The notes beneath the pieces are model-generated. The model had not been told where the DNA came from. It saw nothing but the letters and a program-made list of their open reading frames with translations, and searched no databases. A stretch of DNA of 64,000 nt from Opitutales bacterium (GTDB taxonomy: Bacteria; Verrucomicrobiota; Verrucomicrobiia; Opitutales; Seribacteraceae). The DNA lies in contig JAOHKZ010000010.1 in NCBI GenBank assembly GCA_028101545.1, positions 1-64,000 on the forward strand, given 5' to 3'. A program made the translations under genes and the position numbers. Below are positions 1 through 64,000 of this stretch, one piece after another (positions within the stretch are counted from its first letter, which is position 1; every line of letters begins with the position of its first letter).

Positions 1-689
1 CCTTATCCGCTGTAGAATTATTAGAAATTAATCAAAAGTATTCTGAATTAGAGCGTATAACGACTCTTCAAATCGATGAGAAACCAGATGATGTTTCGTT
101 TTACTCGAGGCGAGGAGATGCGCGATTATTTTTGGGGAAATTTTCTGAGTCTCGCCATGATTATGAAAAAATGATCCAATTAAATCCCAAATTAAATGTA
201 TCTCATTGGAGGCTCGGGATTGCATACTTTTATCTTTCCGATTTCAGTAAGGCAGCAGCCCAATTTGAAATTTATCATCAATATGATCAGGTGGACCGCG
301 AAAATGGGATTTGGAGATTCATGTCCCAGTTTAAAGAACATGGACTGGAATATGCCCGCAAGCGATTATTGATTTATGATAAAGACGATCGACCTCCTTA
401 TCCATGGTTGTATTTAATGTTCGCTGGAGTTCTATCTCCGGACGCGGTTTTTCAAAAAATTAAAGAAGAGGTTTTTCCTAATAGATATGAAACTCGTGTT
501 CTGTTTCATGCTAATTTATATGTGGGCATATATTTGGAGTTAACAGGGAGTTCTCCAAATAAAGCACTCCAATATTTGTCAAGAGCAGTAAGGAATGAAT
601 ACGGGAAGTCTACGGGTACTTACATGTGGCAAGTCGCTCGTTTACATCATTCAAAACTCCTTGATTCCATTAAGAAAAGTAGAAATTAA
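1..689 (+). CDS. TPR-repeat protein, 5' end outside window
   Basis: The frame is open from base 3 to the stop at 687-689, so this is the C-terminal 228 residues of a longer protein. At least two tetratricopeptide units are visible: one around the RRGDARLFLGKFSESRHDYE stretch and the next around WRLGIAYFYLSDFSKAAAQF, with the usual Gly/Ala/Tyr spacing. A later helical part (ALQYLSRAV) looks like a degenerate third unit. TPR arrays are protein-interaction scaffolds; the layout recalls NlpI-like envelope proteins, but the N-terminus that would show a signal or lipobox is missing. The gene converges on the next one with a 7-bp gap. Function beyond TPR scaffold is not supported. Confidence 0.8.
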   Translation, partial: LSAVELLEINQKYSELERITTLQIDEKPDDVSFYSRRGDARLFLGKFSESRHDYEKMIQLNPKLNVSHWRLGIAYFYLSDFSKAAAQFEIYHQYDQVDRENGIWRFMSQFKEHGLEYARKRLLIYDKDDRPPYPWLYLMFAGVLSPDAVFQKIKEEVFPNRYETRVLFHANLYVGIYLELTGSSPNKALQYLSRAVRNEYGKSTGTYMWQVARLHHSKLLDSIKKSRN

Positions 690-709
690 ATTTATGTTAA
701 TTTAATTTC
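682..709. terminator. Symmetric hairpin between convergent genes
   Basis: A perfect 11-bp inverted repeat (GAAATTAAATT and AATTTAATTTC) with a 6-nt loop overlaps the stop codons of both convergent genes. The stem is nearly all A/T and no long U tract follows, so it is a weak candidate for a bidirectional terminator. It may also be chance symmetry in AT-rich DNA. Confidence 0.35.
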
Positions 710-1380
710 AAGGGTCTTACCCTTGCATGGAAAACGGAAGCACAAATTAAGACAGGAGCGAATAGGTTTAAAATTGGCACAATCCAAATAGTTGCTCCTA
801 GAGTTCCATAAAATGTGAATGATTGTTTATTTGGGGTAAACTCATTCGGTAATCTACAATCAACAATTGTTTTATATTCTTTTCCCAATAAATAACCATT
901 TATAAAAATTTGCATACCAAAGCCTAATGGAGGGAAAAACCATCCGAGGATAAAAAGGGGGGTAGCAATTAAATTTACAGCCAAACTTAAAAAAATAAGG
1001 CGAGTCGAAAATATGACGGAGGTAAGTATTTTTGGAGCCGGTTTAAGGGAAATATTTGGATAATGTTTTTCTTTTATTGCGTCGATAATATCATCTATAA
1101 AGAGACCGAGGAATCCAGCCTGAATGGACCCGAAGAAAAAGAAACCTAATATAAATAAAAAAACTGAAATTATAATTCTAACCAATATTTTGAACCAAGA
1201 TTCCTCCTCTAGAAAATCAAAGTATGAAATCAAGTAATCAAAGATCCAACCACCGGTTGAATAACCTAAGAGTAGAAATATGAGCAGAACTACTGAGGTC
1301 AGTAGAGTTGACCAGATAACAGGTTTCCAAATCCGACGATCACTTATTTGTTTAAATGAGAGTATGTAATCTTGAATCAT
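697..1380 (-). CDS. EI24/CysZ-like integral membrane protein
   Basis: A 227-residue protein with four or more hydrophobic segments (about residues 20-42, 65-90, 118-140 and 195-215). The layout matches the EI24 (PF07264) family, which includes the CysZ sulfate permease: an N-terminal hinge before the first TM, a glycine-rich FFFFGSIQAGFLGLFIDDII segment, and a late WFFPPLGFGMQIFINGYLLG segment where the family usually carries its most conserved block. It starts at ATG 1380 and is divergent from the topoisomerase operon across a 130-bp spacer. Sulfate transport cannot be claimed from sequence alone, since many EI24 members have no assigned substrate. Confidence 0.75.
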   Translation of the reverse strand: MIQDYILSFKQISDRRIWKPVIWSTLLTSVVLLIFLLLGYSTGGWIFDYLISYFDFLEEESWFKILVRIIISVFLFILGFFFFGSIQAGFLGLFIDDIIDAIKEKHYPNISLKPAPKILTSVIFSTRLIFLSLAVNLIATPLFILGWFFPPLGFGMQIFINGYLLGKEYKTIVDCRLPNEFTPNKQSFTFYGTLGATIWIVPILNLFAPVLICASVFHARVRPLKLN

Positions 1381-1510
1381 AAAAAATCAGCCTTACTATT
1401 AAAATTGAAAACTTGTTTGAAAAGAATTTTGTGTGGAATGTATTTTTCCTGTGGACAAACACTAATCTTCTTTCCATAACATAATAAGGTGGAATGGATC
1501 AAAGGGAAAT

Positions 1511-3442
1511 ATGGCGGAACATAATTATACAGCAGACAGTATAAAATCGCTCGATTGGAAAGAGCACATACGTCTCAGACCAGGGATGTATATTGGTAAG
1601 TTGGGCGATGGTTCATCTGATGATGATGGAATCTATGTCTTGTTAAAGGAAGTCTTAGATAATTGTATCGATGAATTTGTCATGGGTTTTGGCAAGCAGA
1701 TTGATATTGAATGCGATGGTCAAAATGTAATTGTTCGGGATCATGGTAGGGGTATTCCTTTGGAGAAACTATTAGATTGTTCGTCTAAAATTAATACCGG
1801 GGCAAAGTATGATTCTGAAGCTTTTAAGAAATCTGTTGGTTTAAACGGAGTGGGAATTAAAGCGGTAAATGCCTTGTCCACCAAGTTTGACATTCAATCT
1901 TTTCGTGAGGGTGAGACTCGAAGGATTGAATATTCCTGTGGAGAACCGCAGGTTATCGATAAAAAAAATAAAGCGACGAAAGAGGAAAATGGTACCTTAA
2001 TTACTTTCACGCCGGATGTTGCGATGTTTAAAAAATATCGTTACAGAAATGAATTTGTTGAGCGTATGATGCGTTATTATTCATACCTTAATAAAGGATT
2101 AACTATTCGTTACAATGGTAAGCGTTTTCGATCCAAGGATGGATTGAAGGACTTGCTTGAAGAGAACCTTGCAGAAGAACCACTTTATCCATTTATCCAT
2201 TTAGAGGGGAATGATATCGAGGTTGCCTTTACTCACATTGAACAGTACGGGGAGGACTACTTCACCTTTGTAAACGGACAACACACCACCCAGGGAGGCA
2301 CACATCAGGCCGCATTTCGGGAAGGGATTGTTAAAACCATTCGTGAGTTTACAAAAAAGAATTTTGATGCTCCCGATATTCGTAGTGGGTTGGTCGCAGC
2401 AATTTCGGTTAAAGTACAGGAGCCCGTTTTTGAATCCCAAACAAAAACAAAACTTGGCTCTCTCACCATGGCACCTGAAGGTGAATCGGTTCGTTCATTT
2501 ATTGGTAACTTCCTTAAGGAAAAACTCGATAATTTTTTGCACAAAAATCCGCAAACTGCCGAAGCTTTACAGAATAAAATTCAGAGAAGTGAGCGGGAAA
2601 GAAAAGAACTTAAGGGTATTCAAAAAATTGCCCGGGAACGAGCAAAGAAAAGTAAAGTACACAATCGTAAACTACGTGATTGTCGCGTGCATTTAAATAC
2701 CAAAGATAAAAATCGTTTTAAAAGTACACTTTTTATAACGGAAGGGGATTCAGCAAGTGGATCTATTACTAAGGCTAGGGATGTTCAGTTTCAGGCAGTT
2801 TTTAGTTTGAAAGGTAAGCCACTTAATTCATTCGGTTTAACCCGTAAAGTAGTGTACGAAAATGAAGAATTTAATCTAATCCAAGCAGCCCTTGGAATTG
2901 AGGAAGACCTTGAAGATTTATGTTACAATCAAGTGGTCATTGCCACCGATGCGGATGTGGATGGTATGCATATTCGTCTTTTGTTAATTACTTTCTTTTT
3001 GCAATTCTTTCCTGAATTGATTCGTCAAGGGCATCTATTTGTTTTGCAAACCCCTTTGTTTCGCGTTCGAAATAAGAAGTCTACCCTCTATTGTTACGAC
3101 GACGCTGAACGTGAGGCAGCAATAAAAACGCTCGGTAAAAACCCTGAGATAACTCGTTTTAAGGGCTTGGGAGAAATTTCTCCTGATGAATTCAAACATT
3201 TTATTGCGGAGGATATACGTTTAGACCCTGTTAAGATTGATGCCCACGAATCCATCAAGGAGATGCTTAAGTTTTTCATGGGTAAAAACACTCCAGAAAG
3301 GCAACAGTATATTATTCGAAACCTTCGTTATGAATTGGATATCGTAGAAAAAGAAAAGAAAAATTCTGAGGATGAAAAATCCAACGGTAAGAAGGTTGAT
3401 TCTCCAAGACCTGAAATTGTAGCTGATAGTGAGGCTGCTTAA
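1511..3442 (+). CDS. parE: Type IIA DNA topoisomerase subunit B (ParE/GyrB-like)
   Basis: A 643-residue ATPase subunit of a type IIA topoisomerase. Visible motifs: RPGMYIG at residues 23-29; the GHKL ATPase N-box in [10 protein letters not shown] (Glu47, Asp50, Asn51); DHGRGIP near 77-83; [14 protein letters not shown] (ATP lid); the TOPRIM glutamate in TEGDSASG near 411; and the metal-binding DADVDGMH near 480. The length suits the compact ParE type found in Bacteroidetes and relatives, without the insertion seen in E. coli GyrB. A purine-rich AAAGGGAAAT precedes ATG 1511. The A subunit follows 22 bp downstream, so the two are probably co-transcribed and form a heterotetramer. Naming it ParE, not GyrB, rests on the acidic-tailed ParC-like partner and is moderately certain. 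Confidence 0.95.
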
Positions 3443-3464
3443 GAAAATTAATTTCTGAAGTAGT

Positions 3465-5768
3465 ATGGCTGACAAAGAAAAAGATTCAGAAAAAGATCAG
3501 GAAGAAGAAGTTCAGGTGGACGAGGAATCTTCAACTGAGACACAAATTACTGTTCGAAGGTTTGATCCCGAAGCACTCCTGTCCGATGATGTTGCAAATA
3601 GAGATGCCGATGATGCGATATATGTTGATGACATGTATGGCGATTGGTTTTTGGATTATGCGTCTTATGTAATCCTTGAACGAGCTGTTCCGCATGCAGA
3701 TGATGGATTGAAGCCTGTTCAGAGAAGGATTCTGCATTCAATGCGCGAATTGGAAGATGGTCGTTATAATAAAGTGGCTAATGTGATTGGGAACACGATG
3801 AAATATCATCCGCATGGGGATGCTTCCATTGGAGATGCCATGATTCAACTTGGCCAAAAAGATCTACTGATTGACATGCAGGGAAATTGGGGGAATTTAT
3901 TAACTGGTGATTCAGCCGCTGCTCCTCGTTATATAGAAGCTCGGCTCACGCCGTTTGCTTTGGAAGTAATTTTTAGTCCTAAGGTTACCACATGGGCATC
4001 ATCATATGATGGGCGGAATAAAGAACCTGTTACTTTTCCAGTAAAGTTTCCTCTTTTACTTGCACAGGGAGCAGAAGGGATTGCCGTAGGTCTTTCAACC
4101 AAGATCCTGCCACATAATTTTAATGAGATTATTGATGCTTTAATCGATGCACTCCGTAAAAATCCGATTAATCTACTTCCGGATTTTCATCAGGGGGGAA
4201 TAGCCGATTGTACCGACTACAATGGGGGTGCAAGGGGAGGACGAGTTCGCGTGCGTGCTCGTATGGAGAAGGTAAAAAAACATCTTCTTAAAATCACCGA
4301 AATTCCTTTTGGCACAACAACCACAAGTCTTATTGATTCTATTCTTTCAGCGAACGACAAAAGCAAAATTAAGATTTCTAAGATTGAAGACAACACCGCA
4401 GAATTTGTGGAAATTTTGATTCATTTGCCTTCGACTGTTTCAGCCGATGAAATTTTGCCCGCTTTGTATGCATTTACTGACTGCGAAGTGAGTTTAGCTC
4501 CGAATGCATGTGTCATACAAAATAACCATCCTCAATTTCTTTCTGTAAATGACTTAATCAAATCGGCTGCATTCCTGACCCGAGACCTCTTGCAACAAGA
4601 ACTCGAGATCAAGTTGGGTGAATTACAGGAAAAGTGGCACTTTGCATCGCTTGAGAAAATTTTTATCGAGAAAAGAATTTACCGGGATATTGAAAAAGAA
4701 GAAACTTGGGATGGAGTTATAGCTGCGGTTGATAAAGGACTTAAACCTTATCTGAAATTATTTCATCGAGCCATCATTGAGGATGATATTTTACGCCTGC
4801 TTGAAATTAAGATTAAAAGAATTTCTAAATACGATTCTTTTCGGGCAGATGAGTTAATTAAAGGGTTTGAGGATGAGATTGAAGAAGTAAAAGCCCACCT
4901 TAGCCAAATTACCAGATTCGCAATTCGCTACTTCAAGGAATTGATGAAAAAGTACGGAAAGGGTCGCGAGCGTAAGACTGAATTAAGTGTTAATGATCAA
5001 GGTGAATTAGTTGCGTTTGATAAAATTGTTGCGTCAAAAGTCGTAGTTGCCAGTGAGACATTGTATATAAATCGTAAGGATGGTTTTGCCGGATATGCCC
5101 TTAAGAAAGATGAAGCGATTGAGAAATGTTCTGATTTGGATGATGTAATTATAATCGGCAAAGATGGAATTATGAAAGTGATGAAAATTGCTGATAAAAT
5201 GTTTGTGGGCAAAAATCCGTTGAGAGTTTCAGTTTTTCGAAGAGATGATCAAAAAGTTTATAATATGGTTTATCGAGATGGAAGTTCAGGTAGGTTGTAT
5301 GCCAAAAAGTTTAAGATCGGTGGAGTAACTCGAGATAAAGAATATCCCCTTTTTAAGGCACATTCTAAAAGTAGAATTTTTTACTTTTCAGTTCATGATT
5401 CTGAAAAGAAAAATAGTCGTATTTTAGTTCATATTGATCCTGATTTGAAAAGGGTTCGTGAAAAAGTGATCGAATTTGATTTCTCTTGGCTAGAGATCCA
5501 AGGAAGGTCAGTAAAGGGTAGCACCCTTACTGCCCACAAGGTTGACCGTGTAGTTAATGCGCCAAAAGGGGAAGATTCTGAAACACCTGAAAAGCCAGTG
5601 AATGATAGAGGAACTGAAAAAGATTCTGTTCAAGAAAAGAAAAAAGTTGCAAAAGCTGACGAAGATTCCGAAACGCTTGCCGTGGATAATGAAGCACCTG
5701 TAGAGGAACAGCAAAGTTCCGATTCTCCTCAAAAAGATCAGGTAACCTTCGATTTTGAAGATAATTGA
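3465..5768 (+). CDS. parC: Type IIA DNA topoisomerase subunit A (ParC/GyrA-like)
   Basis: A 767-residue cleavage-religation subunit. The catalytic tyrosine is Tyr156 in AAPRYIEARL, preceded by the winged-helix recognition region KYHPHGDASIGDAMIQLGQ (His115-Gly118). The coiled-coil gate runs about residues 360-500, followed by a short CTD with beta-propeller-like strands (KDGFAGYALKKDE, KDGIMKVMKI). Both ends are highly acidic/polar: residues 1-30 and about 695-767 are rich in Glu, Asp, Lys and Ser and probably disordered. The position equal to E. coli GyrA Ser83 is Ala120, with Asp124 at the GyrA Asp87 position. It follows the B subunit by 22 bp and precedes the next gene by 45 bp, consistent with one plus-strand operon. 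Confidence 0.93.
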   Translation: MADKEKDSEKDQEEEVQVDEESSTETQITVRRFDPEALLSDDVANRDADDAIYVDDMYGDWFLDYASYVILERAVPHADDGLKPVQRRILHSMRELEDGRYNKVANVIGNTMKYHPHGDASIGDAMIQLGQKDLLIDMQGNWGNLLTGDSAAAPRYIEARLTPFALEVIFSPKVTTWASSYDGRNKEPVTFPVKFPLLLAQGAEGIAVGLSTKILPHNFNEIIDALIDALRKNPINLLPDFHQGGIADCTDYNGGARGGRVRVRARMEKVKKHLLKITEIPFGTTTTSLIDSILSANDKSKIKISKIEDNTAEFVEILIHLPSTVSADEILPALYAFTDCEVSLAPNACVIQNNHPQFLSVNDLIKSAAFLTRDLLQQELEIKLGELQEKWHFASLEKIFIEKRIYRDIEKEETWDGVIAAVDKGLKPYLKLFHRAIIEDDILRLLEIKIKRISKYDSFRADELIKGFEDEIEEVKAHLSQITRFAIRYFKELMKKYGKGRERKTELSVNDQGELVAFDKIVASKVVVASETLYINRKDGFAGYALKKDEAIEKCSDLDDVIIIGKDGIMKVMKIADKMFVGKNPLRVSVFRRDDQKVYNMVYRDGSSGRLYAKKFKIGGVTRDKEYPLFKAHSKSRIFYFSVHDSEKKNSRILVHIDPDLKRVREKVIEFDFSWLEIQGRSVKGSTLTAHKVDRVVNAPKGEDSETPEKPVNDRGTEKDSVQEKKKVAKADEDSETLAVDNEAPVEEQQSSDSPQKDQVTFDFEDN

Positions 5769-5813
5769 TTCGGGTATCAGGTTGAGATTAATACCTCAGC
5801 ATTGAAAGAATGA

Positions 5814-6476
5814 GTGATGATTGGGGAATTATCTAAAGAAGAAATTAATCGTAAATTACTTCACTTATTGGCGATCATTCTTCCGATTGTTATTTTTTAT
5901 TTACCTATTGTTTGGGGCATTCATAAGATCTTGGTCTGTTGCCTTATATTTATTCTATTGTTCTTTTCCTTACTTATTGAATATTATCGGTTAAGAGTAT
6001 CATCTTTTGCCCTCTGGTTTACTAATTCTTTTGGTTCGATGATGCGAGCGGAGGAAAAAAATCAGTTAACTGGAGCAACTTATGTATTGGGTGGTTCCTC
6101 AGTTTGCAGTGTAATTTCTCTTTATAATGAAGTTGCTGCAGTTTCATGTTTCCTTTGCTTAACTCTTTTTATACTAGGCGACGCGGTTGCGGCTATAGTT
6201 GGCAAAGCTTTTGGACGAATCAAAGTTGGAAATAAAACAGTTGAAGGTGGTGTTGGATGTTTTTTATTTTGTGTGTTAACGACTGGATTTATTTTTCCTG
6301 TACTTCCAGTATTTACTGAGTTTTGGGGAAGTGACATTTCTGTTTTACAGGTTGTTCTTATATCAGCTTCAATTGCTATTTTGGAATTTTTTCCAATCAA
6401 ATTTAGGGGGTTTATTTTAAATGATAATCTTTATGTTCCGGGACTTAGCAGTGTTATTGCAATAATGATTAGATGA
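5814..6476 (+). CDS. Diacylglycerol/dolichol kinase-like membrane protein (CTP-type)
   Basis: About 220 residues with six or seven hydrophobic segments. The family signature is LTGATYVLGG near residue 85 followed by LGDAVAAIVGKAFGR and KTVEGGVGCF: the CTP-dependent DGK1/SEC59/VTE5 group of lipid-alcohol kinases shares the GDAxAAxxGxxxG...KTxEG pattern. The enzyme would phosphorylate a membrane lipid alcohol such as diacylglycerol or a polyprenol; the substrate is not predictable here. Start options are GTG 5814 or ATG 5817, with weak AAAGA upstream. Its last 8 bases overlap the end of the convergent DUF3293 gene. Confidence 0.75.
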   Translation: MMIGELSKEEINRKLLHLLAIILPIVIFYLPIVWGIHKILVCCLIFILLFFSLLIEYYRLRVSSFALWFTNSFGSMMRAEEKNQLTGATYVLGGSSVCSVISLYNEVAAVSCFLCLTLFILGDAVAAIVGKAFGRIKVGNKTVEGGVGCFLFCVLTTGFIFPVLPVFTEFWGSDISVLQVVLISASIAILEFFPIKFRGFILNDNLYVPGLSSVIAIMIR

Positions 6477-6861
6477 TTTCGATTCGGTTCGTGAATTTTC
6501 CAATATTTAATTTAAAAAGATTTTCACAATAAACGATCTTTAGATTATTATTTTTACACCAAAAAAGAGCTCTTTGTTGAAAGGCTCTGGCAAATCTCAA
6601 ACCTTGATTTAAGGATATATCAATGAGAAAACTTGGTTCTTGGTGTGTTTTTTGCGGAGAGCTTCCGGTTATAAATATTATTTCTTTTCCTAAAGGCTTT
6701 AGAGAGTGGTACAGAAGGCAATTTTTCGCCTTGTTTTCTTTTTCTTTTAATAAATTATCCATTGGATTGTAAGCAGTTATGATTACAAAATTATTTTTTA
6801 ATTTATAAAATTTATTTTGAATTAGAAAAACAGTATTTTTATATTTTTTATTTTCGAACAT
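6469..6861 (-). CDS. DUF3293 family protein
   Basis: A 130-residue protein with the DUF3293 pattern: FVIITAYNP near residue 25, an Asn-Lys-rich spacer (ENKAKNCLLYHSL), TGSSPQKTHQEPSF near 65-78, and a Phe-Gln-Gln-Arg-Ala-Leu-Phe segment near the C-terminus. The molecular function of the family is unknown. ATG 6861 is the only usual start in frame, yet it has no Shine-Dalgarno sequence; a strong AGGAGG lies about 35 nt upstream in front of a four-codon mini-ORF. The gene is convergent with, and overlaps by 8 bp, the lipid-kinase-like gene. Confidence 0.7.
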   Translation of the reverse strand: MFENKKYKNTVFLIQNKFYKLKNNFVIITAYNPMDNLLKEKENKAKNCLLYHSLKPLGKEIIFITGSSPQKTHQEPSFLIDISLNQGLRFARAFQQRALFWCKNNNLKIVYCENLFKLNIGKFTNRIEII

Positions 6862-6862
6862 G

Positions 6863-6899
6863 TTAAAAAATTTATTTTTTAAACATAAAAATGCCTCCT
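6863..6899 (-). promoter_or_regulatory. Leader with strong SD, four-codon mini-ORF and AU palindrome
   Basis: Reading on the minus strand, AGGAGG is followed by ATG TTT AAA AAA TAA (6886 to 6872), then an all-AU 20-bp palindrome (9-bp arms, 6863-6882), then the DUF3293 start at 6861. A ribosome loaded at the strong site would end 10 nt before the real start and could re-initiate. Translational coupling is inference; the mini-ORF may be accidental. Confidence 0.35.
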
Positions 6900-6957
6900 G
6901 CTTTTGCGAGAGATTTTAAAGTATAATTACTGAAATTAAATCAGCGCTGACAATTTT

Positions 6958-7217
6958 TTAGTTAGTATTTTCGATATGGTCTATTTTACCATTTCGGTTG
7001 GTAATGCATACTTTTCTTCCTTTAGATTCCCGTTTGAATTCTTTTGGATCAATTTCCAAAAGTGCTTCAGTGTTGATCGCCCAGTATCAATAGTTTAACC
7101 AATGATTTTATCATGATTTGGGGCTGAACCTTTTGGTGCATAGGCACTAAGAATAGTTGTTTTTTTTATGTGCGAAGTACCCTGTTGGTCAGATGAACGA
7201 AAGAGACTTGACGGGAA
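6958..7217 (-). pseudogene. Decayed 3' remnant of an unidentified gene
   Basis: One minus-strand frame from about 7217 reads SSLFRSSDQQGTSHIKKTTI and then LSAYAPKGSAPNHDKIIG before a stop. The same frame continues after it as TIDTGRST, and from 7086 a different frame takes over with YWAINTEALLEIDPKEFKRE, SKGRKVCITNRNGKIDHIEN and a stop at 6958-6960. Codon use and amino-acid mix look like real protein split by one nonsense and one frameshift change, not random AT-rich sequence. No start codon or upstream part survives before the Gfo/Idh gene. I do not recognise the family. Confidence 0.45.
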
Positions 7218-7222
7218 TTAGT

Positions 7223-8554
7223 TTAGCCAAGCCCTTTTACTTCCCATCCCTTACGATATTTCTTTTTAACGAGAGCGGTCGCTTTTGAATTGTCTTTGAA
7301 AGATAAATTGGGTGCATCCCAAAAAAGTTCTTGCTTGGGAAATCTAGTGGCGATACCACCTAGAAGAACGGTTTCAGTAAGGGGACCGGAATAATCAAAG
7401 TTTGCAGATGGTAAAGGACCTTCACCCCGCACGGCATTGATAAAACTGTGCCAGTGGTGCATTTTTTCAACTATTTCCATTTTATGGTCTTTAAATTTCT
7501 TTTCTGGAAACAACTTAGGCATGCCGACATGGGGAATGAGCATCACTCCTTTTGTTCCTACGACAATGGAGCCTTGGCTAGGGCGTTTTTGACCTTCAAG
7601 TAAATTAATGATTCTTGCCGGTGGTTGTGCAGTTCCGTCATACCAGGTTACGGGTAAGGTCTTGTTCTTCGAATATTGATTACCAGGGAAAGTATAGTGA
7701 ATAACAGCATCAAAACCCCAATTATCATTGTTAGGCTTTGGTCCTTCAGACCTAAGTGAAATGGGATAAGTTAAGCCCAGGGCTTTAAATGTTGGGTCAT
7801 ATATATGACAACCCATATCTCCAAATGTTCCTGTGCCGTAGTCCAAGCGCTTACGCCATTGGCCAGGGTGGTAATATTTACTAATATAATCTGTATATGG
7901 TGCTGGTCCAATCCATGCATCCCAATCAAGCCCTTTGGGAACTGGATCTTTTTTGTTAGGCTTTGAGTTGGCGTCACCCCATCGCTTGCCACTGAAGGAA
8001 TGAGCTTCAACAATTTTTCCGATCACCCCGTCATGAACTAATTTAACCGCAGTTCTGTATTCTTTGGCCGAGTGGATTTGAATCCCCATTTGGGTAACCA
8101 GTTTATTTTCTTTGGCATATTCAGTAAGACGGCGTACTTCAAAAACATCATGTGCGAGTGGTTTTTGGCCATAAACATGCAAGCCCAGTTGCATAGCAGA
8201 CATACCCATGCAGGCATGAACATGGTCGGGGGTGGATACATTAACTGAATCTAGGTTTTTACCTTCCTTGTCGAGCATTTCCCTCCAATCAGAATATACT
8301 TTAGCATCTCGAAGCCTAGCTTGTGCCTGCTTTCTACGGCTTGGGTCAATTTCCGCTACTGCAACAAGGTCAACATGGGGGTGAGTTTTAATTTGCCCAA
8401 GATCAGTCCCTGCCATCCCTGAGCCGCCAAAACTTGCATGGCTAACACGATCATTGGGTGAAGTTTTAGCCCATGACGTTGACGCAATGTAGGGGGCAAA
8501 AATTGCTCCGGAAATTTGTTTAATGTGAGTTCTTCTTGTTGTGGCAGAGTTCAT
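7223..8554 (-). CDS. Gfo/Idh/MocA-family oxidoreductase, Tat-type N-terminus
   Basis: A 443-residue NAD(P)-dependent sugar oxidoreductase relative. The N-terminus TTRRTHIKQISGAIFAPYIA has a twin arginine and hydrophobic stretch like other exported PVC members. A Rossmann glycine motif (FGGSGMAG) follows near residue 43, then VSTPDHVHA, and the catalytic lysine Lys131 in GQKPLAH, where most relatives have EKP. The C-terminal substrate domain holds the Trp- and Gly-rich WDAWIGPAPYTDY and the conserved GDMGCHIYDP. The likely role is periplasmic oxidation or epimerisation of a sugar derivative. The mRNA leader contains CCCTCCTCC just before the start and no SD. Confidence 0.88.
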   Translation of the reverse strand: MNSATTRRTHIKQISGAIFAPYIASTSWAKTSPNDRVSHASFGGSGMAGTDLGQIKTHPHVDLVAVAEIDPSRRKQAQARLRDAKVYSDWREMLDKEGKNLDSVNVSTPDHVHACMGMSAMQLGLHVYGQKPLAHDVFEVRRLTEYAKENKLVTQMGIQIHSAKEYRTAVKLVHDGVIGKIVEAHSFSGKRWGDANSKPNKKDPVPKGLDWDAWIGPAPYTDYISKYYHPGQWRKRLDYGTGTFGDMGCHIYDPTFKALGLTYPISLRSEGPKPNNDNWGFDAVIHYTFPGNQYSKNKTLPVTWYDGTAQPPARIINLLEGQKRPSQGSIVVGTKGVMLIPHVGMPKLFPEKKFKDHKMEIVEKMHHWHSFINAVRGEGPLPSANFDYSGPLTETVLLGGIATRFPKQELFWDAPNLSFKDNSKATALVKKKYRKGWEVKGLG

Positions 8555-8731
8555 TTATGGAGGAGGGAAAGGGTTATTATATGTAGTAACTTAAATCAGA
8601 GCAGATAATTTGCTTAGTCAACAATACTTTAATTTGCATATGAATTTAAAAATAGAAACTAGGTAGTTTGATAGACTTAATTCAAAGAAAATTTTAATCT
8701 TAAATTTTCTTTTCCGTAACCTCTAATAATC

Positions 8732-10573
8732 TCATTTTTTCTTATCTGCATTCATCTCGGGCCAAGAGAGAACACCGTCTCCATTTAAGTCAGCAGTCGG
8801 ATTCTTTTTTAAGTATGAGTTTTTCCAATGTTCATTTTGTAGAACTTTTTTTTCCTCTTCGGACATTTTCCTATGGGCAGTGAGTTCGGCCCATGACAGA
8901 GTTCCGTCCCCATTCGTATCAGCAGATGGATTTTTCTTAAAGAACAGGTCCTTCCAATACTCATTACTCTTTGGTTTTTCTGGAATACTTTCAGGAATGA
9001 TTGATAAAAGTTGCTTACGAAATCCGGTTAATTTTTTCTCGAATTTTGAATTCTGAGCCAAGTTATTCCATTCATGATCATCTTTGGCAGTGTGATAAAG
9101 TTCTTCTTTTCCATTTTCGTATCGGATATATCGCCAGTCCTTGAAACGGAGGGAATAATTTTGAAAAGCCGGATCATAGTACTGTGCCCATTTGTAGAGG
9201 GCAGTAATGGCATAGTCGGGTCCGTCCCATTTTCCATTTTTAGGATCTAATAGAAAAGGCTTCATGGAGAACCCATCCAATGGACGACCCCTATCATTTT
9301 TCATGGTATTGTCTGGTAACCCACACAAATCGATTAGGGTGGGGTATAAATCGACTAGTGAGACAGGTTGTTCGCATTCCTTGTTTTCTTTGGATACACC
9401 TGGTGCACGTATAATAAGAGGTACGCGTGTACTCTCCTGCCAAAGGGAGTTTTTATACAGGTAATCCTTTTCACCATTTCCCCAACCATGATCACTGGTG
9501 AATATCACAATCGTGTTCTTGTCTAGAGCGGTTTCTTGGAGAGTTTCCAAAATCTCTCCCACCAAATCATCGACCGAAGCGACCGAAGCCAGATAAGCCT
9601 GTATGAATTTCTTCAGAGCCAATTCACGGTCTCCGCTGTAGGATGCGACCAAGCTGTCATACATCTTGGTCCCGCGATCTCCACTCCGGTCATCCTCTTT
9701 GGAGGTCACGGTATGCTTGAAGGTGTCCTTGGAATCCCCCTTTTTGATCTTGGGTAATTGAATAGATTCTAAGGGAAATAGATCAAAGTACTTTTGAGGT
9801 ACAATTAGAGGCGTGTGTGGACGTACAAAGCCAACTCCCATAAAGAAAGGTTTTTCCTCTTTCGATTTTGCAAGTTCATTGAGTCGTTTTACCGCCCATT
9901 GAGCATTGAGTTCATCTCCGGTTGGATCACGGTCCTCGTCAGAATTATATTTCATTGCCCTTTGCTTACGCCAGCCCCCTGTGATCCAACTATATTTTTT
10001 TCTGGTGTCTGGAGACTGTTTATTTGAGAAATTTCCCAGGGGACCAAAGTTTCCGTCAATTATTCCAAAGTCATCTCTGAATGGCTTGGGTACACTCAGG
10101 TTCGGCATTTTGTCTTTTCCATCAAATAAAAAGGGTCCGTAGTCGGACGGATGTCCAAATTCCTTCCATTCCTGATGATCCCGGTTATGCATGACTTTAC
10201 CGGTTCCTAAAGTATGGTATCCATTTTTTCCAAAATGATCCATCATGGTTCGGGAATTTTTTAGAATTTCATTTTTATCCCAATCTTCAAAGCCGAACTG
10301 TTTAGATGTATGAGGATAAATTCCAGTTGCAAAGCTTGCCCTTGAGGGGTTGCAAATAGGAATGTTGCAATGGGCCTGGGTAAAAGAAACTCCACTCTCA
10401 ATCAGTTTACGGATATGTGGAGTCTTGGTTTGCGGATGTCCACCCAATGTTTCAATGTAATCATTCAGATCGTCGCAAACAATCAGGAGAACATTCGGTT
10501 TTTTGACTGAAAAAAGCGAAGATGAATAAAAGATTAAAACAAATAAGAATAAGTTACATTTGTGAAGGGACAT
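8732..10573 (-). CDS. Iduronate-2-sulfatase-like sulfatase with C-terminal EF-hands
   Basis: A 613-residue secreted sulfatase. A signal peptide covers about residues 1-22. Metal ligands are seen in IVCDDLND. The formylglycine motif is Cys74-Asn-Pro-Ser-Arg, needing maturation by an FGE-type enzyme not in this window. FTSDHGWGNGE near 365 supplies the late metal-binding Asp/His. The PICNPSRAS context and SLVDLYPTLIDLCGLP are typical of iduronate-2-sulfatase-like members. The last 65 residues are an addition to the family: two EF-hand loops, DTNGDGTLSWAE and DLNGDGVLSWPE, each after a Lys-Lys-Asn-Pro lead-in. It would desulfate a polysaccharide outside the cytoplasm; the sulfated substrate is unknown. 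Confidence 0.92.
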   Translation of the reverse strand: MSLHKCNLFLFVLIFYSSSLFSVKKPNVLLIVCDDLNDYIETLGGHPQTKTPHIRKLIESGVSFTQAHCNIPICNPSRASFATGIYPHTSKQFGFEDWDKNEILKNSRTMMDHFGKNGYHTLGTGKVMHNRDHQEWKEFGHPSDYGPFLFDGKDKMPNLSVPKPFRDDFGIIDGNFGPLGNFSNKQSPDTRKKYSWITGGWRKQRAMKYNSDEDRDPTGDELNAQWAVKRLNELAKSKEEKPFFMGVGFVRPHTPLIVPQKYFDLFPLESIQLPKIKKGDSKDTFKHTVTSKEDDRSGDRGTKMYDSLVASYSGDRELALKKFIQAYLASVASVDDLVGEILETLQETALDKNTIVIFTSDHGWGNGEKDYLYKNSLWQESTRVPLIIRAPGVSKENKECEQPVSLVDLYPTLIDLCGLPDNTMKNDRGRPLDGFSMKPFLLDPKNGKWDGPDYAITALYKWAQYYDPAFQNYSLRFKDWRYIRYENGKEELYHTAKDDHEWNNLAQNSKFEKKLTGFRKQLLSIIPESIPEKPKSNEYWKDLFFKKNPSADTNGDGTLSWAELTAHRKMSEEEKKVLQNEHWKNSYLKKNPTADLNGDGVLSWPEMNADKKK

Positions 10574-10586
10574 TTATCTATTGTTA

Positions 10587-10601
10587 GTCATTTTTTATGA
10601 C
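10587..10601. promoter_or_regulatory. Inverted repeat in sulfatase leader
   Basis: GTCAT-TTTTT-ATGAC, a perfect 5-bp inverted repeat with a 5-nt spacer, lies 14-28 bp upstream of the sulfatase ATG. The flanks (GTTA before, ATAAC after) nearly extend it. It could be an operator or leader hairpin; it is short enough to be chance. Confidence 0.25.
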
Positions 10602-10643
10602 ATAACAACGACATTTTGTGCTTATTGATCAAAGTTAAATTTT

Positions 10644-11285
10644 TCAGGATTTACGGTTATTCTGATAAATCTTTTCTAAGAAGGGAATTGAATCCCTAAA
10701 ATTTTTAATTTCTTCTGTCGTATTCTCTTTGAATTCCCAAAATTCAGATGGTGTAAGTCGGTTGGGTAGGTTTTGAATAGGATCAAAATAAGGATTTAAT
10801 GGGGTGATGATTTTAATATCAGTGAAAAGAGACCCAAAATCTGCCATGGGTGTGAGTATTAAATTTAGATCAAAGGAAGGTTTTTCCCATGTAAATTTTT
10901 CCAAGTTTATATTTTTTATAAAATCCAAATCCCGTTGAAATTCAAATTCCACTAAGTCTTCAATCAGGGATAGGTCTTGTGCAGATTTATTTTTTTCAGG
11001 TTTTTCAAACCCTTTAAAAATCAGAAAGGAGATCATGCACAATGAGAAAGAGGCAAAAGCAAGCCGGGGAAGATAGAAAGTAGAGTTGCGGTTGGTTTTT
11101 TTAATTTTTCTATCTGGTTTACTCTTATTTTTTATTAAGTCCAAGAATTGGTTGACTTCATTTCTGTGCTTTTCTGATTGGAATGATGAATGTTTTTCTG
11201 ACTTTGCTTCACGCCTCAGCTTTTCAATGACTTTCTTTTCCTCTTCATTGCAGGGTTTATTTTGAAGAATGGATTTTATACTCAT
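10644..11285 (-). CDS. Single-TM protein coupled to ECF sigma factor (putative anti-sigma)
   Basis: A 213-residue protein with a charged cytoplasmic-looking N-terminus (about 1-65, Lys/Glu-rich), one membrane segment at about 70-92, and an outer part with no recognisable domain (LNLILTPMADFGSLFTDIKI, LPNRLTPSEFWEF). Its start overlaps the stop of the sigma factor gene by 4 bp, the usual arrangement for an anti-sigma partner. It lacks the zinc-binding His-x3-Cys-x2-Cys motif of the ZAS family, so the anti-sigma role rests on gene order and topology only. Confidence 0.6.
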   Translation of the reverse strand: MSIKSILQNKPCNEEEKKVIEKLRREAKSEKHSSFQSEKHRNEVNQFLDLIKNKSKPDRKIKKTNRNSTFYLPRLAFASFSLCMISFLIFKGFEKPEKNKSAQDLSLIEDLVEFEFQRDLDFIKNINLEKFTWEKPSFDLNLILTPMADFGSLFTDIKIITPLNPYFDPIQNLPNRLTPSEFWEFKENTTEEIKNFRDSIPFLEKIYQNNRKS

Positions 11286-11827
11286 AACTTGATTGGATTT
11301 GATTTAAAATACTTGGCAATTTTTTTACGGGACCGATGCAAAATGACTTTGATCGCAATTTCACTTTTTCCCATAATATTAGCCACTTCATTAATAGTTA
11401 GCTCTTCGCCATAATGTAAACGAAGGCTTGCATATGCAGTTTTAGAGAGGATTTGTTTTGCCTTTCCCCAGACTATTCCGATTTCGTGATCATTTTCTGT
11501 TCTTGGATGACTTTCAGCAAAGCTTTCATCCATTGCAACCTCAGCTTTTCTTTTTGATCTTTTGAGAGAGTTTAGGGCGAGATTACGGGCAATCGTGAAG
11601 ATCCAGGGGGCAAAAGTTTTTTTTGAATGGTAATAGGAAACTTTTTGATAAGCTCTGAGTAAAGTTTCCTGTGTAATGTCAGATGCAAATGCATCGTTTC
11701 CATAGGTCAACAAAAACCGATGAAGTCGGGGCCAATATCTCTTTGCCAACTCCTCAAAATCTGCCATGTCACCCTGTTGGGCACGAATGGCAAGTTCCTC
11801 GTCCGAAAAAGATTTCTTGTTTTGCAA
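11282..11827 (-). CDS. ECF-type RNA polymerase sigma factor
   Basis: A 181-residue sigma-70-family protein with region 2 at about residues 20-90 (FEELAKRYWPRLHRFL, DITQETLLRAYQKV, APWIFTIARNLALNSLKR) and region 4 at about 125-175 (LRLHYGEELTINEVANIMG, then a basic recognition helix KVILHRSRKKI). The only in-frame start is TTG 11827, since a stop lies two codons upstream. It lies 25 bp after a secreted-protein gene and overlaps the single-TM gene by 4 bp, suggesting a three-gene operon for envelope-linked signalling. The TTG start may keep its level low; that is inference. Confidence 0.93.
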   Translation of the reverse strand: MQNKKSFSDEELAIRAQQGDMADFEELAKRYWPRLHRFLLTYGNDAFASDITQETLLRAYQKVSYYHSKKTFAPWIFTIARNLALNSLKRSKRKAEVAMDESFAESHPRTENDHEIGIVWGKAKQILSKTAYASLRLHYGEELTINEVANIMGKSEIAIKVILHRSRKKIAKYFKSNPIKL

Positions 11828-11852
11828 AGTTTAAAGTAGAGATAAACAGCTT

Positions 11853-12827
11853 TTATTCCTGGATGGATGAATTTTCTTTAACTTTTCTTTTTTTCGCCAT
11901 TTCTTCTTCAATTATTTTAACCATAACAGAAGTATCTATTTCGAGTTGCATTCCAACGATTTGATTTTTTCGGGAAACGGAAGTTTTGATATGGGGGATG
12001 ATTTTATTCAGTTTAGGGTCATTTTGAAAAAGAGGCTCTATCTCTGTGCTCATGGAGAGCAGGCTCGAAACTCCCCTTAAAATGTTTTCCATATGTTCGG
12101 CGGTTTCAATATTCTCGGTATTCATAACACATGTTATCTGAATTGATGCCTCAGATTCACCCAATGCTAATCCTGCCCAATCGAGCTTTTCCATAATAGC
12201 TTGCTCGGTCGCCGATATCGATTTGCCTGGTTTTTCCATTTTTCTCACCTCGGGGATTTGGGCTGTTATGGTTGCAATAGGTTTTTTTACCAACTCGTTT
12301 AGGCGATCCAGAATAGGGTTGTTTTTCTGTTTTTTATTATTCCCTAACCGGGCGTTCAACCCAGCTTTTAGTAATTCTTCATTGGTGGCGGCCATCATAC
12401 TATCAGGACCCAGGGGTGAAAAGGCCCCTTTGGGTGCGGAGTATATTTTTTGCCCTTTAACTGTTTTGATTTCTATTTTTTCGTTCAGACTGGCAAAGCC
12501 TTCAAGTTGTTTTGTATTAAACCCTGCATTGGCATAAACTACGCCTTCATTCTTTTTCCCGGATCCATAGGCAGTCATGAAACCTAATTGATCTACATCC
12601 ACGCCAAATGCATTTCTTAAACCAGTCAGTTTTTGTTTCATTTGAGGAAATTTACGAATTTCCTCTAATACCAAGGCTCCGATCTTCGATGTACGAAATG
12701 CTTCGAAGTCGAGATGAGCAATCCAATTTGCACTTGGAGGGATTTTTTCCTGACCGATTTGTTTTTGCGATGCTAAGCCCATTATTGGGACTAAGAGAAT
12801 TGAGAGCAATGGAAGGAGTTTTTTCAT
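11853..12827 (-). CDS. Secreted protein of unknown function, first gene of sigma operon
   Basis: A 324-residue protein with a clear signal peptide (MKKLLPLLSILLVPIMGLAS). The mature part is alpha/beta-like, with WIAHLDFEAFRTSKIGALVL near the start, a GFMTAYGSGKKNEGVVYANA strand region and a Lys/Glu-rich C-terminus. I do not recognise a named domain, although similar secreted proteins occur beside sigma factors in PVC bacteria. It begins the operon that continues with the ECF sigma factor (25-bp gap) and the single-TM protein, so it may be a signal input or target of that system. Confidence 0.7.
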   Translation of the reverse strand: MKKLLPLLSILLVPIMGLASQKQIGQEKIPPSANWIAHLDFEAFRTSKIGALVLEEIRKFPQMKQKLTGLRNAFGVDVDQLGFMTAYGSGKKNEGVVYANAGFNTKQLEGFASLNEKIEIKTVKGQKIYSAPKGAFSPLGPDSMMAATNEELLKAGLNARLGNNKKQKNNPILDRLNELVKKPIATITAQIPEVRKMEKPGKSISATEQAIMEKLDWAGLALGESEASIQITCVMNTENIETAEHMENILRGVSSLLSMSTEIEPLFQNDPKLNKIIPHIKTSVSRKNQIVGMQLEIDTSVMVKIIEEEMAKKRKVKENSSIQE

Positions 12828-12976
12828 ATCGAGGCTTTCGGTTTAAGTTGGTTTGATTGATTAGGTACACCCTTTCTACAAACCTCAATTTTAAAAGGTT
12901 ACAAAATTTTTTAATAATTCTTAATTAAATATAAGCTTTTGAGGAATGTTTAGTATTTTGGGTCAAATTTATTTAC

Positions 12977-13114
12977 CTAAACGCAAGGTATTTGAGGTTC
13001 ATCATTCCTTTCTTCAATACCTGGCTTTACAAAACGAATGAAAGGATCTCCATTAAATTGACTGGGCTTGATTTTTATAACCTGTTCGGCATCTTGATCC
13101 GTGATTCGATTTAA
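12977..13114 (-). pseudogene. Short open fragment, probable gene remnant
   Basis: In the 296-bp spacer downstream of the first DUF1501 gene, one minus-strand frame is open for about 45 codons between stops and reads RITDQDAEQVIKIKPSQFNG, then DPFIRFVKPGIEERNDEP. It has no start codon but a protein-like composition. It is most easily read as the 3' end of a deleted gene; I do not recognise the family. Confidence 0.35.
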
Positions 13115-13123
13115 TTAAAAGGC

Positions 13124-14542
13124 TTATGAAATTATATCCTTAATCACATGAGCTTCGTCATCAACTCCAGTTAACCTAAAGTCTAAGCCCTGATGCTTAT
13201 GGGTGAAAAATTGCGATTGAATACCCATTTGATGTAGCATGGTTGCATGAAAATCTCGGACATGAACAATATTCTCCTCAGCGTTGTACCCAAAATCATC
13301 TGTATTGCCGTAGGATATACCCCCTTTGATTCCGCCACCCGCCATCCAAATAGAGAAGCCTTTGATGTGATGATCCCGGCCATTTCCCTGAGCCATCGGA
13401 GTGCGTCCAAATTCACCGCCCCAAACCACCAGAGTGTCTTCGAGCATTCCGCGTTGTTTTAAATCCTGTACCAGAGCCGCAGAACCCTGGTCCACCAGGT
13501 TGGCGGTTTTTTGAACATTATTTTTGACTCCTCCATGATGATCCCATCCCCGGTGGTATAAGTGAATAAAGCGAACTCCGCGTTCGGCAAGGCGGCGGGC
13601 GAGTAAACAATTGCTGGCAAAAGATCCGTCTCCAGGTTTGGCCCCGTACATATCAAGAATATGCTTTGGTTCGTTTGAAACATCCATGAGATCTGGCACG
13701 CTTGCCTGCATGCGAAATGCCATTTCATATTGGCTGATTTTTGTGGAAATCTCAGGATCACGATACGAAAGATTTCCAATGCGATTTAACTGGTTAACCG
13801 AATCGATTACCGCCCGCTGATCTTTATTGGTTACCCCATTTGGATTGCTCAGATAAAGAACTGGGTCTCCCTTACTATGGAAATGAACACCCTGGTATTT
13901 ACTGGGTAAGAATCCACTGTGCCATTGCCGGGATGCAATCGGTTGGTTTTGGCCGCCACCCACTGAGGTAAGTACGACAAATCCGGGGAGGTTATTGGTT
14001 TCGGCACCTAATCCATATAGAACCCACGACCCCATGCTTGGACGTCCGGAAATTTGGGTGCCAGTGTTCATGTATGTGTGAGCGGGATCATGATTGATCT
14101 GCTCCGTGGTCATAGACCGGATAATGCACATGTCGTCGGCGATCTCTCCAATCTTTGGAAAAGCCGTGCTGAAGAACTGTCCAGACTTACCCCATTTTTT
14201 AAATTCCAGTTGGGGTGCGAAGCATTTCAATTGTTTGCCTTGCAACTGGGCGATAGGCTGGCCCTTAGTAATGGATTCAGGCATGGGTTTACCATCCATT
14301 TCCTTGAGCTTGGGCTTGTAGTCAAAAGTTTCCAAGTGGGAAGGGCCTCCAGCCATACAGAGAAAAATGACCCGTTTTGCTTTCGGGTTTCCACTTAGTT
14401 TCGCATGCGGGGGCAGGTTGGCTGGCCAGGCTTGTGGGTTGGCCATTGCATTACCTCCAAGCATACTTGAAAGGGCTGTTGAACCAATTCCCACGGTTGC
14501 TTGGTTTAAAAAAGTTCTTCGATTTATAAAAGTTGGATTCAT
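13124..14542 (-). CDS. DUF1501 protein, Tat-exported (pair 1)
   Basis: A member of the DUF1501 family, which belongs to the alkaline-phosphatase/sulfatase fold group. I chose ATG 14542 over a longer reading because it lies 13 bp after the PSD1 stop and puts the Tat motif INRRTFLNQATVGIGSTALS at the N-terminus. Family blocks follow: VIFLCMAGGPSHLETFDYKP, the GRPSMGSWVLYGLG block, LLARRLAERGVRFIHLYHRG, TLVVWGGEFGRTP, and the C-terminal DFHATMLHQMGI. DUF1501 genes are almost always paired with PSD1 genes in PVC bacteria, as here. The biochemical role is not established. Confidence 0.92.
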   Translation of the reverse strand: MNPTFINRRTFLNQATVGIGSTALSSMLGGNAMANPQAWPANLPPHAKLSGNPKAKRVIFLCMAGGPSHLETFDYKPKLKEMDGKPMPESITKGQPIAQLQGKQLKCFAPQLEFKKWGKSGQFFSTAFPKIGEIADDMCIIRSMTTEQINHDPAHTYMNTGTQISGRPSMGSWVLYGLGAETNNLPGFVVLTSVGGGQNQPIASRQWHSGFLPSKYQGVHFHSKGDPVLYLSNPNGVTNKDQRAVIDSVNQLNRIGNLSYRDPEISTKISQYEMAFRMQASVPDLMDVSNEPKHILDMYGAKPGDGSFASNCLLARRLAERGVRFIHLYHRGWDHHGGVKNNVQKTANLVDQGSAALVQDLKQRGMLEDTLVVWGGEFGRTPMAQGNGRDHHIKGFSIWMAGGGIKGGISYGNTDDFGYNAEENIVHVRDFHATMLHQMGIQSQFFTHKHQGLDFRLTGVDDEAHVIKDIIS

Positions 14543-14555
14543 GATTCGAGCAAAA

Positions 14556-17500
14556 TTAGAAGCGGGCGGTGGTTTCATACATATTGAGTAGGGTGCGGGA
14601 TACACTGGTCCAAGCGGCTAATTCTGAAACACTCAGGTTTTTATTGTATGTTTTCTGTCCTGTTTCCACCAAAGCCAAAGCAGCTTCTTCATCTTTTTGA
14701 TAACGATTCCGTTGTTGGGAAAGGAGTTCAGTCATCACTTGGGCTTCTTCCTTCGTGGGCTTACGGGTAAGGGCACATTGAAAAGCGTATTGAATTTTTG
14801 CTACATCCTCTTTATCGGAATTCGAAAGAATCTTTTCAGCAAATACACGGGCGGCTTCCACGAAGACCGGATCGTTGAGCATCACAAGGGCTTGTTGAGG
14901 AATATTGGATCTTGGTCTTTCTGCGGTACATTCCTCACGACTTGGTGCATCAAAGGCAAGCATGGCTGGATGGGTAAAGCTACGGCAATGAAAAGTGTAG
15001 AGACCTCTGCGATAGAGATCGTCTTCTTTACCAGCTTGCCATTTACGGGCCGGGAAATTCAAGTGCTGCCAATACCCTGCTGGTTGATATGGCTTAACAC
15101 TTGTTCCACCAATATTTGAAACAAGTAACCCACTTATCGACAGAGCCGTATCTCTTACAAACTCTGCGTCCACTCTGTACCTGGACTGCCTGGCATATAG
15201 GCGGTTGAGTGGATCGGCCATTGCTAATTTTTCTGTAGGTGCCGAGCTTTGTTTATAGGCATAGGAGGTAACTAAGCTACGAATTAACTGTTTAACATCC
15301 CACCCATTATTACGAAATTCAGATGCAAGGTGGTCAAGCAACTTGGGATGAGTGGGAGGTTCACCCTGTCCACCAAGATCTTCAAGCCGTCGCGACAACC
15401 CATAGCCGAAAAAGATTTTCCAGATTCGATTGGTAAAGGCACGGGCGGGTAGGGGATTATCATCGCTTACTACCCATTTCGCTAGGTCGAGCCGGTTCGC
15501 ATTACGGTTCTTGATATTCAGTTTTCCCATGAATTCAGGAATGGCGGGTTCGACCACTTCGCCAGTCTCATCCAACCAGTTTCCACGAGGTAAAATTCGC
15601 ACCATCCGTTTGTTGCCAGTCTGAGAGACCAGCATGCTACGAAATTTGTTTTTATGATTCTTGATTGCATCGATTGCTTTTTTTACAGCCAAGTCCAGGG
15701 ATGCAATTTCACTCTGCGTATCTTGCAGTTTTTTTCGAATCTCTAAGGCACTCTTAGGGATACCTTTGAAAACATAGCTTAAGAAATAATGGGAAAGAGA
15801 TTTTTTTTCTGTTTCTGGACGATCACTTTCTTTTTTCTTGGCTAGAGTTTGAATGTTTACAGGTAATGATTTGTTACTTCTGGCAAGTGTTATCCATTTT
15901 TTGAGTGAAAAATCAGGGTCCTGCCTGGGATCAATTCTTGTATTTACTCCCACCTTATCCCAATAAAGTGTTCCATCCCACTGAGTGAATGCAATCCCAT
16001 TGATTTTATCATTAGGCTTTAGACCCATGTTCTTGGCTGTTACAGAAAGACGAACCCATTTTTTCAACTCAGGTAATGGGCCAATTTTTATACGGCTTGT
16101 GGTATTTTCTTTTCCATAGGGTATTAGGGATTCGCCCCAATAAGCACGGCGCGACCAGCTACCGTCGTTAAACTGAAGCATAATTTGCTTGGGTGGATTC
16201 TTGGGGTCTAAGTATACATAGGCAAAAAATTCATCTTCTTCTGAAAAAATATGATGGGGGTTTTTAGAGTTTATAAAGTAGTGCTGGTTGTTTCCCTGCC
16301 CAGTCCGCATAATTGATTTTGATCCAGAGAAAACAGGGTTCTCTGTAAGTTTCCACTCACCATTCAGATCAGCATCAGACGGGGCAGAATCTTCGACGAA
16401 AATTCTTTCCTTCTTCTGAACTTCATCTCTGTTTGGTTCGGAATAGGAGAAGTTGGCAAGCATCTCTTTAAGTTCTTTAGCTAACACCTTTTCTTCTTGC
16501 TGGATCTTTGGTTTATGAAGGTTTCTTTTTTGTTCAGATTCCTTTCTATCCAGTTCAAGTTCTGAGAGTTTCATTTCCTGTTCAGGAGTTGGCAGGTAAA
16601 GGTTAGGATTTCTTTTACCCACAGGTCTTTCTTGAATATCCGCAAAAAATGCGGCCAAAGAATAAAAATCTTTAATGGTAAAAGGATCATATTTATGATC
16701 ATGGCACTGTGCACATCCAGTAGTGGCACCCATCCAGACAACTCCGAAGTTGCGAACCCGGTCAGCCTGATAAATTGCAAGGTATTCCTTAGCCTGTGCA
16801 CCTCCTTCTTGTGTGGTTTGAAGAAGTCGATTATAGCCGGAGGCAATTTTCTGGCTTTTACTTGCCTCGGGCAGTAAATCTCCTGCCAGGTTCTCAATTA
16901 CGAATTGATCATAGCTCATGTTTTGATTGAAGGCATCGATGACATAGTCTCGATATGCTGAGACCTCCATGAAATTATCACTGTGATAACCAATCGTATC
17001 CGAATAGCGGACAAGGTCTAACCAGTGCACAGCCATGCGCTCTCCGAATCGTTGGTCGGCAAGTAAACGATCAACTAATTGATCGTAAGAATTATCCGAT
17101 TTGTCATTTAAAAATTGATTGGCTTCATCCAGGGTAGGGGGCATGCCCAGTAGGTCAAAGTATAGGCGACGAAGAAGCGTCTTCTTTTCAGTTGGTTGAG
17201 CAAAGGAATAAGCCTCTGATTCCAGTTTTTTCGCTAGGAAACGGTCAACGGGATGCTTGGATTTCGTTTTGGTGACCTGAGTTGGAACAGAGGGGTTATC
17301 AATCGGAAGGAAAGACCAATGTTCCTCATATTCGGCTCCCTGTTTAATCCAATCTTCGAGGATTTTCTTTTGTTTTTGGGTTAGGCGCTTACCGCTTTCC
17401 GGAGGAGGCATGAGCTCATCCTTATCATTGCTATGTAGCCGGAAAACAAGTTCGCTCTCCTCAGGTTTGCCGGGAACAACGGCAGAGTATCCACCGAGAT

Positions 17501-17699
17501 CGCCCAAGGCTCCTTCAGATAAATCAAGCCTGAGCTTTGCTTCGCGGGTGTTTTTATCGGGACCGTGACAGTGGAAGCAATACTCTGAAAGTATGGGACG
17601 GACTTCGTTCGTAAAGTCAACAGCGGGGGTAGCATTAAGTAATGAAGCTAAAGGTAAATTTAGAAAGAAAAGAAGCAAATGAGGTTTACGATAGTTCAT
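14556..17699 (-). CDS. PSD1 (DUF1549/DUF1553) cytochrome c-like protein (pair 1)
   Basis: A 1,047-residue exported protein. After a signal peptide (1-24) comes the PSCyt1 cytochrome domain with a haem c motif Cys41-Phe-His-Cys44-His and a later MPPPES axial-methionine region. DUF1549 (PSCyt2) follows, with LLRRLYFDLLGMPPTLDEA and a second CxxCH (CAQCHDHKYDPF), a typical family feature. A beta-rich insert occupies roughly residues 400-590 (SWSRRAYWGESLIPYGKEN, GTLYWDKVGVNT). PSD1/DUF1553 makes up the C-terminal third (ARAFTNRIWKIFFGYGLSRR, PSREECTAERPRSNIPQQAL). It is transcribed just ahead of its DUF1501 partner. An envelope redox role linked to polymer breakdown is the usual suggestion but is unproven. 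Confidence 0.93.
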   Translation of the reverse strand: MNYRKPHLLLFFLNLPLASLLNATPAVDFTNEVRPILSEYCFHCHGPDKNTREAKLRLDLSEGALGDLGGYSAVVPGKPEESELVFRLHSNDKDELMPPPESGKRLTQKQKKILEDWIKQGAEYEEHWSFLPIDNPSVPTQVTKTKSKHPVDRFLAKKLESEAYSFAQPTEKKTLLRRLYFDLLGMPPTLDEANQFLNDKSDNSYDQLVDRLLADQRFGERMAVHWLDLVRYSDTIGYHSDNFMEVSAYRDYVIDAFNQNMSYDQFVIENLAGDLLPEASKSQKIASGYNRLLQTTQEGGAQAKEYLAIYQADRVRNFGVVWMGATTGCAQCHDHKYDPFTIKDFYSLAAFFADIQERPVGKRNPNLYLPTPEQEMKLSELELDRKESEQKRNLHKPKIQQEEKVLAKELKEMLANFSYSEPNRDEVQKKERIFVEDSAPSDADLNGEWKLTENPVFSGSKSIMRTGQGNNQHYFINSKNPHHIFSEEDEFFAYVYLDPKNPPKQIMLQFNDGSWSRRAYWGESLIPYGKENTTSRIKIGPLPELKKWVRLSVTAKNMGLKPNDKINGIAFTQWDGTLYWDKVGVNTRIDPRQDPDFSLKKWITLARSNKSLPVNIQTLAKKKESDRPETEKKSLSHYFLSYVFKGIPKSALEIRKKLQDTQSEIASLDLAVKKAIDAIKNHKNKFRSMLVSQTGNKRMVRILPRGNWLDETGEVVEPAIPEFMGKLNIKNRNANRLDLAKWVVSDDNPLPARAFTNRIWKIFFGYGLSRRLEDLGGQGEPPTHPKLLDHLASEFRNNGWDVKQLIRSLVTSYAYKQSSAPTEKLAMADPLNRLYARQSRYRVDAEFVRDTALSISGLLVSNIGGTSVKPYQPAGYWQHLNFPARKWQAGKEDDLYRRGLYTFHCRSFTHPAMLAFDAPSREECTAERPRSNIPQQALVMLNDPVFVEAARVFAEKILSNSDKEDVAKIQYAFQCALTRKPTKEEAQVMTELLSQQRNRYQKDEEAALALVETGQKTYNKNLSVSELAAWTSVSRTLLNMYETTARF

Positions 17700-17936
17700 T
17701 GAAATTAATGATTTTTAACAAAATTGGATCATTTAAATATAAAACAAAGGTATGAAGTTTGAAACCGCATATTGCGTCAAAATTTTGTTTTATTACGACA
17801 TGATGAAATATTCTGATGTCTTCATTCTTTAAAAAAAAATTATTTTCTGTTACTATTCACCCCGTATTCGATAATTTCTAAACTAAGCAAATTAATCAGA
17901 GGCAACATTATTAACGGAGCACAAAAAGGCGTTCGT
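17700..17936. other. Promoter-side spacer of the first PSD1-DUF1501 operon
   Basis: A 237-bp AT-rich spacer between the ROK stop and the PSD1 start. It should contain the operon promoter, but I could not assign boxes with confidence. No open frame, repeat or terminator was seen. An ATGTCGT element on the minus strand (about 17796-17802) also occurs in the sulfatase leader near 10610; this may be chance. Confidence 0.3.
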
Positions 17937-19100
17937 CTAGGAATATTGAAGAGGTGGTTCATCTTGAAAAGCTTTTTTAAAAACGCTGACTGCCGCACCT
18001 AAAATTCCCGACTTTATTGGATGTAATCCAGCAAGAACGGGAATATATTCGTTGTCTGTCCAACCCAGTTGTTTTTTTAATCCTGCGGATAAAATTTCCG
18101 GTATTATACTGTCCATATTCGGGTCAGGGCATCCAACTACAATTTGAGCAGGATCTGTTAATGCAACCATAGTACATATTTGCTGAACAAGAGGCTGGTA
18201 TGATAAGTCGAGGCTTTGTCTTATTTTAGGATTATCTTTTGCTAATTTACAAAGTTCGCTAATGGAGTAACTAGTTGGTGTCTTGCTTATGCGGTTAACC
18301 GATTGAATGATACCCAACTCACCACAATAAGTTTGAAGGCAGTCCATCTTCCCACATGAACACGGTCTTTTTTCGTTTCCTGAGGGAAGGCACCCGATTT
18401 CTCCAGCTGAAAAACGACACCCCCTTATGATGTTACCATCCATAAGTTGTGCGCATCCGATTCCTTCACCAAGTGAAATATAAAGGGAGTTTTCAAGTTT
18501 TTCTCCGAACCCTCCAAACCAATGGTTTCCCATCAGTCCAGCATTTGCATCATTTTCAATCACAATATTTGGGCAGTGTGCTGGGAGTCTTGTAACAATT
18601 TCTTCAACGAGGGGGAAATTATGCCATCTTCCTAGGTTAACCGCTGAAAGGCATATACCTTTTTCTGCATTCACAATTCCTGGAACACTAATTCCAATTC
18701 CGATAAATTTCTTTTCGGATTCTAAAACTTTTTTAATTAAGCTTACTATGGAAGAAACAATTTTTTCGGGAGTTTTCCGGTTTCCAATTTTCTGAGTCCA
18801 CTCCTCATAGTCTTTGCCATTATGATCAACAATAGTTGCGACAATTTTTTCTGAATTTATATAAATGGATAATGATCTCCAGTACTCTGAAGACAATTCG
18901 ATCTCTGATCGGTAAAACCCAGGGGTCTTCTCATTTAGAGAACCGCGATCAACTAAGTCCCGGCATATATTAGTAACACTAGCTTTACGAATACCGCAGG
19001 ACTTACTAATAAAAGAGCGACTGGTCGCACCTTTTCTCCGAATTGTTCGCAGGATGTCAGATTGATTTTTAAGACGCTTGCGAGTCTGTTCTGAAATCAT
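17937..19100 (-). CDS. ROK-family transcriptional regulator (NagC/XylR-like)
   Basis: A 387-residue protein with an N-terminal winged helix (about 10-60; ATSRSFISKSCGIRKASVTN as HTH) and a ROK sugar-kinase-fold domain. GIGISVPGIV near 134 and the conserved IENDANAGLMGNHWFGG (Asp184) are present. The zinc loop is Cys247-x-Cys-x4-Cys254-x4-Cys259, but the usual His of the GEIGH motif is Cys237. The usual ATP-binding DxGGT motif is missing, so this is a regulator, not a kinase. It is the last gene of nagB-oxidoreductase-ROK and likely senses an amino-sugar phosphate or related sugar, acting at the palindromes upstream of nagB. Confidence 0.88.
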   Translation of the reverse strand: MISEQTRKRLKNQSDILRTIRRKGATSRSFISKSCGIRKASVTNICRDLVDRGSLNEKTPGFYRSEIELSSEYWRSLSIYINSEKIVATIVDHNGKDYEEWTQKIGNRKTPEKIVSSIVSLIKKVLESEKKFIGIGISVPGIVNAEKGICLSAVNLGRWHNFPLVEEIVTRLPAHCPNIVIENDANAGLMGNHWFGGFGEKLENSLYISLGEGIGCAQLMDGNIIRGCRFSAGEIGCLPSGNEKRPCSCGKMDCLQTYCGELGIIQSVNRISKTPTSYSISELCKLAKDNPKIRQSLDLSYQPLVQQICTMVALTDPAQIVVGCPDPNMDSIIPEILSAGLKKQLGWTDNEYIPVLAGLHPIKSGILGAAVSVFKKAFQDEPPLQYS

Positions 19101-19143
19101 ACCCTACAGGAATAAAATTTCTGCATTTATAAAAGTAAAATGC

Positions 19144-20226
19144 TTATAGTTTGATGGTTTCGCCATTTCTGAAAGACTGATCAGCAGCAAGCACGATTTC
19201 ACTGGCACGAATGGCACTATTTTGATGCTCAGTTAGATCGGCTTTTCCTAAAATTCCATCGAGGAAAAAAAGTTGTTCGCGTCGACAAAGTTCATCGTGG
19301 TCCGGTTCATCCTCAATGTCTATGTACTCATCTGCTGGTTCAGGTTCGCCATTGGCTCCCTTTTTGCTTCGATGTACAAGAATGCGCTCGGTTTGCGTAT
19401 GTGCATCCACTGATGAAGACTTTCCTCTTGATCCAGCATCCGCTGCCACAATTGATGCACTCCCGAGAGGCCCAATAACATCTTTTATAAAAAATGCAGT
19501 TTCGCTCATCATCGGACCCCAACCCGCTTCGTACCAACCAACGCTCCCGTCATCAAAGCTGACCTGCAGGTGACCATAGTTAATTTTATCAGCGGGTAAT
19601 TCGTCGGTAAGTTGCGTGCCCAAACCGGAAACTCGGGTGGGGCGGGATTCGGTCATTTGGCACATCACATCGACATAATGTACGCCGCAGTCAACAATTG
19701 GAGAGATGGAAGAAAGGAGGCTTTTATGAGTTTCCCAATTTTTACCGTAGGATTGTTGGTTTAAGTTCATCCGCATGACCAGAGGCTTACCTAAAGTTTT
19801 TGCCACTTCCACAAATTTAATCCAGCTTGGGTGTTGACGCAGGATATAACCTACTGCAAGGGCTTTTCCTTTTGAGCGGGCTAATTCAACGAGCTCACGA
19901 CATTGCTCGGCACTTTCCGCCAATGGTTTTTCCGTGAAAACATGACAGCCTGCTTCAAGGGCTAACTTACAGAAAGGATAATGAGTGTCCGGATAGGTTG
20001 AAATGCAGACTGCATCCGGTTTAAGATCGGTGAGAGCTTGCAGGTAATCATTGCATTCAGGAGTACCATCAGGAAGCTCCGCCATTAAACTTGCCCGTGA
20101 TTCTTTTTTGCGGGTACAAATCGCAGCAATTTCAAACTCTGGAATCGAGGCGTAGGCAAGGGCATGGGATCGTCCCATATTGCCGGCACCGACAACCAGT
20201 ACACGAATTTTTGGTGAATAAGTCAT
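19144..20226 (-). CDS. Gfo/Idh/MocA-family oxidoreductase (nag operon)
   Basis: A 360-residue cytoplasmic enzyme without signal. The Rossmann motif VVGAGNMGRSHA is near residue 11, and the catalytic Lys is in the canonical TEKPLAES. SPIVDCGVHYVDVMCQMTES in the middle gives the family GxHxxD-type motif (GVHYVD). It lies 4 bp after nagB and 43 bp before the ROK gene, so it is almost certainly co-transcribed and probably converts a sugar feeding into, or leaving, the glucosamine-6-phosphate step. The exact substrate cannot be told. Confidence 0.88.
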   Translation of the reverse strand: MTYSPKIRVLVVGAGNMGRSHALAYASIPEFEIAAICTRKKESRASLMAELPDGTPECNDYLQALTDLKPDAVCISTYPDTHYPFCKLALEAGCHVFTEKPLAESAEQCRELVELARSKGKALAVGYILRQHPSWIKFVEVAKTLGKPLVMRMNLNQQSYGKNWETHKSLLSSISPIVDCGVHYVDVMCQMTESRPTRVSGLGTQLTDELPADKINYGHLQVSFDDGSVGWYEAGWGPMMSETAFFIKDVIGPLGSASIVAADAGSRGKSSSVDAHTQTERILVHRSKKGANGEPEPADEYIDIEDEPDHDELCRREQLFFLDGILGKADLTEHQNSAIRASEIVLAADQSFRNGETIKL

Positions 20227-20230
20227 AATT

Positions 20231-21040
20231 TTATCGAGAGATCCAATCGGAAGGTCTGTGCTTTTTTATCAAATCATCCTGTAATTTGCCAACAAACTTA
20301 TAATATCCTTTGAGTTCCAGTTTGGAAGCTGCCGCTTCATCGACAATCACAGTTACTCTCTCGTGAAGCTGAAGGGCAGAAGCAGGGAAGAACGCTGATA
20401 TTGCACCTTCTACCATTTCGCGTACCGCTAGAGCTTTGCTTTCTCCAGTCGCCATCATCAGTATTCTTCTTGATTCCAGAATAGTGCCAATTCCCATAGT
20501 GATTGCCAGCTTAGGTTGAAATTCATCGGCCGAGAAAAACCTCGAATTATCCTCCAATGTTTGGTGGGTTAATGTTTTAATCCGTGTACTTGACCTTAGG
20601 CTTGAAGTCGGTTCGTTGAATCCAATATGTCCGTCTGTTCCAACTCCAAGTACTTGCAGGTCAATTCCGCCTGCCTCTTTGATTTTCTTTTCATAGATTG
20701 GACCGGAGTCTAAAGGATTTTCTCCCATTCCATCTGGTACATGAGTTTGTGACTGATTGATATTGATATGATCAAATAAATTCTGATTCATAAAAGTTCG
20801 GTAACTCTGGGGATGGTCTGCAGGAATACCGATATATTCATCCAAATTAAATGTGCTGACTCCGGAAAAATTTAATCCATGTTCGCGATGTCTGCGAATA
20901 AGCTCTTCGTATAATCCTAGAGGAGTGGATCCGGTAGCCAGCCCAAGAACTGAATCCGGAAGAGTTGTAATTTGAGATTCAATAATATCAGCACACTTTC
21001 GTGCCAAAGTATTTTCATCAGATGCTATAATGACTTCCAT
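20231..21040 (-). CDS. nagB: Glucosamine-6-phosphate deaminase
   Basis: A 269-residue NagB, close to the usual 260-270. It converts glucosamine-6-phosphate to fructose-6-phosphate and ammonia. The phosphate-binding loop is LGLATGSTP; Asp67/Glu68 in FNLDEYIG corresponds to E. coli Asp72 region; Asp136, His138 and Glu143 in GTDGHIGFNEP match the catalytic Asp141-His143-Glu148 triad. It is first in the operon with a Gfo/Idh enzyme and a ROK regulator. No nagA is present in this window, so deacetylation must be encoded elsewhere or the input is already deacetylated. No SD precedes ATG 21040. Confidence 0.96.
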   Translation of the reverse strand: MEVIIASDENTLARKCADIIESQITTLPDSVLGLATGSTPLGLYEELIRRHREHGLNFSGVSTFNLDEYIGIPADHPQSYRTFMNQNLFDHININQSQTHVPDGMGENPLDSGPIYEKKIKEAGGIDLQVLGVGTDGHIGFNEPTSSLRSSTRIKTLTHQTLEDNSRFFSADEFQPKLAITMGIGTILESRRILMMATGESKALAVREMVEGAISAFFPASALQLHERVTVIVDEAAASKLELKGYYKFVGKLQDDLIKKHRPSDWISR

Positions 21041-21050
21041 TCAGTTGAAT

Positions 21051-21100
21051 ATACATAGTCATGTAATAACTTCCACTTAATAATTACATATATGTAATTA
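21051..21100. promoter_or_regulatory. Paired palindromic operator-like sites upstream of nagB
   Basis: A perfect 20-bp palindrome, TAATTACATATATGTAATTA, occupies 21081-21100. A second dyad with the same half-sites, TACAT-AGTC-ATGTA, lies at 21052-21065. Both fall 10-60 bp upstream of the nagB start, where an operator for the operon's own ROK regulator would be expected. ROK regulators bind AT-rich palindromes. The link to this ROK protein is inference. Confidence 0.6.
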
Positions 21101-21164
21101 ACGGGTTCTTCCGATGAAAATCCTGTTTTTTCAAAATGATATCTTTCAATCAACAAATTTTTAC

Positions 21165-21506
21165 TTAGAGATATAACGCTTTTTTTGCAAAGAAAACAAT
21201 TTTAGCGGGGAGCCAGTTGACAGCTTTTTTATCAGGGTTTGGATGGTTCTCGGTTTTAGAAATGAAAACTTTAGGGTATTTACTTGAAATATCTTCTATT
21301 TCTTTCCATGTCATGGGACCAACTTGACCGTCGTTTCCATAGTAGAGCCAGTTTTTATTGCTCCTATTTGATTCAGCTGCCCACAACTTAGCTTTGGATA
21401 CCGCATTTAGAATCTCATTGTCGTCTAAGATGCCATCTTTATTTTCATCAAAGGTTCTGATCGAAACCAGGTCTTTGCGAATTTCGGCTTCAATTTGATC
21501 GTCCAC
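21165..21506 (-). CDS. EF-hand plus GYF_2 domain protein or flotillin extension
   Basis: The frame has an EF-hand loop (DENKDGILDDNE, about 20-31 from GTG 21506) followed by a GYF_2/DUF4339 domain (NWLYYGNDGQVGPMTWKEIE, ending in a WLPA motif). GTG 21506 is the only usual start, but the same frame stays open and protein-like upstream to 21572 (RPESDKLKEENNEISPPTV), overlapping the end of the flotillin gene. A good SD (AAGGAAGAG) sits before an ATG in the wrong frame. I therefore think the domain is normally made as a -1 frameshift extension of flotillin at an A9 run, giving a 597-residue protein; separate translation from GTG remains possible. GYF_2 domains are known next to SPFH proteins. 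Confidence 0.65.
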   Translation of the reverse strand: MDDQIEAEIRKDLVSIRTFDENKDGILDDNEILNAVSKAKLWAAESNRSNKNWLYYGNDGQVGPMTWKEIEDISSKYPKVFISKTENHPNPDKKAVNWLPAKIVFFAKKALYL

Positions 21507-21538
21507 TGTTGGTGGACTAATTTCATTATTCTCTTCCT

Positions 21539-22957
21539 TTAATTTATCTGATTCGGGTCGTTTTTTTTTGAATCAGTGGCTTTTGCATCTTCTAATATTT
21601 TGGCGGCTTCTGCTGGATTTTCAGTGAGTTTTCCAAGGAATTCCGGAAGTTCAATTCCCACATTTTTCGTGATCTGATGGAGTGGGGGAAGAGCACCCAC
21701 CAAACCAGACACAAAATTCGCGGTGTCATTTTTTCCGCCTTCTCCTTTACCTGAGTCCCAAACTGTTACTTGATCGATCTTGAGGTTTGAAATTGCTTTA
21801 ACCTGTTCAGCGACCAATTGGGGAAGTTGTTCGGTAACAAGTAAAGTACTGGCAAATTCAGCACCACCGGATGCACTCACGATTCTGGCAAAACCTTCCG
21901 CCTTGCTTTGCAGTGCGGCTAGGGTTCCTTTAGCTTCAGCCTCCATGATAGACTGAACACCGTCTGCCTCACCTTTCTTTAGGCGTCGGGTTTTCTCAGC
22001 ATCGGCCTCGGCCAAAGTTTCAATTTTAAGTTTTTCAATTTCTGCTGGAACTACAATATCAGCATGTTGGCTTGCTTGTTCCCGTTCAGCCCGGGCTTTT
22101 TCCGCAGCAGTTTCCGCTGCATAAGCTTCTTGTGATGCTTGAGCCGTTTTTACCTTTTCTGCGGCAACTGCCAACCTTTCTGCTTCTGCTTCCTGTTCCC
22201 TTCGCAATGCATCAGATTGAGCAACCTTTATCTTGGATAAATTTTCTCCCTCCGTTGCTGCCGCTTGGGCACTGGCTACTTCGATTCTTCTTTCCCTGTC
22301 TGCATTTGCACTTCCAATCGCACCGTCTCTTTCTCTTTCGGAAACACTTACCTTTGCTTCGTTGATCGCTCGGGATGCTGCCTCTTTACCAAGTGCATCA
22401 ATATAACCCGATTCATCGGTAACATCTTTAATATTAACATTGATCAAGCGAAGTCCCACCTTTTTAAGCTCAACCTCTACACCATTAGTAATTTTATCAA
22501 TAAGAAGATCACGGTCAGCATTGATGGCCTCGATATCCATGGTTGCAAGAACCACACGCATTTGTCCAAAGATAATATCCGCTGCTTGTTCCCGAACCGC
22601 CTGTAAATTTAATCCAAGCAGGCGTTCAGCAGCATTTTCCATCACTCCTTTTTCTGTTGATATACCAACTGTAAAAGTGGACGGGGTATTGACTCGGATG
22701 TTTTGCTTTGAAAGAGCACCCTGCAGGGCGATATCGATCGGGATCGGAGTTAAGTCAAGCCATTGAGAGTCCTGTATTAAGGGCCATACGAAGGATGCAC
22801 CACCATGCACACACTTGGATGAACGGTTTCCTCCTGTCTTTCCGTAAATAACCAGAACTTTATCTGACGGGCACCGTTTGTACCTGCTGAAGAAAAAAAT
22901 CAAAGTTCCAAGAACGATGATAATGAATGAAATTATACCGATTAAGAATGCGTCCAT
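21539..22957 (-). CDS. Flotillin-family (SPFH) protein
   Basis: A 472-residue protein: N-terminal membrane segment (about 3-25), SPFH/band-7 domain (about 30-190; LVIYGKTGGNRSSKCVHGGA, TPIPIDIALQGALSKQNIRV), then a long Ala/Glu-rich coiled coil with the flotillin EAEAE-type repeats (about 190-370), and a C-terminal oligomerisation part (TLLVTEQLPQLVAEQVKAIS). The family scaffolds membrane microdomains. An NfeD-like gene lies upstream, as in the Bacillus yuaF-floT pair. The end of the frame contains nine consecutive A residues, where a -1 shift would join the EF-hand/GYF_2 frame. Confidence 0.93.
   Translation of the reverse strand: MDAFLIGIISFIIIVLGTLIFFFSRYKRCPSDKVLVIYGKTGGNRSSKCVHGGASFVWPLIQDSQWLDLTPIPIDIALQGALSKQNIRVNTPSTFTVGISTEKGVMENAAERLLGLNLQAVREQAADIIFGQMRVVLATMDIEAINADRDLLIDKITNGVEVELKKVGLRLINVNIKDVTDESGYIDALGKEAASRAINEAKVSVSERERDGAIGSANADRERRIEVASAQAAATEGENLSKIKVAQSDALRREQEAEAERLAVAAEKVKTAQASQEAYAAETAAEKARAEREQASQHADIVVPAEIEKLKIETLAEADAEKTRRLKKGEADGVQSIMEAEAKGTLAALQSKAEGFARIVSASGGAEFASTLLVTEQLPQLVAEQVKAISNLKIDQVTVWDSGKGEGGKNDTANFVSGLVGALPPLHQITKNVGIELPEFLGKLTENPAEAAKILEDAKATDSKKNDPNQIN
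21561..21569 (-). promoter_or_regulatory. A9 slippery run at the flotillin 3' end
   Basis: The mRNA reads UCA AAA AAA AAC in the flotillin frame, containing the canonical -1 slippery heptamers A-AAA-AAA and A-AAA-AAC. It lies in the 34-bp zone where the flotillin and GYF_2 frames are both open. Ribosomal or polymerase slippage here would produce a fused product. A homopolymer sequencing error (A10) would give the same fusion without recoding. Confidence 0.5.
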
Positions 22958-23066
22958 ATTAATTTGGGTTTAGGTTTTATAATTTAAGAGTTATTTTGAA
23001 AAGCAATCTGTTGTCTATTTTGTCGCTGCCAATGGAGGTGCTTTTTATGATGAATATTGATTAGGT

Positions 23067-23684
23067 TTATTCATTTTCAGTTTTTAATTCATCTTCAAGG
23101 GGTTTTACTAAAATGGTTTGTTCGTCAATGGTGTCAGTTACCCTCACGGCTACGCGGTTCCCGATTTTTTTGTCGCTATCGGAAAGTGCCTGCACGATTC
23201 TTAATCTACCCTGCACCATCACTTCGACTTGCCCCATTCCTTTTCTCTTTGGAGGAATGGGAAGGTATACATTTCCTACATTTCCAATCGCATTACTGTA
23301 GTTGAGAGTGCCTTCCTGCCTTAAGCTGTGGAGGTAGCTCATAAGATAAATGACAACACCAAGAAATGCAGAGCCAGAGAGAGTGGCTACAAAAGTGGCT
23401 GCCCCTGTACCGTGTCCACCCTGTAACATGGCGGCTCCCGCCCATCCAAATCCGGCGAAAAATGCACCGATCGTTCGTATTGAAAAGATTCCACTTGCCC
23501 CACCTTCTCCCGTATCTGCAATCTCTGCTTCGGGCATATCAATAGCACCGCCAAGCATGACCATTCCCATTTGAATTGTGAGAATTAAACTGGAAAAAAT
23601 TCCAATTCCGGTAAAAGTTTTTTCCGCAGGAGGTAAATTAAGCCAGTAATCAATCATAGGGTATTTAAGAATGTGATGATTCAT
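23067..23684 (-). CDS. NfeD/YuaF-like membrane protein
   Basis: A 205-residue protein with two or three membrane segments (about 24-46, 68-88, 95-115) and a C-terminal OB-fold-like beta domain (GQVEVMVQGRLRIVQALSDS, then VAVRVTDTIDEQTILVKPL). This is the YuaF-type short NfeD architecture without a protease domain. The start at 23684 is supported by AGGAA 6 nt upstream. The flotillin gene follows after 109 bp; such pairs cooperate in membrane microdomain organisation. Confidence 0.8.
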   Translation of the reverse strand: MNHHILKYPMIDYWLNLPPAEKTFTGIGIFSSLILTIQMGMVMLGGAIDMPEAEIADTGEGGASGIFSIRTIGAFFAGFGWAGAAMLQGGHGTGAATFVATLSGSAFLGVVIYLMSYLHSLRQEGTLNYSNAIGNVGNVYLPIPPKRKGMGQVEVMVQGRLRIVQALSDSDKKIGNRVAVRVTDTIDEQTILVKPLEDELKTENE

Positions 23685-23816
23685 ATTAATTCCTATTTAA
23701 TATAAATTTGTCAATAGACTTAGAGTTAAAGCTTACATTTACCACTTAATAAGACTACTTTGAAACTGAAAAATAGACTATTATAATTTTTGGATAAATT
23801 TGGAATCAAAGAATGT

Positions 23817-24308
23817 TTATCTTTTTTTCGAATCCAATCTAAAGGATACCAGCATGGAACAGATTACTGAGAAGGTGAATATATAGGCTCCCCACTCTAA
23901 TTCTGCAGTTGATCCACCTGGGAATGATTTAATCACCACTATAATAAGAGCCAGGGCAAATACTTCGGCCATAGAAAACTTACCCACATAATGTATTCTT
24001 TGAAGGATTGAATTAAATTTTTTTGAATCTTTCAGTCCTGTGGCATGCCAATAAAAAGATAGTTTGATAACAGGAGAAAAAACCGAAAATATTGCCAGAA
24101 CCACAGCTAAAAAAATATCACCTGTCTGAAAAAGTTTCTGAATAACCCCAAGAATGGAGTAAGTGGAAACTGCAAGTTCTTCCGGTGCAATTATTTTGAT
24201 AATCCAAGTGAGATCTCCCGCCTGTGGATATATTGTCAGTGTTGGAGCGATTAAACCCAGTCCTAAAAGAAGGGAAGAAACTGCAATGAGAAAGCGGGTT
24301 ACATTCAC
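23817..24308 (-). CDS. Paraquat-inducible protein A (PqiA) family membrane protein
   Basis: A 163-residue protein with four membrane segments. The short PqiA (PF04403) form is recognised by APTLTIYPQ after the first TM, SILGVIQKLFQTGDIFLAV, VFSPVIKLSFYW, and GKFSMAEVFALALIIVVIKS, the most conserved block of the family. PqiA proteins act with MCE-type partners in envelope lipid transport; no MCE gene is present here. It follows the upstream one-TM gene by 12 bp and is probably in the same transcript. Confidence 0.85.
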   Translation of the reverse strand: MNVTRFLIAVSSLLLGLGLIAPTLTIYPQAGDLTWIIKIIAPEELAVSTYSILGVIQKLFQTGDIFLAVVLAIFSVFSPVIKLSFYWHATGLKDSKKFNSILQRIHYVGKFSMAEVFALALIIVVIKSFPGGSTAELEWGAYIFTFSVICSMLVSFRLDSKKR

Positions 24309-24320
24309 TGCGTCTAGTTC

Positions 24321-24974
24321 TTACTTCATTATGTTTGCAAGGTCTTCTATATTCGAACCAACAGGCAGAACACGAAGAGTAATTTTTCTAATTGCACTTG
24401 AAGCAGTTTTTTTAAGCTTAAATTCATTTTTGCCTATAGATAATTTGTCCATCTCTATTTCATGTCTACCCACATCATCATCGGATGCAATGTCCACATC
24501 TTCTACAGCAATTTCTATTTTCTCACCTTCTTCAAAACGGATTCTGCCTGCTTTGATTGCATCGTCTGATGAAACTGACTTGCCAAGCAAATCTTTCCAG
24601 TTGAGTTCGATCGATAAGCCAGACCAATCTGCAATTAAGGAATCGTCTTTGGTTATACTTTCAAAAACTGCGTTACCTTTCCAAAATAAACGATAGCGAA
24701 TATCTGGTCCCTTTTTTCCCTGATCCCAGGATTCATTCTTTAAATTTGTTGGATAAACTTCAACTTCTGAGGCGAAAATATAATAAGTCTGCCCCGGAGA
24801 CAATCGACCACTTAATTTAATTTTACTGTTTGAGGTGTTTTCACTCTCACCATTGTCTTTATCAGTGGTTATAAACCAATAAAATCCCGCACCCAATAGA
24901 ACAATAAGCAATGGAATAGCAGCTCCAAACCATGCAGGTGGCTTTGGTGCATCAAAGTCGGAAATATCAGTCAT
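24321..24974 (-). CDS. Single-TM protein of unknown function next to pqiA
   Basis: A 217-residue protein with an N-terminal anchor (about residues 14-36, AWFGAAIPLLIVLLGAGFYW) and a beta-rich outer domain (GRLSPGQTYYIFASEVEVYP, YRLFWKGNAVFES, IRKITLRVLPVG). I do not recognise the domain. The 12-bp spacing to the PqiA-like gene suggests that they work together at the envelope. Confidence 0.65.
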   Translation of the reverse strand: MTDISDFDAPKPPAWFGAAIPLLIVLLGAGFYWFITTDKDNGESENTSNSKIKLSGRLSPGQTYYIFASEVEVYPTNLKNESWDQGKKGPDIRYRLFWKGNAVFESITKDDSLIADWSGLSIELNWKDLLGKSVSSDDAIKAGRIRFEEGEKIEIAVEDVDIASDDDVGRHEIEMDKLSIGKNEFKLKKTASSAIRKITLRVLPVGSNIEDLANIMK

Positions 24975-25061
24975 AGATTTCTTCTAACCTAAATAAATGG
25001 TGAAGAGGAAGAAGAAAATAATTTGTATAACAAAAGAAAAAGAAATTAAACTTTTTAAGGC

Positions 25062-28000
25062 TTACTCCATTGGATGTTCAATCAGAAGCTTTTCAGGTGA
25101 ATAAAGACCATAAAAATCTTTTTTGGCTTTCCTAATCTTTGCGACTTGTTCGGGTAATACTGGATCCGCTTTATTTCCAAAAGAATTTCTTACAAATGTG
25201 AGGACAGCAGCAATTTCTTGATCCTTAAGCATATGTTCAAATGGAGTCATGGGAACTTGCCCGGGGTACTTTTTACCCAAAACTTCTATAGGCCCCATCA
25301 GCCCTTTTAAGGTAAGTTTGATAAGTCGGTCAGAGTTTCCAATTACCCATTTGGTTTCGGCAAGCGGAGGGAAACCGGAATCAGGAAGTCCTTTGCCGTT
25401 ACTTTGGTGGCAGGTTATGCAATGTCCTTCACGGTTATAAACCTCGCTTCCTTGAATATATAATTTTGCAAATTCTTTGCTGAGATGGGGTGGGGCAGCA
25501 ACCGAACGCTCTTTTAGCTCAGAGACGGCTGGTTGGCGGTTGATGACTTCGCGGGCATACACATAGGTGGGATTGTACATCTCAATACTTGGAGCCTTTT
25601 TTACAGTCTCATCCGTTTTTTCCTCTTTGGCCTTGGCGTTGATCTCTTCAATTATCTTGGTGTGAATTTGTTCTGCTGCGGTAAGAATTTTAGATCCTAT
25701 TTTTCTGTACATGTAAGTACCGGCAACAACCGCACTCATTCGAACCCGTCCATGAGAGTCATTAGCTGCTTTCAGCAAAAGTGCATCGTGGTCCTTGAAA
25801 GAGTTGATATTAAAGCGGAGAACATTTAACGCAGCAGATCGAATTCTATGATCACTTGATTTGAGCAATTCCCTTGTAAGTTCTGCGTTTACTTTACCAG
25901 CACCCCAGCTTACCCACAGTGCTTCTAGTTTAAGACGATCGTTTTTTCCTTTTGACCATTCGGTGGCTGCTTTCGCAACTTTTTCCGAGTCATGTCCCCG
26001 CAATTCACGTCGTGTACGGTAACGGGTTCTAAGTTCTGGTAGTTCCAGGTTTTTAAATAATTCAGGAATGGATGCACCGTGAATTTTAGCCGGTTTGACC
26101 AATGGACGAGAAGGGTAAGTAATTCTATAAATTCTTCCGTGCTTGTGATCACGGTTTGGATCTCTTGCATTGTGCTGCATATGCCCAATCAGAGCATTTT
26201 GCCAATCGACGACATACAAAGAACCATCGGGTGCGAACTCTAAGTCAGTTGGTCTGAAATTTAAGTCTTTGGATACAAAAAGATCGTGGCGGTATTCTGT
26301 TGTGTACCCTGGGTCCTGATCAATAACTTTATGCTGTTTTGCCCCCAAGAAACCAATGTTGTTATTGATCAATACATCTCCCTGTACTTCGTCTGGAAAA
26401 TGCCGGCTTGAGACAAATTCAATTCCTGAAGTTGGTCGTACATTGTTCGAAGTAATAAGATCAGGAGCTTGCATATTTGCACCGTAACGGGCTTTCACCA
26501 TACCAGGTAGCATCCATGACATTTTTGTGCCTGATGTGTGAAGAAATAATTCCTGACCGTACTCGTCAACTGCTACTCCCCATGGATTGGGAATGCTAAA
26601 CTGTGCATGACGGATTAACTTGCGGGTCCTTGGATCGTAGCGAAAAAATCCACCATTGGATCCTCTTTGTGGACCAAATGCAGTTTCGACATGACTGTGT
26701 AAAAAGACCCCCTCGCACATTATAATTGCACCGGAAGGATCTGCTGTAAAAGAGGAGATTGCATGGTGAGTATCGTGATCATCAAAGCCGGACAATAAAA
26801 CTTCTTTCTTGTCGTATTTATCATCACCATCCGTGTCCTGAAGAAAGACAAGACTACCACTCTGAGAGACATAAACCCCATCATGAGCAATTTCAAACCC
26901 GATGGGAATATGCAAATCGTCTGCAAAATTAATCTGCTTATCTGCCTTACCATCCTTGTTGGTATCTTCAAAAATGATCAGTTTGTCACTCGGCAAAGGA
27001 TCCCCAATCCGGTAGTGCGGATAGCTTGCCATTGTTGCCACCCACAGGCGGCCTTTATTATCAAAGGATACCTGGACTGGATTGGCAAGATCCGGAAAAG
27101 TTTTCTCATCTGCAAATAGCTCAATATTGTACCCGTCAGCAACTTCAATTTTGGATTTCGCCAATGGACCTGGGGTATATTCAATATTTCCATTTTTACC
27201 GTTCTTTTCTGGGGGCAGATAATTGGTTGGTACATCGGGTAGCTTTGGACTTTTTAATTCAGCAGCTTTAATATCGTAGGATTTTCCTTGCGATGCTGCC
27301 CAGATTGCTTCGTCTCGAATACGAGTGTATTCTCTGGTTTTCTCGATTTCAAATGGGTAGTTTTGGGGACCGAATGGATTGTATCTTCTTCCGTAGACAT
27401 GTACTCCGTTAGGAACCTTGAAATCGTTCAGCCAGTAAAAGTTTTTATCCATGACTGCCTTGTGAACTTTACTTCGTAGGTTTTCATTGGAATTGGATTG
27501 CTTGAACAGAGAATCAGCCAGAAAAGTCGCAAGTTTTTTGTATCCATCGTCATTGTAAAGGGCACCGTCAATGGAAAGCTCTTTTCCGTCCTTGTACCAT
27601 TCAAGCGAAGGAGTAAACGCATCGATAAAGATTATGCTGTTGGATTGTGCTACGGATTTCATTGCATCCATGTACAATTTCAGGTTCCTGTTTTGATACC
27701 TTCCATTGGTTATATTTGGTATTGCCTGGACTGCAGTTGGGGAGATTAATGCGATTCTAAGATTGGTGGAATCATACTTAGAATTTTTTGTATGCTTGAG
27801 AAATGCATCGAGCTCTTTTTTAAATCGATCCACTTGATTGGCACCGTCAAAAGAAGAATTAAATCCAAAGAAACACAGAACAATATCAGTTTTTAGATCC
27901 GCAAGCCATTGATCAGGACTGGGAAAATGGCCATTTGGCTTGGTGTTTCCCTGCAGGTCTTTGTGAATTAACTCTTTGGCACCGGGGAAAGCATATTGGC

Positions 28001-28262
28001 CTTCCTGCGGTCTGCTTGGATGTGGCCGGAAACCTGGAGTGTTCCCTTCATCACACAGATTTCTGATAGTCAGGTTATGGCTGGGGAACCGAAGAAAGAT
28101 CTCAGTTTCGAAATGTCCGTAGTGAATCATTCTTGAGCCCATACCAGAACCAACAAATGATATCGTATCGTTTTTGTTTACACTGATATTCGCAAAACCG
28201 AATGAACAGAATTGTAAAACCAATGTGAGAGCTACGAGAAACCTATTAAATGAAACAGTCAT
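25062..28262 (-). CDS. SGNH-like, PVC-type haem-binding dehydrogenase and cytochrome c fusion
   Basis: A 1,066-residue exported protein. A signal peptide (1-24) is followed by an SGNH/GDSL-like domain (about 30-255): VGSGMGSRMIHYGHFET at block I, FFGFNSSFDGA in the position of block III, and DGALYNDDGYKKLA at the end. The PVC-type membrane-bound dehydrogenase domain follows (about 365-715; RLWVATMASYPHYRIGD, VDWQNALIGHMQHNARDPN), then HEAT-like helices (about 730-880), then a cytochrome c domain with Cys948-Ile-Thr-Cys-His and MTPFEHMLKDQEIAAVLTF. Such proteins are thought to oxidise carbohydrates and pass electrons through the haem; the substrate is unknown. Block I lacks the usual GDS, so hydrolase activity of the first domain is doubtful. 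Confidence 0.88.
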   Translation of the reverse strand: MTVSFNRFLVALTLVLQFCSFGFANISVNKNDTISFVGSGMGSRMIHYGHFETEIFLRFPSHNLTIRNLCDEGNTPGFRPHPSRPQEGQYAFPGAKELIHKDLQGNTKPNGHFPSPDQWLADLKTDIVLCFFGFNSSFDGANQVDRFKKELDAFLKHTKNSKYDSTNLRIALISPTAVQAIPNITNGRYQNRNLKLYMDAMKSVAQSNSIIFIDAFTPSLEWYKDGKELSIDGALYNDDGYKKLATFLADSLFKQSNSNENLRSKVHKAVMDKNFYWLNDFKVPNGVHVYGRRYNPFGPQNYPFEIEKTREYTRIRDEAIWAASQGKSYDIKAAELKSPKLPDVPTNYLPPEKNGKNGNIEYTPGPLAKSKIEVADGYNIELFADEKTFPDLANPVQVSFDNKGRLWVATMASYPHYRIGDPLPSDKLIIFEDTNKDGKADKQINFADDLHIPIGFEIAHDGVYVSQSGSLVFLQDTDGDDKYDKKEVLLSGFDDHDTHHAISSFTADPSGAIIMCEGVFLHSHVETAFGPQRGSNGGFFRYDPRTRKLIRHAQFSIPNPWGVAVDEYGQELFLHTSGTKMSWMLPGMVKARYGANMQAPDLITSNNVRPTSGIEFVSSRHFPDEVQGDVLINNNIGFLGAKQHKVIDQDPGYTTEYRHDLFVSKDLNFRPTDLEFAPDGSLYVVDWQNALIGHMQHNARDPNRDHKHGRIYRITYPSRPLVKPAKIHGASIPELFKNLELPELRTRYRTRRELRGHDSEKVAKAATEWSKGKNDRLKLEALWVSWGAGKVNAELTRELLKSSDHRIRSAALNVLRFNINSFKDHDALLLKAANDSHGRVRMSAVVAGTYMYRKIGSKILTAAEQIHTKIIEEINAKAKEEKTDETVKKAPSIEMYNPTYVYAREVINRQPAVSELKERSVAAPPHLSKEFAKLYIQGSEVYNREGHCITCHQSNGKGLPDSGFPPLAETKWVIGNSDRLIKLTLKGLMGPIEVLGKKYPGQVPMTPFEHMLKDQEIAAVLTFVRNSFGNKADPVLPEQVAKIRKAKKDFYGLYSPEKLLIEHPME

Positions 28263-28395
28263 AAATTATAAAGATTCTTATTTGGGCCAATGTAACATAC
28301 TGAGGCTTTTACAGGACTTCACAAATGAAAACATTAAATTATTAAGAAGAATTATATGAAATTATTATAAAATTACTAAAATTAGATTAGTTTTC

Positions 28396-28443
28396 TGATT
28401 GGTTTTGAATGAAATTGTTAGAATTCAAAAAATTAACCAATCA
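28396..28443 (-). terminator. Hairpin at the end of the second PSD1-DUF1501 operon
   Basis: The arms TGATTGGTT and AACCAATCA (9 bp, perfect) with inner arms TTTTGAAT and ATTCAAAA form a bulged stem spanning the DUF1501 stop codon. The RNA after it is AT-rich with short U runs. A terminator or 3'-end stabilising hairpin is plausible. Confidence 0.45.
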
Positions 28444-29860
28444 TTGGTTTTACAACATGTCCATGAACATCAGTGAGCCTAAAATATCTTCCCTGGTACT
28501 TAAATGTGATGCGTTCATGGTCAATTCCGAGAAGGTGTAAAATCGTGGCATGAAAATCATGCACATGCACCCCGCCTTCTGCCACACTGTAGGAGTAATC
28601 ATCCGATTGTCCGTGAGTTATTCCTGGTTTCACCCCACCACCCGCAAACCAGGTTGAGAAGTTTCTTGGATGATGATCTCTACCAAAATTGGTTCCGTTG
28701 AATTTACCCTGGCAATAATTAGTACGGCCGAATTCACCACCCCAAATAACCAGGGTATCTTTTAATAAACCACGCTGTTTTAAATCCTGAACCAAAGCAT
28801 AGGATGCCTGATCAGTTTCTTTGCATTGTTTCTTGATACCTCCCGGTAGCCCACCATGCTGGTCCCAGCCCGGATGGTAGAGCTGGATGAACCGGACTCC
28901 TTTTTCAGCCAATCTGCGGGCGAGCAGGCAATTCGCTGCAAAAGTGCCGGGCTTGCGAGACTCCTCCCCATAGAGTTTAAATGTCGATTCTGGTTCCTGA
29001 TCAATTGCTGTTACCTCAGGAATTGAACTTTGCATGCGATAGCCCATTTCGTACTGCGCAATCTTGGTCTCGAGTCTGGAGTCTCCTGTTTTCTCCAATT
29101 GGATTTCATGAAGTTCCTTCAGGCGGTCGAGCATATTACGTCTTGCTTTGGAGGAAACTCCATCCGGGCTGTTCAGGTAGAGGATGGCATCTTTATCTGC
29201 CCGAAAGCGTGTGCCTGCATGTTTGCCCGGTAGGAATCCGCTCCCCCAAAGCCTCGATACCAATGGCTGTCCGCCTTTTCCCTTGGTTTTAAGGACCACA
29301 AAATTGGGCAGGTTTTCATTCATCGACCCTAAACCGTAGGACAGCCATGATCCCATACTTGGACGGCCGGGGAACTGCGATCCAGTTTGCATAAAAGTCA
29401 CACCTGGTCCGTGGTTGATTGCCTCGGTGTACATTGAATTTACTATGCACATATCATCAGCCACCTTTGCGGTGTTTGGAAGTAATTCACTTATCCATTG
29501 ACCACTCTGTCCGTGCTGGGAAAATTTGAAAGGGGAACCAACCAGGGGCAGGCTTGCCTGGTTTCCTGACATCCCGGTCAACCGTTGTCCCTTGCGAACG
29601 GAGTCGGGTAACTCCTTTCCTGTCTCCTTGTTTAATCTTGGTTTGTGATCAAAAAGGTCGATCTGGGAAGGCCCACCGGACTGGAATAAATAAATGACCC
29701 GTTTTGCTTTGGCCGGGTGGTGTAGGGCATTACCAGATTCTGCGTGCAACATACTGGCCAATGCCAGCCCGCCCAGCCCGCCTCCAAATTTTTGCAGGAA
29801 ATTCCTTCGGTTTATTCCAATGGATGACTCGTACCCTGTGCAAAGATTTTGATTTTTCAT
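28433..29860 (-). CDS. DUF1501 protein, Tat-exported (pair 2)
   Basis: A paralogue of the 13124-14542 protein. ATG 29860 was chosen because it lies 7 bp after the PSD1 stop and places the Tat motif INRRNFLQKFGGGLGGLALA near residue 17; a longer reading would start inside PSD1. Family blocks are VIYLFQSGGPSQIDLFDHKP, GRPSMGSWLSYGLG, LLARRLAEKGVRFIQLYHPG, TLVIWGGEFGRT and DFHATILHLLGI. It has a slightly longer metal-site loop (YCQGKFNGTNFGRDHHPRNF) than pair 1. It is co-transcribed with its PSD1 partner; biochemical role unestablished. Confidence 0.92.
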   Translation of the reverse strand: MKNQNLCTGYESSIGINRRNFLQKFGGGLGGLALASMLHAESGNALHHPAKAKRVIYLFQSGGPSQIDLFDHKPRLNKETGKELPDSVRKGQRLTGMSGNQASLPLVGSPFKFSQHGQSGQWISELLPNTAKVADDMCIVNSMYTEAINHGPGVTFMQTGSQFPGRPSMGSWLSYGLGSMNENLPNFVVLKTKGKGGQPLVSRLWGSGFLPGKHAGTRFRADKDAILYLNSPDGVSSKARRNMLDRLKELHEIQLEKTGDSRLETKIAQYEMGYRMQSSIPEVTAIDQEPESTFKLYGEESRKPGTFAANCLLARRLAEKGVRFIQLYHPGWDQHGGLPGGIKKQCKETDQASYALVQDLKQRGLLKDTLVIWGGEFGRTNYCQGKFNGTNFGRDHHPRNFSTWFAGGGVKPGITHGQSDDYSYSVAEGGVHVHDFHATILHLLGIDHERITFKYQGRYFRLTDVHGHVVKPMIG

Positions 29861-29867
29861 AGTATGC

Positions 29868-32800
29868 CTATCTTTTGGAAATGGTTTCGTCAAAATTCAT
29901 CAAAGTGGAAACAAATGTGGTGACCGCAGCCAATTGGAGAGGGTCTTTTGTTTTGGGTTTGTAGTATCCTACTTTGAGGAATTTTTCGGTTTCCTTTGGA
30001 TTCGTGAAATGTTCTTTTTGTTCACTCAATAGCTTTAGCAAAATAACGGCTTCCTGTTCAGTTGGATATCGACTGGTTAGTTGGCGAAAAGCTTCCTTTA
30101 CGAGTCCGGCAGGATTATTGGTGCCGAATTCCATAATCAAATGATCTGCAAATGCCCTGGCTGCTTCCACAAACTGGGTGCCATTCAAAAGAATCAGGGA
30201 CTGCGAGGGGGAGTCCGTTCTTTCCCTCCTTACTGTGCAGACATCACGTTTGGATGCATCGAGTGCCATCATTACAGGAGTGGGTCCGGTTCTTTTCCAG
30301 TAAGTGTACATACTCCGACGGTATACATTGGGAGCACTGTCTGGATTCATCGGTTTAAAGGACACCTTCAAGTCATATGGCTTGGCTCCTGGACCTCCCA
30401 CTTTTTTGTGAAGCAAATTACTGTGGCTGAGTAATCCGTCCCGGATCATTTCAGCAGATAGTCGATAAGCGGGAGACCGGCTGAGGAGCAGGTTTTCCGG
30501 ATCTTTCTCATTCGCAATTTCTGAAATCCGACTTTTTTGCCTGTAGGTGTGGGAAAGAACCATCTTTTTTAAAAGTTCGTGTAGATTCCATCCGGACTTA
30601 ATAAAATCTCTGGCCAGCCAGTCCAGTAGTTTTGGATGGCTGGGCGGTTTTCCCTGCATTCCAAAATCCTCGGATGTGGAAACCAGGCCCCGGCCAAAAA
30701 TCATTTGCCAGTATCGGTTTACGGTTACACGGGCTAGTAATGGATGATCCGGAGATGTCAGCCATTGAGCGAGTCCAAGACGATTTTCAGGGGCACCGGT
30801 AGGAAATGGAGTTAATACTTCCGGAGTTGCCCGTCCCACCACTTTTCCATGATTCTCATAATGGCCACGCTCAAGAATATGAGTCTCCCGTAAGTCGGAC
30901 ATTTCTTTCATGACCATGATTTCAGTGAGCCGCTGACGTTGATCCCCAAATCTTTTCCTCTCTGTGTACAACTCCTGCCTGGCAGTCACGCTTGGCTTAT
31001 ATGCAGAGTGTAAAAAGATTTTCCGCACCGCGGAATCATCAATCTTTTCACGAAGTCCTGCCAGTTTTTCGATTTCAGAACCTGAAATTACCCGGTCAAA
31101 CAGATAGAACTCATCCAGAATTCCATTTTTAAATCCACGGTCCCGCATTCTTTGTGCAAATCCAATAAACGGATCCCCACCCCCCGTGATCTCCCGGGTC
31201 AGCTGATCCCTGATCACTTCGGTGTTTGCCAGTTTTCCATTTTCAAAAAGTTTGAGACCACTTGCCCGGCTCGATCCATCGTAGGTCAGTCCGACATGAG
31301 TCCACTGATTAAGGGGAACCACCGATTTTGACTGCACACGTATTGCATTGCCCGGCCAGAAATGAATCAGGGCAGGGGATAGTCGCCCATTTTCAATCAA
31401 TACTTCTATCCCGCGGCTCGCGGCATCGGTCCATGCTTTTGATCTGCGTACGACTACGGCTCGGTCATGTTCCTGCGTGGGCTTTATCCAAAAAGCCATG
31501 CTGAATTCCTGATGCCTGTTAAAATCTCCAAACCCGGATGGAAAATTCATGGCATCATCTCCGCTAAACTGAATTCCCTTTCCAAATCTCCCCTCCACTT
31601 CCTTATTGTTCTCATTGGTGTTTACATCTTTGGTACGGTTGGCGGTGTTCGGATATCGGTTCCCACTACGCTCATCAAAGGAAAGATATGCCATGGGATT
31701 TGCATACTTGATTTCCGTATCCCTTTTTACTTTCCATTTTTTGATCAGGTAATTTTCCATTGTATAGATCTGCTCATCATTGAGGGCATCGGAAAAAATC
31801 AGAAGTTCTCCAATTTCACCGTTCCAGTTATACTTGCCACCATGATTTCGATCTTTTCCCAGCCTGCTGGCTATTACATTACCAGCAGTACGTAGGGAAA
31901 CCACAGATAAATGGTTTGGATAGTTTGAATCTGAATTTCCATTGAGTCCATTAATACGGAGACTTCCATTTCTAATATTTTGGTGAGTATGCTGAGGATG
32001 CCAAAACTTATCCCCATTTGAATAAAAGTGATGAGCGGATGGATGACATAATGGGGAACCTGAATTTCCCGGGGTCTTACTCATTACCCAAAAAACGGTG
32101 CGGATATTTTTGATTTCTTTAAATTCATGATAATCACTGGAACTCGAATGATACCTGACGATTTTTAATCCACTCGGCTGATGGGATGCTATTTTTGGAG
32201 ATGCAAATCTTTTTGCATGGTTTTGATTACCACTCAGATCCTTCCATGTGCCCGATGTATTGTTATAATCATTAGCATCCAACCAGAGAACAGGTTTGAA
32301 ACTTAGTGGGTTTATTTCCTTAGCAGAATCATCGGAAGCTTCTTGACCGATTGGTTTGGAGAAATAATGAGCAAGTCCAGTTGCTTCCATTTTAACCCCT
32401 TTGATCCAATTTTCATAAGAACTATCAACATCCTTAGAATTAATGGCTGTTTTAAGTTTTTGCTCTGCAGATTTAATTTTTTCATCACTTGGTAAATCCC
32501 CTAATTCCAAAGCTGGTGTGGGAACGGAACCTGTCATGTAGGAATACAGGCCTGCCTCATCAATATTGTTAAAAAATGCCGACAAAGAAAAGTAATCCTT
32601 CTGGGTGACGGGATCATATTTGTGGTCATGGCAACGGGTACATTCCATGGTCAGTCCGAGAAAGGCGGTGCCAAATGTATGCACCCGATCGGCGACATAT
32701 TCGATCCGAAATTCTTCCGGCACACTTCCACCTTCCACCTTTTGCGGGTGCAGTCGGTTGAAACAGGTGGCAAGAATCTGATCGCGTGTGGCGTTGGGGA

Positions 32801-33623
32801 TAAGATCACCCGCAATTTGTTCGGTTACAAATTGATCATAGGGGAGGTTTTTACGAAATGATTGAATTACCCAGTCCCGCCAGGGCCAGACATTACGTCC
32901 ACGATCCACCTGATAGCCGTAGGTATCTGAATACCGTGCCACATCGAGCCATTCCGAAGTCATCCGCTCGGCATACTCATCAGTACTAAGTAATCGATCG
33001 ACCACCTTTTCGTAGGCATTCTTGGATGAGTCTGCCAGAAAAGTGTCCACATCCTCAAGGGTGGGGGGAAGCCCGGTAATATCGTAAGTAACTCGGCGTA
33101 ACCAGGTAATTTTGTCCGTTTCCTGACTTGGGCTGAGGCTGGATTGGTCCAATTGCTGAGCGATGAAATGATCAATTTCATTTTGCGGTTTTGGATGGGT
33201 GCTTTTGGGTACATCCACAGATTTAGGCAAAGCCTGAAAAGACCAGTGCTTTTCATATTTCCCACCCTCCTTGATCCATTGATCAATTAATTTTTTCTCT
33301 GCTTCCGTAAGGGGCAGCTTACTTTCGGGCGGGGGCATTACATCAATTGGATCATCACTGTATATACGCCAGTGGATTTCTGACTCCTCGAGATCCCCGG
33401 GGGTCAGTCCCACAAATCCATTATGCTCCTTAATCGCCTCCTCAAATGAATCAATTCGGAAATCAGATTTCTGATTCTTCGCATCCGGCCCGTGGCATTT
33501 GTAACATTTGTCGGATAGAATCGGACGGATTTCCCGATTGAAATCGACTTTACCCATTGAAACCAACACTGGCAGGGAAAATAGAACAGGAATTCCTACG
33601 AACAGATTGAAAGCTTTAAACAT
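29868..33623 (-). CDS. PSD1 (DUF1549/DUF1553) cytochrome c-like protein with LamG and LWLDA module (pair 2)
   Basis: A 1,251-residue exported PSD1 protein, about 200 residues longer than its paralogue. The haem motif is Cys40-Tyr-Lys-Cys43-His with MPPPES after it, then DUF1549 with WLRRVTYDITGLPPTLEDV and a second CxxCH (CTRCHDHKYDPV). A LamG domain of the kind often found here begins at TGLAHYFS and resumes at PMAYLSFDERSGNRYPNTA, running through SMAFWIKPTQ and GILDEFYLFDRVIS. Between those points sits a complete LWLDA module (about residues 444-641) like those in the giant gene. The C-terminal PSD1/DUF1553 part includes ARVTVNRYWQMIFGRGLVST. The mRNA leader carries CTCCTCCC six bases before the start and no SD. 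Confidence 0.92.
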   Translation of the reverse strand: MFKAFNLFVGIPVLFSLPVLVSMGKVDFNREIRPILSDKCYKCHGPDAKNQKSDFRIDSFEEAIKEHNGFVGLTPGDLEESEIHWRIYSDDPIDVMPPPESKLPLTEAEKKLIDQWIKEGGKYEKHWSFQALPKSVDVPKSTHPKPQNEIDHFIAQQLDQSSLSPSQETDKITWLRRVTYDITGLPPTLEDVDTFLADSSKNAYEKVVDRLLSTDEYAERMTSEWLDVARYSDTYGYQVDRGRNVWPWRDWVIQSFRKNLPYDQFVTEQIAGDLIPNATRDQILATCFNRLHPQKVEGGSVPEEFRIEYVADRVHTFGTAFLGLTMECTRCHDHKYDPVTQKDYFSLSAFFNNIDEAGLYSYMTGSVPTPALELGDLPSDEKIKSAEQKLKTAINSKDVDSSYENWIKGVKMEATGLAHYFSKPIGQEASDDSAKEINPLSFKPVLWLDANDYNNTSGTWKDLSGNQNHAKRFASPKIASHQPSGLKIVRYHSSSSDYHEFKEIKNIRTVFWVMSKTPGNSGSPLCHPSAHHFYSNGDKFWHPQHTHQNIRNGSLRINGLNGNSDSNYPNHLSVVSLRTAGNVIASRLGKDRNHGGKYNWNGEIGELLIFSDALNDEQIYTMENYLIKKWKVKRDTEIKYANPMAYLSFDERSGNRYPNTANRTKDVNTNENNKEVEGRFGKGIQFSGDDAMNFPSGFGDFNRHQEFSMAFWIKPTQEHDRAVVVRRSKAWTDAASRGIEVLIENGRLSPALIHFWPGNAIRVQSKSVVPLNQWTHVGLTYDGSSRASGLKLFENGKLANTEVIRDQLTREITGGGDPFIGFAQRMRDRGFKNGILDEFYLFDRVISGSEIEKLAGLREKIDDSAVRKIFLHSAYKPSVTARQELYTERKRFGDQRQRLTEIMVMKEMSDLRETHILERGHYENHGKVVGRATPEVLTPFPTGAPENRLGLAQWLTSPDHPLLARVTVNRYWQMIFGRGLVSTSEDFGMQGKPPSHPKLLDWLARDFIKSGWNLHELLKKMVLSHTYRQKSRISEIANEKDPENLLLSRSPAYRLSAEMIRDGLLSHSNLLHKKVGGPGAKPYDLKVSFKPMNPDSAPNVYRRSMYTYWKRTGPTPVMMALDASKRDVCTVRRERTDSPSQSLILLNGTQFVEAARAFADHLIMEFGTNNPAGLVKEAFRQLTSRYPTEQEAVILLKLLSEQKEHFTNPKETEKFLKVGYYKPKTKDPLQLAAVTTFVSTLMNFDETISKR
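31700..32294 (-). repeat. LWLDA module inserted in a PSD1 gene
   Basis: Begins at PVLWLDANDYNNTSGTWKDL and ends near the KKWKVKRDTEIKYAN stretch. Its middle (IRTVFWVM, LRINGLNG, LSVVSLRT, WNGEIGELLIFSDALNDEQ) matches the type II modules of the giant gene at 60273, 52858 and 45033. It lies at the very start of the LamG domain of the PSD1 protein; the pair-1 paralogue has no counterpart. Confidence 0.85.
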
Positions 33624-33689
33624 TTTATTGGGAGGAGGATAGGAATTAAGAATATAAAATTACACTCTCAAGGCAAAAAGATTTTTCGC

Positions 33690-35144
33690 TCAGTTTTTAA
33701 ATTCCGGATTTTTTCTGGGCAATTTTGCTCCATCTGCTTTTAATCGGGTAATGAGTTCGCTCTCCAGTTTTTTAACCAGTCCGGGTTTACTTTCGGCGAG
33801 GTTCTTCGCTTCTCCCAAATCGTTTTTTAAATCATAGAGTTCATAAATTCCCTCCCAGAACTTGATCAGTTTATAATTCCCTTTGCGAATGATGGAGTAA
33901 GGGCCGGGGGCATGGCGGTAGTGAGGAAAGTGCCAGACCAGAGTTTTTCGGTCCGGACTCTTTTTCCCGCCATTTGTTAAGTGGGTATGCAGGGAGAGGC
34001 CATCAATCGGACGGTCCTTTGGTAAACCTGTTCCGGTTGCTTCCATAATAGTGGGAAATAAATCAATTGAAGAAACTGGAAAGTCCGAAGTTTTGTTAGT
34101 AGGAATTTTTGCAGGCCAGCGAACGAGAAATGGCACGCGTATTCCACCCTCATAGCAGTATCCCTTTCCACTTCGCAGGGGAGCGTTTTCTGTCGGGCTA
34201 CCATTCCTGTCGAGTCCGCCATTATCACTGGTAAAAATAATCATAGTATTTTCGTCAAGCCCATGCTTCTTAAGCTCGGCGAGCATATCTCTCATACAAT
34301 CATCAATGGACTCGACCATGGCGGCATATTTCCGGTTGGTCTCGGACATACCCTCCTTAAATTTATATTTATCCGCTACTTCCTGAATTGCCTGTATGGG
34401 AGTATGCACAGCATAGTGGGATACCTGAATAAAGAATGGCTGATCTTTCCATTGGCGAATGAGTTTGACCGCCTCATCCGCTTCCCGATGAGTTAAATAT
34501 TCTCCCTGCTTTCTTCCGGGTAGTTTATGAATCCCAGCACGAATGGTTGGGTGTCGGTGTTTTGGGTTGTTGTAGGGATCAAAAAAGGACGGGGGTTGTC
34601 CATAATCACATCCACCAAAATTTTCATGGTATCCCTGTTTTTCCGGATACCATGCCTCGTCTCCAAGATGCCACTTGCCAATATATGCTGTCTTGTATCC
34701 GTTATTATGTAAATTCTCAGCCAGTGTGATTTCGGAACTTTCCATCCAGTATGGATTGGGTGGGCAGAGGAGCTTGCGGTTTTTTGCGCCGACATATTCC
34801 GTTGGGTTTTTTTCCGGTGTGCCTAGTCCGCCCCGTTGGAAAAGAGACCGTATCCAGTCGGTCACACCCAGACGGTGCGGATAGCGACCGGTCTGTACAG
34901 CGGCACGGGTAGGGGAACAAACTGCACATGCAGCATATCCATTGGTAAAACGAATTCCCTCCTTGGCCAGACGGTCAACATGGGGAGTGCGGTAAAAGTC
35001 CGACCCCTGGCAACTCAGATCCATCCAACCCATATCATCCACAAGCACAAGAATAACATTTGGTTTGGCATTCCCTTTGGCGGCATAAGCATTTACCGAG
35101 TAAAAAAGAAGGCTTACAACGGACAGTAAAACAAGATTTCTCAT
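33690..35144 (-). CDS. Sulfatase, arylsulfatase A/GALNS-like
   Basis: A 484-residue secreted sulfatase when started at ATG 35144, which begins a clear signal peptide (MRNLVLLSVVSLLFYSVNAY AA); a longer reading adds a signal-free 23 residues. Metal ligands lie in LVLVDDMGWMDL. The formylglycine motif is Cys76-Ser-Pro-Thr-Arg, the most typical form. KWHLGDEAWYPEKQGY and FTSDNGGLDRNGSPTENAPL give the remaining active-site region. The enzyme would desulfate a polymer or oligosaccharide in the envelope. It is 66 bp upstream of the PSD1-DUF1501 pair on the same strand and probably part of the same locus. Confidence 0.94.
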   Translation of the reverse strand: MRNLVLLSVVSLLFYSVNAYAAKGNAKPNVILVLVDDMGWMDLSCQGSDFYRTPHVDRLAKEGIRFTNGYAACAVCSPTRAAVQTGRYPHRLGVTDWIRSLFQRGGLGTPEKNPTEYVGAKNRKLLCPPNPYWMESSEITLAENLHNNGYKTAYIGKWHLGDEAWYPEKQGYHENFGGCDYGQPPSFFDPYNNPKHRHPTIRAGIHKLPGRKQGEYLTHREADEAVKLIRQWKDQPFFIQVSHYAVHTPIQAIQEVADKYKFKEGMSETNRKYAAMVESIDDCMRDMLAELKKHGLDENTMIIFTSDNGGLDRNGSPTENAPLRSGKGYCYEGGIRVPFLVRWPAKIPTNKTSDFPVSSIDLFPTIMEATGTGLPKDRPIDGLSLHTHLTNGGKKSPDRKTLVWHFPHYRHAPGPYSIIRKGNYKLIKFWEGIYELYDLKNDLGEAKNLAESKPGLVKKLESELITRLKADGAKLPRKNPEFKN

Positions 35145-35220
35145 ACTTTTATCATTATCTATTCGAGATATTTGGTGCAAGCTCATCACAATTATGGATT
35201 CAAAAAGAATCATCCACCCT

Positions 35221-35347
35221 CTTATCGCGAGGGCGTAAGCCCGTGGCGATCTACTGTGAGCCAGGAAGCGAATAGACGAGTCATCCGCGTCATTCGAGAC
35301 ACCATGAATTGCCGCGTCCGTTACTTACGCTCCCTCCTCGCAATGAC
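35221..35347. repeat. Interspersed palindromic repeat element, long copy
   Basis: The left end reads TTATCGCGAGGGCGTAAGCC then CGTGGCGATC. The right end, read on the other strand, is GTCATTGCGAGGAGGGAGCG then TAAG. The two ends are imperfect inverted copies around a 50-60 bp core. This matches the general look of the GCGAGG...GGCGATC intergenic repeats seen in many genomes. The element is clearly more GC-rich than its surroundings. Confidence 0.6.
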
Positions 35348-35414
35348 AAGAGTGTATGGTTATCAAACCGCACACTTTATTTCTTAACCCACACTCCATT
35401 CCTCACCACGCCTT

Positions 35415-35452
35415 GTCGTCGCGAGGGCTGTAAGCCCGTGGCGATCCACTGC
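35415..35452 (+). repeat. Interspersed palindromic repeat element, partial copy
   Basis: A second copy of the left end: GTCGTCGCGAGGGCTGTAAG followed by CCCGTGGCGATCCACTGC. It differs from the 35221 copy by a few bases, including one inserted T, and lacks the core and right end. Confidence 0.6.
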
Positions 35453-35584
35453 ATCCAAATTTTTAGTTAATCACTTTAACTTATCTAACTATATCAAAGA
35501 GGATCGTGTTTATTTTTGCTTACCTAGTAAAAACAAATCCAAAATCCAAACAGCAGACCGAGGAAGATATGTGCCATGATTCTT

Positions 35585-36556
35585 TTACCTTTTGGTTGAG
35601 GAAGTTAACTCGGCCAATCGGGTAAAAGTACTGTCTTCAAACCCTACAGCCTGCTTGATGAATACATCCCGTTCCAGAGGATTTTTTATTTTTCGGGATT
35701 TTGAATAGTCCGCCCCGCTAAGAAGTTTTCCAAACCACGGACCGAATCCACCGGATGGAATCGGGAAGTCACTCCCATGGATAACCCGTGGCTGTATTTT
35801 TGGGTCGAGCAGGGCAGGAATTGTACGCCAGCGATTGGGACAGGCAAGGGCACTGTTATCGGTAAAGAGATTGGGGAACTCGTCCATCATTTTGAGTAGA
35901 TCATTTGTATAATCTGGATCCCAAAGACCCGATCTTCCAGCACCGTGGGCAGCGATTACTTGGACTCCGCATTCCAAGGTTAAGCGGAGTATGCGGGGAT
36001 CGGCAAATTTCGCATTCAGAACGGGAACGGAGAATTCTCCCCCAGTGTGGGCAAGGAAAGGGAGTCCCAAGGCAGAGAGTCTTTCCCAAAAGCTTTTATA
36101 ACGGGTATCTGTGCAGTCGACGTTGTGGCAGTTGGGTAAGAGCTTTAGCACTTTGGCACCCTGTTCTGCACATCGTTCCAGTTCCTCGATCGCATCCGTT
36201 CTTGCGGGATGTATGGAACAGGCAGGTAGAATCTGAGAATATTTATGGGCAAGGTTTATAACATGGTCATTGGGGACGTAGAATTTTGCTTTTTCCTTCA
36301 GACAGTTTCCATCCGAATCGTAGGGGTAGTCCATAGCGAGAAGAAGGACCGCGTCAAGGGATGACTGGTCAATTAATTCGATTAGTTTTTCCTCATAGGC
36401 TTGGTCGATGCCGAGTTTCCGGCTTGCTTGTAAAATACCTGCCTGTGCCTTGACCACCGGTTCAATGATCTGGTCGAGAAGGGAACTGCACCGGAGCCAG
36501 CATTCGCTTCCATTCGAACCGTCTCCTACAAAATGAACATGTCCGTCGATTTTCAC
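35585..36556 (-). CDS. Amidohydrolase family protein (Amidohydro_2, TIM-barrel)
   Basis: A 323-residue metal-dependent hydrolase or decarboxylase relative. The ligands expected of the family are present: His6-Val-His8 in DGHVHF, Lys138 in VLKLLP, His170 in AHTGGE, His204 in AHGAG, and His260/Asp263 in HGSDFP. The pattern is closest to PF04909 (ACMSD-like) enzymes. The start is GTG 36556 with no SD. It is the last gene of an operon with a zinc-ribbon membrane protein (16-bp gap) and an MscS channel. Substrate unknown. Confidence 0.85.
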   Translation of the reverse strand: MKIDGHVHFVGDGSNGSECWLRCSSLLDQIIEPVVKAQAGILQASRKLGIDQAYEEKLIELIDQSSLDAVLLLAMDYPYDSDGNCLKEKAKFYVPNDHVINLAHKYSQILPACSIHPARTDAIEELERCAEQGAKVLKLLPNCHNVDCTDTRYKSFWERLSALGLPFLAHTGGEFSVPVLNAKFADPRILRLTLECGVQVIAAHGAGRSGLWDPDYTNDLLKMMDEFPNLFTDNSALACPNRWRTIPALLDPKIQPRVIHGSDFPIPSGGFGPWFGKLLSGADYSKSRKIKNPLERDVFIKQAVGFEDSTFTRLAELTSSTKR

Positions 36557-36572
36557 AAATTAGAACCTAACC

Positions 36573-37013
36573 TTAGACTTTTTGCAAAAGTTCGCGGACT
36601 GCATTTTCTTTTTTTTCTTTTTTCCAGCTTGTAAGAGTGAGTCTGGATTTTTTCGGTAGGCGGCTCAGTAGATAACAAATGCTTCCGTGTATGAGAAGAC
36701 CGATGCATGAGCCAAAGGTAAATTCAAATAATATAATTACACAAAGTAAACCGACAACCCATGTTAGCAGTGCGAGGAAATTTACTGACCAGACCAGTTT
36801 CCTCGATGTTGAAATAAGGAGCATTGAGTGATCGCAGTTGATACAGTGTGGCACTTCAATAATTTCGGAATAAGAACCACCGTCCTGGTCTGCCCGGTTA
36901 AAAGTATCCCATTTTCTACGGTAATCAGTAAAATCATGACATATTCTGCACCAGGGCTCTTCGTCATCAATAGCGGATTGATCAGGGATCAACTCTTCAA
37001 TTTTGTCATCCAT
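36573..37013 (-). CDS. Small zinc-ribbon membrane protein
   Basis: A 146-residue protein. Two CxxC pairs (Cys22-Arg-Ile-Cys and HCINCDH about 35 residues later) form a probable zinc ribbon in the N-terminal half. Two adjacent membrane segments follow (about 73-95 and 98-118), then a basic tail rich in Lys. I do not recognise a named family. It is between mscS (13-bp gap) and the amidohydrolase gene (16-bp gap), so it is co-transcribed with them. Confidence 0.7.
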   Translation of the reverse strand: MDDKIEELIPDQSAIDDEEPWCRICHDFTDYRRKWDTFNRADQDGGSYSEIIEVPHCINCDHSMLLISTSRKLVWSVNFLALLTWVVGLLCVIILFEFTFGSCIGLLIHGSICYLLSRLPKKSRLTLTSWKKEKKENAVRELLQKV

Positions 37014-37026
37014 AATTGAATTCGAA

Positions 37027-38115
37027 TTATTTAGACTTTTCCCGAGTTTCGTTTTGTATACTGTGGGTCAAAGGAGTTGCCAATTCGAGGTCATATTTTT
37101 CCTGTAATACATAAGCACATTCTCGTACGTAATTTCCAGTTTCAATCAACTTATGAGGAGATTTGAGCGTGTAAGCTAACCTCCATCGAACTCCGTGGTC
37201 TCCACATTCCTTATTGGCGATCACAAAACCGCCTTTTTTACTAATGAAGCCTTCTTCGACAGTTCTTTGCCAAACTTCCTCGAGCATGGTCTTTATTTTT
37301 TGTGAGTCGGTTCCGTATCCGAACCAGAAATCTTCGAATTCACGTACCCCTTTATTTGAGTCAGTTTTTAGAACATCGACGCGTGCCAGCCTGAGTTGTG
37401 AGTTGGGAAGAATAATGTCATGCTGGTTAACCAGATCTCTAACAATAGTTTGAAAACTATCTACCTGAAGAACAATTCCCGTTAGGTTTTGATCTCTAAT
37501 TTTAATCACATCTCCGCGTTCAATACGACCCTGGCTAATGATAAGAATTCCGCTTAGGAAGTCTCCGGCCCAATATTCTTTACTGGCAAAAACAAAGAGT
37601 GCCAAAAATCCTAGCACACTGGTGGTTTGTAACCAATCCTCAAATCCCCAGATGTTAATTAGCAAAACGATGGTTATCGTAACAATCAGAAAGGAAACAA
37701 AGAGTTCTAGGGTTCGTGATGTTTGGGTTTCTGTGGTTAAGGATAAACTGTCAATCGCCTTGGTTTTACCATACTTTTTAAGAATGAGTGCTTCCGCAAA
37801 ATGAATAAATAAATAGCTACCTAATATTACCAGAAAAGTCTGGCTGATTGCCTTTCCCAATTTTATCTCAAAGATTACTGCCACAAGGTATATTAAAAAG
37901 AGAATTAGATTCGTGCTGTTTAGAATACGAAGCCTAGCCTGACTTTTATTCTTGTTCTTAAGCTCGCCGTAACGCGTAGCGAATGATTTGGAAAAAATCA
38001 GGATAAGTAAATTTACCGCAAGGGTGAAATGATCAATCGGACCAAGTACTTCAAGGTGTTCCCTGATGATAACAGGAATATCTTTTAATTGAAGTGAAAG
38101 TAGGAAAACTTGCAT
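37027..38115 (-). CDS. MscS-family mechanosensitive channel
   Basis: A 362-residue channel protein. Five hydrophobic segments lie in the first 185 residues; the pore-lining one is the LGFLALFVFASKEYWAGDFL stretch. The MscS beta domain follows (SGILIISQGRIERGDVIKIR, GIVLQVDSFQTIVRDL, and IILPNSQL, the family NS motif), then a cytoplasmic alpha/beta domain. The channel would open on hypo-osmotic shock to release solutes. It is the first gene of the operon running to 35585. Confidence 0.9.
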   Translation of the reverse strand: MQVFLLSLQLKDIPVIIREHLEVLGPIDHFTLAVNLLILIFSKSFATRYGELKNKNKSQARLRILNSTNLILFLIYLVAVIFEIKLGKAISQTFLVILGSYLFIHFAEALILKKYGKTKAIDSLSLTTETQTSRTLELFVSFLIVTITIVLLINIWGFEDWLQTTSVLGFLALFVFASKEYWAGDFLSGILIISQGRIERGDVIKIRDQNLTGIVLQVDSFQTIVRDLVNQHDIILPNSQLRLARVDVLKTDSNKGVREFEDFWFGYGTDSQKIKTMLEEVWQRTVEEGFISKKGGFVIANKECGDHGVRWRLAYTLKSPHKLIETGNYVRECAYVLQEKYDLELATPLTHSIQNETREKSK

Positions 38116-38300
38116 GAAAATGGAGTTTGGTGGCTAAGAACAACCAAAATCAATCCAAAGAAATGATGCAAGGTATAAAAGAAAGACAATAATTTCTATT
38201 TAATAAACACGAGCTTTGTTGTAAGGGGTAAACTTATTTTGTCAGAATGAATATACCAGAAACAACAGGCACCTATTTTCTATTTTTTCTCCCAAATTAA

Positions 38301-38830
38301 TTATTTTGTTCTAACACGGACCCGTAGGAATTGTTTTCCGCCTTTGGATTTTGCCGTTCCAGTCGTCTCGTAAAGAACGCGCTCCATTCCTCCACCAGAA
38401 TTAACTCCTTTTCCAGTTGTTCCGCCGTTCAGGTCAACTTGGGTAACACCAGTTGTGGTCCAAGTGCGTAAATCAGTACTTATTTCTACAATATATTCAA
38501 TACCTTCCGAGTTGTAAGAATCCTGGTATCGTTGGAAGGTAATTCTTTGTTTACCGTCTTTTTTATTAATGGATCGTGGAAGAACAGACTTGGCATCACT
38601 TGCCAGGGAATCCCCTCCAAATGCGCGTTCCATAAAATTACTCATTCCATCGCCATCGGAATCGGTATCATCTGAATCGAACATAAGTTCTGCATCCAAT
38701 GCATTAACAGAACCGTCGCCATTTAGGTCAATAAGGCCTTTAAGGTTTTTCTTGGTTGCAAGTTTGCGCGCAAATTTGATTTTTTCTTTTTCATAGCGAG
38801 GGTCAAGTCGTCTTTCGGCATAGAAAGCAT
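38301..38830 (-). other. C-terminal region of the giant protein
   Basis: A charged helix (RRLDPRYEKEKIKFARKL) leads into a dockerin/EF-hand-like loop and a thrombospondin-3-like Asp/Gly repeat, then a beta domain with EYIVEISTDLRTWTTTGVT and a basic end (FLRVRVRTK). Similar ends close large secreted proteins in Verrucomicrobiota. No LPxTG, PEP-CTERM or autotransporter barrel was seen. Confidence 0.6.
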
Positions 38831-41800
38831 TTTTGCCGGGTTGTTTTACAATAATTTCCCTAACAACACTTGCAGCTGCATTGTATGAGCTATCTCCCGC
38901 CTGAGAAGCGGTTATTCTTACGGTAAGACCTGCTTGGGGTATCGACGCATTAAAATTTTTGTTAAAAACAAGAATGGCATTGGCTCCATTACCGCTTAAC
39001 TGAAAGACGCTTCCTGGGTTTGTGGTAAGAGAGTAGGCGATAGCTAAATTGGAACTAGCGTTGGCCATACGGCCTATTGGAATTGGCTTTCTAGAAAGTG
39101 GAAGGTCGCGTAATCCACCTTTTTCCCCTTGTTTGAAAAAGATAGTTTGGCCCTGCTTGTTAGTTATATTGAAGGTAGCGTCTGCAGAACTGGTAAAGTA
39201 TAAAGTTCCTGTTGCTACTGCCCGAACTTTTACAACTCCAATAGAACTGCCACAGGTAATTTGACTTCCACTGATAGTAGCCGTGCCAGATACAATGGAG
39301 TAGGTTGGATTGACAGGTACGGGATTATTGGTGATCCCGTCAAGTACAACTGCTTTCACTGAGAAACTCTGACCTCTTCCCATATCCCCGATGGCGTCAA
39401 ATACGAGGTTAAGTGGACGTTTCACTAGAAAGGTCTGATCCACAAAATTGGCTGGAGCGTAAGTTGAATCTCCAGCTTGTCCAGATCGTACTGTTACCGA
39501 TCCAGTATTTGAGAATGTCAGCCTATTTCCGGATAAAGAGGCAATGCTGCTACCTGAAGCAATAGAGAAATTGGCATCCAAACCGGAAGACGCTGAAGCA
39601 TTCAAATCGAGAGGCAGATCAATCCTGACTTCGGTTGGAGTAGTGAAGGTTACTGTTTGTGAACGTCTGCCTAGAATCTTCATGTTATAGACTGCAGGAG
39701 TGGCGGCGGAGAAGTAGGCATTTCCCGCCTGCCTGGCTGTAATCCGCACAAGGCCCTGCCCCGTGGGTTGTAGTAGACCAGCAGAGGTTATGGAAATAAT
39801 CGAAGTATCATTCGACTCGTAAGATAGAGCAAGACCGGAGGTGGCGTAAACCCCTTCTAGTTCAAAGGCGGAATCAAAAATAGACATGAAGGGCACATTG
39901 TCACTGCTATCTGTAGGTATGTTGGTCGGATTGAGTGAAATGGACTGTGAACCTCCAAATAGAGGTTGGGAAGTTTTGAAAGGATGATTGGATGCGAGTC
40001 TCGAATTCGAACCCCACTTGTGGGCTAGGTATCCTTCCATCCGGCGGACGGCAAAGTCAGTCAGGCTACCGGAGAAGAGCATGACTTCGTGGACAACCGC
40101 ATTGCTTAACTGGTTGGCGACTGCTGCGGTCCCGTTACGCCCTGCACCGAGTATGATTTCCCTTGTTCCGGATGATGGAATGGCCGGCACACTGGTCCCG
40201 TACTGAGCGGATCCAATTTGATTGGTTCCATTGAAGAAGAATTCACCGTCGGCATAGGTCGCATTTGCTTTACGACGGAATGCTCCGACCTGAACATTTC
40301 CGCCAAAGTTGACTGAAGGGAAGGTCAGTTCACCTCCTCCGTTGAAGTAGTAGCCCCCGTTCTTGGCCATGCCCAGGACCTGTCCAGCAGTACCGGCGGA
40401 ATTTCCGAAGTGAAGAATTTTTTCCGGCTGAGTACCAGCTGTTTTGACGGCGACAAACAAAGTGAAGCTTGGATTGCCGGCGAGAATACTTGGCATCGTA
40501 GCTGTCATATGTGCTCCGGCATTGCCCAATGTTGAACCGAATGCCAATCCTGGTTTTCCACCGCTGATTACCCGGACGGGTTGCAGGTTGGTGGTTCCCT
40601 GGCTCAAGGTGTTGGAACTACCGGATCGGTCCGCCCATGTGCTGGCCTGGCTCTTTCCACCGTTGCTGATAAAGTCGGTATTCGATTCAGCAAGACCGTC
40701 CGCGTTAATATCATTTGCATCCAACCACAGAATCATGCCGGGAAGGGAGTCCGAGTAAGGACTCTTTTCGGTAACGGTCACCGAGAAGGTTTTAGATGTT
40801 GCAGGGTTATAAATCGCACTTCCGGATTGAGAAACTGTAATGGTTGCGGTTCCGTCACCTTTTGGTTTAAGGCGTGTTCCACCTCCAGTTATTTCAACAA
40901 TATTTGCATTGGAACTAGAGTATGCCAAGGCGAGTCCAGTTGATGCAAAAGTGCTTGTTTTAGCTGATTTAAGGGCAGGAGCAAATTCAAAATCAGCGTT
41001 ATCAATAGTGAGGTTGGGGATGGATGTCTGGTTACTATCAGTTACGATTCGCTGACCGGCTTTGGAAAGCGTGATTGTTTTATCCACAGTAGGTGCGGCC
41101 TGCCATTGTCCATTTCCAGCCTGAATTGCACTTATTGTGGTACTTCCTGCACCTACAACATGGAGGTATGTGTTGTTTATTATTGTGGCTACATTTGTGT
41201 TGGAACTAAAGTAGGAAACGGTAAGGTTCGAAGAAGCGGTGGCAGTCATATTGGTATCACTAGAATCAACAGTTAAGCCAGAAAGATTCTGGTTCCAAGA
41301 GATAGTTTGTGCCTGTTGGGTATCATCCAATATTGTTAAAGTACGAGTGGCATCACTAGCTGCGAGGTAGGTCCCATTTCCACCCTGCGTTGCCGTAATA
41401 GTAATAGTACCACCTTTTTTAAGGGTAAGAGTATTTCCACTTACTTCACCGACCGTAGTGTCGCTACTGTTAAAACTTACCGAAAGACCGGAAGATGCGG
41501 TCGCATTTAGTTCATAGGTTCCCGCACTCAGGTTTGCGTTACTTAAGCTGTTAAAGATAATGGTCTGCGTTACTTTATTAACGGTTAGTGTTTTCTCCAC
41601 AGTCAGGGCAGGGTTGTAGCTGCCATTTCCGTCCTGAGATGCTCGAATTGTTGTAACACCGGCCCCGGCAATTGTTACTGTGCCATTTGATTCTACGGTG
41701 GCACTAGTTCCTGAGACCACGGTAAAGCTAACCGGTAATCCGGATGAAGCTGTTGCATTCAATTCGAAATTTGCAGACTGAACGGTTTTGTCAGGAATGT

Positions 41801-44800
41801 CGATAAAGGTGATAGTCTGATCCACCCGTGGAGTAGCCGTTACAATGAAAGGCTGGGTTGCAGTTGCTGATAACCATGGAGCCTGTCCACCTTGGGTGGC
41901 AGTAATCGTTACCTTACCTACCTTCAATGGAGTGGCAACATTTCCGGAGAAGGAGACAACCGAACTATCATTACTGTCAAAAGTAAACACACTTAGTCCT
42001 GAATCGGAACTGACATCAAGGGTGACGGTTTGTCCAACTTGCTTATCTGGTACGGGTTGAAAAGTGAGAACTTGCACACCACCGAAGGCAGGTTTTCCGA
42101 CTTTATAAGAATGGGAAGAGGGTAGGTTGGAATTCAATCCCCATTTGTGAGCGAGGTAACCCTCGACTTTTTGACGAACACCAGAATTAAGTACACTTCC
42201 ATAGGCCACAAATTCGGCAATATCACCTGCAAAGTCGTTACCCAATTTAGTTGCGGAATCCGGTGCAACTGGATCTGTTCCAGTACCTTTGTTTACTCCA
42301 TTGACAAAGATTGCATAATTACCTGCTGACAACTGCATGGTTAAGAGTGCAGAAGCATGAGATGAAACACCCGAATCCATCCATGCACTTCCTTGTCGTT
42401 TCAGACCAAACTTACCGGCCGCAGTAGTGGCAAATATATTACTTCCTAATGGTTTTGTTTCGGCCGTCTGGTTGGATGCCTGTTTTAACACCGCAAACAC
42501 AGTGACAAAGTCATTGCTCGTGCTAATATTAAAACTCTGCGCGGCAGTAAAACGAACCGCACCCATTCCATTAAGGGCATTCGCTGCATAGGTAGGTTTA
42601 TTTGCATTTGTACCCTGACCGGGGTGATTATTATTCCCTGAGCGGTCAATCCATTGGGTAACATTTGATCCATTGGTCAAAATATCTTCTGTGGTATCAC
42701 CGTCCAAATTATTCCCATCTACCCAGAGGCGGAGTCCGGGGAAGGAGTCACTTTGCAAATTGTAGTATCCCACTGTTACAGTTTGCGTTACATTATTAGC
42801 TGCATTATATCCGGTATTTCCAGCTTGGCTTGCGGTGATAGTTGCGGTTCCCGCAGCACGAATCTTGATTGTCTGATTTGGTGCAGTACCTTGAATTTCT
42901 GCGATCAGGCTATCAGAACTGGCAAAGCTAACTGGTAGACCAGAACTGGCAACTGCGGTAGGGGAGAAGTCGAAATCACCCACAGATTTATCTGTAATGG
43001 GGGAGAATGAAATCGTCTGATCCGATTTATCAAAAGATGCGGCGATTGTTACAGCAGGTGCAGGAGCATAGCTATTATTTCCCTGCTGGTTGGCAGTGAT
43101 GGTAACATTACCCGCTGCTTTGACATGGATCCGGTTAAAATCACCGTTTCCTGAACCATACAGTTGACTAATTAAAGTCGAGTTTAATTCTGCTCCATAG
43201 AAACGAACATCGTCCAAGAGTCCGTTAAAGTATGCAGAACCATCCGTTCCGATCTTTAGATCATTAGCATTGCTCGTATTGATTGCAGTGGAACCAGATC
43301 CATTAGTAGCTGAACCATTAACATAGAGTTTTGCACCGCCAGTGTTTCCACTAGCTGGAATGGTAGCAGCGAGGTGATGCCAAGCTCCATCTGCTAGACC
43401 CGTGGTTGAACTCGTTAAGGTGGTTCCGCCCAAATCAAGAACCGCAGCTCCGGAAGAATTAAGAGATAGTTTGAACAGAGTGGCTGTTCCAGCAGCTCCA
43501 TATTGGAGTATTGGTTTATTGGCAGTAGATGTTTTAAACCATAACGCAATGGTACGACGATCTCCCCCGGTAATTCCTTTGAATCCAGAAGTATATGCGT
43601 AAATATTACTTCCATTAAGAGCAAATGCATTACCAAATTTACCTGAGCTGCCAAGTGCAGAAGAAGAGGTCGGAACGACTCCGGTTCGGCTATTGCCTGA
43701 TGAATCGTTCATGGTTGAACCACTCAGTTCATCCATTTTCCACCATCCCTGTAGACTACTTTGCATGGTTACTGCAAGTTCTGCAACGCTTGCATCACTA
43801 AGTGAGTAGGTGACAGGTAATCCTGACGCAACGGTTGCATTCAGGTCGATATACTGATTCACGCCATAGGAAGAAAAGTCCTGTCCCCATGCAATAGTCT
43901 GTTCGGTTTTGTTACTCTTGATCAATTGTCCATCCACATAAGTAATCGCATACTTTTGTGAAGCGGCATCGCTTGGGCGCACATAATAAGTACCTGCTGC
44001 ACTCGAATTGTTAGCGTCTGTAATAACGATTGGCCCGCGAGTCAGGGCAACGGTTTTATGTGAGTGATTGTTTGGTAAGTTCCCCTGTAAGCCCCACTTA
44101 TGAGCAAGGTAGCCCTCGATGGAGTCTCGATCACTTGAGTTTAATGTAGAATCTACAATTAAAAATTCAGCGATCTCACCTTCAAGGAAATCAGCGTTAG
44201 CTTGGTAATTAGTTCCGAGGTAGATTCCGTTGGATAAACTGGAGTTTCCTGTATTAAGACTACTTACTGTAGTACCATTAAGAGTTAGTTGGCTGCTTGA
44301 GGAATTGAATAAGGCAGAGAGAGTAAAGAAACCACTAGGTGTATTGAGGTTGGAATTAGCCCAATTGGTTGCCCATAGTTGAAGTTTTCCAGTATTGTTT
44401 AATGCAATCAAGCTTCGGTTTGCATTGTTGGTTATTCCATCAAAGAGATAATCTCGACCAGCCCCACCTGTCGTTTTCGCCACTGCAAAAATCGTGTAGG
44501 ATTGACTGATGTTGAGGGAGGAGGCGGAAAGGCTATCATCAACACCGTCAAAAGATATGGTTGAAAGACCGTTCTGTGTGCCTGAGGAAAGCATAGGCTT
44601 TTTGCTAGCTGTAGATTGTGCAGCGTGGACATTGTTTCCACTCTTGTCACTCCATTGGCTAATGGCGTTGGTTGCATGCGTGATTGAGTTTTCATCACTT
44701 GCATCCAGCCACAGTGCAAGATTACTGAGACCGGCAGGGTTAGCTGGGATAGCGAGTGAACTGTCATTGTGTTTCCATCCAGAAATTGTGTAGTTAAGAT

Positions 44801-47800
44801 CTGGTATAGATGCCCCCTGGGTAATTGAAAGATCATCCCCAGTTATTGTAAGGGGAGCTTTTGCAATGGACACAGCTTGGCTTACCGGAATTGCGGAGTG
44901 TGCAGATGTGTTAGCCGGTGCATGAGCAGTGATTGTAACCGATCCGCCACTCTTAATAATAGCCGTGCTACCATTAATATCGATGATCTCCGGATTGCTT
45001 GAGCTGTAACGGAATGCAGCTGGGCTAACCGTTAAGTACGGATGATTACTGGGTAAGCTCGAAGTTAATCCCCATTTTTGGGCCAGATAACCTTCCATTC
45101 TTTGCATTTGGTCATCGTCTAGTGGGGCGTTGAAGATTAATAATTCACCCAGTTTTCCTTTCCATGAACGACCTGCAATGTTCCGATCGTTACTAAAACT
45201 TGTTGCCCGTGCATTACTGGTAGTTCTGACTGTTAATATAGAAAGTGATGTTGGCTTTGCAGTTACTCTTCCATCGATTGGCACCCCATTTAATCTGGTG
45301 TATCCATTGTAAACTTTTGGCTCGCCCCACTGGTGACCCCAAATGTTTCCATCTCCCTGGGTATGCCAATCTGGTTCTACAGTATCTCCGAGCAAATATC
45401 TGAGACCGGAACCGGAGACACTTGAATCCTCAGAAACCACCCAAAAGACAGTCCGAATATCAGTGATTGTTGTAAATGCGTGACTTTCGCTGGTTGCGCC
45501 ACTGTAGCTCATTACCGATAACCCATTTTGAGAATTTGTAACCACGCTCGGAGAACCCACTTTTGTGGCATCATTATCGGCAGGACTTTTATCTGTCCAT
45601 GTAGAACCGGCACTTGATAAGGAACTTGCATCGAGCCAAAGTTTCATACCGGGGAGAGTGCTTGGGAAATTATCCAAGCTTGTGTCTGTTCCAGTTTTTG
45701 TTGCGGTTAAGGTAAAGGGGGCATCACCGTAGGATTTTCCAGATATGGTTTGATTCCAATCGATAACTCTTCTTCCCTTAATTACGTTAAAAGAAAAAGT
45801 TCTACTGTCATTTCCATCTGAATTGATTGCAGTAAAGGTAGCGTTAAAGTCTCCAATAAACCCGGTACTTCCCGTAATAACACCGGAGTTATTAATACTC
45901 AATCCGGATGCTAGACCGGTTGCAGTCCAACTCGTCGGGTTTCGCGAAGCTGGAACCTGCAGGCTAATCGGTTTACCAGTAGTAAGAATAGCATCGACTG
46001 ATGGTGCTGACCACATGGCGATTTGAGAAGGTTTGCCCAAGTTTACGCGTTCTTCACTTCCACCAGGTTGGGTAACATACCAATTATTTGTATCCCCACC
46101 TCCACCTTCTGCTGTCATGTAGAAGAAATTGTATACAGTTCCTGCAACTAATTCTAAAGTACCACTTCCATCCCATGCCCAGGGGGCCAAACTTTCAGAA
46201 GAGGCAAAAATTCCATCATGATTCAAGTCAATATACATTCCACCAGCATCATCATTGCTCCATCGGAATGTATAACTTCCTGTATTTGTGGCAAGGAACG
46301 ACCCTGAGATTGCAGTCATGAAATTATTACCACCACTGAAAGAGGGGAAATGATTCCAGTTTTGAATATCCACATTTGTGTTCGATAACTGAATGTTGTG
46401 AGAATCTCCTGTGTGTGCTAATAAGCCTTTGCTTCCAGTAAATACCCGAGCATTTGAATATGAGTATGTGGCACCATCCAAATTATTTTGACCGGAACTT
46501 GGATTTGGCCCCATAAATACTGAGGCGTGAACAGGATGGAACACCACTCCGCTCAGCTCCTCGATTCGTGGTCCGTTGTTGAAGATTGGTGGAACATCTT
46601 TGTAAGTATGATTTGCGTCCAAGCTGTCTGCAGCTCCCCATTTATGGGCTAAATACCCTTCAACTTGTTGTTCTTCCTGGCTTGTCAGTTGACGAGTAAA
46701 TAAAAGAAGCTCTGCTAGGTCTCCTGCAAAATCGTTACTGGAGGAACTCGCTGATTTTCCAAGTTTAATATTGGTCAGTGTGGAACCACTGGCAGCAGAT
46801 TTTTTGGCAACTTTTGCGGTAAAGGCTGAGTTGGTTGTGCTTGGGATTAATGCCCAAGATGACTCGCTGACCAAGTGTGCATTTGCATCACCTGAATCAA
46901 CGGCTCTTCGAGTGAGTGCATATATGGAATAACCCCCAGCAGTAGTCCGAACAGAGGAAACATTCAGTATATCTCCATTCCCATCAAAGCGGACTCCGGA
47001 TTTACTACCAAATGAAGTGCTCGCAATAGCAGGCTGGTTGGTACTGGTTGACTGGCTAATTGTTTGGTTCTCGAGGGACTTGTCAGTCCAATTTGACACC
47101 GCAGTGCCATTACTCAGATTATCAACATTTCCATCTCCATTTATATCTGTTGCATCAAGCCATAAGGCAAGACCAGGGATCGAGTATTTATTGATAGAAG
47201 TATTGGCTGGCTTGAAGGTCTTTACTGGTCCCCAAACCGTACCAGCAGAGTTGGTAGCTTTGGATGTATAGAAATAATCTGCACCCGTTGTCAGACCAGT
47301 GAGTGAGTGAGACAGTACACCTATTCCATGAGAACCGGAAAGGGCATGATTATTGTCCCAATTAGTAGTATCGATTTGGCTGAACTTTAAGTTGTCAATA
47401 GCAGCTCTTACATGGCCAGCACCATTATCATTAAAAGTTAGAACATAGTTGGTCCCCGCCTGGCCCATGAAATTAAAGTTTACAAGCTCTTTGTCACCTG
47501 GCCCCATGGCCGCGGTGGTCATACTGAACACTTGACTGCCGCCAGCTTTAGTAATGGTTAAAGTCCAAGTACTATCTGCTTCAGTCATGTCAGTAGCATG
47601 TCCAATTACAAGAGATTGTAAGTAGAGCGCTTTACCACTGTCTACATTGAAAGTAACATACGGTAAAGCTACACCTCCGTCCATATCCAGTTGCAAAACA
47701 TCAACGGAAGATGTTGACGGGTCGAGGAAGTTAAAACCACTTCCACCATGAACTTCGAGAACATTGCTAGCTGCAGTCCATGCGAGTGAAATATTTGTAG

Positions 47801-50800
47801 TTCCACCGTCTGAAACCGTTGCCCCTGATACAGCACTTGAGAGACTACTTCCAAAAGTGCTGGAAAGATCATCGTTACTACTTTGTCCAGTAGCAAAGTC
47901 GAGAATGGTAGTTCCCTGTTTTATATCGTCCCCCCAGTAAAAAGTTACATTACTGTCATTTCCATTGGTGAAAGTAAGTTTCGAATTAAGTTTCGCAGAT
48001 GTCTTGGTAATCTCCGTGGCACCTGGGGTTTCAACAATTGGAGGCCCTAATGTGGTGAAGGTTTTAACATCGGACAAACTTATACCACCCTGATTTTGAA
48101 CGGAGAATCGGTACTTGTAAGTGGTACCAGCAGAAAGACCGGTTAGGTTGTGAGTAAAGGCCCCGACTGCTTTTTGACCCAAATTAACTGCAGTAGTCGG
48201 CAGGTTGGTTTGAACAGGGAAATCATAATCTGCTACTCGGTTACTGAAACCATAAATATGCCAAGTGCTGTTAGTGGTCGGGTCGATAGTGAACTCGGCT
48301 TCGCTTCCTGATGCGGTGTAAGAGCAATTAACCAGCAACCCATCCTGAGAGGATGAGCCGTATTGGCTTTGATTGAGCGTTACGGTGGCAGATAATTCTG
48401 AGCAAGATAAAATGGCTTCTCTGCCAGATGCTTCCCAAGCTTGATTATAAAGCGTGAAAACATAACTCTTGCCAGGCGTTAGTCCTGAGATCTTTATTTT
48501 TTGTGGGTCTCCAGCGTAACGCATACCATTGGAAAGCATGGCTCCAATTTGACCACCCACGGTGGATGCTTGTGAGTTGTGGGTGCTTGTCATTCCGGCA
48601 GTGATCTGCCATCCCGTTCCACCGGTTCCGGATGCACCTTCAAAGGTTACTCCGTTGATCGTTTTGTTTGATCCATTGAGACTGACTGCACAGGTATAAT
48701 TGTGCTCGGCGGAAATTCCTGAATCAGCATCTCCAGTAAGGTGAGACGATGTCCATCCTTCGGCACCAATATATCGGGAAGCATTTAAAGCAGAGGATAA
48801 ACCCCATTTTGTTGCGAGATAACCCTCTATTTTTTGTCGTTCAAAACTGGACAGGGATCCAGACACAATCAAATGTTCGTAAATGGAACCTTGGAAAGGC
48901 GAGCCAGAGCCATTGTTGTGTGCACCAAGAACATAATTCCCTCCGAAAGATGTAGCTGGATGAGTACCGCTTAATGCGTGACCGCCATTAATGAAAAGGT
49001 TACTACTCGAGCCATTAAACTTACATGCGTAAATGGATTTACCAATTGGATTTAAACTTGCTGATCTCAGTGCTGCATCACCACTCGGAAATCCAAAACC
49101 TTGGGTTGACCATTCTCCAAGACGGTATCGCCCCGTTGAAGAATCGTGAATATATTGATCATTCGTGTTTGCCCCTGAATATTCTGCAACGATAAAGAAA
49201 GATAAGGGTTGAGTAAGAGATGGGGCTGATGCGGAAAGAAAATCAGTTGCAAAAGTAATCTTTTTACTCGTTCCGTTGTAAGTTGGTTTTGAACCTGCGG
49301 TTGATTGGGTTAGATTAAACCCATTGCCACTTTTATCTCTCCATTCACTCACTGCATTAGAACTGTGGGTAATTGTGGATGAGTCGTTGGCATCCAACCA
49401 AAGCCTTAGACCGCTACCAAGAGAGAGTGGGGTAAATGGATCAAATTTACCGTCTGTCAGGCTTTGCTCCGTGTCGTAATATAAAGTTGTTGTTGGTTGT
49501 GTATTTCCGTCAAAGGAAACAACGGTTCCGTTCGCCGTGACTGAAGAGCCGGCAACCGAAGAGGCATCCTGTGCGGTAACAGATGGCGGATCCAGTTTGT
49601 TACCCGTTTTAAAGGAATAAGCATCCGACCAAGTCGAACCTGCTGAGTTGGTTGAACGAATACGAAATACATAGGATGTGTTTCCGCTCAATCCGTTCAT
49701 TCCAAGGGTAACTTGTCCCGCACTTTGATTCCCGGAAAGAGAAGTGTTGGCATCCCAACCGGTTGTAGTCGCACCTTTATCCACCGTGCCATAAAAGATA
49801 TCCATCGATACATTTGCACCTCCAGTTTCTTTTAAGGTAACCGTTGCAGTGGCAGAAGTGGATCCAGAATTTACAGCGAAGAGATCACCATTTCCTTCAC
49901 CGTATACAGCGGCAGCTTCATTGGCAGTTAGGGCAACTCCATAAATTCGAAAATCATCTAAGTATTCAGCGAATCGTTGTCCGCCTCCCTGGTAATTTCC
50001 AATAGCATATATATTGGAACTCCGATCCGCATTCACCGATCCAACAAAATTTCCTTCGTGATAAAATTTACCTGTTGTACCATCGAATGAAACCACCAAA
50101 TGATTCCAAGACGAAGCCGAAGTCGATGTGGGCAAGTCGTATCCAGAATCGACCCATCCCCAAGTACCAATATTATTGGTTCCATTATTTATGATTACGT
50201 GATGATAGTTGGAAGAGTTATCTCTGGTCAAAGTTCGGAACGCCCCTGTTCCGTAAAGTTTCTTGAACCAAAAAGACAATGTAAATGGATTTCCAGAAAG
50301 ATCAATCGGAGTTGTAACCTGTGCATAAGCCCCCGTGCTTCCTGTAGGAAGGTTCAAGGATGAGGATCCAAATTTTTTCTCACTGGTTGAAAAAGTGGCA
50401 CCTCCAGCAAGAAGGGCAGCGGAGCCCTTCGTTCCATAATTGGAAGCAGTTGTACCAGAAGTTTCATCGAATTTGAACCAACCAAGAAGATCGGATTCAC
50501 GAGTGACTGGATAGTTGGTTTCGATGATAGGTTTGGATGCTCCTATTGTGAGCGTTAATGTTTTGCTCGGAGATGAACCGGAAAGATTGGAAGCTATAAT
50601 GGTTACATTGTGATCGCCAATGGAAGTCGAGTGACCACTTATCTCCCCTGTGTTTGGATTGAGACTAAGCCCTGTAGGGAGTCCGGTAGCAGAGAAACTA
50701 GTTGGGTTGTTGAGTCCTTCGATCGTGTATACCAAAGAACTGTTAGTTTCTGCATATACGGATGCAATTTCACTGGCACTAAGGTTGACCCGGTAAATTC

Positions 50801-53800
50801 TCAAATCATCCAAGTCACCAGAAAAATATTCATGAAATGAATTACTTGTATCGGACCGACCAATGAATTGGGATGTACGATTCTCCACCACAGGTGCGGT
50901 TGCGGATGTGGATGATGAGAATAGGGAGCCATTTTTGTAGTAGCGTATTGTGGAGGAGTCTGTTCCTGCATTCTCAAGACTTACCGCAATATGTGTCCAA
51001 GCTTTCCATTGCCAAAAACCGGTTCCAGAATCATGGATTTCATCTCCACCCGGAGTACTTCCAAAAAGAGAGCTTAGGTTATTGGGGGAGCCAAGATGAA
51101 CGGCTAATTTGTAAGTGCCGTCCAAGTTGATCAACCGTGCGTCTGCACGAAAATCATCTGCCTTCACCCAGGAAGTAAAAGTAAATGCACCTCCCAAGGA
51201 CCAGGTTCCCATTTGTAGGTATTCGCCACTAGGATCATTGGAGTAGGTGCCTGCTGAATTATCCAACGAGATGGCTCCTCCTGATTTTCCTTTAATCCAA
51301 TTATTTCCACTTGCATTCACTAAAGTGCCATTTCGCTCATACTGTGAATAGTCCATTATTGTTGCACCACTTGCATCATCAAACGGATACCATAATACAA
51401 GGTCATTATAACGAGTAGCACTTTGCTTGCGGTACGAGTTGTTTGAATAGCTAAGTGTGGATGTTAAACTTGAATTACTGACCGAGGGTGGGGTGTTGTA
51501 AGATTTTGAACCTTCAAGTGCTCCGCTACCAAGTTCAACTGTTCCTTCGGTCAAGTTGAGACTGTAGTTGAATGCGACCCGACCTCCACCGCCTTTTCCG
51601 CCGTCATAATTCGATGCCGATGCTGGCGGGGTGGCTCCTTTTGCTGAAATAGTTCCATTATTAATGATTTGTCTGCCTGCTAGTCGGATCGAACCACCGG
51701 ATCCACCCCCACCAATATTGGCAAGGGAGGTTGAGACTCCACCACCATTGGCAGAAACCGTTGCTCCTGTTAGGATGGTAAGGGTTCCATTACCATCCGC
51801 TTCCAGGGAGATTGCACCTCCACCAGCTCCCCCTCCAGATTGGGATGCTGCCCCTCCACCAGAACCGCCAAGTAGATGAGACAGGGTAGGGATGCCATAA
51901 GTTTTACCATAGTCAAAGTCATTGGAATTGTATTCGCCAGCGGAGCCATAACCTCCACCGCCACCCACTAGGTTGCCGGAAACTCCCCCCCCTTCGAGTT
52001 TACCGCCTCCTGAGCCGCTTCCATTAGTCAGGGCTTTGATTCCACCATTTAGACCGCCAAGTTTTCCTATTCCATGATCAATAGCTGAATAATAGCCAAC
52101 ATATGTGTCCTGTGCATTTCCACCGTTCGCATTGAGGTTCGTGCCCACAGAAAAGTTTCCATTGTTACGGGTCTTGAGAATAAGTGAATTTTCTCCCTGG
52201 AGAACAACATTTAATCCGGCTGCAAGGTTGATTGAATCAAATGTAAAGGTGCAAGTTTTATAAGATATTCCATCTGCATCTTCCTTTTGTTCAATGGTAC
52301 CCACTCCATGGACTCCACTGGTATGATGCCAGTAACCAAAAGTGGTATCAAAAACCAATGTGCCCGAGGATAGGGATAATGAATTGGTTGGTGTTGCACC
52401 AGAAATATGTAATGAACCCACATGATAGCCATTCAGGGTAGTAGTACCGAGTACCAAATTGCCATTCGTTTGAATCGATATTCGACCACCGCCACCTTCG
52501 GTTGCAGTAAGTCCTTTTCCACCTTTTACTTCGAGGGTTCCCGCAATCGATACGGAACCACCTGAAAGTTTGATTGCACCACCGGAACCACCACCACCAC
52601 TTTTGGCATGAACCCGTGAAGCATCACCTCCATTGGCTAGAATTTTCGCCCCACTTGTTAATGTGAGAGCACCATCCCCATGAGCAAGCAGTTCAACGGC
52701 ACCACCTCCAGCACCACCAGGATAGTCGCCACCACCTCCACCGGAACCGCCGATCAGGTTAGTCAGAGCACCATCTCCATATGTGTTAGTAGTGATACCA
52801 ATAAAGGGATCATTTCCTTTTCCTGCATACCCTGCACCTCCGCCAGCATGTGCCAAATTACTGGGATGGGAGTTGGGGAAGGAGGATTCAAGCCCCCATT
52901 TCTTAGCCAGATAGACTTCTACTTTTTGAATCTCAGAATCAGTCAGTGGAGTACTGTAGATAATCAGTTCTCCCAATTTTCCAATCCATTGACGATCAGT
53001 TATTGTTCGGTCGTAACCAAATTGGTCGGCATCTGCATTCGAGGTTGTTCGGAGAGCAACTACAGAAAGATTATTTGGATAATTGGTTGTTTCCCCATTG
53101 ATTGCAGTGCCATTGAGTCTAGTAATTCCATTCTTAACTTGTGCAGCAGTATAGGATCCCCAGAATTTACCATTATTATTATTATGCCAATGAGGATGCT
53201 TAGTTGAGTCAGACAATATGTATCTAAATCCTGATCCATTGACACTTGAATCTTGTGATACAACCCAAAATACAGTCCTGACAGTATTGATCATTGAAAA
53301 TTTATGACGCTGCCCGTTTGCTGTATAATTCATTACCGATAAACCATTTTGGGCATTTGTTACAACGGATGGAGAACCGCCTTTGGATGCGTGATTAGAC
53401 TTGCCGCTGCTATCAGACCAAGTTGAGTCAGCACTGCCAAGTGAACTTGCATCCAGCCAGAGTTCCAATGAATTAATTGCACTCGGGCCAAAATTTGGAC
53501 TGTAAGCAGACCCTGCACCCGGTCCGTTTCCGCTAGTTGCAGTGGTTCCTCCATTGTAGCCGCCAAGTTTTCCAATCCCGCCTGTATTGGGTCCTTCCGT
53601 ACCGGCTCCTCCGTTTGCGTTGATAGTGGATCCAAGGGTTAAATCACCATTATTTCTCGTCTGTAAGGAGAGCGGATTAGTACCAACTAAATTAACCACC
53701 ACGCCGGATCCGATACTAATATTATCAGCTGTGAATTTTGAAACTTTGTAATTGTAGGTTTTTCCGTTGAGCGAATAAGTTTTATTCTCGTATTCACCGA

Positions 53801-56800
53801 GCATGTAAGAGCCATCGGTGTGTGCGATTTCTGCTTTGTCTGTATCAATCGTAAGTGTGCCAGAAGTAAAGGCCAGGGCACTAACCTGAGGACGAACAAT
53901 GCGTACGGTACCATCCTGACCGGGACGACTGCCTTTGAGGATACCCCATTTATGAGCGAGGTAACCTTCGGTTTTACGGCGTTCGCTTGTCGAAGTTAGT
54001 GCTAAGACTTCCATAATCTTTCCTGTCCATGTGGGCTGACTGGTACTTGAATCCCATTTTAAGCCGATACGGTCGATTTTTAAATTACCACTTATACTTC
54101 CTTGACTTGATACTTCCGCACCATTGAGTCTAAGCTTAGCAGTCCCTGAGTTTAAGCTGAATTCGAGCAACTGAGATGAAGAGGATGAGTAAGCACTTAT
54201 AGCGACATTATCGATTGTACTTGAGGAGTTGAATGTCCAGTATAAATTTTGGTTTGAATTTAGAAATAAGGCACGGTCGGTACCATTATTGGCAAATAAA
54301 TACCCGTAACCTTGTAAAACCACGAAGATATTCAAGTTTGGATGACTGATATCATTGGTGAGTGTAAAACCGTCATTTGTTCCATCAAATTGTAAGCCAC
54401 TGGATGTGAGTACAGGTTGGTTTGCGGAAGTGGATTGAGTCGCGTGATTGTTGTTACCGCTTTTATCACTCCATTGGCTTACGGCATTGGAGGAGTGGGT
54501 AATCGATGAGCTATCCGCTGCATCTAACCAAAGAGTAAGACCATCTACATCCTTCGAAAATAACCCTGCAGGTGAAGCTTTTCCACCCGAGTTTGCAGTT
54601 ATATTTTCATTAGTGACGCTATGGTGGTTTAAAAATGTGGTGGTTCCTTCAATGAAGACTCGTCCACCGCCTCCGGCTGCGGGGCCGACCCCACCTCCGT
54701 CCGTTGATTGTGAATTTCCTCCACTCGAGACAAAAGATGCCCCTGGTCCGCCATCCGCAGTAATGGAAACGCCAGCATTAATGACTAGGTTATTACCCTT
54801 TAAATAAACTGCTCCTCCGGAACCACTACCGCCAGCCAATGACGCATCATTAACGGGTGCCGTTCCTCCAATTCCACCATTTGCAATAATATTACCATCA
54901 ATGGTCAGGGTTCCAGAAGCCACAATTTTGATTGCACCCCCACCAGCTCCACCGGCACGGTTTTGTCCGGCACCTCCTCCGGAACCACCAAGAAAAGCAT
55001 CCATTGCCAAAGTTCCATAAACACCTCCTGAGATTGAGTGAGCTCCCTGTGAGTCTGTACCCCCATTTCCTTCGGGGCGTCCTCCAGATCCTCCATAACT
55101 ACCACCACCCGGAGCATTTCCGGCCACTAATCCACTTCCGGTAAGAGTTCCGCCTTTATACCGGGAGCCACCAGAATTAAAAGGACTTGTACCCACTAAA
55201 TGGGCAGGGCCACTTCCATGTGCGTAGCTCAAATCACCATTTCCATTATTATAAATGGAGGATGCCTCGCTTGCTGAAAGCACAATCCCGTAAACCCTAA
55301 AATCATCCAGGTACTGGGCAAATCTTTGATCGTTGCCACTGTAACTACCAATATCTCTAATGTTATTCCCTTTGGATCCAGTGAGTTGCCCCACGAAAGT
55401 GCCATCGATGTAAAACTTTGTGTAGGTCCCGTCAAAAGTGGCAACCAAGTGCTGCCATGTGCCAGCAGATGCACTAGCGGGCAGGTCATAACCTGAATCA
55501 ACCCAGCCGGAGTGCGTACCCAAGCTATCGTTGTTTTGTGCGAGGATAACCTGGTGGTTGGCATTACTGCCCCGGGTCAAGGTTCTCCACCTGCCAACAG
55601 GTGCATACAGATCACGAAACCATGTGGAAAGAGAGTAGTCGTTCGATGAATTATTAGGACCGACATAAATGGGTGTATTTACTTGAGCACAGGCCCTGGT
55701 ACTGGCCGTTGGGATATGAAGGGAAGAAGTACCCTGCTTTACAACAGCAGTAGAAAAGACCGCTCCAGATACTAATGTTGCATCCGAGCCAGCGGTTCCC
55801 AAATTTTTTGCGATACTTCCTGACGATGCATCAAAGGGGAACCATCCAAGCAGATCCTGAGCACGAACAGGGGAGATACCTCCCCCAAAACCTCCACCTA
55901 GCTGACCGGAGTTTTGAATTTGCGGTCCAATGGTGGATGCATGATTTCCATTGGCAGTTATATTTGCACTAATGGTGGCATCTCCAGCTATATCCATATG
56001 GATTGGATTTTCTCCGGTTAGCTTTACATTTACACCATCGCCAATTACCAAGCGGTCGAATGAAAATTTCGCCACTTTGTACTGAACGGTATTTTGATTG
56101 GCATCGGTCCAGGAAAGTGTTTCTAAAACCCCGTTTCCTTTCGTCCCATCACTGGCACTCCAATATGGAGTTGGACCACTGGTATTAAATGTTAATGTAC
56201 CGGAACTAAGGTCAATGGCACTTTCAGAAACGAAAGAAGCGGTCGCGTCTGACCAGTCTGTACCCTGTGAATTACTTGCTTTAATCCTGTAATGGTAAGT
56301 ATTTCCTTTTACCAAGTTGGTTAAATCAACACTGTTTTCGAAAAGAGATTTGGGATCGCTGATGGAAGAAACTTTATAAGTATGGGTATTAGCTAGGGTT
56401 CCACTTAAACCCCATTTATTGGCCAGGTAACCTTCCACCTTATCTGCCTCCTCATCGGTCAGGGAGGTGGAGAAGCACATCGCTTCGGCAAGGTCCATAT
56501 CCATACTCCATCCTGTGATATCTCCAATCTTCCAGTTTGAATGTGGGCCCAGATTATTATCATTTACCACGATTCGTAAAATCATGTAGGCGTTAATGGT
56601 TTCCAAATTAAAATTGCTGGAAGAAATGGAATCTCCGTCTTTCCAAACCTTTGCAGGATATTTATTGCTATGGAAATATTTCTGATTTCGCTCAAACAGG
56701 TAATTACTCTCTCTCGAGGCTCCATTCCCGATTATTCCTCCATAATCACTCCAATTTTCACTTGGACTGCGGACAACATAGAAATGTTCTTTCACTTTGA

Positions 56801-59800
56801 ATGTTCCATTTATATTCATTTCCTCATCACCTGTACCACCATTCGCAGCCCCGCTTCGAAATTGAACGACTGGCATACCATTGGGTCCATCGGTTGAACT
56901 AAAGGCTGGGTCTCCGGTTGAAGTAGTGGCATGCCTACCATTGCCACTTTTATCATTCCAGGTGGTTACATTGGCAGAACTCAGGGATAGGGTGGAGGAA
57001 TCACTGGCATCATACCAAAGTGCAAATTTGGGTGCGATTTTACCAATATTTACCTCATTGTCCCAGGTATTTGCATTTTCACCACCATCACTTGAACCCC
57101 AATATAAAGTCAGATCGATACCGGTCCGTGTATCTTCATAAGGTCCAATGTTTGCCCACGGATGATCTAGTGGAAGATTACTCACCAAGCCCCACTTATG
57201 AGCTAGGTATCCTTCGGCATTTTGCCTGACTTGATCGGACATGGTTCCACGTACGACCATCATTTCGCCAAGCGTCCATTCCGTTCCGTCTGAGCTTCCT
57301 CCCGTACGTCCGATGTCTGGGAATTTGAATGCGCCACCGATATTAGTTACACTAGTCCGTGGTTTATTAAATACACTCGTACCATTATTAAAGATAATTT
57401 GCCTACCTTTGGTAACCGAGAAATCGTAGCACAGCATGAATGGTACATTTGCATCTGCGACTTTTACTTGATGACGCCCACCATCAAAGCGCCAATAGGT
57501 ATATGCATTACTCCAAGGTAAGTGGTCGCCCCATCCAAAGTTAAACGGAAAATTACTTCTTCTTACTGTATCAAACTGTCCAACCAGCATGACCACAACA
57601 TCGGAGATAGAACCACTGGCTGCTCCATTTGAACCGGCAGGATTCCAATTTGCATTTCCTTTTTTTGCAATGATATGCTCCATGTTACTATTACTTCTTT
57701 TATCAAATGTAATCGCGTTTAATCCGTTGATCGAAGCACCGGTATCAGGTTTGTTCGTTGCGTGTCCGTGTAGCTTGACGGTCGAGTCAATTTTATCGGT
57801 CCAGGTGGACACTTCGTTTGTACCTGATACTTTGGTGATACTGTTTGCATCTGCACCGTCTACCCAAAGAGTAATTCCAGGAAACTCACTTGCACTTAGT
57901 GTTCGTGGAGCGAAATTGACTGTACCGGTTCCAAAATTGGCAATCTTTGCAATTAGCTTCGCACTGGTACCTGTCGCATTTTGAACCGGACCATTTCCTG
58001 CAATTGGATTGGTTGATGTCTGCGTGGTAAAACTTTTCGATGAGTTTGCCCATGCATCTCCTCCACTGTGGGTTGCACGTGCCCGGTAGTAATAAGTGTT
58101 TCCGGGCGACAAGTCGCCAATTTGAATCGAGAAGACACCGCTTTGTTGGTTACCAATGTTTTTAACCGTGGTCCATGCATTGGGATCATTTGCCCCATCA
58201 GTCGTTCCATAATAAATCTTTACTTCAGGAGGGAGACCGCCAGAATTAGTCACATTGCCTTCAAAATTAGCATAGGAAGGTCCTACCGCATTAGCTGCTA
58301 AAGTAGCAATCGTTGGAGCCAATGGATTAATAGTAATGCTGAGTGAGATCGCATCGGCTGCGAGTCCATCCACATTACCCAACCGGTCATTGAGAGAGTC
58401 TGAGTCAGTAATGTCTCCATCATCGTCCGAATAATCAACTACAAGGGTAGCCTGAAAAGAACCTGCTTGGGTGGGAGTTCCACTTACTGCTCCGGTAGCG
58501 GGTACAAAAGTCAAACCGTCAGGTAAGTTAAGTATTGTATATCCGGATGGACTGTCTGATGCCGTTAGGTTGTAGGAAAAACTTTGTCCGTAGGTGCCAT
58601 CCACATAGAGAGGGGAGGTAATAATTCTAGGTCCGGTGACAGATCCGTAACTAACCAATTTTGTACCTGAGCTTTTTTGATTATCGAATTCCGCTTTGAT
58701 CCAATCAGCTGAACGAGCGACCGAAGAGTGTCTCATTTCATCCAATTGACCATCCCAAAAATATTGCCCGGTCGGGTTTTCATTCGCTCCCGCTCCGATT
58801 CTTAATCCGTAGAGCTCGTTTTTATGATACAGAGGATTACCAGTAACTGACACCGGGGTTCCTCCATTAAGATAAATTTTCTTGCTCGAACCATCGAAGG
58901 ATACAGTGACATGATGCCATGCATCATTGGAGTGACTAACAATGGGCGAAGTGTGCCAAGAACCTGCGCTCACTCCTTTTCCAGTCCAAAACCTAAAGTT
59001 TCCACTTTCCGAATAAAGCATATACCCATGGGTCAATCCACCACCATCATCTTTACGGGCACAGAATGGTGTGCGGTAACCAGTACCGGCACTTCCATCT
59101 CTTTTTGCCCAAATCGACATCGTAAAATTCTCGGTGTTAATGGTTTCAGAAAAAGCGATATCCGCAAATTCGGTACCAGTAAAGTTGGCTGCTTTGCCAA
59201 CTTGTCCGGAATTACTTACTCCTACGGAATTGCGGGTGGCATGGTTGGAGTTTGGGGAGGAATCTGCAAAGAGGGTTGAATCTGAAGTAAAGTGCCAAGC
59301 CCCTCCAAAATTTTCTGACCAAACTGGATCATCTGTTGCATAATCAGGAGTAGTTTCTGTTCCTAATTTTCCCCAAGCAGCGGTGATTACAGTATTTGTT
59401 CCAGAAATGGAAGGCACTTTTACCCAAATATTAGAAGTGCCAGTTACATTCCAATCCGCAATTTCATAGGGCAGTTCTTTTCCGTTAGATGCAAAAAAGC
59501 GGAGGTCTCCACCGTCTCTAATTCCATCCGCATCTGAATCTAAAAATGAATTATATGCAAAGCCACTGATCGAACTTTCGTTTAAATCTACGAGTACAGG
59601 AAATTCATTTAAAGTGGAAGATCCTGTATATCCAGATAGAGTAAGGTTCATACGAAAGGGGAAGGATGCAGGGTCACTAATTACAATAGTGTATACAAAA
59701 CTGTCCGTTTCAGTACCCCCTCCAGCGGTTGTACCAGTTGCAGTGACTGTAAAGGTTTGTGATCCGGTCACGCTGGTGGAGCCACTTATCTCACCGGTAG

Positions 59801-62800
59801 CTGAATTAATTGATAACCCGGGAGGTAGACCCGTTGCCACAAAGGTACCGCTTCCAGAAAAACCAACGGTGTAAGACATCGCAGTATCCTTTTTGGCAAA
59901 TACTTTTGTCCCGACATCATCATTCAAACTTGGTGGACCCACGAGGGTGCCAAAGTTTAAATAACTGGAGTTTGGTTTTTGGTTGTTAAAACTGGCAGAA
60001 ATCCATGAGGACGAACGACCCACTGTTGAAAAGGTAGCCTCGTCAAATACTGCATCCGGACCACCGTCGAGGGAGCCACGCCCCAGGGAGAGTCCAGTTA
60101 CAAAATCTTTGCCTAGGAAATACCATTTATTCGCTGTTCCATCCTGAACACCATCCACATAGAGGTTCATTTTTCCATCCTTGATGGATAGGGTTAGCAT
60201 TTGCCAATTTCCCGTACCCACATTGTCATTGGGATCAGTTAATCCAGCAAAGGATCCACCAGGTTGATTAAAACGATAGGGGTGGTTTTCGTCAAGCGAT
60301 CCACTCGTACCCCACTTGTGAGCAAGTTGTCCTTCAATGACTGCGATTTCATTATCATTCAGAGGTTGGTTGTAGATTAACAACTCGGCCAATTCACCGG
60401 CCCAGGTGCGGCCTGCATTATTCCGGTCATTAGAGAAGTTATTAGCCTGCACATTACCCAATGTACGAAGGGAGACCACAGATAAGGAACTGGGCATTCC
60501 GGTTGATGTGCCATTCACTGTTGAACCATTCACTTTTAGAAGACCATTTTTCACATTCGTATGTGCATGGGAGGAATGAAAGAAAGTATTACCATTCGTG
60601 TGAAAGTGATAAGTACTTGTATCCCCCAGAATAAACCGTTGGTCAGATGTGTCATTTCTGGCGAGCATTAAGAACACCGTTCTTATATCACTGATTCTTG
60701 TAAAAGAATGATATTCGGAATTACTGCCATTATAATCTATAACCGCTTTGCCATTGTAGGCGTTTGTCCGAAGGGTAGGGGAACCTGTTTTGGTCGCATG
60801 GTTGTTATTTCCACTTAAATCAGACCATGTGCTCCCGATACTGCTCAGGCTAGATGCATCGAGCCAAAGTTTAAGACCGGAAATCGTGGAAAAATCAAAA
60901 CTCGAATTAACCAGGGTGCTTGGGGGAGATGAAGTTGAGCTTTCCAGGCGAAGTACATAATTCGGATCGTTGTTGTACTGCACACCGAACCAGTCTTTTT
61001 CATCTGCTGGGTTACTTGGGGTTTTTGCCCAAATTGTGTAGGTTCCTTCCTTTGCCTTGATCGCACCATTTAGGGCATTGGAAAGAAATCCGTTTTCAGC
61101 GGAAGCTGTTGTGGAGTAAGCTGTTCCGGTTAGGCCGGAACTAGTTAAAGTCGGGGCATTAATTGCAGATAAATCGTTACCCGAAGGGCTGGAGTCTTTT
61201 GCCGGGCCGGTACTTTGTTCGAGGTGATAAACGCCAAAATAGTCATTCCATGCACTTCCATTGTTCGCGTAGCTCGGAAGTCCAGCACTTGGATTTCCCC
61301 AAAACATGGTGACATTCGCATCCGATTTTAAGGTGGGTGTACGAACCCATATCTGGGATTCCCCGTCGGTATTCCAATTTGCAATTTCAAAAAACAGTTC
61401 CTGTCCATCTTTATCTATGAAGCGAAGATCACCCCCATTGGCTGAACATTGAGAATACCGAAAACCCTTGGATCCAGGACCGGTTGAGTTATCCTCGGAT
61501 AACCTGACCAACATATTCCAGTCTTTCAGAGGAGTACCTCCATTAAAGTCAGTGGTAAAAGAAAGAGAGTAGTCCCAATTTGTAAAATCAGCAACAGTTA
61601 GAGATACATCCTGAACATTAGAACCCAGGGTGTTAACTGCCCGAACCTGGAAATTGTATGTTCCAGAAGTAGGTGGCGTACCGGTAACCAAACCTGAGGT
61701 CGACCCAACCGATAGCCAACTAGGGGCATTGAGGAGGGAGTAGGTTATGGAAGAATTATAACCGGTCAGACCATGGGCTGGATTTGCGGATATTTGATAG
61801 GATACCGATCTGCCATTGGAACCGGAAAGTGTGGATGGACTGGTTAAAGCAAATTTGGGTGCTCCGATATCGCCTGCACGATCATTATGAATAGCGGACA
61901 CCTCATCGGCGGTAAGGACGCCACGATAAAATCGAACATCATCAACTTTTGCCCGAGTCGCAACTGAACCGAAAGGATCGGGGTCACCCAGAATTAACTT
62001 GATTGCTGAGTCAGTTACTGAACCGCTTTGACTAGCGGTTCCAATTTGATTCCCATCGATATAAATCTTTTTGTTTCCACTTCCAAAAGTAACGGAGAGG
62101 TGATGCCAGTCACCATCATCAATCGTGGTGGGTTGCGTAAATTGACCGCCTGCACCAGTCAAATCGAGAGTGATGTCATTTTGACCATTGGCACCTCGTT
62201 CAATCGCCCATCCGCCTACCGTTGGTGCTGTCGATTTATGAGCATGCCCAGAAGGTAGCACGCTGGTCAAAGACCATTTATGTGCTAAGTTTCCTTCAAT
62301 TAAAATCCGTTCTGCATCCGTCATTATATCGTTAAAGATAATGAATTCAGATAAATTGAACTTAGCTGAATTACCTCCGTCTTTTCTGCCGCCGATACTG
62401 ACCGGATGACTAGAAGATCCAATATTTCCAGTATCGCTTTGGCTAATTACTTCGGTACCGTTCAAATATAGTTTTCGGGTGCCTCCACCAAAACGGAGAT
62501 TTAAAATCATTGGATCATGTACTTTATTGGAATGGCTTGTATTGATTTCCGGGGTATCTCCACCCGATGTACCGTTGACCCGGAAACGATAAGCGGCTGG
62601 GTTTTGGTCAGGCCTCCGTGCCAAGAAATGCCAGGATGTATTGGAACTGGTTCCATTATTAGTGGCATTTGTCTTACCAAACCAGATCCGCCAGGTATCT
62701 GCGGCCAATTCATCCATCACCGCAAAGACTTCCAATTCGGACCACGCATCAAAGCTTTCATTACTATCATCGAGTAACATGGTACTATAATCAAATCTCA

Positions 62801-64000
62801 TCGTGGGTTTAGAGCTAAGATCAGAACTTTTCCAGTATGGGCCTTTACCAACAATTTTCCTTGCGTGATGTCCATTACCACTCCGGTCATACCATAACAT
62901 AACTGCCTGACCGTCACCTGGTGGTGATATTCCTTCGTTGGTTGAAAGATGCTGTGGATAGGTTGCATCCAACCAGGTCATCAATTTTCCATAATTTGCA
63001 GGGGAATAATCATCCTTGGCGATTAAGGACTGACCGGGGTCCGATGGCCAGCCTTTGACCCACATGGAAACGGAAAAATTGGAGTCCCCGTCAAAAGTAT
63101 CTTCTGTTCCTCCGGTGGATACGGTGGCAAATGCACCGTTTGTTAAATCAAAGGCACGCCCATTATTTGAAAAAGTATCCGTGGTAAAGGGTGAGTTACC
63201 TGTAACAGGAATTACTTCTTTGTATGGGTGAGCGTTAGGTAAACTGCTAGTCAGGTTCCAACGATGGGCAAGATAACCCTCAATCTTTTCCCGATCGGAT
63301 GTTGAAAGGGCAGTGTCAAAAATGAGAACTTCTGAAACTTTGGAATTTCCGTAAGTGCTGCTAATTGAGCCAATTCGCAGTTCGCTGTTTTGATTGGCAG
63401 CTGTACCCGTTGGCCCAGAGTTTAGGAACGCAGAACCATTAAGTGTTCCGGTGGTAACAGACCCGTCCCAAATTGCTCCGATAACTACCGGGGTATTAAT
63501 GGCGCCTGGTGTCCAATTATTATTTGCCTCCGCACCGGATCCACTAAACCCGTTCTGTTGAATGATCCATCTTGGTGTGGCAAGAGCAGAGTTTGCTCCG
63601 TTATGTGTGAGTAGTCCAAGGGCAAAGGTTCCGCTACCCCCGATACCACCCCCTTTACCTACAAAAGTTGAACATCTTCCTCCGCCGGATTGGTGAAATG
63701 TATTTGCTCCGCCCTGACCAACCACAAATACCGTCCAGGTGTCTCCTCCTGTTCGTGAGTCCAAATCGGTAGATCCTAAAGTTGGGCTCCCATCATTCCG
63801 GTTTAAGGAGTCATTCGTTCCATCAAAGGATAGGGTGGGCATGGAATTCAATCCATTTGTGCTGAATGTGGGTTTGCTCGCTGCCGTGCCCTGTGTGACA
63901 TGTTTATTATTTCCACTTTTATCACTCCATTGACTTACTGCATTGGAGGAATGTGTGACACTGCTTTCATCTTTGGCATCAAGCCAAAGTTCCAAATCAC
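38301..64000 (-). CDS. Giant modular surface protein with nested LWLDA modules, 5' end outside window
   Basis: One minus-strand frame with no stop from the window's right edge to 38301: at least 8,565 residues, N-terminus missing. TTG 63995 is not the start, because module 1 is already under way. In order it contains LWLDA modules, LamG, putative-Ig (He_PIG), DUF2341, Fn3-like domains, three glycine-rich domains, PA14-like and other beta-sandwiches, an MBG unit, and a tandem array of BIg2-like domains. It ends in a Ca-binding repeat region (DLNGDGSVNALDAELMFDSD, DTDSDGDGMSNFMERAFGGD) and a beta domain with IEYIVEISTDLRTW. All recognisable parts are extracellular lectin or adhesin folds. The repeats are diverged, so the frame is under selection. 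A surface adhesin or polysaccharide-binding role is inference. Translocation signals would lie outside the window. Confidence 0.93.
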   Translation of the reverse strand, partial: DLELWLDAKDESSVTHSSNAVSQWSDKSGNNKHVTQGTAASKPTFSTNGLNSMPTLSFDGTNDSLNRNDGSPTLGSTDLDSRTGGDTWTVFVVGQGGANTFHQSGGGRCSTFVGKGGGIGGSGTFALGLLTHNGANSALATPRWIIQQNGFSGSGAEANNNWTPGAINTPVVIGAIWDGSVTTGTLNGSAFLNSGPTGTAANQNSELRIGSISSTYGNSKVSEVLIFDTALSTSDREKIEGYLAHRWNLTSSLPNAHPYKEVIPVTGNSPFTTDTFSNNGRAFDLTNGAFATVSTGGTEDTFDGDSNFSVSMWVKGWPSDPGQSLIAKDDYSPANYGKLMTWLDATYPQHLSTNEGISPPGDGQAVMLWYDRSGNGHHARKIVGKGPYWKSSDLSSKPTMRFDYSTMLLDDSNESFDAWSELEVFAVMDELAADTWRIWFGKTNATNNGTSSNTSWHFLARRPDQNPAAYRFRVNGTSGGDTPEINTSHSNKVHDPMILNLRFGGGTRKLYLNGTEVISQSDTGNIGSSSHPVSIGGRKDGGNSAKFNLSEFIIFNDIMTDAERILIEGNLAHKWSLTSVLPSGHAHKSTAPTVGGWAIERGANGQNDITLDLTGAGGQFTQPTTIDDGDWHHLSVTFGSGNKKIYIDGNQIGTASQSGSVTDSAIKLILGDPDPFGSVATRAKVDDVRFYRGVLTADEVSAIHNDRAGDIGAPKFALTSPSTLSGSNGRSVSYQISANPAHGLTGYNSSITYSLLNAPSWLSVGSTSGLVTGTPPTSGTYNFQVRAVNTLGSNVQDVSLTVADFTNWDYSLSFTTDFNGGTPLKDWNMLVRLSEDNSTGPGSKGFRYSQCSANGGDLRFIDKDGQELFFEIANWNTDGESQIWVRTPTLKSDANVTMFWGNPSAGLPSYANNGSAWNDYFGVYHLEQSTGPAKDSSPSGNDLSAINAPTLTSSGLTGTAYSTTASAENGFLSNALNGAIKAKEGTYTIWAKTPSNPADEKDWFGVQYNNDPNYVLRLESSTSSPPSTLVNSSFDFSTISGLKLWLDASSLSSIGSTWSDLSGNNNHATKTGSPTLRTNAYNGKAVIDYNGSNSEYHSFTRISDIRTVFLMLARNDTSDQRFILGDTSTYHFHTNGNTFFHSSHAHTNVKNGLLKVNGSTVNGTSTGMPSSLSVVSLRTLGNVQANNFSNDRNNAGRTWAGELAELLIYNQPLNDNEIAVIEGQLAHKWGTSGSLDENHPYRFNQPGGSFAGLTDPNDNVGTGNWQMLTLSIKDGKMNLYVDGVQDGTANKWYFLGKDFVTGLSLGRGSLDGGPDAVFDEATFSTVGRSSSWISASFNNQKPNSSYLNFGTLVGPPSLNDDVGTKVFAKKDTAMSYTVGFSGSGTFVATGLPPGLSINSATGEISGSTSVTGSQTFTVTATGTTAGGGTETDSFVYTIVISDPASFPFRMNLTLSGYTGSSTLNEFPVLVDLNESSISGFAYNSFLDSDADGIRDGGDLRFFASNGKELPYEIADWNVTGTSNIWVKVPSISGTNTVITAAWGKLGTETTPDYATDDPVWSENFGGAWHFTSDSTLFADSSPNSNHATRNSVGVSNSGQVGKAANFTGTEFADIAFSETINTENFTMSIWAKRDGSAGTGYRTPFCARKDDGGGLTHGYMLYSESGNFRFWTGKGVSAGSWHTSPIVSHSNDAWHHVTVSFDGSSKKIYLNGGTPVSVTGNPLYHKNELYGLRIGAGANENPTGQYFWDGQLDEMRHSSVARSADWIKAEFDNQKSSGTKLVSYGSVTGPRIITSPLYVDGTYGQSFSYNLTASDSPSGYTILNLPDGLTFVPATGAVSGTPTQAGSFQATLVVDYSDDDGDITDSDSLNDRLGNVDGLAADAISLSITINPLAPTIATLAANAVGPSYANFEGNVTNSGGLPPEVKIYYGTTDGANDPNAWTTVKNIGNQQSGVFSIQIGDLSPGNTYYYRARATHSGGDAWANSSKSFTTQTSTNPIAGNGPVQNATGTSAKLIAKIANFGTGTVNFAPRTLSASEFPGITLWVDGADANSITKVSGTNEVSTWTDKIDSTVKLHGHATNKPDTGASINGLNAITFDKRSNSNMEHIIAKKGNANWNPAGSNGAASGSISDVVVMLVGQFDTVRRSNFPFNFGWGDHLPWSNAYTYWRFDGGRHQVKVADANVPFMLCYDFSVTKGRQIIFNNGTSVFNKPRTSVTNIGGAFKFPDIGRTGGSSDGTEWTLGEMMVVRGTMSDQVRQNAEGYLAHKWGLVSNLPLDHPWANIGPYEDTRTGIDLTLYWGSSDGGENANTWDNEVNIGKIAPKFALWYDASDSSTLSLSSANVTTWNDKSGNGRHATTSTGDPAFSSTDGPNGMPVVQFRSGAANGGTGDEEMNINGTFKVKEHFYVVRSPSENWSDYGGIIGNGASRESNYLFERNQKYFHSNKYPAKVWKDGDSISSSNFNLETINAYMILRIVVNDNNLGPHSNWKIGDITGWSMDMDLAEAMCFSTSLTDEEADKVEGYLANKWGLSGTLANTHTYKVSSISDPKSLFENSVDLTNLVKGNTYHYRIKASNSQGTDWSDATASFVSESAIDLSSGTLTFNTSGPTPYWSASDGTKGNGVLETLSWTDANQNTVQYKVAKFSFDRLVIGDGVNVKLTGENPIHMDIAGDATISANITANGNHASTIGPQIQNSGQLGGGFGGGISPVRAQDLLGWFPFDASSGSIAKNLGTAGSDATLVSGAVFSTAVVKQGTSSLHIPTASTRACAQVNTPIYVGPNNSSNDYSLSTWFRDLYAPVGRWRTLTRGSNANHQVILAQNNDSLGTHSGWVDSGYDLPASASAGTWQHLVATFDGTYTKFYIDGTFVGQLTGSKGNNIRDIGSYSGNDQRFAQYLDDFRVYGIVLSASEASSIYNNGNGDLSYAHGSGPAHLVGTSPFNSGGSRYKGGTLTGSGLVAGNAPGGGSYGGSGGRPEGNGGTDSQGAHSISGGVYGTLAMDAFLGGSGGGAGQNRAGGAGGGAIKIVASGTLTIDGNIIANGGIGGTAPVNDASLAGGSGSGGAVYLKGNNLVINAGVSITADGGPGASFVSSGGNSQSTDGGGVGPAAGGGGRVFIEGTTTFLNHHSVTNENITANSGGKASPAGLFSKDVDGLTLWLDAADSSSITHSSNAVSQWSDKSGNNNHATQSTSANQPVLTSSGLQFDGTNDGFTLTNDISHPNLNIFVVLQGYGYLFANNGTDRALFLNSNQNLYWTFNSSSTIDNVAISAYSSSSSQLLEFSLNSGTAKLRLNGAEVSSQGSISGNLKIDRIGLKWDSSTSQPTWTGKIMEVLALTSTSERRKTEGYLAHKWGILKGSRPGQDGTVRIVRPQVSALAFTSGTLTIDTDKAEIAHTDGSYMLGEYENKTYSLNGKTYNYKVSKFTADNISIGSGVVVNLVGTNPLSLQTRNNGDLTLGSTINANGGAGTEGPNTGGIGKLGGYNGGTTATSGNGPGAGSAYSPNFGPSAINSLELWLDASSLGSADSTWSDSSGKSNHASKGGSPSVVTNAQNGLSVMNYTANGQRHKFSMINTVRTVFWVVSQDSSVNGSGFRYILSDSTKHPHWHNNNNGKFWGSYTAAQVKNGITRLNGTAINGETTNYPNNLSVVALRTTSNADADQFGYDRTITDRQWIGKLGELIIYSTPLTDSEIQKVEVYLAKKWGLESSFPNSHPSNLAHAGGGAGYAGKGNDPFIGITTNTYGDGALTNLIGGSGGGGGDYPGGAGGGAVELLAHGDGALTLTSGAKILANGGDASRVHAKSGGGGSGGAIKLSGGSVSIAGTLEVKGGKGLTATEGGGGRISIQTNGNLVLGTTTLNGYHVGSLHISGATPTNSLSLSSGTLVFDTTFGYWHHTSGVHGVGTIEQKEDADGISYKTCTFTFDSINLAAGLNVVLQGENSLILKTRNNGNFSVGTNLNANGGNAQDTYVGYYSAIDHGIGKLGGLNGGIKALTNGSGSGGGKLEGGGVSGNLVGGGGGYGSAGEYNSNDFDYGKTYGIPTLSHLLGGSGGGAASQSGGGAGGGAISLEADGNGTLTILTGATVSANGGGVSTSLANIGGGGSGGSIRLAGRQIINNGTISAKGATPPASASNYDGGKGGGGRVAFNYSLNLTEGTVELGSGALEGSKSYNTPPSVSNSSLTSTLSYSNNSYRKQSATRYNDLVLWYPFDDASGATIMDYSQYERNGTLVNASGNNWIKGKSGGAISLDNSAGTYSNDPSGEYLQMGTWSLGGAFTFTSWVKADDFRADARLINLDGTYKLAVHLGSPNNLSSLFGSTPGGDEIHDSGTGFWQWKAWTHIAVSLENAGTDSSTIRYYKNGSLFSSSTSATAPVVENRTSQFIGRSDTSNSFHEYFSGDLDDLRIYRVNLSASEIASVYAETNSSLVYTIEGLNNPTSFSATGLPTGLSLNPNTGEISGHSTSIGDHNVTIIASNLSGSSPSKTLTLTIGASKPIIETNYPVTRESDLLGWFKFDETSGTTASNYGTKGSAALLAGGATFSTSEKKFGSSSLNLPTGSTGAYAQVTTPIDLSGNPFTLSFWFKKLYGTGAFRTLTRDNSSNYHHVIINNGTNNIGTWGWVDSGYDLPTSTSASSWNHLVVSFDGTTGKFYHEGNFVGSVNADRSSNIYAIGNYQGGGQRFAEYLDDFRIYGVALTANEAAAVYGEGNGDLFAVNSGSTSATATVTLKETGGANVSMDIFYGTVDKGATTTGWDANTSLSGNQSAGQVTLGMNGLSGNTSYVFRIRSTNSAGSTWSDAYSFKTGNKLDPPSVTAQDASSVAGSSVTANGTVVSFDGNTQPTTTLYYDTEQSLTDGKFDPFTPLSLGSGLRLWLDANDSSTITHSSNAVSEWRDKSGNGFNLTQSTAGSKPTYNGTSKKITFATDFLSASAPSLTQPLSFFIVAEYSGANTNDQYIHDSSTGRYRLGEWSTQGFGFPSGDAALRSASLNPIGKSIYACKFNGSSSNLFINGGHALSGTHPATSFGGNYVLGAHNNGSGSPFQGSIYEHLIVSGSLSSFERQKIEGYLATKWGLSSALNASRYIGAEGWTSSHLTGDADSGISAEHNYTCAVSLNGSNKTINGVTFEGASGTGGTGWQITAGMTSTHNSQASTVGGQIGAMLSNGMRYAGDPQKIKISGLTPGKSYVFTLYNQAWEASGREAILSCSELSATVTLNQSQYGSSSQDGLLVNCSYTASGSEAEFTIDPTTNSTWHIYGFSNRVADYDFPVQTNLPTTAVNLGQKAVGAFTHNLTGLSAGTTYKYRFSVQNQGGISLSDVKTFTTLGPPIVETPGATEITKTSAKLNSKLTFTNGNDSNVTFYWGDDIKQGTTILDFATGQSSNDDLSSTFGSSLSSAVSGATVSDGGTTNISLAWTAASNVLEVHGGSGFNFLDPSTSSVDVLQLDMDGGVALPYVTFNVDSGKALYLQSLVIGHATDMTEADSTWTLTITKAGGSQVFSMTTAAMGPGDKELVNFNFMGQAGTNYVLTFNDNGAGHVRAAIDNLKFSQIDTTNWDNNHALSGSHGIGVLSHSLTGLTTGADYFYTSKATNSAGTVWGPVKTFKPANTSINKYSIPGLALWLDATDINGDGNVDNLSNGTAVSNWTDKSLENQTISQSTSTNQPAIASTSFGSKSGVRFDGNGDILNVSSVRTTAGGYSIYALTRRAVDSGDANAHLVSESSWALIPSTTNSAFTAKVAKKSAASGSTLTNIKLGKSASSSSNDFAGDLAELLLFTRQLTSQEEQQVEGYLAHKWGAADSLDANHTYKDVPPIFNNGPRIEELSGVVFHPVHASVFMGPNPSSGQNNLDGATYSYSNARVFTGSKGLLAHTGDSHNIQLSNTNVDIQNWNHFPSFSGGNNFMTAISGSFLATNTGSYTFRWSNDDAGGMYIDLNHDGIFASSESLAPWAWDGSGTLELVAGTVYNFFYMTAEGGGGDTNNWYVTQPGGSEERVNLGKPSQIAMWSAPSVDAILTTGKPISLQVPASRNPTSWTATGLASGLSINNSGVITGSTGFIGDFNATFTAINSDGNDSRTFSFNVIKGRRVIDWNQTISGKSYGDAPFTLTATKTGTDTSLDNFPSTLPGMKLWLDASSLSSAGSTWTDKSPADNDATKVGSPSVVTNSQNGLSVMSYSGATSESHAFTTITDIRTVFWVVSEDSSVSGSGLRYLLGDTVEPDWHTQGDGNIWGHQWGEPKVYNGYTRLNGVPIDGRVTAKPTSLSILTVRTTSNARATSFSNDRNIAGRSWKGKLGELLIFNAPLDDDQMQRMEGYLAQKWGLTSSLPSNHPYLTVSPAAFRYSSSNPEIIDINGSTAIIKSGGSVTITAHAPANTSAHSAIPVSQAVSIAKAPLTITGDDLSITQGASIPDLNYTISGWKHNDSSLAIPANPAGLSNLALWLDASDENSITHATNAISQWSDKSGNNVHAAQSTASKKPMLSSGTQNGLSTISFDGVDDSLSASSLNISQSYTIFAVAKTTGGAGRDYLFDGITNNANRSLIALNNTGKLQLWATNWANSNLNTPSGFFTLSALFNSSSSQLTLNGTTVSSLNTGNSSLSNGIYLGTNYQANADFLEGEIAEFLIVDSTLNSSDRDSIEGYLAHKWGLQGNLPNNHSHKTVALTRGPIVITDANNSSAAGTYYVRPSDAASQKYAITYVDGQLIKSNKTEQTIAWGQDFSSYGVNQYIDLNATVASGLPVTYSLSDASVAELAVTMQSSLQGWWKMDELSGSTMNDSSGNSRTGVVPTSSSALGSSGKFGNAFALNGSNIYAYTSGFKGITGGDRRTIALWFKTSTANKPILQYGAAGTATLFKLSLNSSGAAVLDLGGTTLTSSTTGLADGAWHHLAATIPASGNTGGAKLYVNGSATNGSGSTAINTSNANDLKIGTDGSAYFNGLLDDVRFYGAELNSTLISQLYGSGNGDFNRIHVKAAGNVTITANQQGNNSYAPAPAVTIAASFDKSDQTISFSPITDKSVGDFDFSPTAVASSGLPVSFASSDSLIAEIQGTAPNQTIKIRAAGTATITASQAGNTGYNAANNVTQTVTVGYYNLQSDSFPGLRLWVDGNNLDGDTTEDILTNGSNVTQWIDRSGNNNHPGQGTNANKPTYAANALNGMGAVRFTAAQSFNISTSNDFVTVFAVLKQASNQTAETKPLGSNIFATTAAGKFGLKRQGSAWMDSGVSSHASALLTMQLSAGNYAIFVNGVNKGTGTDPVAPDSATKLGNDFAGDIAEFVAYGSVLNSGVRQKVEGYLAHKWGLNSNLPSSHSYKVGKPAFGGVQVLTFQPVPDKQVGQTVTLDVSSDSGLSVFTFDSNDSSVVSFSGNVATPLKVGKVTITATQGGQAPWLSATATQPFIVTATPRVDQTITFIDIPDKTVQSANFELNATASSGLPVSFTVVSGTSATVESNGTVTIAGAGVTTIRASQDGNGSYNPALTVEKTLTVNKVTQTIIFNSLSNANLSAGTYELNATASSGLSVSFNSSDTTVGEVSGNTLTLKKGGTITITATQGGNGTYLAASDATRTLTILDDTQQAQTISWNQNLSGLTVDSSDTNMTATASSNLTVSYFSSNTNVATIINNTYLHVVGAGSTTISAIQAGNGQWQAAPTVDKTITLSKAGQRIVTDSNQTSIPNLTIDNADFEFAPALKSAKTSTFASTGLALAYSSSNANIVEITGGGTRLKPKGDGTATITVSQSGSAIYNPATSKTFSVTVTEKSPYSDSLPGMILWLDANDINADGLAESNTDFISNGGKSQASTWADRSGSSNTLSQGTTNLQPVRVISGGKPGLAFGSTLGNAGAHMTATMPSILAGNPSFTLFVAVKTAGTQPEKILHFGNSAGTAGQVLGMAKNGGYYFNGGGELTFPSVNFGGNVQVGAFRRKANATYADGEFFFNGTNQIGSAQYGTSVPAIPSSGTREIILGAGRNGTAAVANQLSNAVVHEVMLFSGSLTDFAVRRMEGYLAHKWGSNSRLASNHPFKTSQPLFGGSQSISLNPTNIPTDSSDNVPFMSIFDSAFELEGVYATSGLALSYESNDTSIISITSAGLLQPTGQGLVRITARQAGNAYFSAATPAVYNMKILGRRSQTVTFTTPTEVRIDLPLDLNASASSGLDANFSIASGSSIASLSGNRLTFSNTGSVTVRSGQAGDSTYAPANFVDQTFLVKRPLNLVFDAIGDMGRGQSFSVKAVVLDGITNNPVPVNPTYSIVSGTATISGSQITCGSSIGVVKVRAVATGTLYFTSSADATFNITNKQGQTIFFKQGEKGGLRDLPLSRKPIPIGRMANASSNLAIAYSLTTNPGSVFQLSGNGANAILVFNKNFNASIPQAGLTVRITASQAGDSSYNAAASVVREIIVKQPGKNAFYAERRLDPRYEKEKIKFARKLATKKNLKGLIDLNGDGSVNALDAELMFDSDDTDSDGDGMSNFMERAFGGDSLASDAKSVLPRSINKKDGKQRITFQRYQDSYNSEGIEYIVEISTDLRTWTTTGVTQVDLNGGTTGKGVNSGGGMERVLYETTGTAKSKGGKQFLRVRVRTK
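39975..40739 (-). repeat. LWLDA module 13 (variant), in the BIg2 array
   Basis: From GMILWLDANDINADGLAESN to EGYLAHKWGSNSRLASNHPF. Confidence 0.86.
42102..42737 (-). repeat. LWLDA module 12 (variant), in the BIg2 array
   Basis: From GLRLWVDGNNLDGDTTED with WIDRSGNNNHPGQG to EGYLAHKWGLNSNLPSSHSY. Confidence 0.86.
43140..43757 (-). repeat. LamG nested in a BIg2-like domain
   Basis: LQGWWKMDELSGSTMNDSSG to LDDVRFYGAELNSTLISQLY and GNGD. The host BIg2 reads GLPVTYSLSDASVAEL before it and IHVKAAGNVTITANQQGN after it. Confidence 0.8.
43960..44870 (-). repeat. MBG domain split by LWLDA module 11
   Basis: The MBG pattern starts LTITGDDLSITQGASIPDLN and YTISGWKHNDSSLAI, is broken by module 11, and ends RGPIVITDANNSSAAGTYYV and KYAITYVDGQLI. 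Confidence 0.72.
44055..44732 (-). repeat. LWLDA module 11 (type I), nested in MBG domain
   Basis: From GLSNLALWLDASDENSITHA to EGYLAHKWGLQGNLPNNHSH. Confidence 0.87.
45033..45650 (-). repeat. LWLDA module 10 (type II), nested in a BIg2-like domain
   Basis: From GMKLWLDASSLSSAGSTWTD with IRTVFWVVSEDSS to EGYLAQKWGLTSSLPSNHPY. The host reads VIDWNQTISGKSYGDAPFTL before it and FRYSSSNPEIIDINGSTAII after it. Confidence 0.85.
46010..46590 (-). repeat. PA14-like beta domain
   Basis: GSFLATNTGSYTFRWSNDDA, MYIDLNHDGIFASSESLAPW and ELVAGTVYNFFYMTAEGGGG have the look of a PA14 sugar-binding sandwich. A He_PIG-type Ig domain follows to about 45785. Confidence 0.6.
46599..47173 (-). repeat. LWLDA module 9 (variant)
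   Basis: From GLALWLDATDINGDGNVDN to EGYLAHKWGAADSLDANHTY. It lies between domains. Confidence 0.86.
47210..48045 (-). repeat. Fn3-like domain split by a jelly-roll-like domain
   Basis: TSAKLNSKLTFTNGNDSNVT and FYWGDDIKQGT are followed by a different beta domain (about 47375-47915; LDFATGQSSNDDLSSTFGSS, AAIDNLKFSQ), then TTNWDNNHALSGSHGIG, LTGLTTGADYFYTSKATNSA and WGPVKTF complete the Fn3. Confidence 0.65.
48055..49560 (-). repeat. Fn3-like domain split by LWLDA module 8 and another beta-sandwich
   Basis: VAGSSVTANGTVVSFDGN and TTTLYYDTEQSLTDG come first. After module 8 and a separate domain (about 48225-48770; KTINGVTFEGASGTGGTGWQ, WHIYGFSN) the Fn3 resumes with FTHNLTGLSAGTTYKYRFSV and SDVKTFTT. 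Confidence 0.65.
48775..49412 (-). repeat. LWLDA module 8 (type I), nested in Fn3-like domain
   Basis: From GLRLWLDANDSSTITHSSNA to EGYLATKWGLSSALNASRYI. Confidence 0.87.
49880..50493 (-). repeat. LamG domain
   Basis: DLLGWFKFDETSG, SWNHLVVSFDGTTGKFYHEG, LDDFRIYGVALTANEAAAVY and GNGDL. An uninterrupted Fn3-like domain follows to about 49605. Confidence 0.8.
50748..51404 (-). repeat. LamG domain
   Basis: DLVLWYPFDDASGATIMDYS, AFTFTSWVKADDF, AWTHIAVSLENAG and LDDLRIYRVNLSASEIASVY. A He_PIG-type Ig domain follows to about 50530 (GLPTGLSLNPNTGEISG). Confidence 0.8.
51505..52385 (-). repeat. Glycine-rich domain 3, uninterrupted
   Basis: LSSGTLVFDTTFGYWHH, CTFTFDSINLAAGLNVVLQG, GIGKLGGLNGGIKALTNGSG, GGGGGYGSAG, LLGGSGGGAASQSGGGAGGG, GGGGSGGSIRLAGRQIINNG and GGKGGGGRVAFN run without a break. 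It shows the complete unit that copies 1 and 2 carry in pieces. Confidence 0.82.
52386..53880 (-). repeat. Glycine-rich domain 2, split by LWLDA module 7
   Basis: FTSGTLTIDTDKAEIAHTDG, YKVSKFTADNISIGSGVVVN and GIGKLGGYNGGTTATSGNGP come first, then module 7, then AHAGGGAGYAGKGNDPFIG, LIGGSGGGGGDYPGGAGGGA and GGGGSGGAIKLSGGSVSIAG. Confidence 0.8.
52858..53475 (-). repeat. LWLDA module 7 (type II), nested in glycine-rich domain 2
   Basis: From SLELWLDASSLGSADSTWSD with VRTVFWVVSQDSS and LSVVALRTTSN to VYLAKKWGLESSFPNSHPSN. Confidence 0.88.
53925..54542 (-). repeat. LWLDA module 6 (type I), nested in glycine-rich domain 1
   Basis: From GLTLWLDAADSSSITHSSNA to TEGYLAHKWGILKG; it lacks the usual HPYK end. 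Confidence 0.85.
55230..55858 (-). repeat. LamG nested in glycine-rich domain 1
   Basis: DLLGWFPFDASSG to LDDFRVYGIVLSASEASSIY and GNGDL. Close sibling of the LamG at 49880-50493 (shared VDSGYDLP and RFAxYLDDFR). Confidence 0.8.
56373..57032 (-). repeat. LWLDA module 5 (type I), nested in Fn3-like domain
   Basis: From FALWYDASDSSTLSLSSANV with WNDKSGNGRHAT to EGYLANKWGLSGTLANTHTY. Confidence 0.85.
57150..57878 (-). repeat. LWLDA module 4 (variant), nested in Fn3-like domain
   Basis: From GITLWVDGADANSITKVSGT to EGYLAHKWGLVSNLPLDHPW. Confidence 0.85.
58025..58285 (-). repeat. Fn3-like domain, uninterrupted
   Basis: PSYANFEGNVTNSGGLPPEV, IYYGTTDGANDPNAW, IGDLSPGNTYYYRARATHSG and WANSSKSFTT follow in one run. 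It is the internal control for the split Fn3-like domain that comes next. Confidence 0.75.
58840..59665 (-). repeat. Second DUF2341 plus LamG, uninterrupted
   Basis: FPFRMNLTLSGYTGSSTLNE, GGDLRFFASNGKELPYEIAD and ITAAWGKLG give DUF2341. The LamG follows without any insertion (AWHFTSDSTLFADSSPNSNH, DAWHHVTVSFDGSSKKIYLN; it continues a little further to DGQLDEMRHSSVARSADWIK near 58690). It serves as control for the split copy at 59960-61600. Confidence 0.75.
59960..61600 (-). repeat. DUF2341 domain and linked LamG, split by LWLDA module 3
   Basis: DUF2341 is seen in WDYSLSFTTDFNGGTPLKDW, GGDLRFIDKDGQELFFEIAN and VTMFWGNPSAG. The linked LamG starts at VYHLEQSTGPAKDSSPSGND, stops after DPNYVLRLESSTSSPPST, and resumes at GTGNWQMLTLSIKDGKMNLY after module 3. 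Confidence 0.75.
60273..60878 (-). repeat. LWLDA module 3 (type II), nested in LamG
   Basis: From GLKLWLDASSLSSIGSTWSD to GQLAHKWGTSGSLDENHPYR, with IRTVFLMLAR and LSVVSLRTLGNVQANNF typical of type II. Confidence 0.88.
61870..63165 (-). repeat. LamG domain split by LWLDA module 2
   Basis: The first half runs from FDLTNGAFATVSTGGTEDTF to SLIAKDDYSPANYGK. The second half resumes at GWAIERGANGQNDITLDL and runs through DDGDWHHLSVTFGSGN and VDDVRFYRGVLTADEVSAIH. Together they make one LamG; the gap holds module 2. Confidence 0.8.
62235..62984 (-). repeat. LWLDA module 2, nested in a LamG domain
   Basis: From LMTWLDATYPQHLSTNEG through MLWYDRSGNGHHARK to EGNLAHKWSLTSVLPSGHAH. Confidence 0.85.
63218..64000 (-). 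repeat. LWLDA module 1 (type I), cut by window edge
   Basis: Starts at LELWLDAKDESSVTHSSNAV and ends with EGYLAHRWNLTSSLPNAHPY. Free-standing as far as can be seen. Confidence 0.85.

Follow-up and report, generated by a model that had tools for sequence, protein, structure and literature searches.

Nested LamG-like modules of a giant putative adhesin in Opitutales are probably exchanged between slots, genes, and species

Results

A giant gene carries 17 LamG-like modules

A single open reading frame on the minus strand fills positions 38301 to 63998 of the window (the whole stretch of 64,000 nucleotides analyzed here) and runs for 10,277 codons up to the end of its contig, G000:C2, which at 69,134 bases reaches beyond the window. 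Because a likely start and signal peptide (MQQLRFFPIFFFICSTSLLSAQ) are found near codon 22 of this frame, the contig probably holds the whole gene, which would have about 10,256 codons. The backbone of the encoded protein consists of Fn3, Ig-like, MBG, glycine-rich, and LamG_3 domains. Neighboring genes encode a sulfatase and PSCyt/DUF1501 proteins, a setting that we take to fit a polysaccharide user. A PSCyt1-PSCyt2-LamG_3-PSD1 protein (29868 to 33623, minus strand), in which LamG_3 stands between two conserved domains, adjoins the DUF1501 and sulfatase genes.

The window genome (G000) is 57% complete in 92 contigs. It also holds a paralogue, here called g23 (G000:C23:77397-98909; L043, L044), which runs for at least 7171 codons before the end of contig C23 truncates it and which matches the host order of the giant gene. 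Homologues with the same host order were found across the genus and family of the window genome. The relatives identified by name (Opitutia ARS1007, Opitutales 0.2_20180511_Bin_168_1, and Verrucomicrobia TMED44) are Opitutales metagenome-assembled genomes (MAGs) that we assume to be marine from their sample names and general knowledge.

The recurrent unit of the giant protein is a LamG-like module bounded by the motifs LWLDA...EGYLAHKWG..HPYK. A module HMM of 236 positions, made from 23 copies, matched 13 modules in the window (scores of about 150 to 240, with module 9 as two pieces) and 4 more upstream, giving 17 in the gene; the original prediction had counted the same thirteen in one frame. 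The features, in window coordinates, are as follows.

38301 to 63998, minus strand: 3′ part of the giant gene, 8565 of about 10,256 codons; the remainder lies on G000:C2, to 69134
63213 to 64000, minus strand: module 1, in a LamG_3 host whose left part lies past the window edge (HMM)
62229 to 62993, minus strand: module 2, second insert in the LamG_3 host of module 1; host pieces about 62994-63212 and 61863-62228 (HMM)
60267 to 60884, minus strand: module 3, in a DUF2341-linked LamG; host pieces about 60885-61241 and 60009-60266
57150 to 57887, minus strand: module 4, first insert in an Fn3-like host; host pieces about 57888-58016, 57033-57149, and 56217-56366 (HMM)
56367 to 57032, minus strand: module 5, second insert in the Fn3-like host of module 4
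55224 to 55868, minus strand: canonical LamG_3, a cassette of the other type, in a glycine-rich domain upstream of module 6; missing from the homologous stretch of g23
53931 to 54548, minus strand: module 6, in a glycine-rich domain; host about 54549-55181 and 53478-53930
52857 to 53477, minus strand: module 7, in the next glycine-rich domain after the host of module 6
48768 to 49415, minus strand: module 8, in an Fn3-like host that also holds an approximately 180-residue "SHLTGDADSG" domain
46593 to 47183, minus strand: module 9, between Fn3-like and PA14-like domains, not nested (HMM, in two pieces)
45027 to 45656, minus strand: module 10, in a BIg2-like domain; host about 45657-45779 and 44844-45026
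44049 to 44729, minus strand: module 11, in an MBG domain; host about 44730-44852 and 43899-44048
42099 to 42746, minus strand: module 12, between BIg2-like domains
39966 to 40745, minus strand: module 13, between BIg2-like domains

A second nested canonical LamG_3 occupies amino acids ~6748 to 6950 of the window frame, in a BIg2-like domain, and at another place a LamG_3 of the window gene stands opposite an LWLDA module in g23. In g23 the "SHLTGDADSG" domain sits inside an LWLDA module (amino acids ~6190 to 6375); in the window gene that domain comes after module 8.

The module HMM also matched canonical LamG_3 weakly (E values of 1e-3 to 1e-5), which indicates that modules and LamG_3 are distant relatives. 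When ten modules were scanned with Laminin_G_3 (PF13385), module 2 scored 36.4, above the cut-off of 27.6, modules 8 and 3 reached 25.3 and 17.4, and the others had no match; the modules matched no Pfam family of their own. AlphaFold2 modeled module 10 with high, module 4 with fair, and module 5 with poor confidence. The nearest solved folds were a cyanophage tailspike domain, a GH43 arabinanase domain, and several receptor-binding domains (Z of about 10 to 17); against the phage tailspike domain, the model of module 4 gave a Z of 17.5 (208 residues aligned, 2.9 Å) and that of module 10 a Z of 13.5 (182 residues, 3.0 Å). Modules 4 and 10 are therefore modeled as a concanavalin A-like/LamG lectin-type jelly roll by similarity of fold, and the "lectin domain" of the original prediction stands as a fold assignment. 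The modules share this fold type with the Laminin_G_3/concanavalin A-like superfamily; they differ from it in that most fall below the cut-off or go unmatched and in carrying a C-terminal helix, EGYLAHKWG. Modules of this type occurred in 31 of 289 genomes sampled across the phylum.

Most modules interrupt another domain

Ten of the 13 modules in the window (1 to 8, 10, and 11) lie inside another domain, in which they are nested in frame; modules 9, 12, and 13 lie between domains. Modules were cut out in silico and the joined flanks were scored with HMMs from uninterrupted homologues, for which 15 of the 17 sites were suitable. At all 15, the joined flanks scored about as much as the left and right parts added together, and they did so as one continuous match except at module 4, where the match came in two stretches. 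The joined host of module 6, for example, reached 166.6 bits (left, 64.1; right, 96.9) and that of module 8 reached 121.8 bits (43.0 and 80.7). Mispaired flanks scored lower for hosts that occur once (those of modules 3, 6, 7, 8, 10, and 11) and not for repeated host types, as expected. In relatives, homologous hosts continue across the insertion sites without a module. The claim that most modules lie inside other domains whose sequence resumes on the far side is thus borne out by both excision and uninterrupted homologues.

Pfam profiles gave a more varied picture. The joined MBG_2 host of module 11 scored 55.6 bits over positions 1-71 of 72, versus 25.0 (1-33) and 30.2 (39-71) for its halves; the LamG host of module 3 scored 38.8 bits joined, with no match on the left and 22.1 on the right, and passed the cut-off only when joined; and the LamG_3 host joined across modules 1 and 2 scored 75.6 bits. 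The expectation that joined flanks would match better than either half held for MBG_2 and the module 3 LamG; it did not hold for the Pfam Fn3 host, where joining gave no improvement (21.9 versus 20.0), nor did the flanks of module 4 form one stretch.

The Fn3 result, barely above that of the right part, would suit flanks that are separate small domains standing beside the module and not one split domain, as would the failure of AlphaFold2 to fold the BIg2 host confidently (<70 pLDDT). We consider this arrangement extremely improbable, given that homologues cross the sites without an insert, that the MBG_2 and module 3 LamG matches require both halves, and that the Fn3 host, modeled with moderate confidence, shows seven strands drawn from its three pieces, mostly at 60 to 91 pLDDT. 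Split hosts are hence the preferred reading. AlphaFold2 host models, which were of low confidence, did not prove nesting structurally, and the lists of structure matches were filled by the modules. Of the tolerant surface loops that the original prediction had envisaged for host plus insert, structure prediction accordingly recovered the folded inserts (modules 4 and 10) and not the loops.

Slots are empty, occupied, or refilled in relatives

Slots were mapped on a module-free backbone, with homologous hosts included whether strictly orthologous or not. Occupied/empty homologues, among which some "empty" rows of the repeated host types (Fn3 and BIg2) may be neighboring repeats, numbered 2/9 for module 3, 10/5 for module 4, 3/12 for module 5, 0/13 for module 6, 0/11 for module 7, 0/4 for module 8, 1/6 for module 10, 4/5 for module 11, 7/1 for module 12, and 4/4 for module 13. 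The module 9 slot was occupied in three homologues, and none was found empty. The host of module 1 is empty in g23, G005, G012, and G028 and filled in the G009 orthologue.

What fills a slot varies. The cleanest case is the Fn3 loop of module 5, which is empty in G034, filled by a module in G000, G009, and G035, and filled by PA14 in G007, g23, G005, G028, and two G031 genes. The module 4 slot is often filled by other module types in homologues, and the sole occupied homologue of the module 10 slot (G035) carries a different module type, 27% identical. PA14 and canonical LamG_3 domains use the same slots as the modules or similar ones.

Modules 6, 7, and 8 appear to be in-frame insertions, since relatives have the same hosts empty, and gain is the simpler reading for all three because every other homologue lacks them. 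The comparison of empty and occupied sites indicates that several modules (these three and also 3, 10, and 11) were gained within this family, later than the divergence of the lineages, and not by one ancient shuffling, in line with the spread by in-frame insertion that had been proposed. Module 12, whose copies cluster together on the module tree, appears to be old and vertically inherited.

Module contents probably move between slots, genes, and species

Modules in the same slot of the window genome and of G007 or G035 were often 24 to 38% identical, with hosts at 52 to 54%, and the nearest relatives of many modules occupy other slots. Module 10 of G035 is 78% identical to module -1 of TMED44, while their hosts are 50% identical; module 7 of the window gene is closest to the module-0 (Fn3) slot of G007/TMED44 (65 to 66%), and its module 5 is 62% identical to module 3 of G035. 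In such cross-slot pairs, similarity stops within a few residues of the module borders. The comparison of a module tree with the insertion sites of relatives, which the original prediction had put forward, was also informative: on a quick tree without bootstraps, slot labels change 28 times, compared to 16 if each slot formed one clade and 36 to 44 with shuffled labels, a position in between which suggests that slots have memory and that contents also move. Slots are stable yet often hold unrelated modules in close relatives, which suggests that much of the mobility consists in swapping the cassette of an existing slot for a different one.

Such replacement is visible at the DNA level in G017, where the gene is present twice (C14, 1-24422; C6, 6038-30472), each time between different outer flanks. 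For the most part, the host stretches of the two copies are 93 to 100% identical. At six slots, however, the module DNA is 64.7, 68.2, 55.6, 67.8, 65.8, and 60.3% identical between flanks of 85 to 100% (93 to 100% in five of the six), and two other modules are 98.5 and 100% identical. Modules contain 5754 of the 7811 low-identity columns, versus 3144 expected (circular-shift P of about 0.0025). Part of the divergence lies outside modules: a LamG_3 of a DUF2341 unit is replaced, and at one place a module in C14 faces a different sequence in C6. In two alignments read base by base, the switch falls in or adjoining the module ends. Both copies are broken into several frames (L082, L083, L091, and L093) by frameshifts that are either real or from sequencing. 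For one swapped cassette, the C14 copy had no close DNA match in G017 or five relatives, and the best other full-length protein match to the C6 copy in G017 was 39% identical. With no near donor for the cassette searched, donors may be other strains or species.

A second pair, G007 and TMED44, aligns at ~73% DNA identity throughout the common part; the alignment breaks only in and around modules -3, -2, and -1 and runs unbroken through two other modules. In the pairs examined as DNA, most replaced stretches lie within modules.

An alternative account would have all modules ancient and vertically inherited, with their differences due to losses and fast divergence in place. Modules could evolve faster than their hosts, modules 12 and 9 group largely by slot, and modules 1 to 5 are 90 to 98% identical between G000 and G009. 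This account is nevertheless unlikely, because the sites of modules 6 and 7 are empty in all 13 and 11 homologues, distant ones included; because same-slot modules of 25 to 38% identity have closer relatives at other slots; because the quick tree exceeds the 16 changes of strict inheritance by slot; and because six slots of G017 differ strongly in genes that share other modules at 98.5 to 100% identity. Gain and exchange of modules therefore remain the preferred reading.

The named relatives are MAGs, the modules are repeats, and contigs often end in or near modules, so that the patterns could in principle stem from assembly chimeras at repeated module ends. The architecture is, however, reproduced in an independent MAG, G009, at 84 to 91% DNA identity over modules 1 to 5, part of 6, 8, and 10 to 12, and it is therefore not an assembly artifact. 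The G017 copies, moreover, differ by several percent at and past the 3′ border of slot x1947, unlike a misjoin at identical words, and swapped contents are also found between the separate assemblies of G007 and TMED44. We thus judge chimeras to be a very unlikely cause and retain exchange. The G009 orthologue is fragmented (contig C146 stops inside module 6, and C7 spans module 8), and module 7 is known from one assembly only. Where both genomes are assembled, the architecture is identical, and no very recent insertion polymorphism between G000 and G009 was seen.

Border sequences and a model of exchange

Repeated entry into unrelated hosts with clean borders could reflect a mobile DNA element (transposon, intein-like, or palindromic) that is dedicated to carrying the module and inserts in frame, and a 10-base direct repeat (GGTGCAGGGT) does stand at both borders of module 7. 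Across the 17 modules, with the exception of module 7, no terminal inverted repeats or target-site duplications were found beyond chance: direct and inverted border repeats averaged 5.8 and 5.5 bases, as at random (5.5 and 5.6). The lectin fold fills the modules, leaving no space for a recombinase; the copies are diverged; and the repeat at module 7 falls within glycine-rich coding sequence, in which short repeats occur often. There is accordingly only a slim chance of such an element. The "mobile domain" of the original prediction therefore holds in the sense that contents are replaced at existing slots and fails in the sense of self-mobility, and its interpretation as a whole is partly supported; stable slots with exchanged contents were not foreseen there. 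The repeat of module 7 (52857 to 53477) is longer than those at the other 16 modules and could be microhomology or chance in glycine codons.

Synonymous conservation of the module ends was considered as a recombination signal and set aside. Identity at third codon positions in the conserved ends is 0.46, compared to 0.39 to 0.43, a slight rise that does not amount to a strong DNA recombination signature.

We propose that the giant protein is a split-domain-type adhesin whose LamG-like cassettes are probably exchanged between slots, genes, and species by homologous recombination. The cassettes would be set in loops, each budding out of a split host domain, and a resident cassette would be replaced through homologous recombination or gene conversion. 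The necessary homology could come from the conserved ends of the cassettes or from allelic host flanks, and the evidence fits either. Other genes, cells, or species may serve as donors, and selection would retain those events that leave frame and fold intact. To enter a new loop for the first time, a cassette would need a separate, nonhomologous step.

Discussion

The protein is most likely a giant secreted surface protein, specifically an adhesin; this best guess follows from its signal peptide, its Ig-like, Fn3, and lectin-fold domains, and the analogy to RTX adhesins. In the latter, host domains are split to project ligand-binding domains (PMC12077191, PMC10865825). The resemblance extends to very large size at the cell surface, tandem Ig-like repeats, a binding domain that emerges in the middle of another domain, nesting that is sometimes twofold, and PA14 and carbohydrate-binding modules as cargo (PMC12077191, PMC10865825). 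At the sequence level, hosts interrupted by a budding domain are found here as well. RTX adhesins, however, have few split domains, near one end (PMC12077191, PMC10865825), whereas the protein described here has 17 cassettes of the same family in at least five host folds along its length, with contents exchanged between slots and relatives. No RTX repeat families were among the Pfam matches at an E value of 0.01 over the 8565 residues in the window, and the likely N-terminal signal peptide would point to Sec export instead of type I secretion. Since the cassettes are assigned a lectin fold and the protein resembles known adhesins, cassette exchange may change the surface glycans or partners that are bound.

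A second parallel is domain movement (DOMO) within the genes for type I restriction S subunits of H. pylori and others (PMC3077401), where a domain moves between nonhomologous positions and loci, probably by recombination at flanking sequences. The same domain at nonhomologous positions of homologous genes is also what the cross-slot pairs, with their sharp borders, display. DOMO involves two positions and repeats outside the domain (PMC3077401); in the present family the slots are many and their hosts unrelated, the homology would lie in cassette ends or allelic host flanks, and entry into new sites is also seen. The breakpoints read out fall at or inside module ends, and third-position identity at these ends is slightly raised. 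Split-domain adhesins and DOMO are both known, but the literature searched, which lacked many subscription papers, yielded no case that combines the two on such a scale and no earlier account of LamG cassettes that are nested or exchanged in proteins of this kind.

More broadly, we see an even chance that a cassette system diversifies the giant adhesins of marine Opitutales. In it, a family-wide pool of LamG-like domains (with PA14 and LamG_3) would be exchanged among fixed, nonhomologous slots across paralogues and species, so fast that two almost identical genes of the same genome present different binding domains. If true, the system would amount to an analogue of antigenic-variation cassettes that is internal and has many slots. 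Reconstructions of domain insertion usually have to rely on events that are rare and ancient. In this protein, one module family has entered several unrelated folds, relatives offer empty, filled, and refilled slots, and one gene pair shows swaps between flanks of high identity. The rules that govern such insertion (tolerant loops, host folding, and frame keeping) would thereby become directly testable, and the system offers a route to seeing how uncultured marine bacteria may change surface recognition. Two modules of this type were also observed in a 14,967-codon frame of a one-contig genome from the same order and a different family (G153:C1, ~3955414-3957012).
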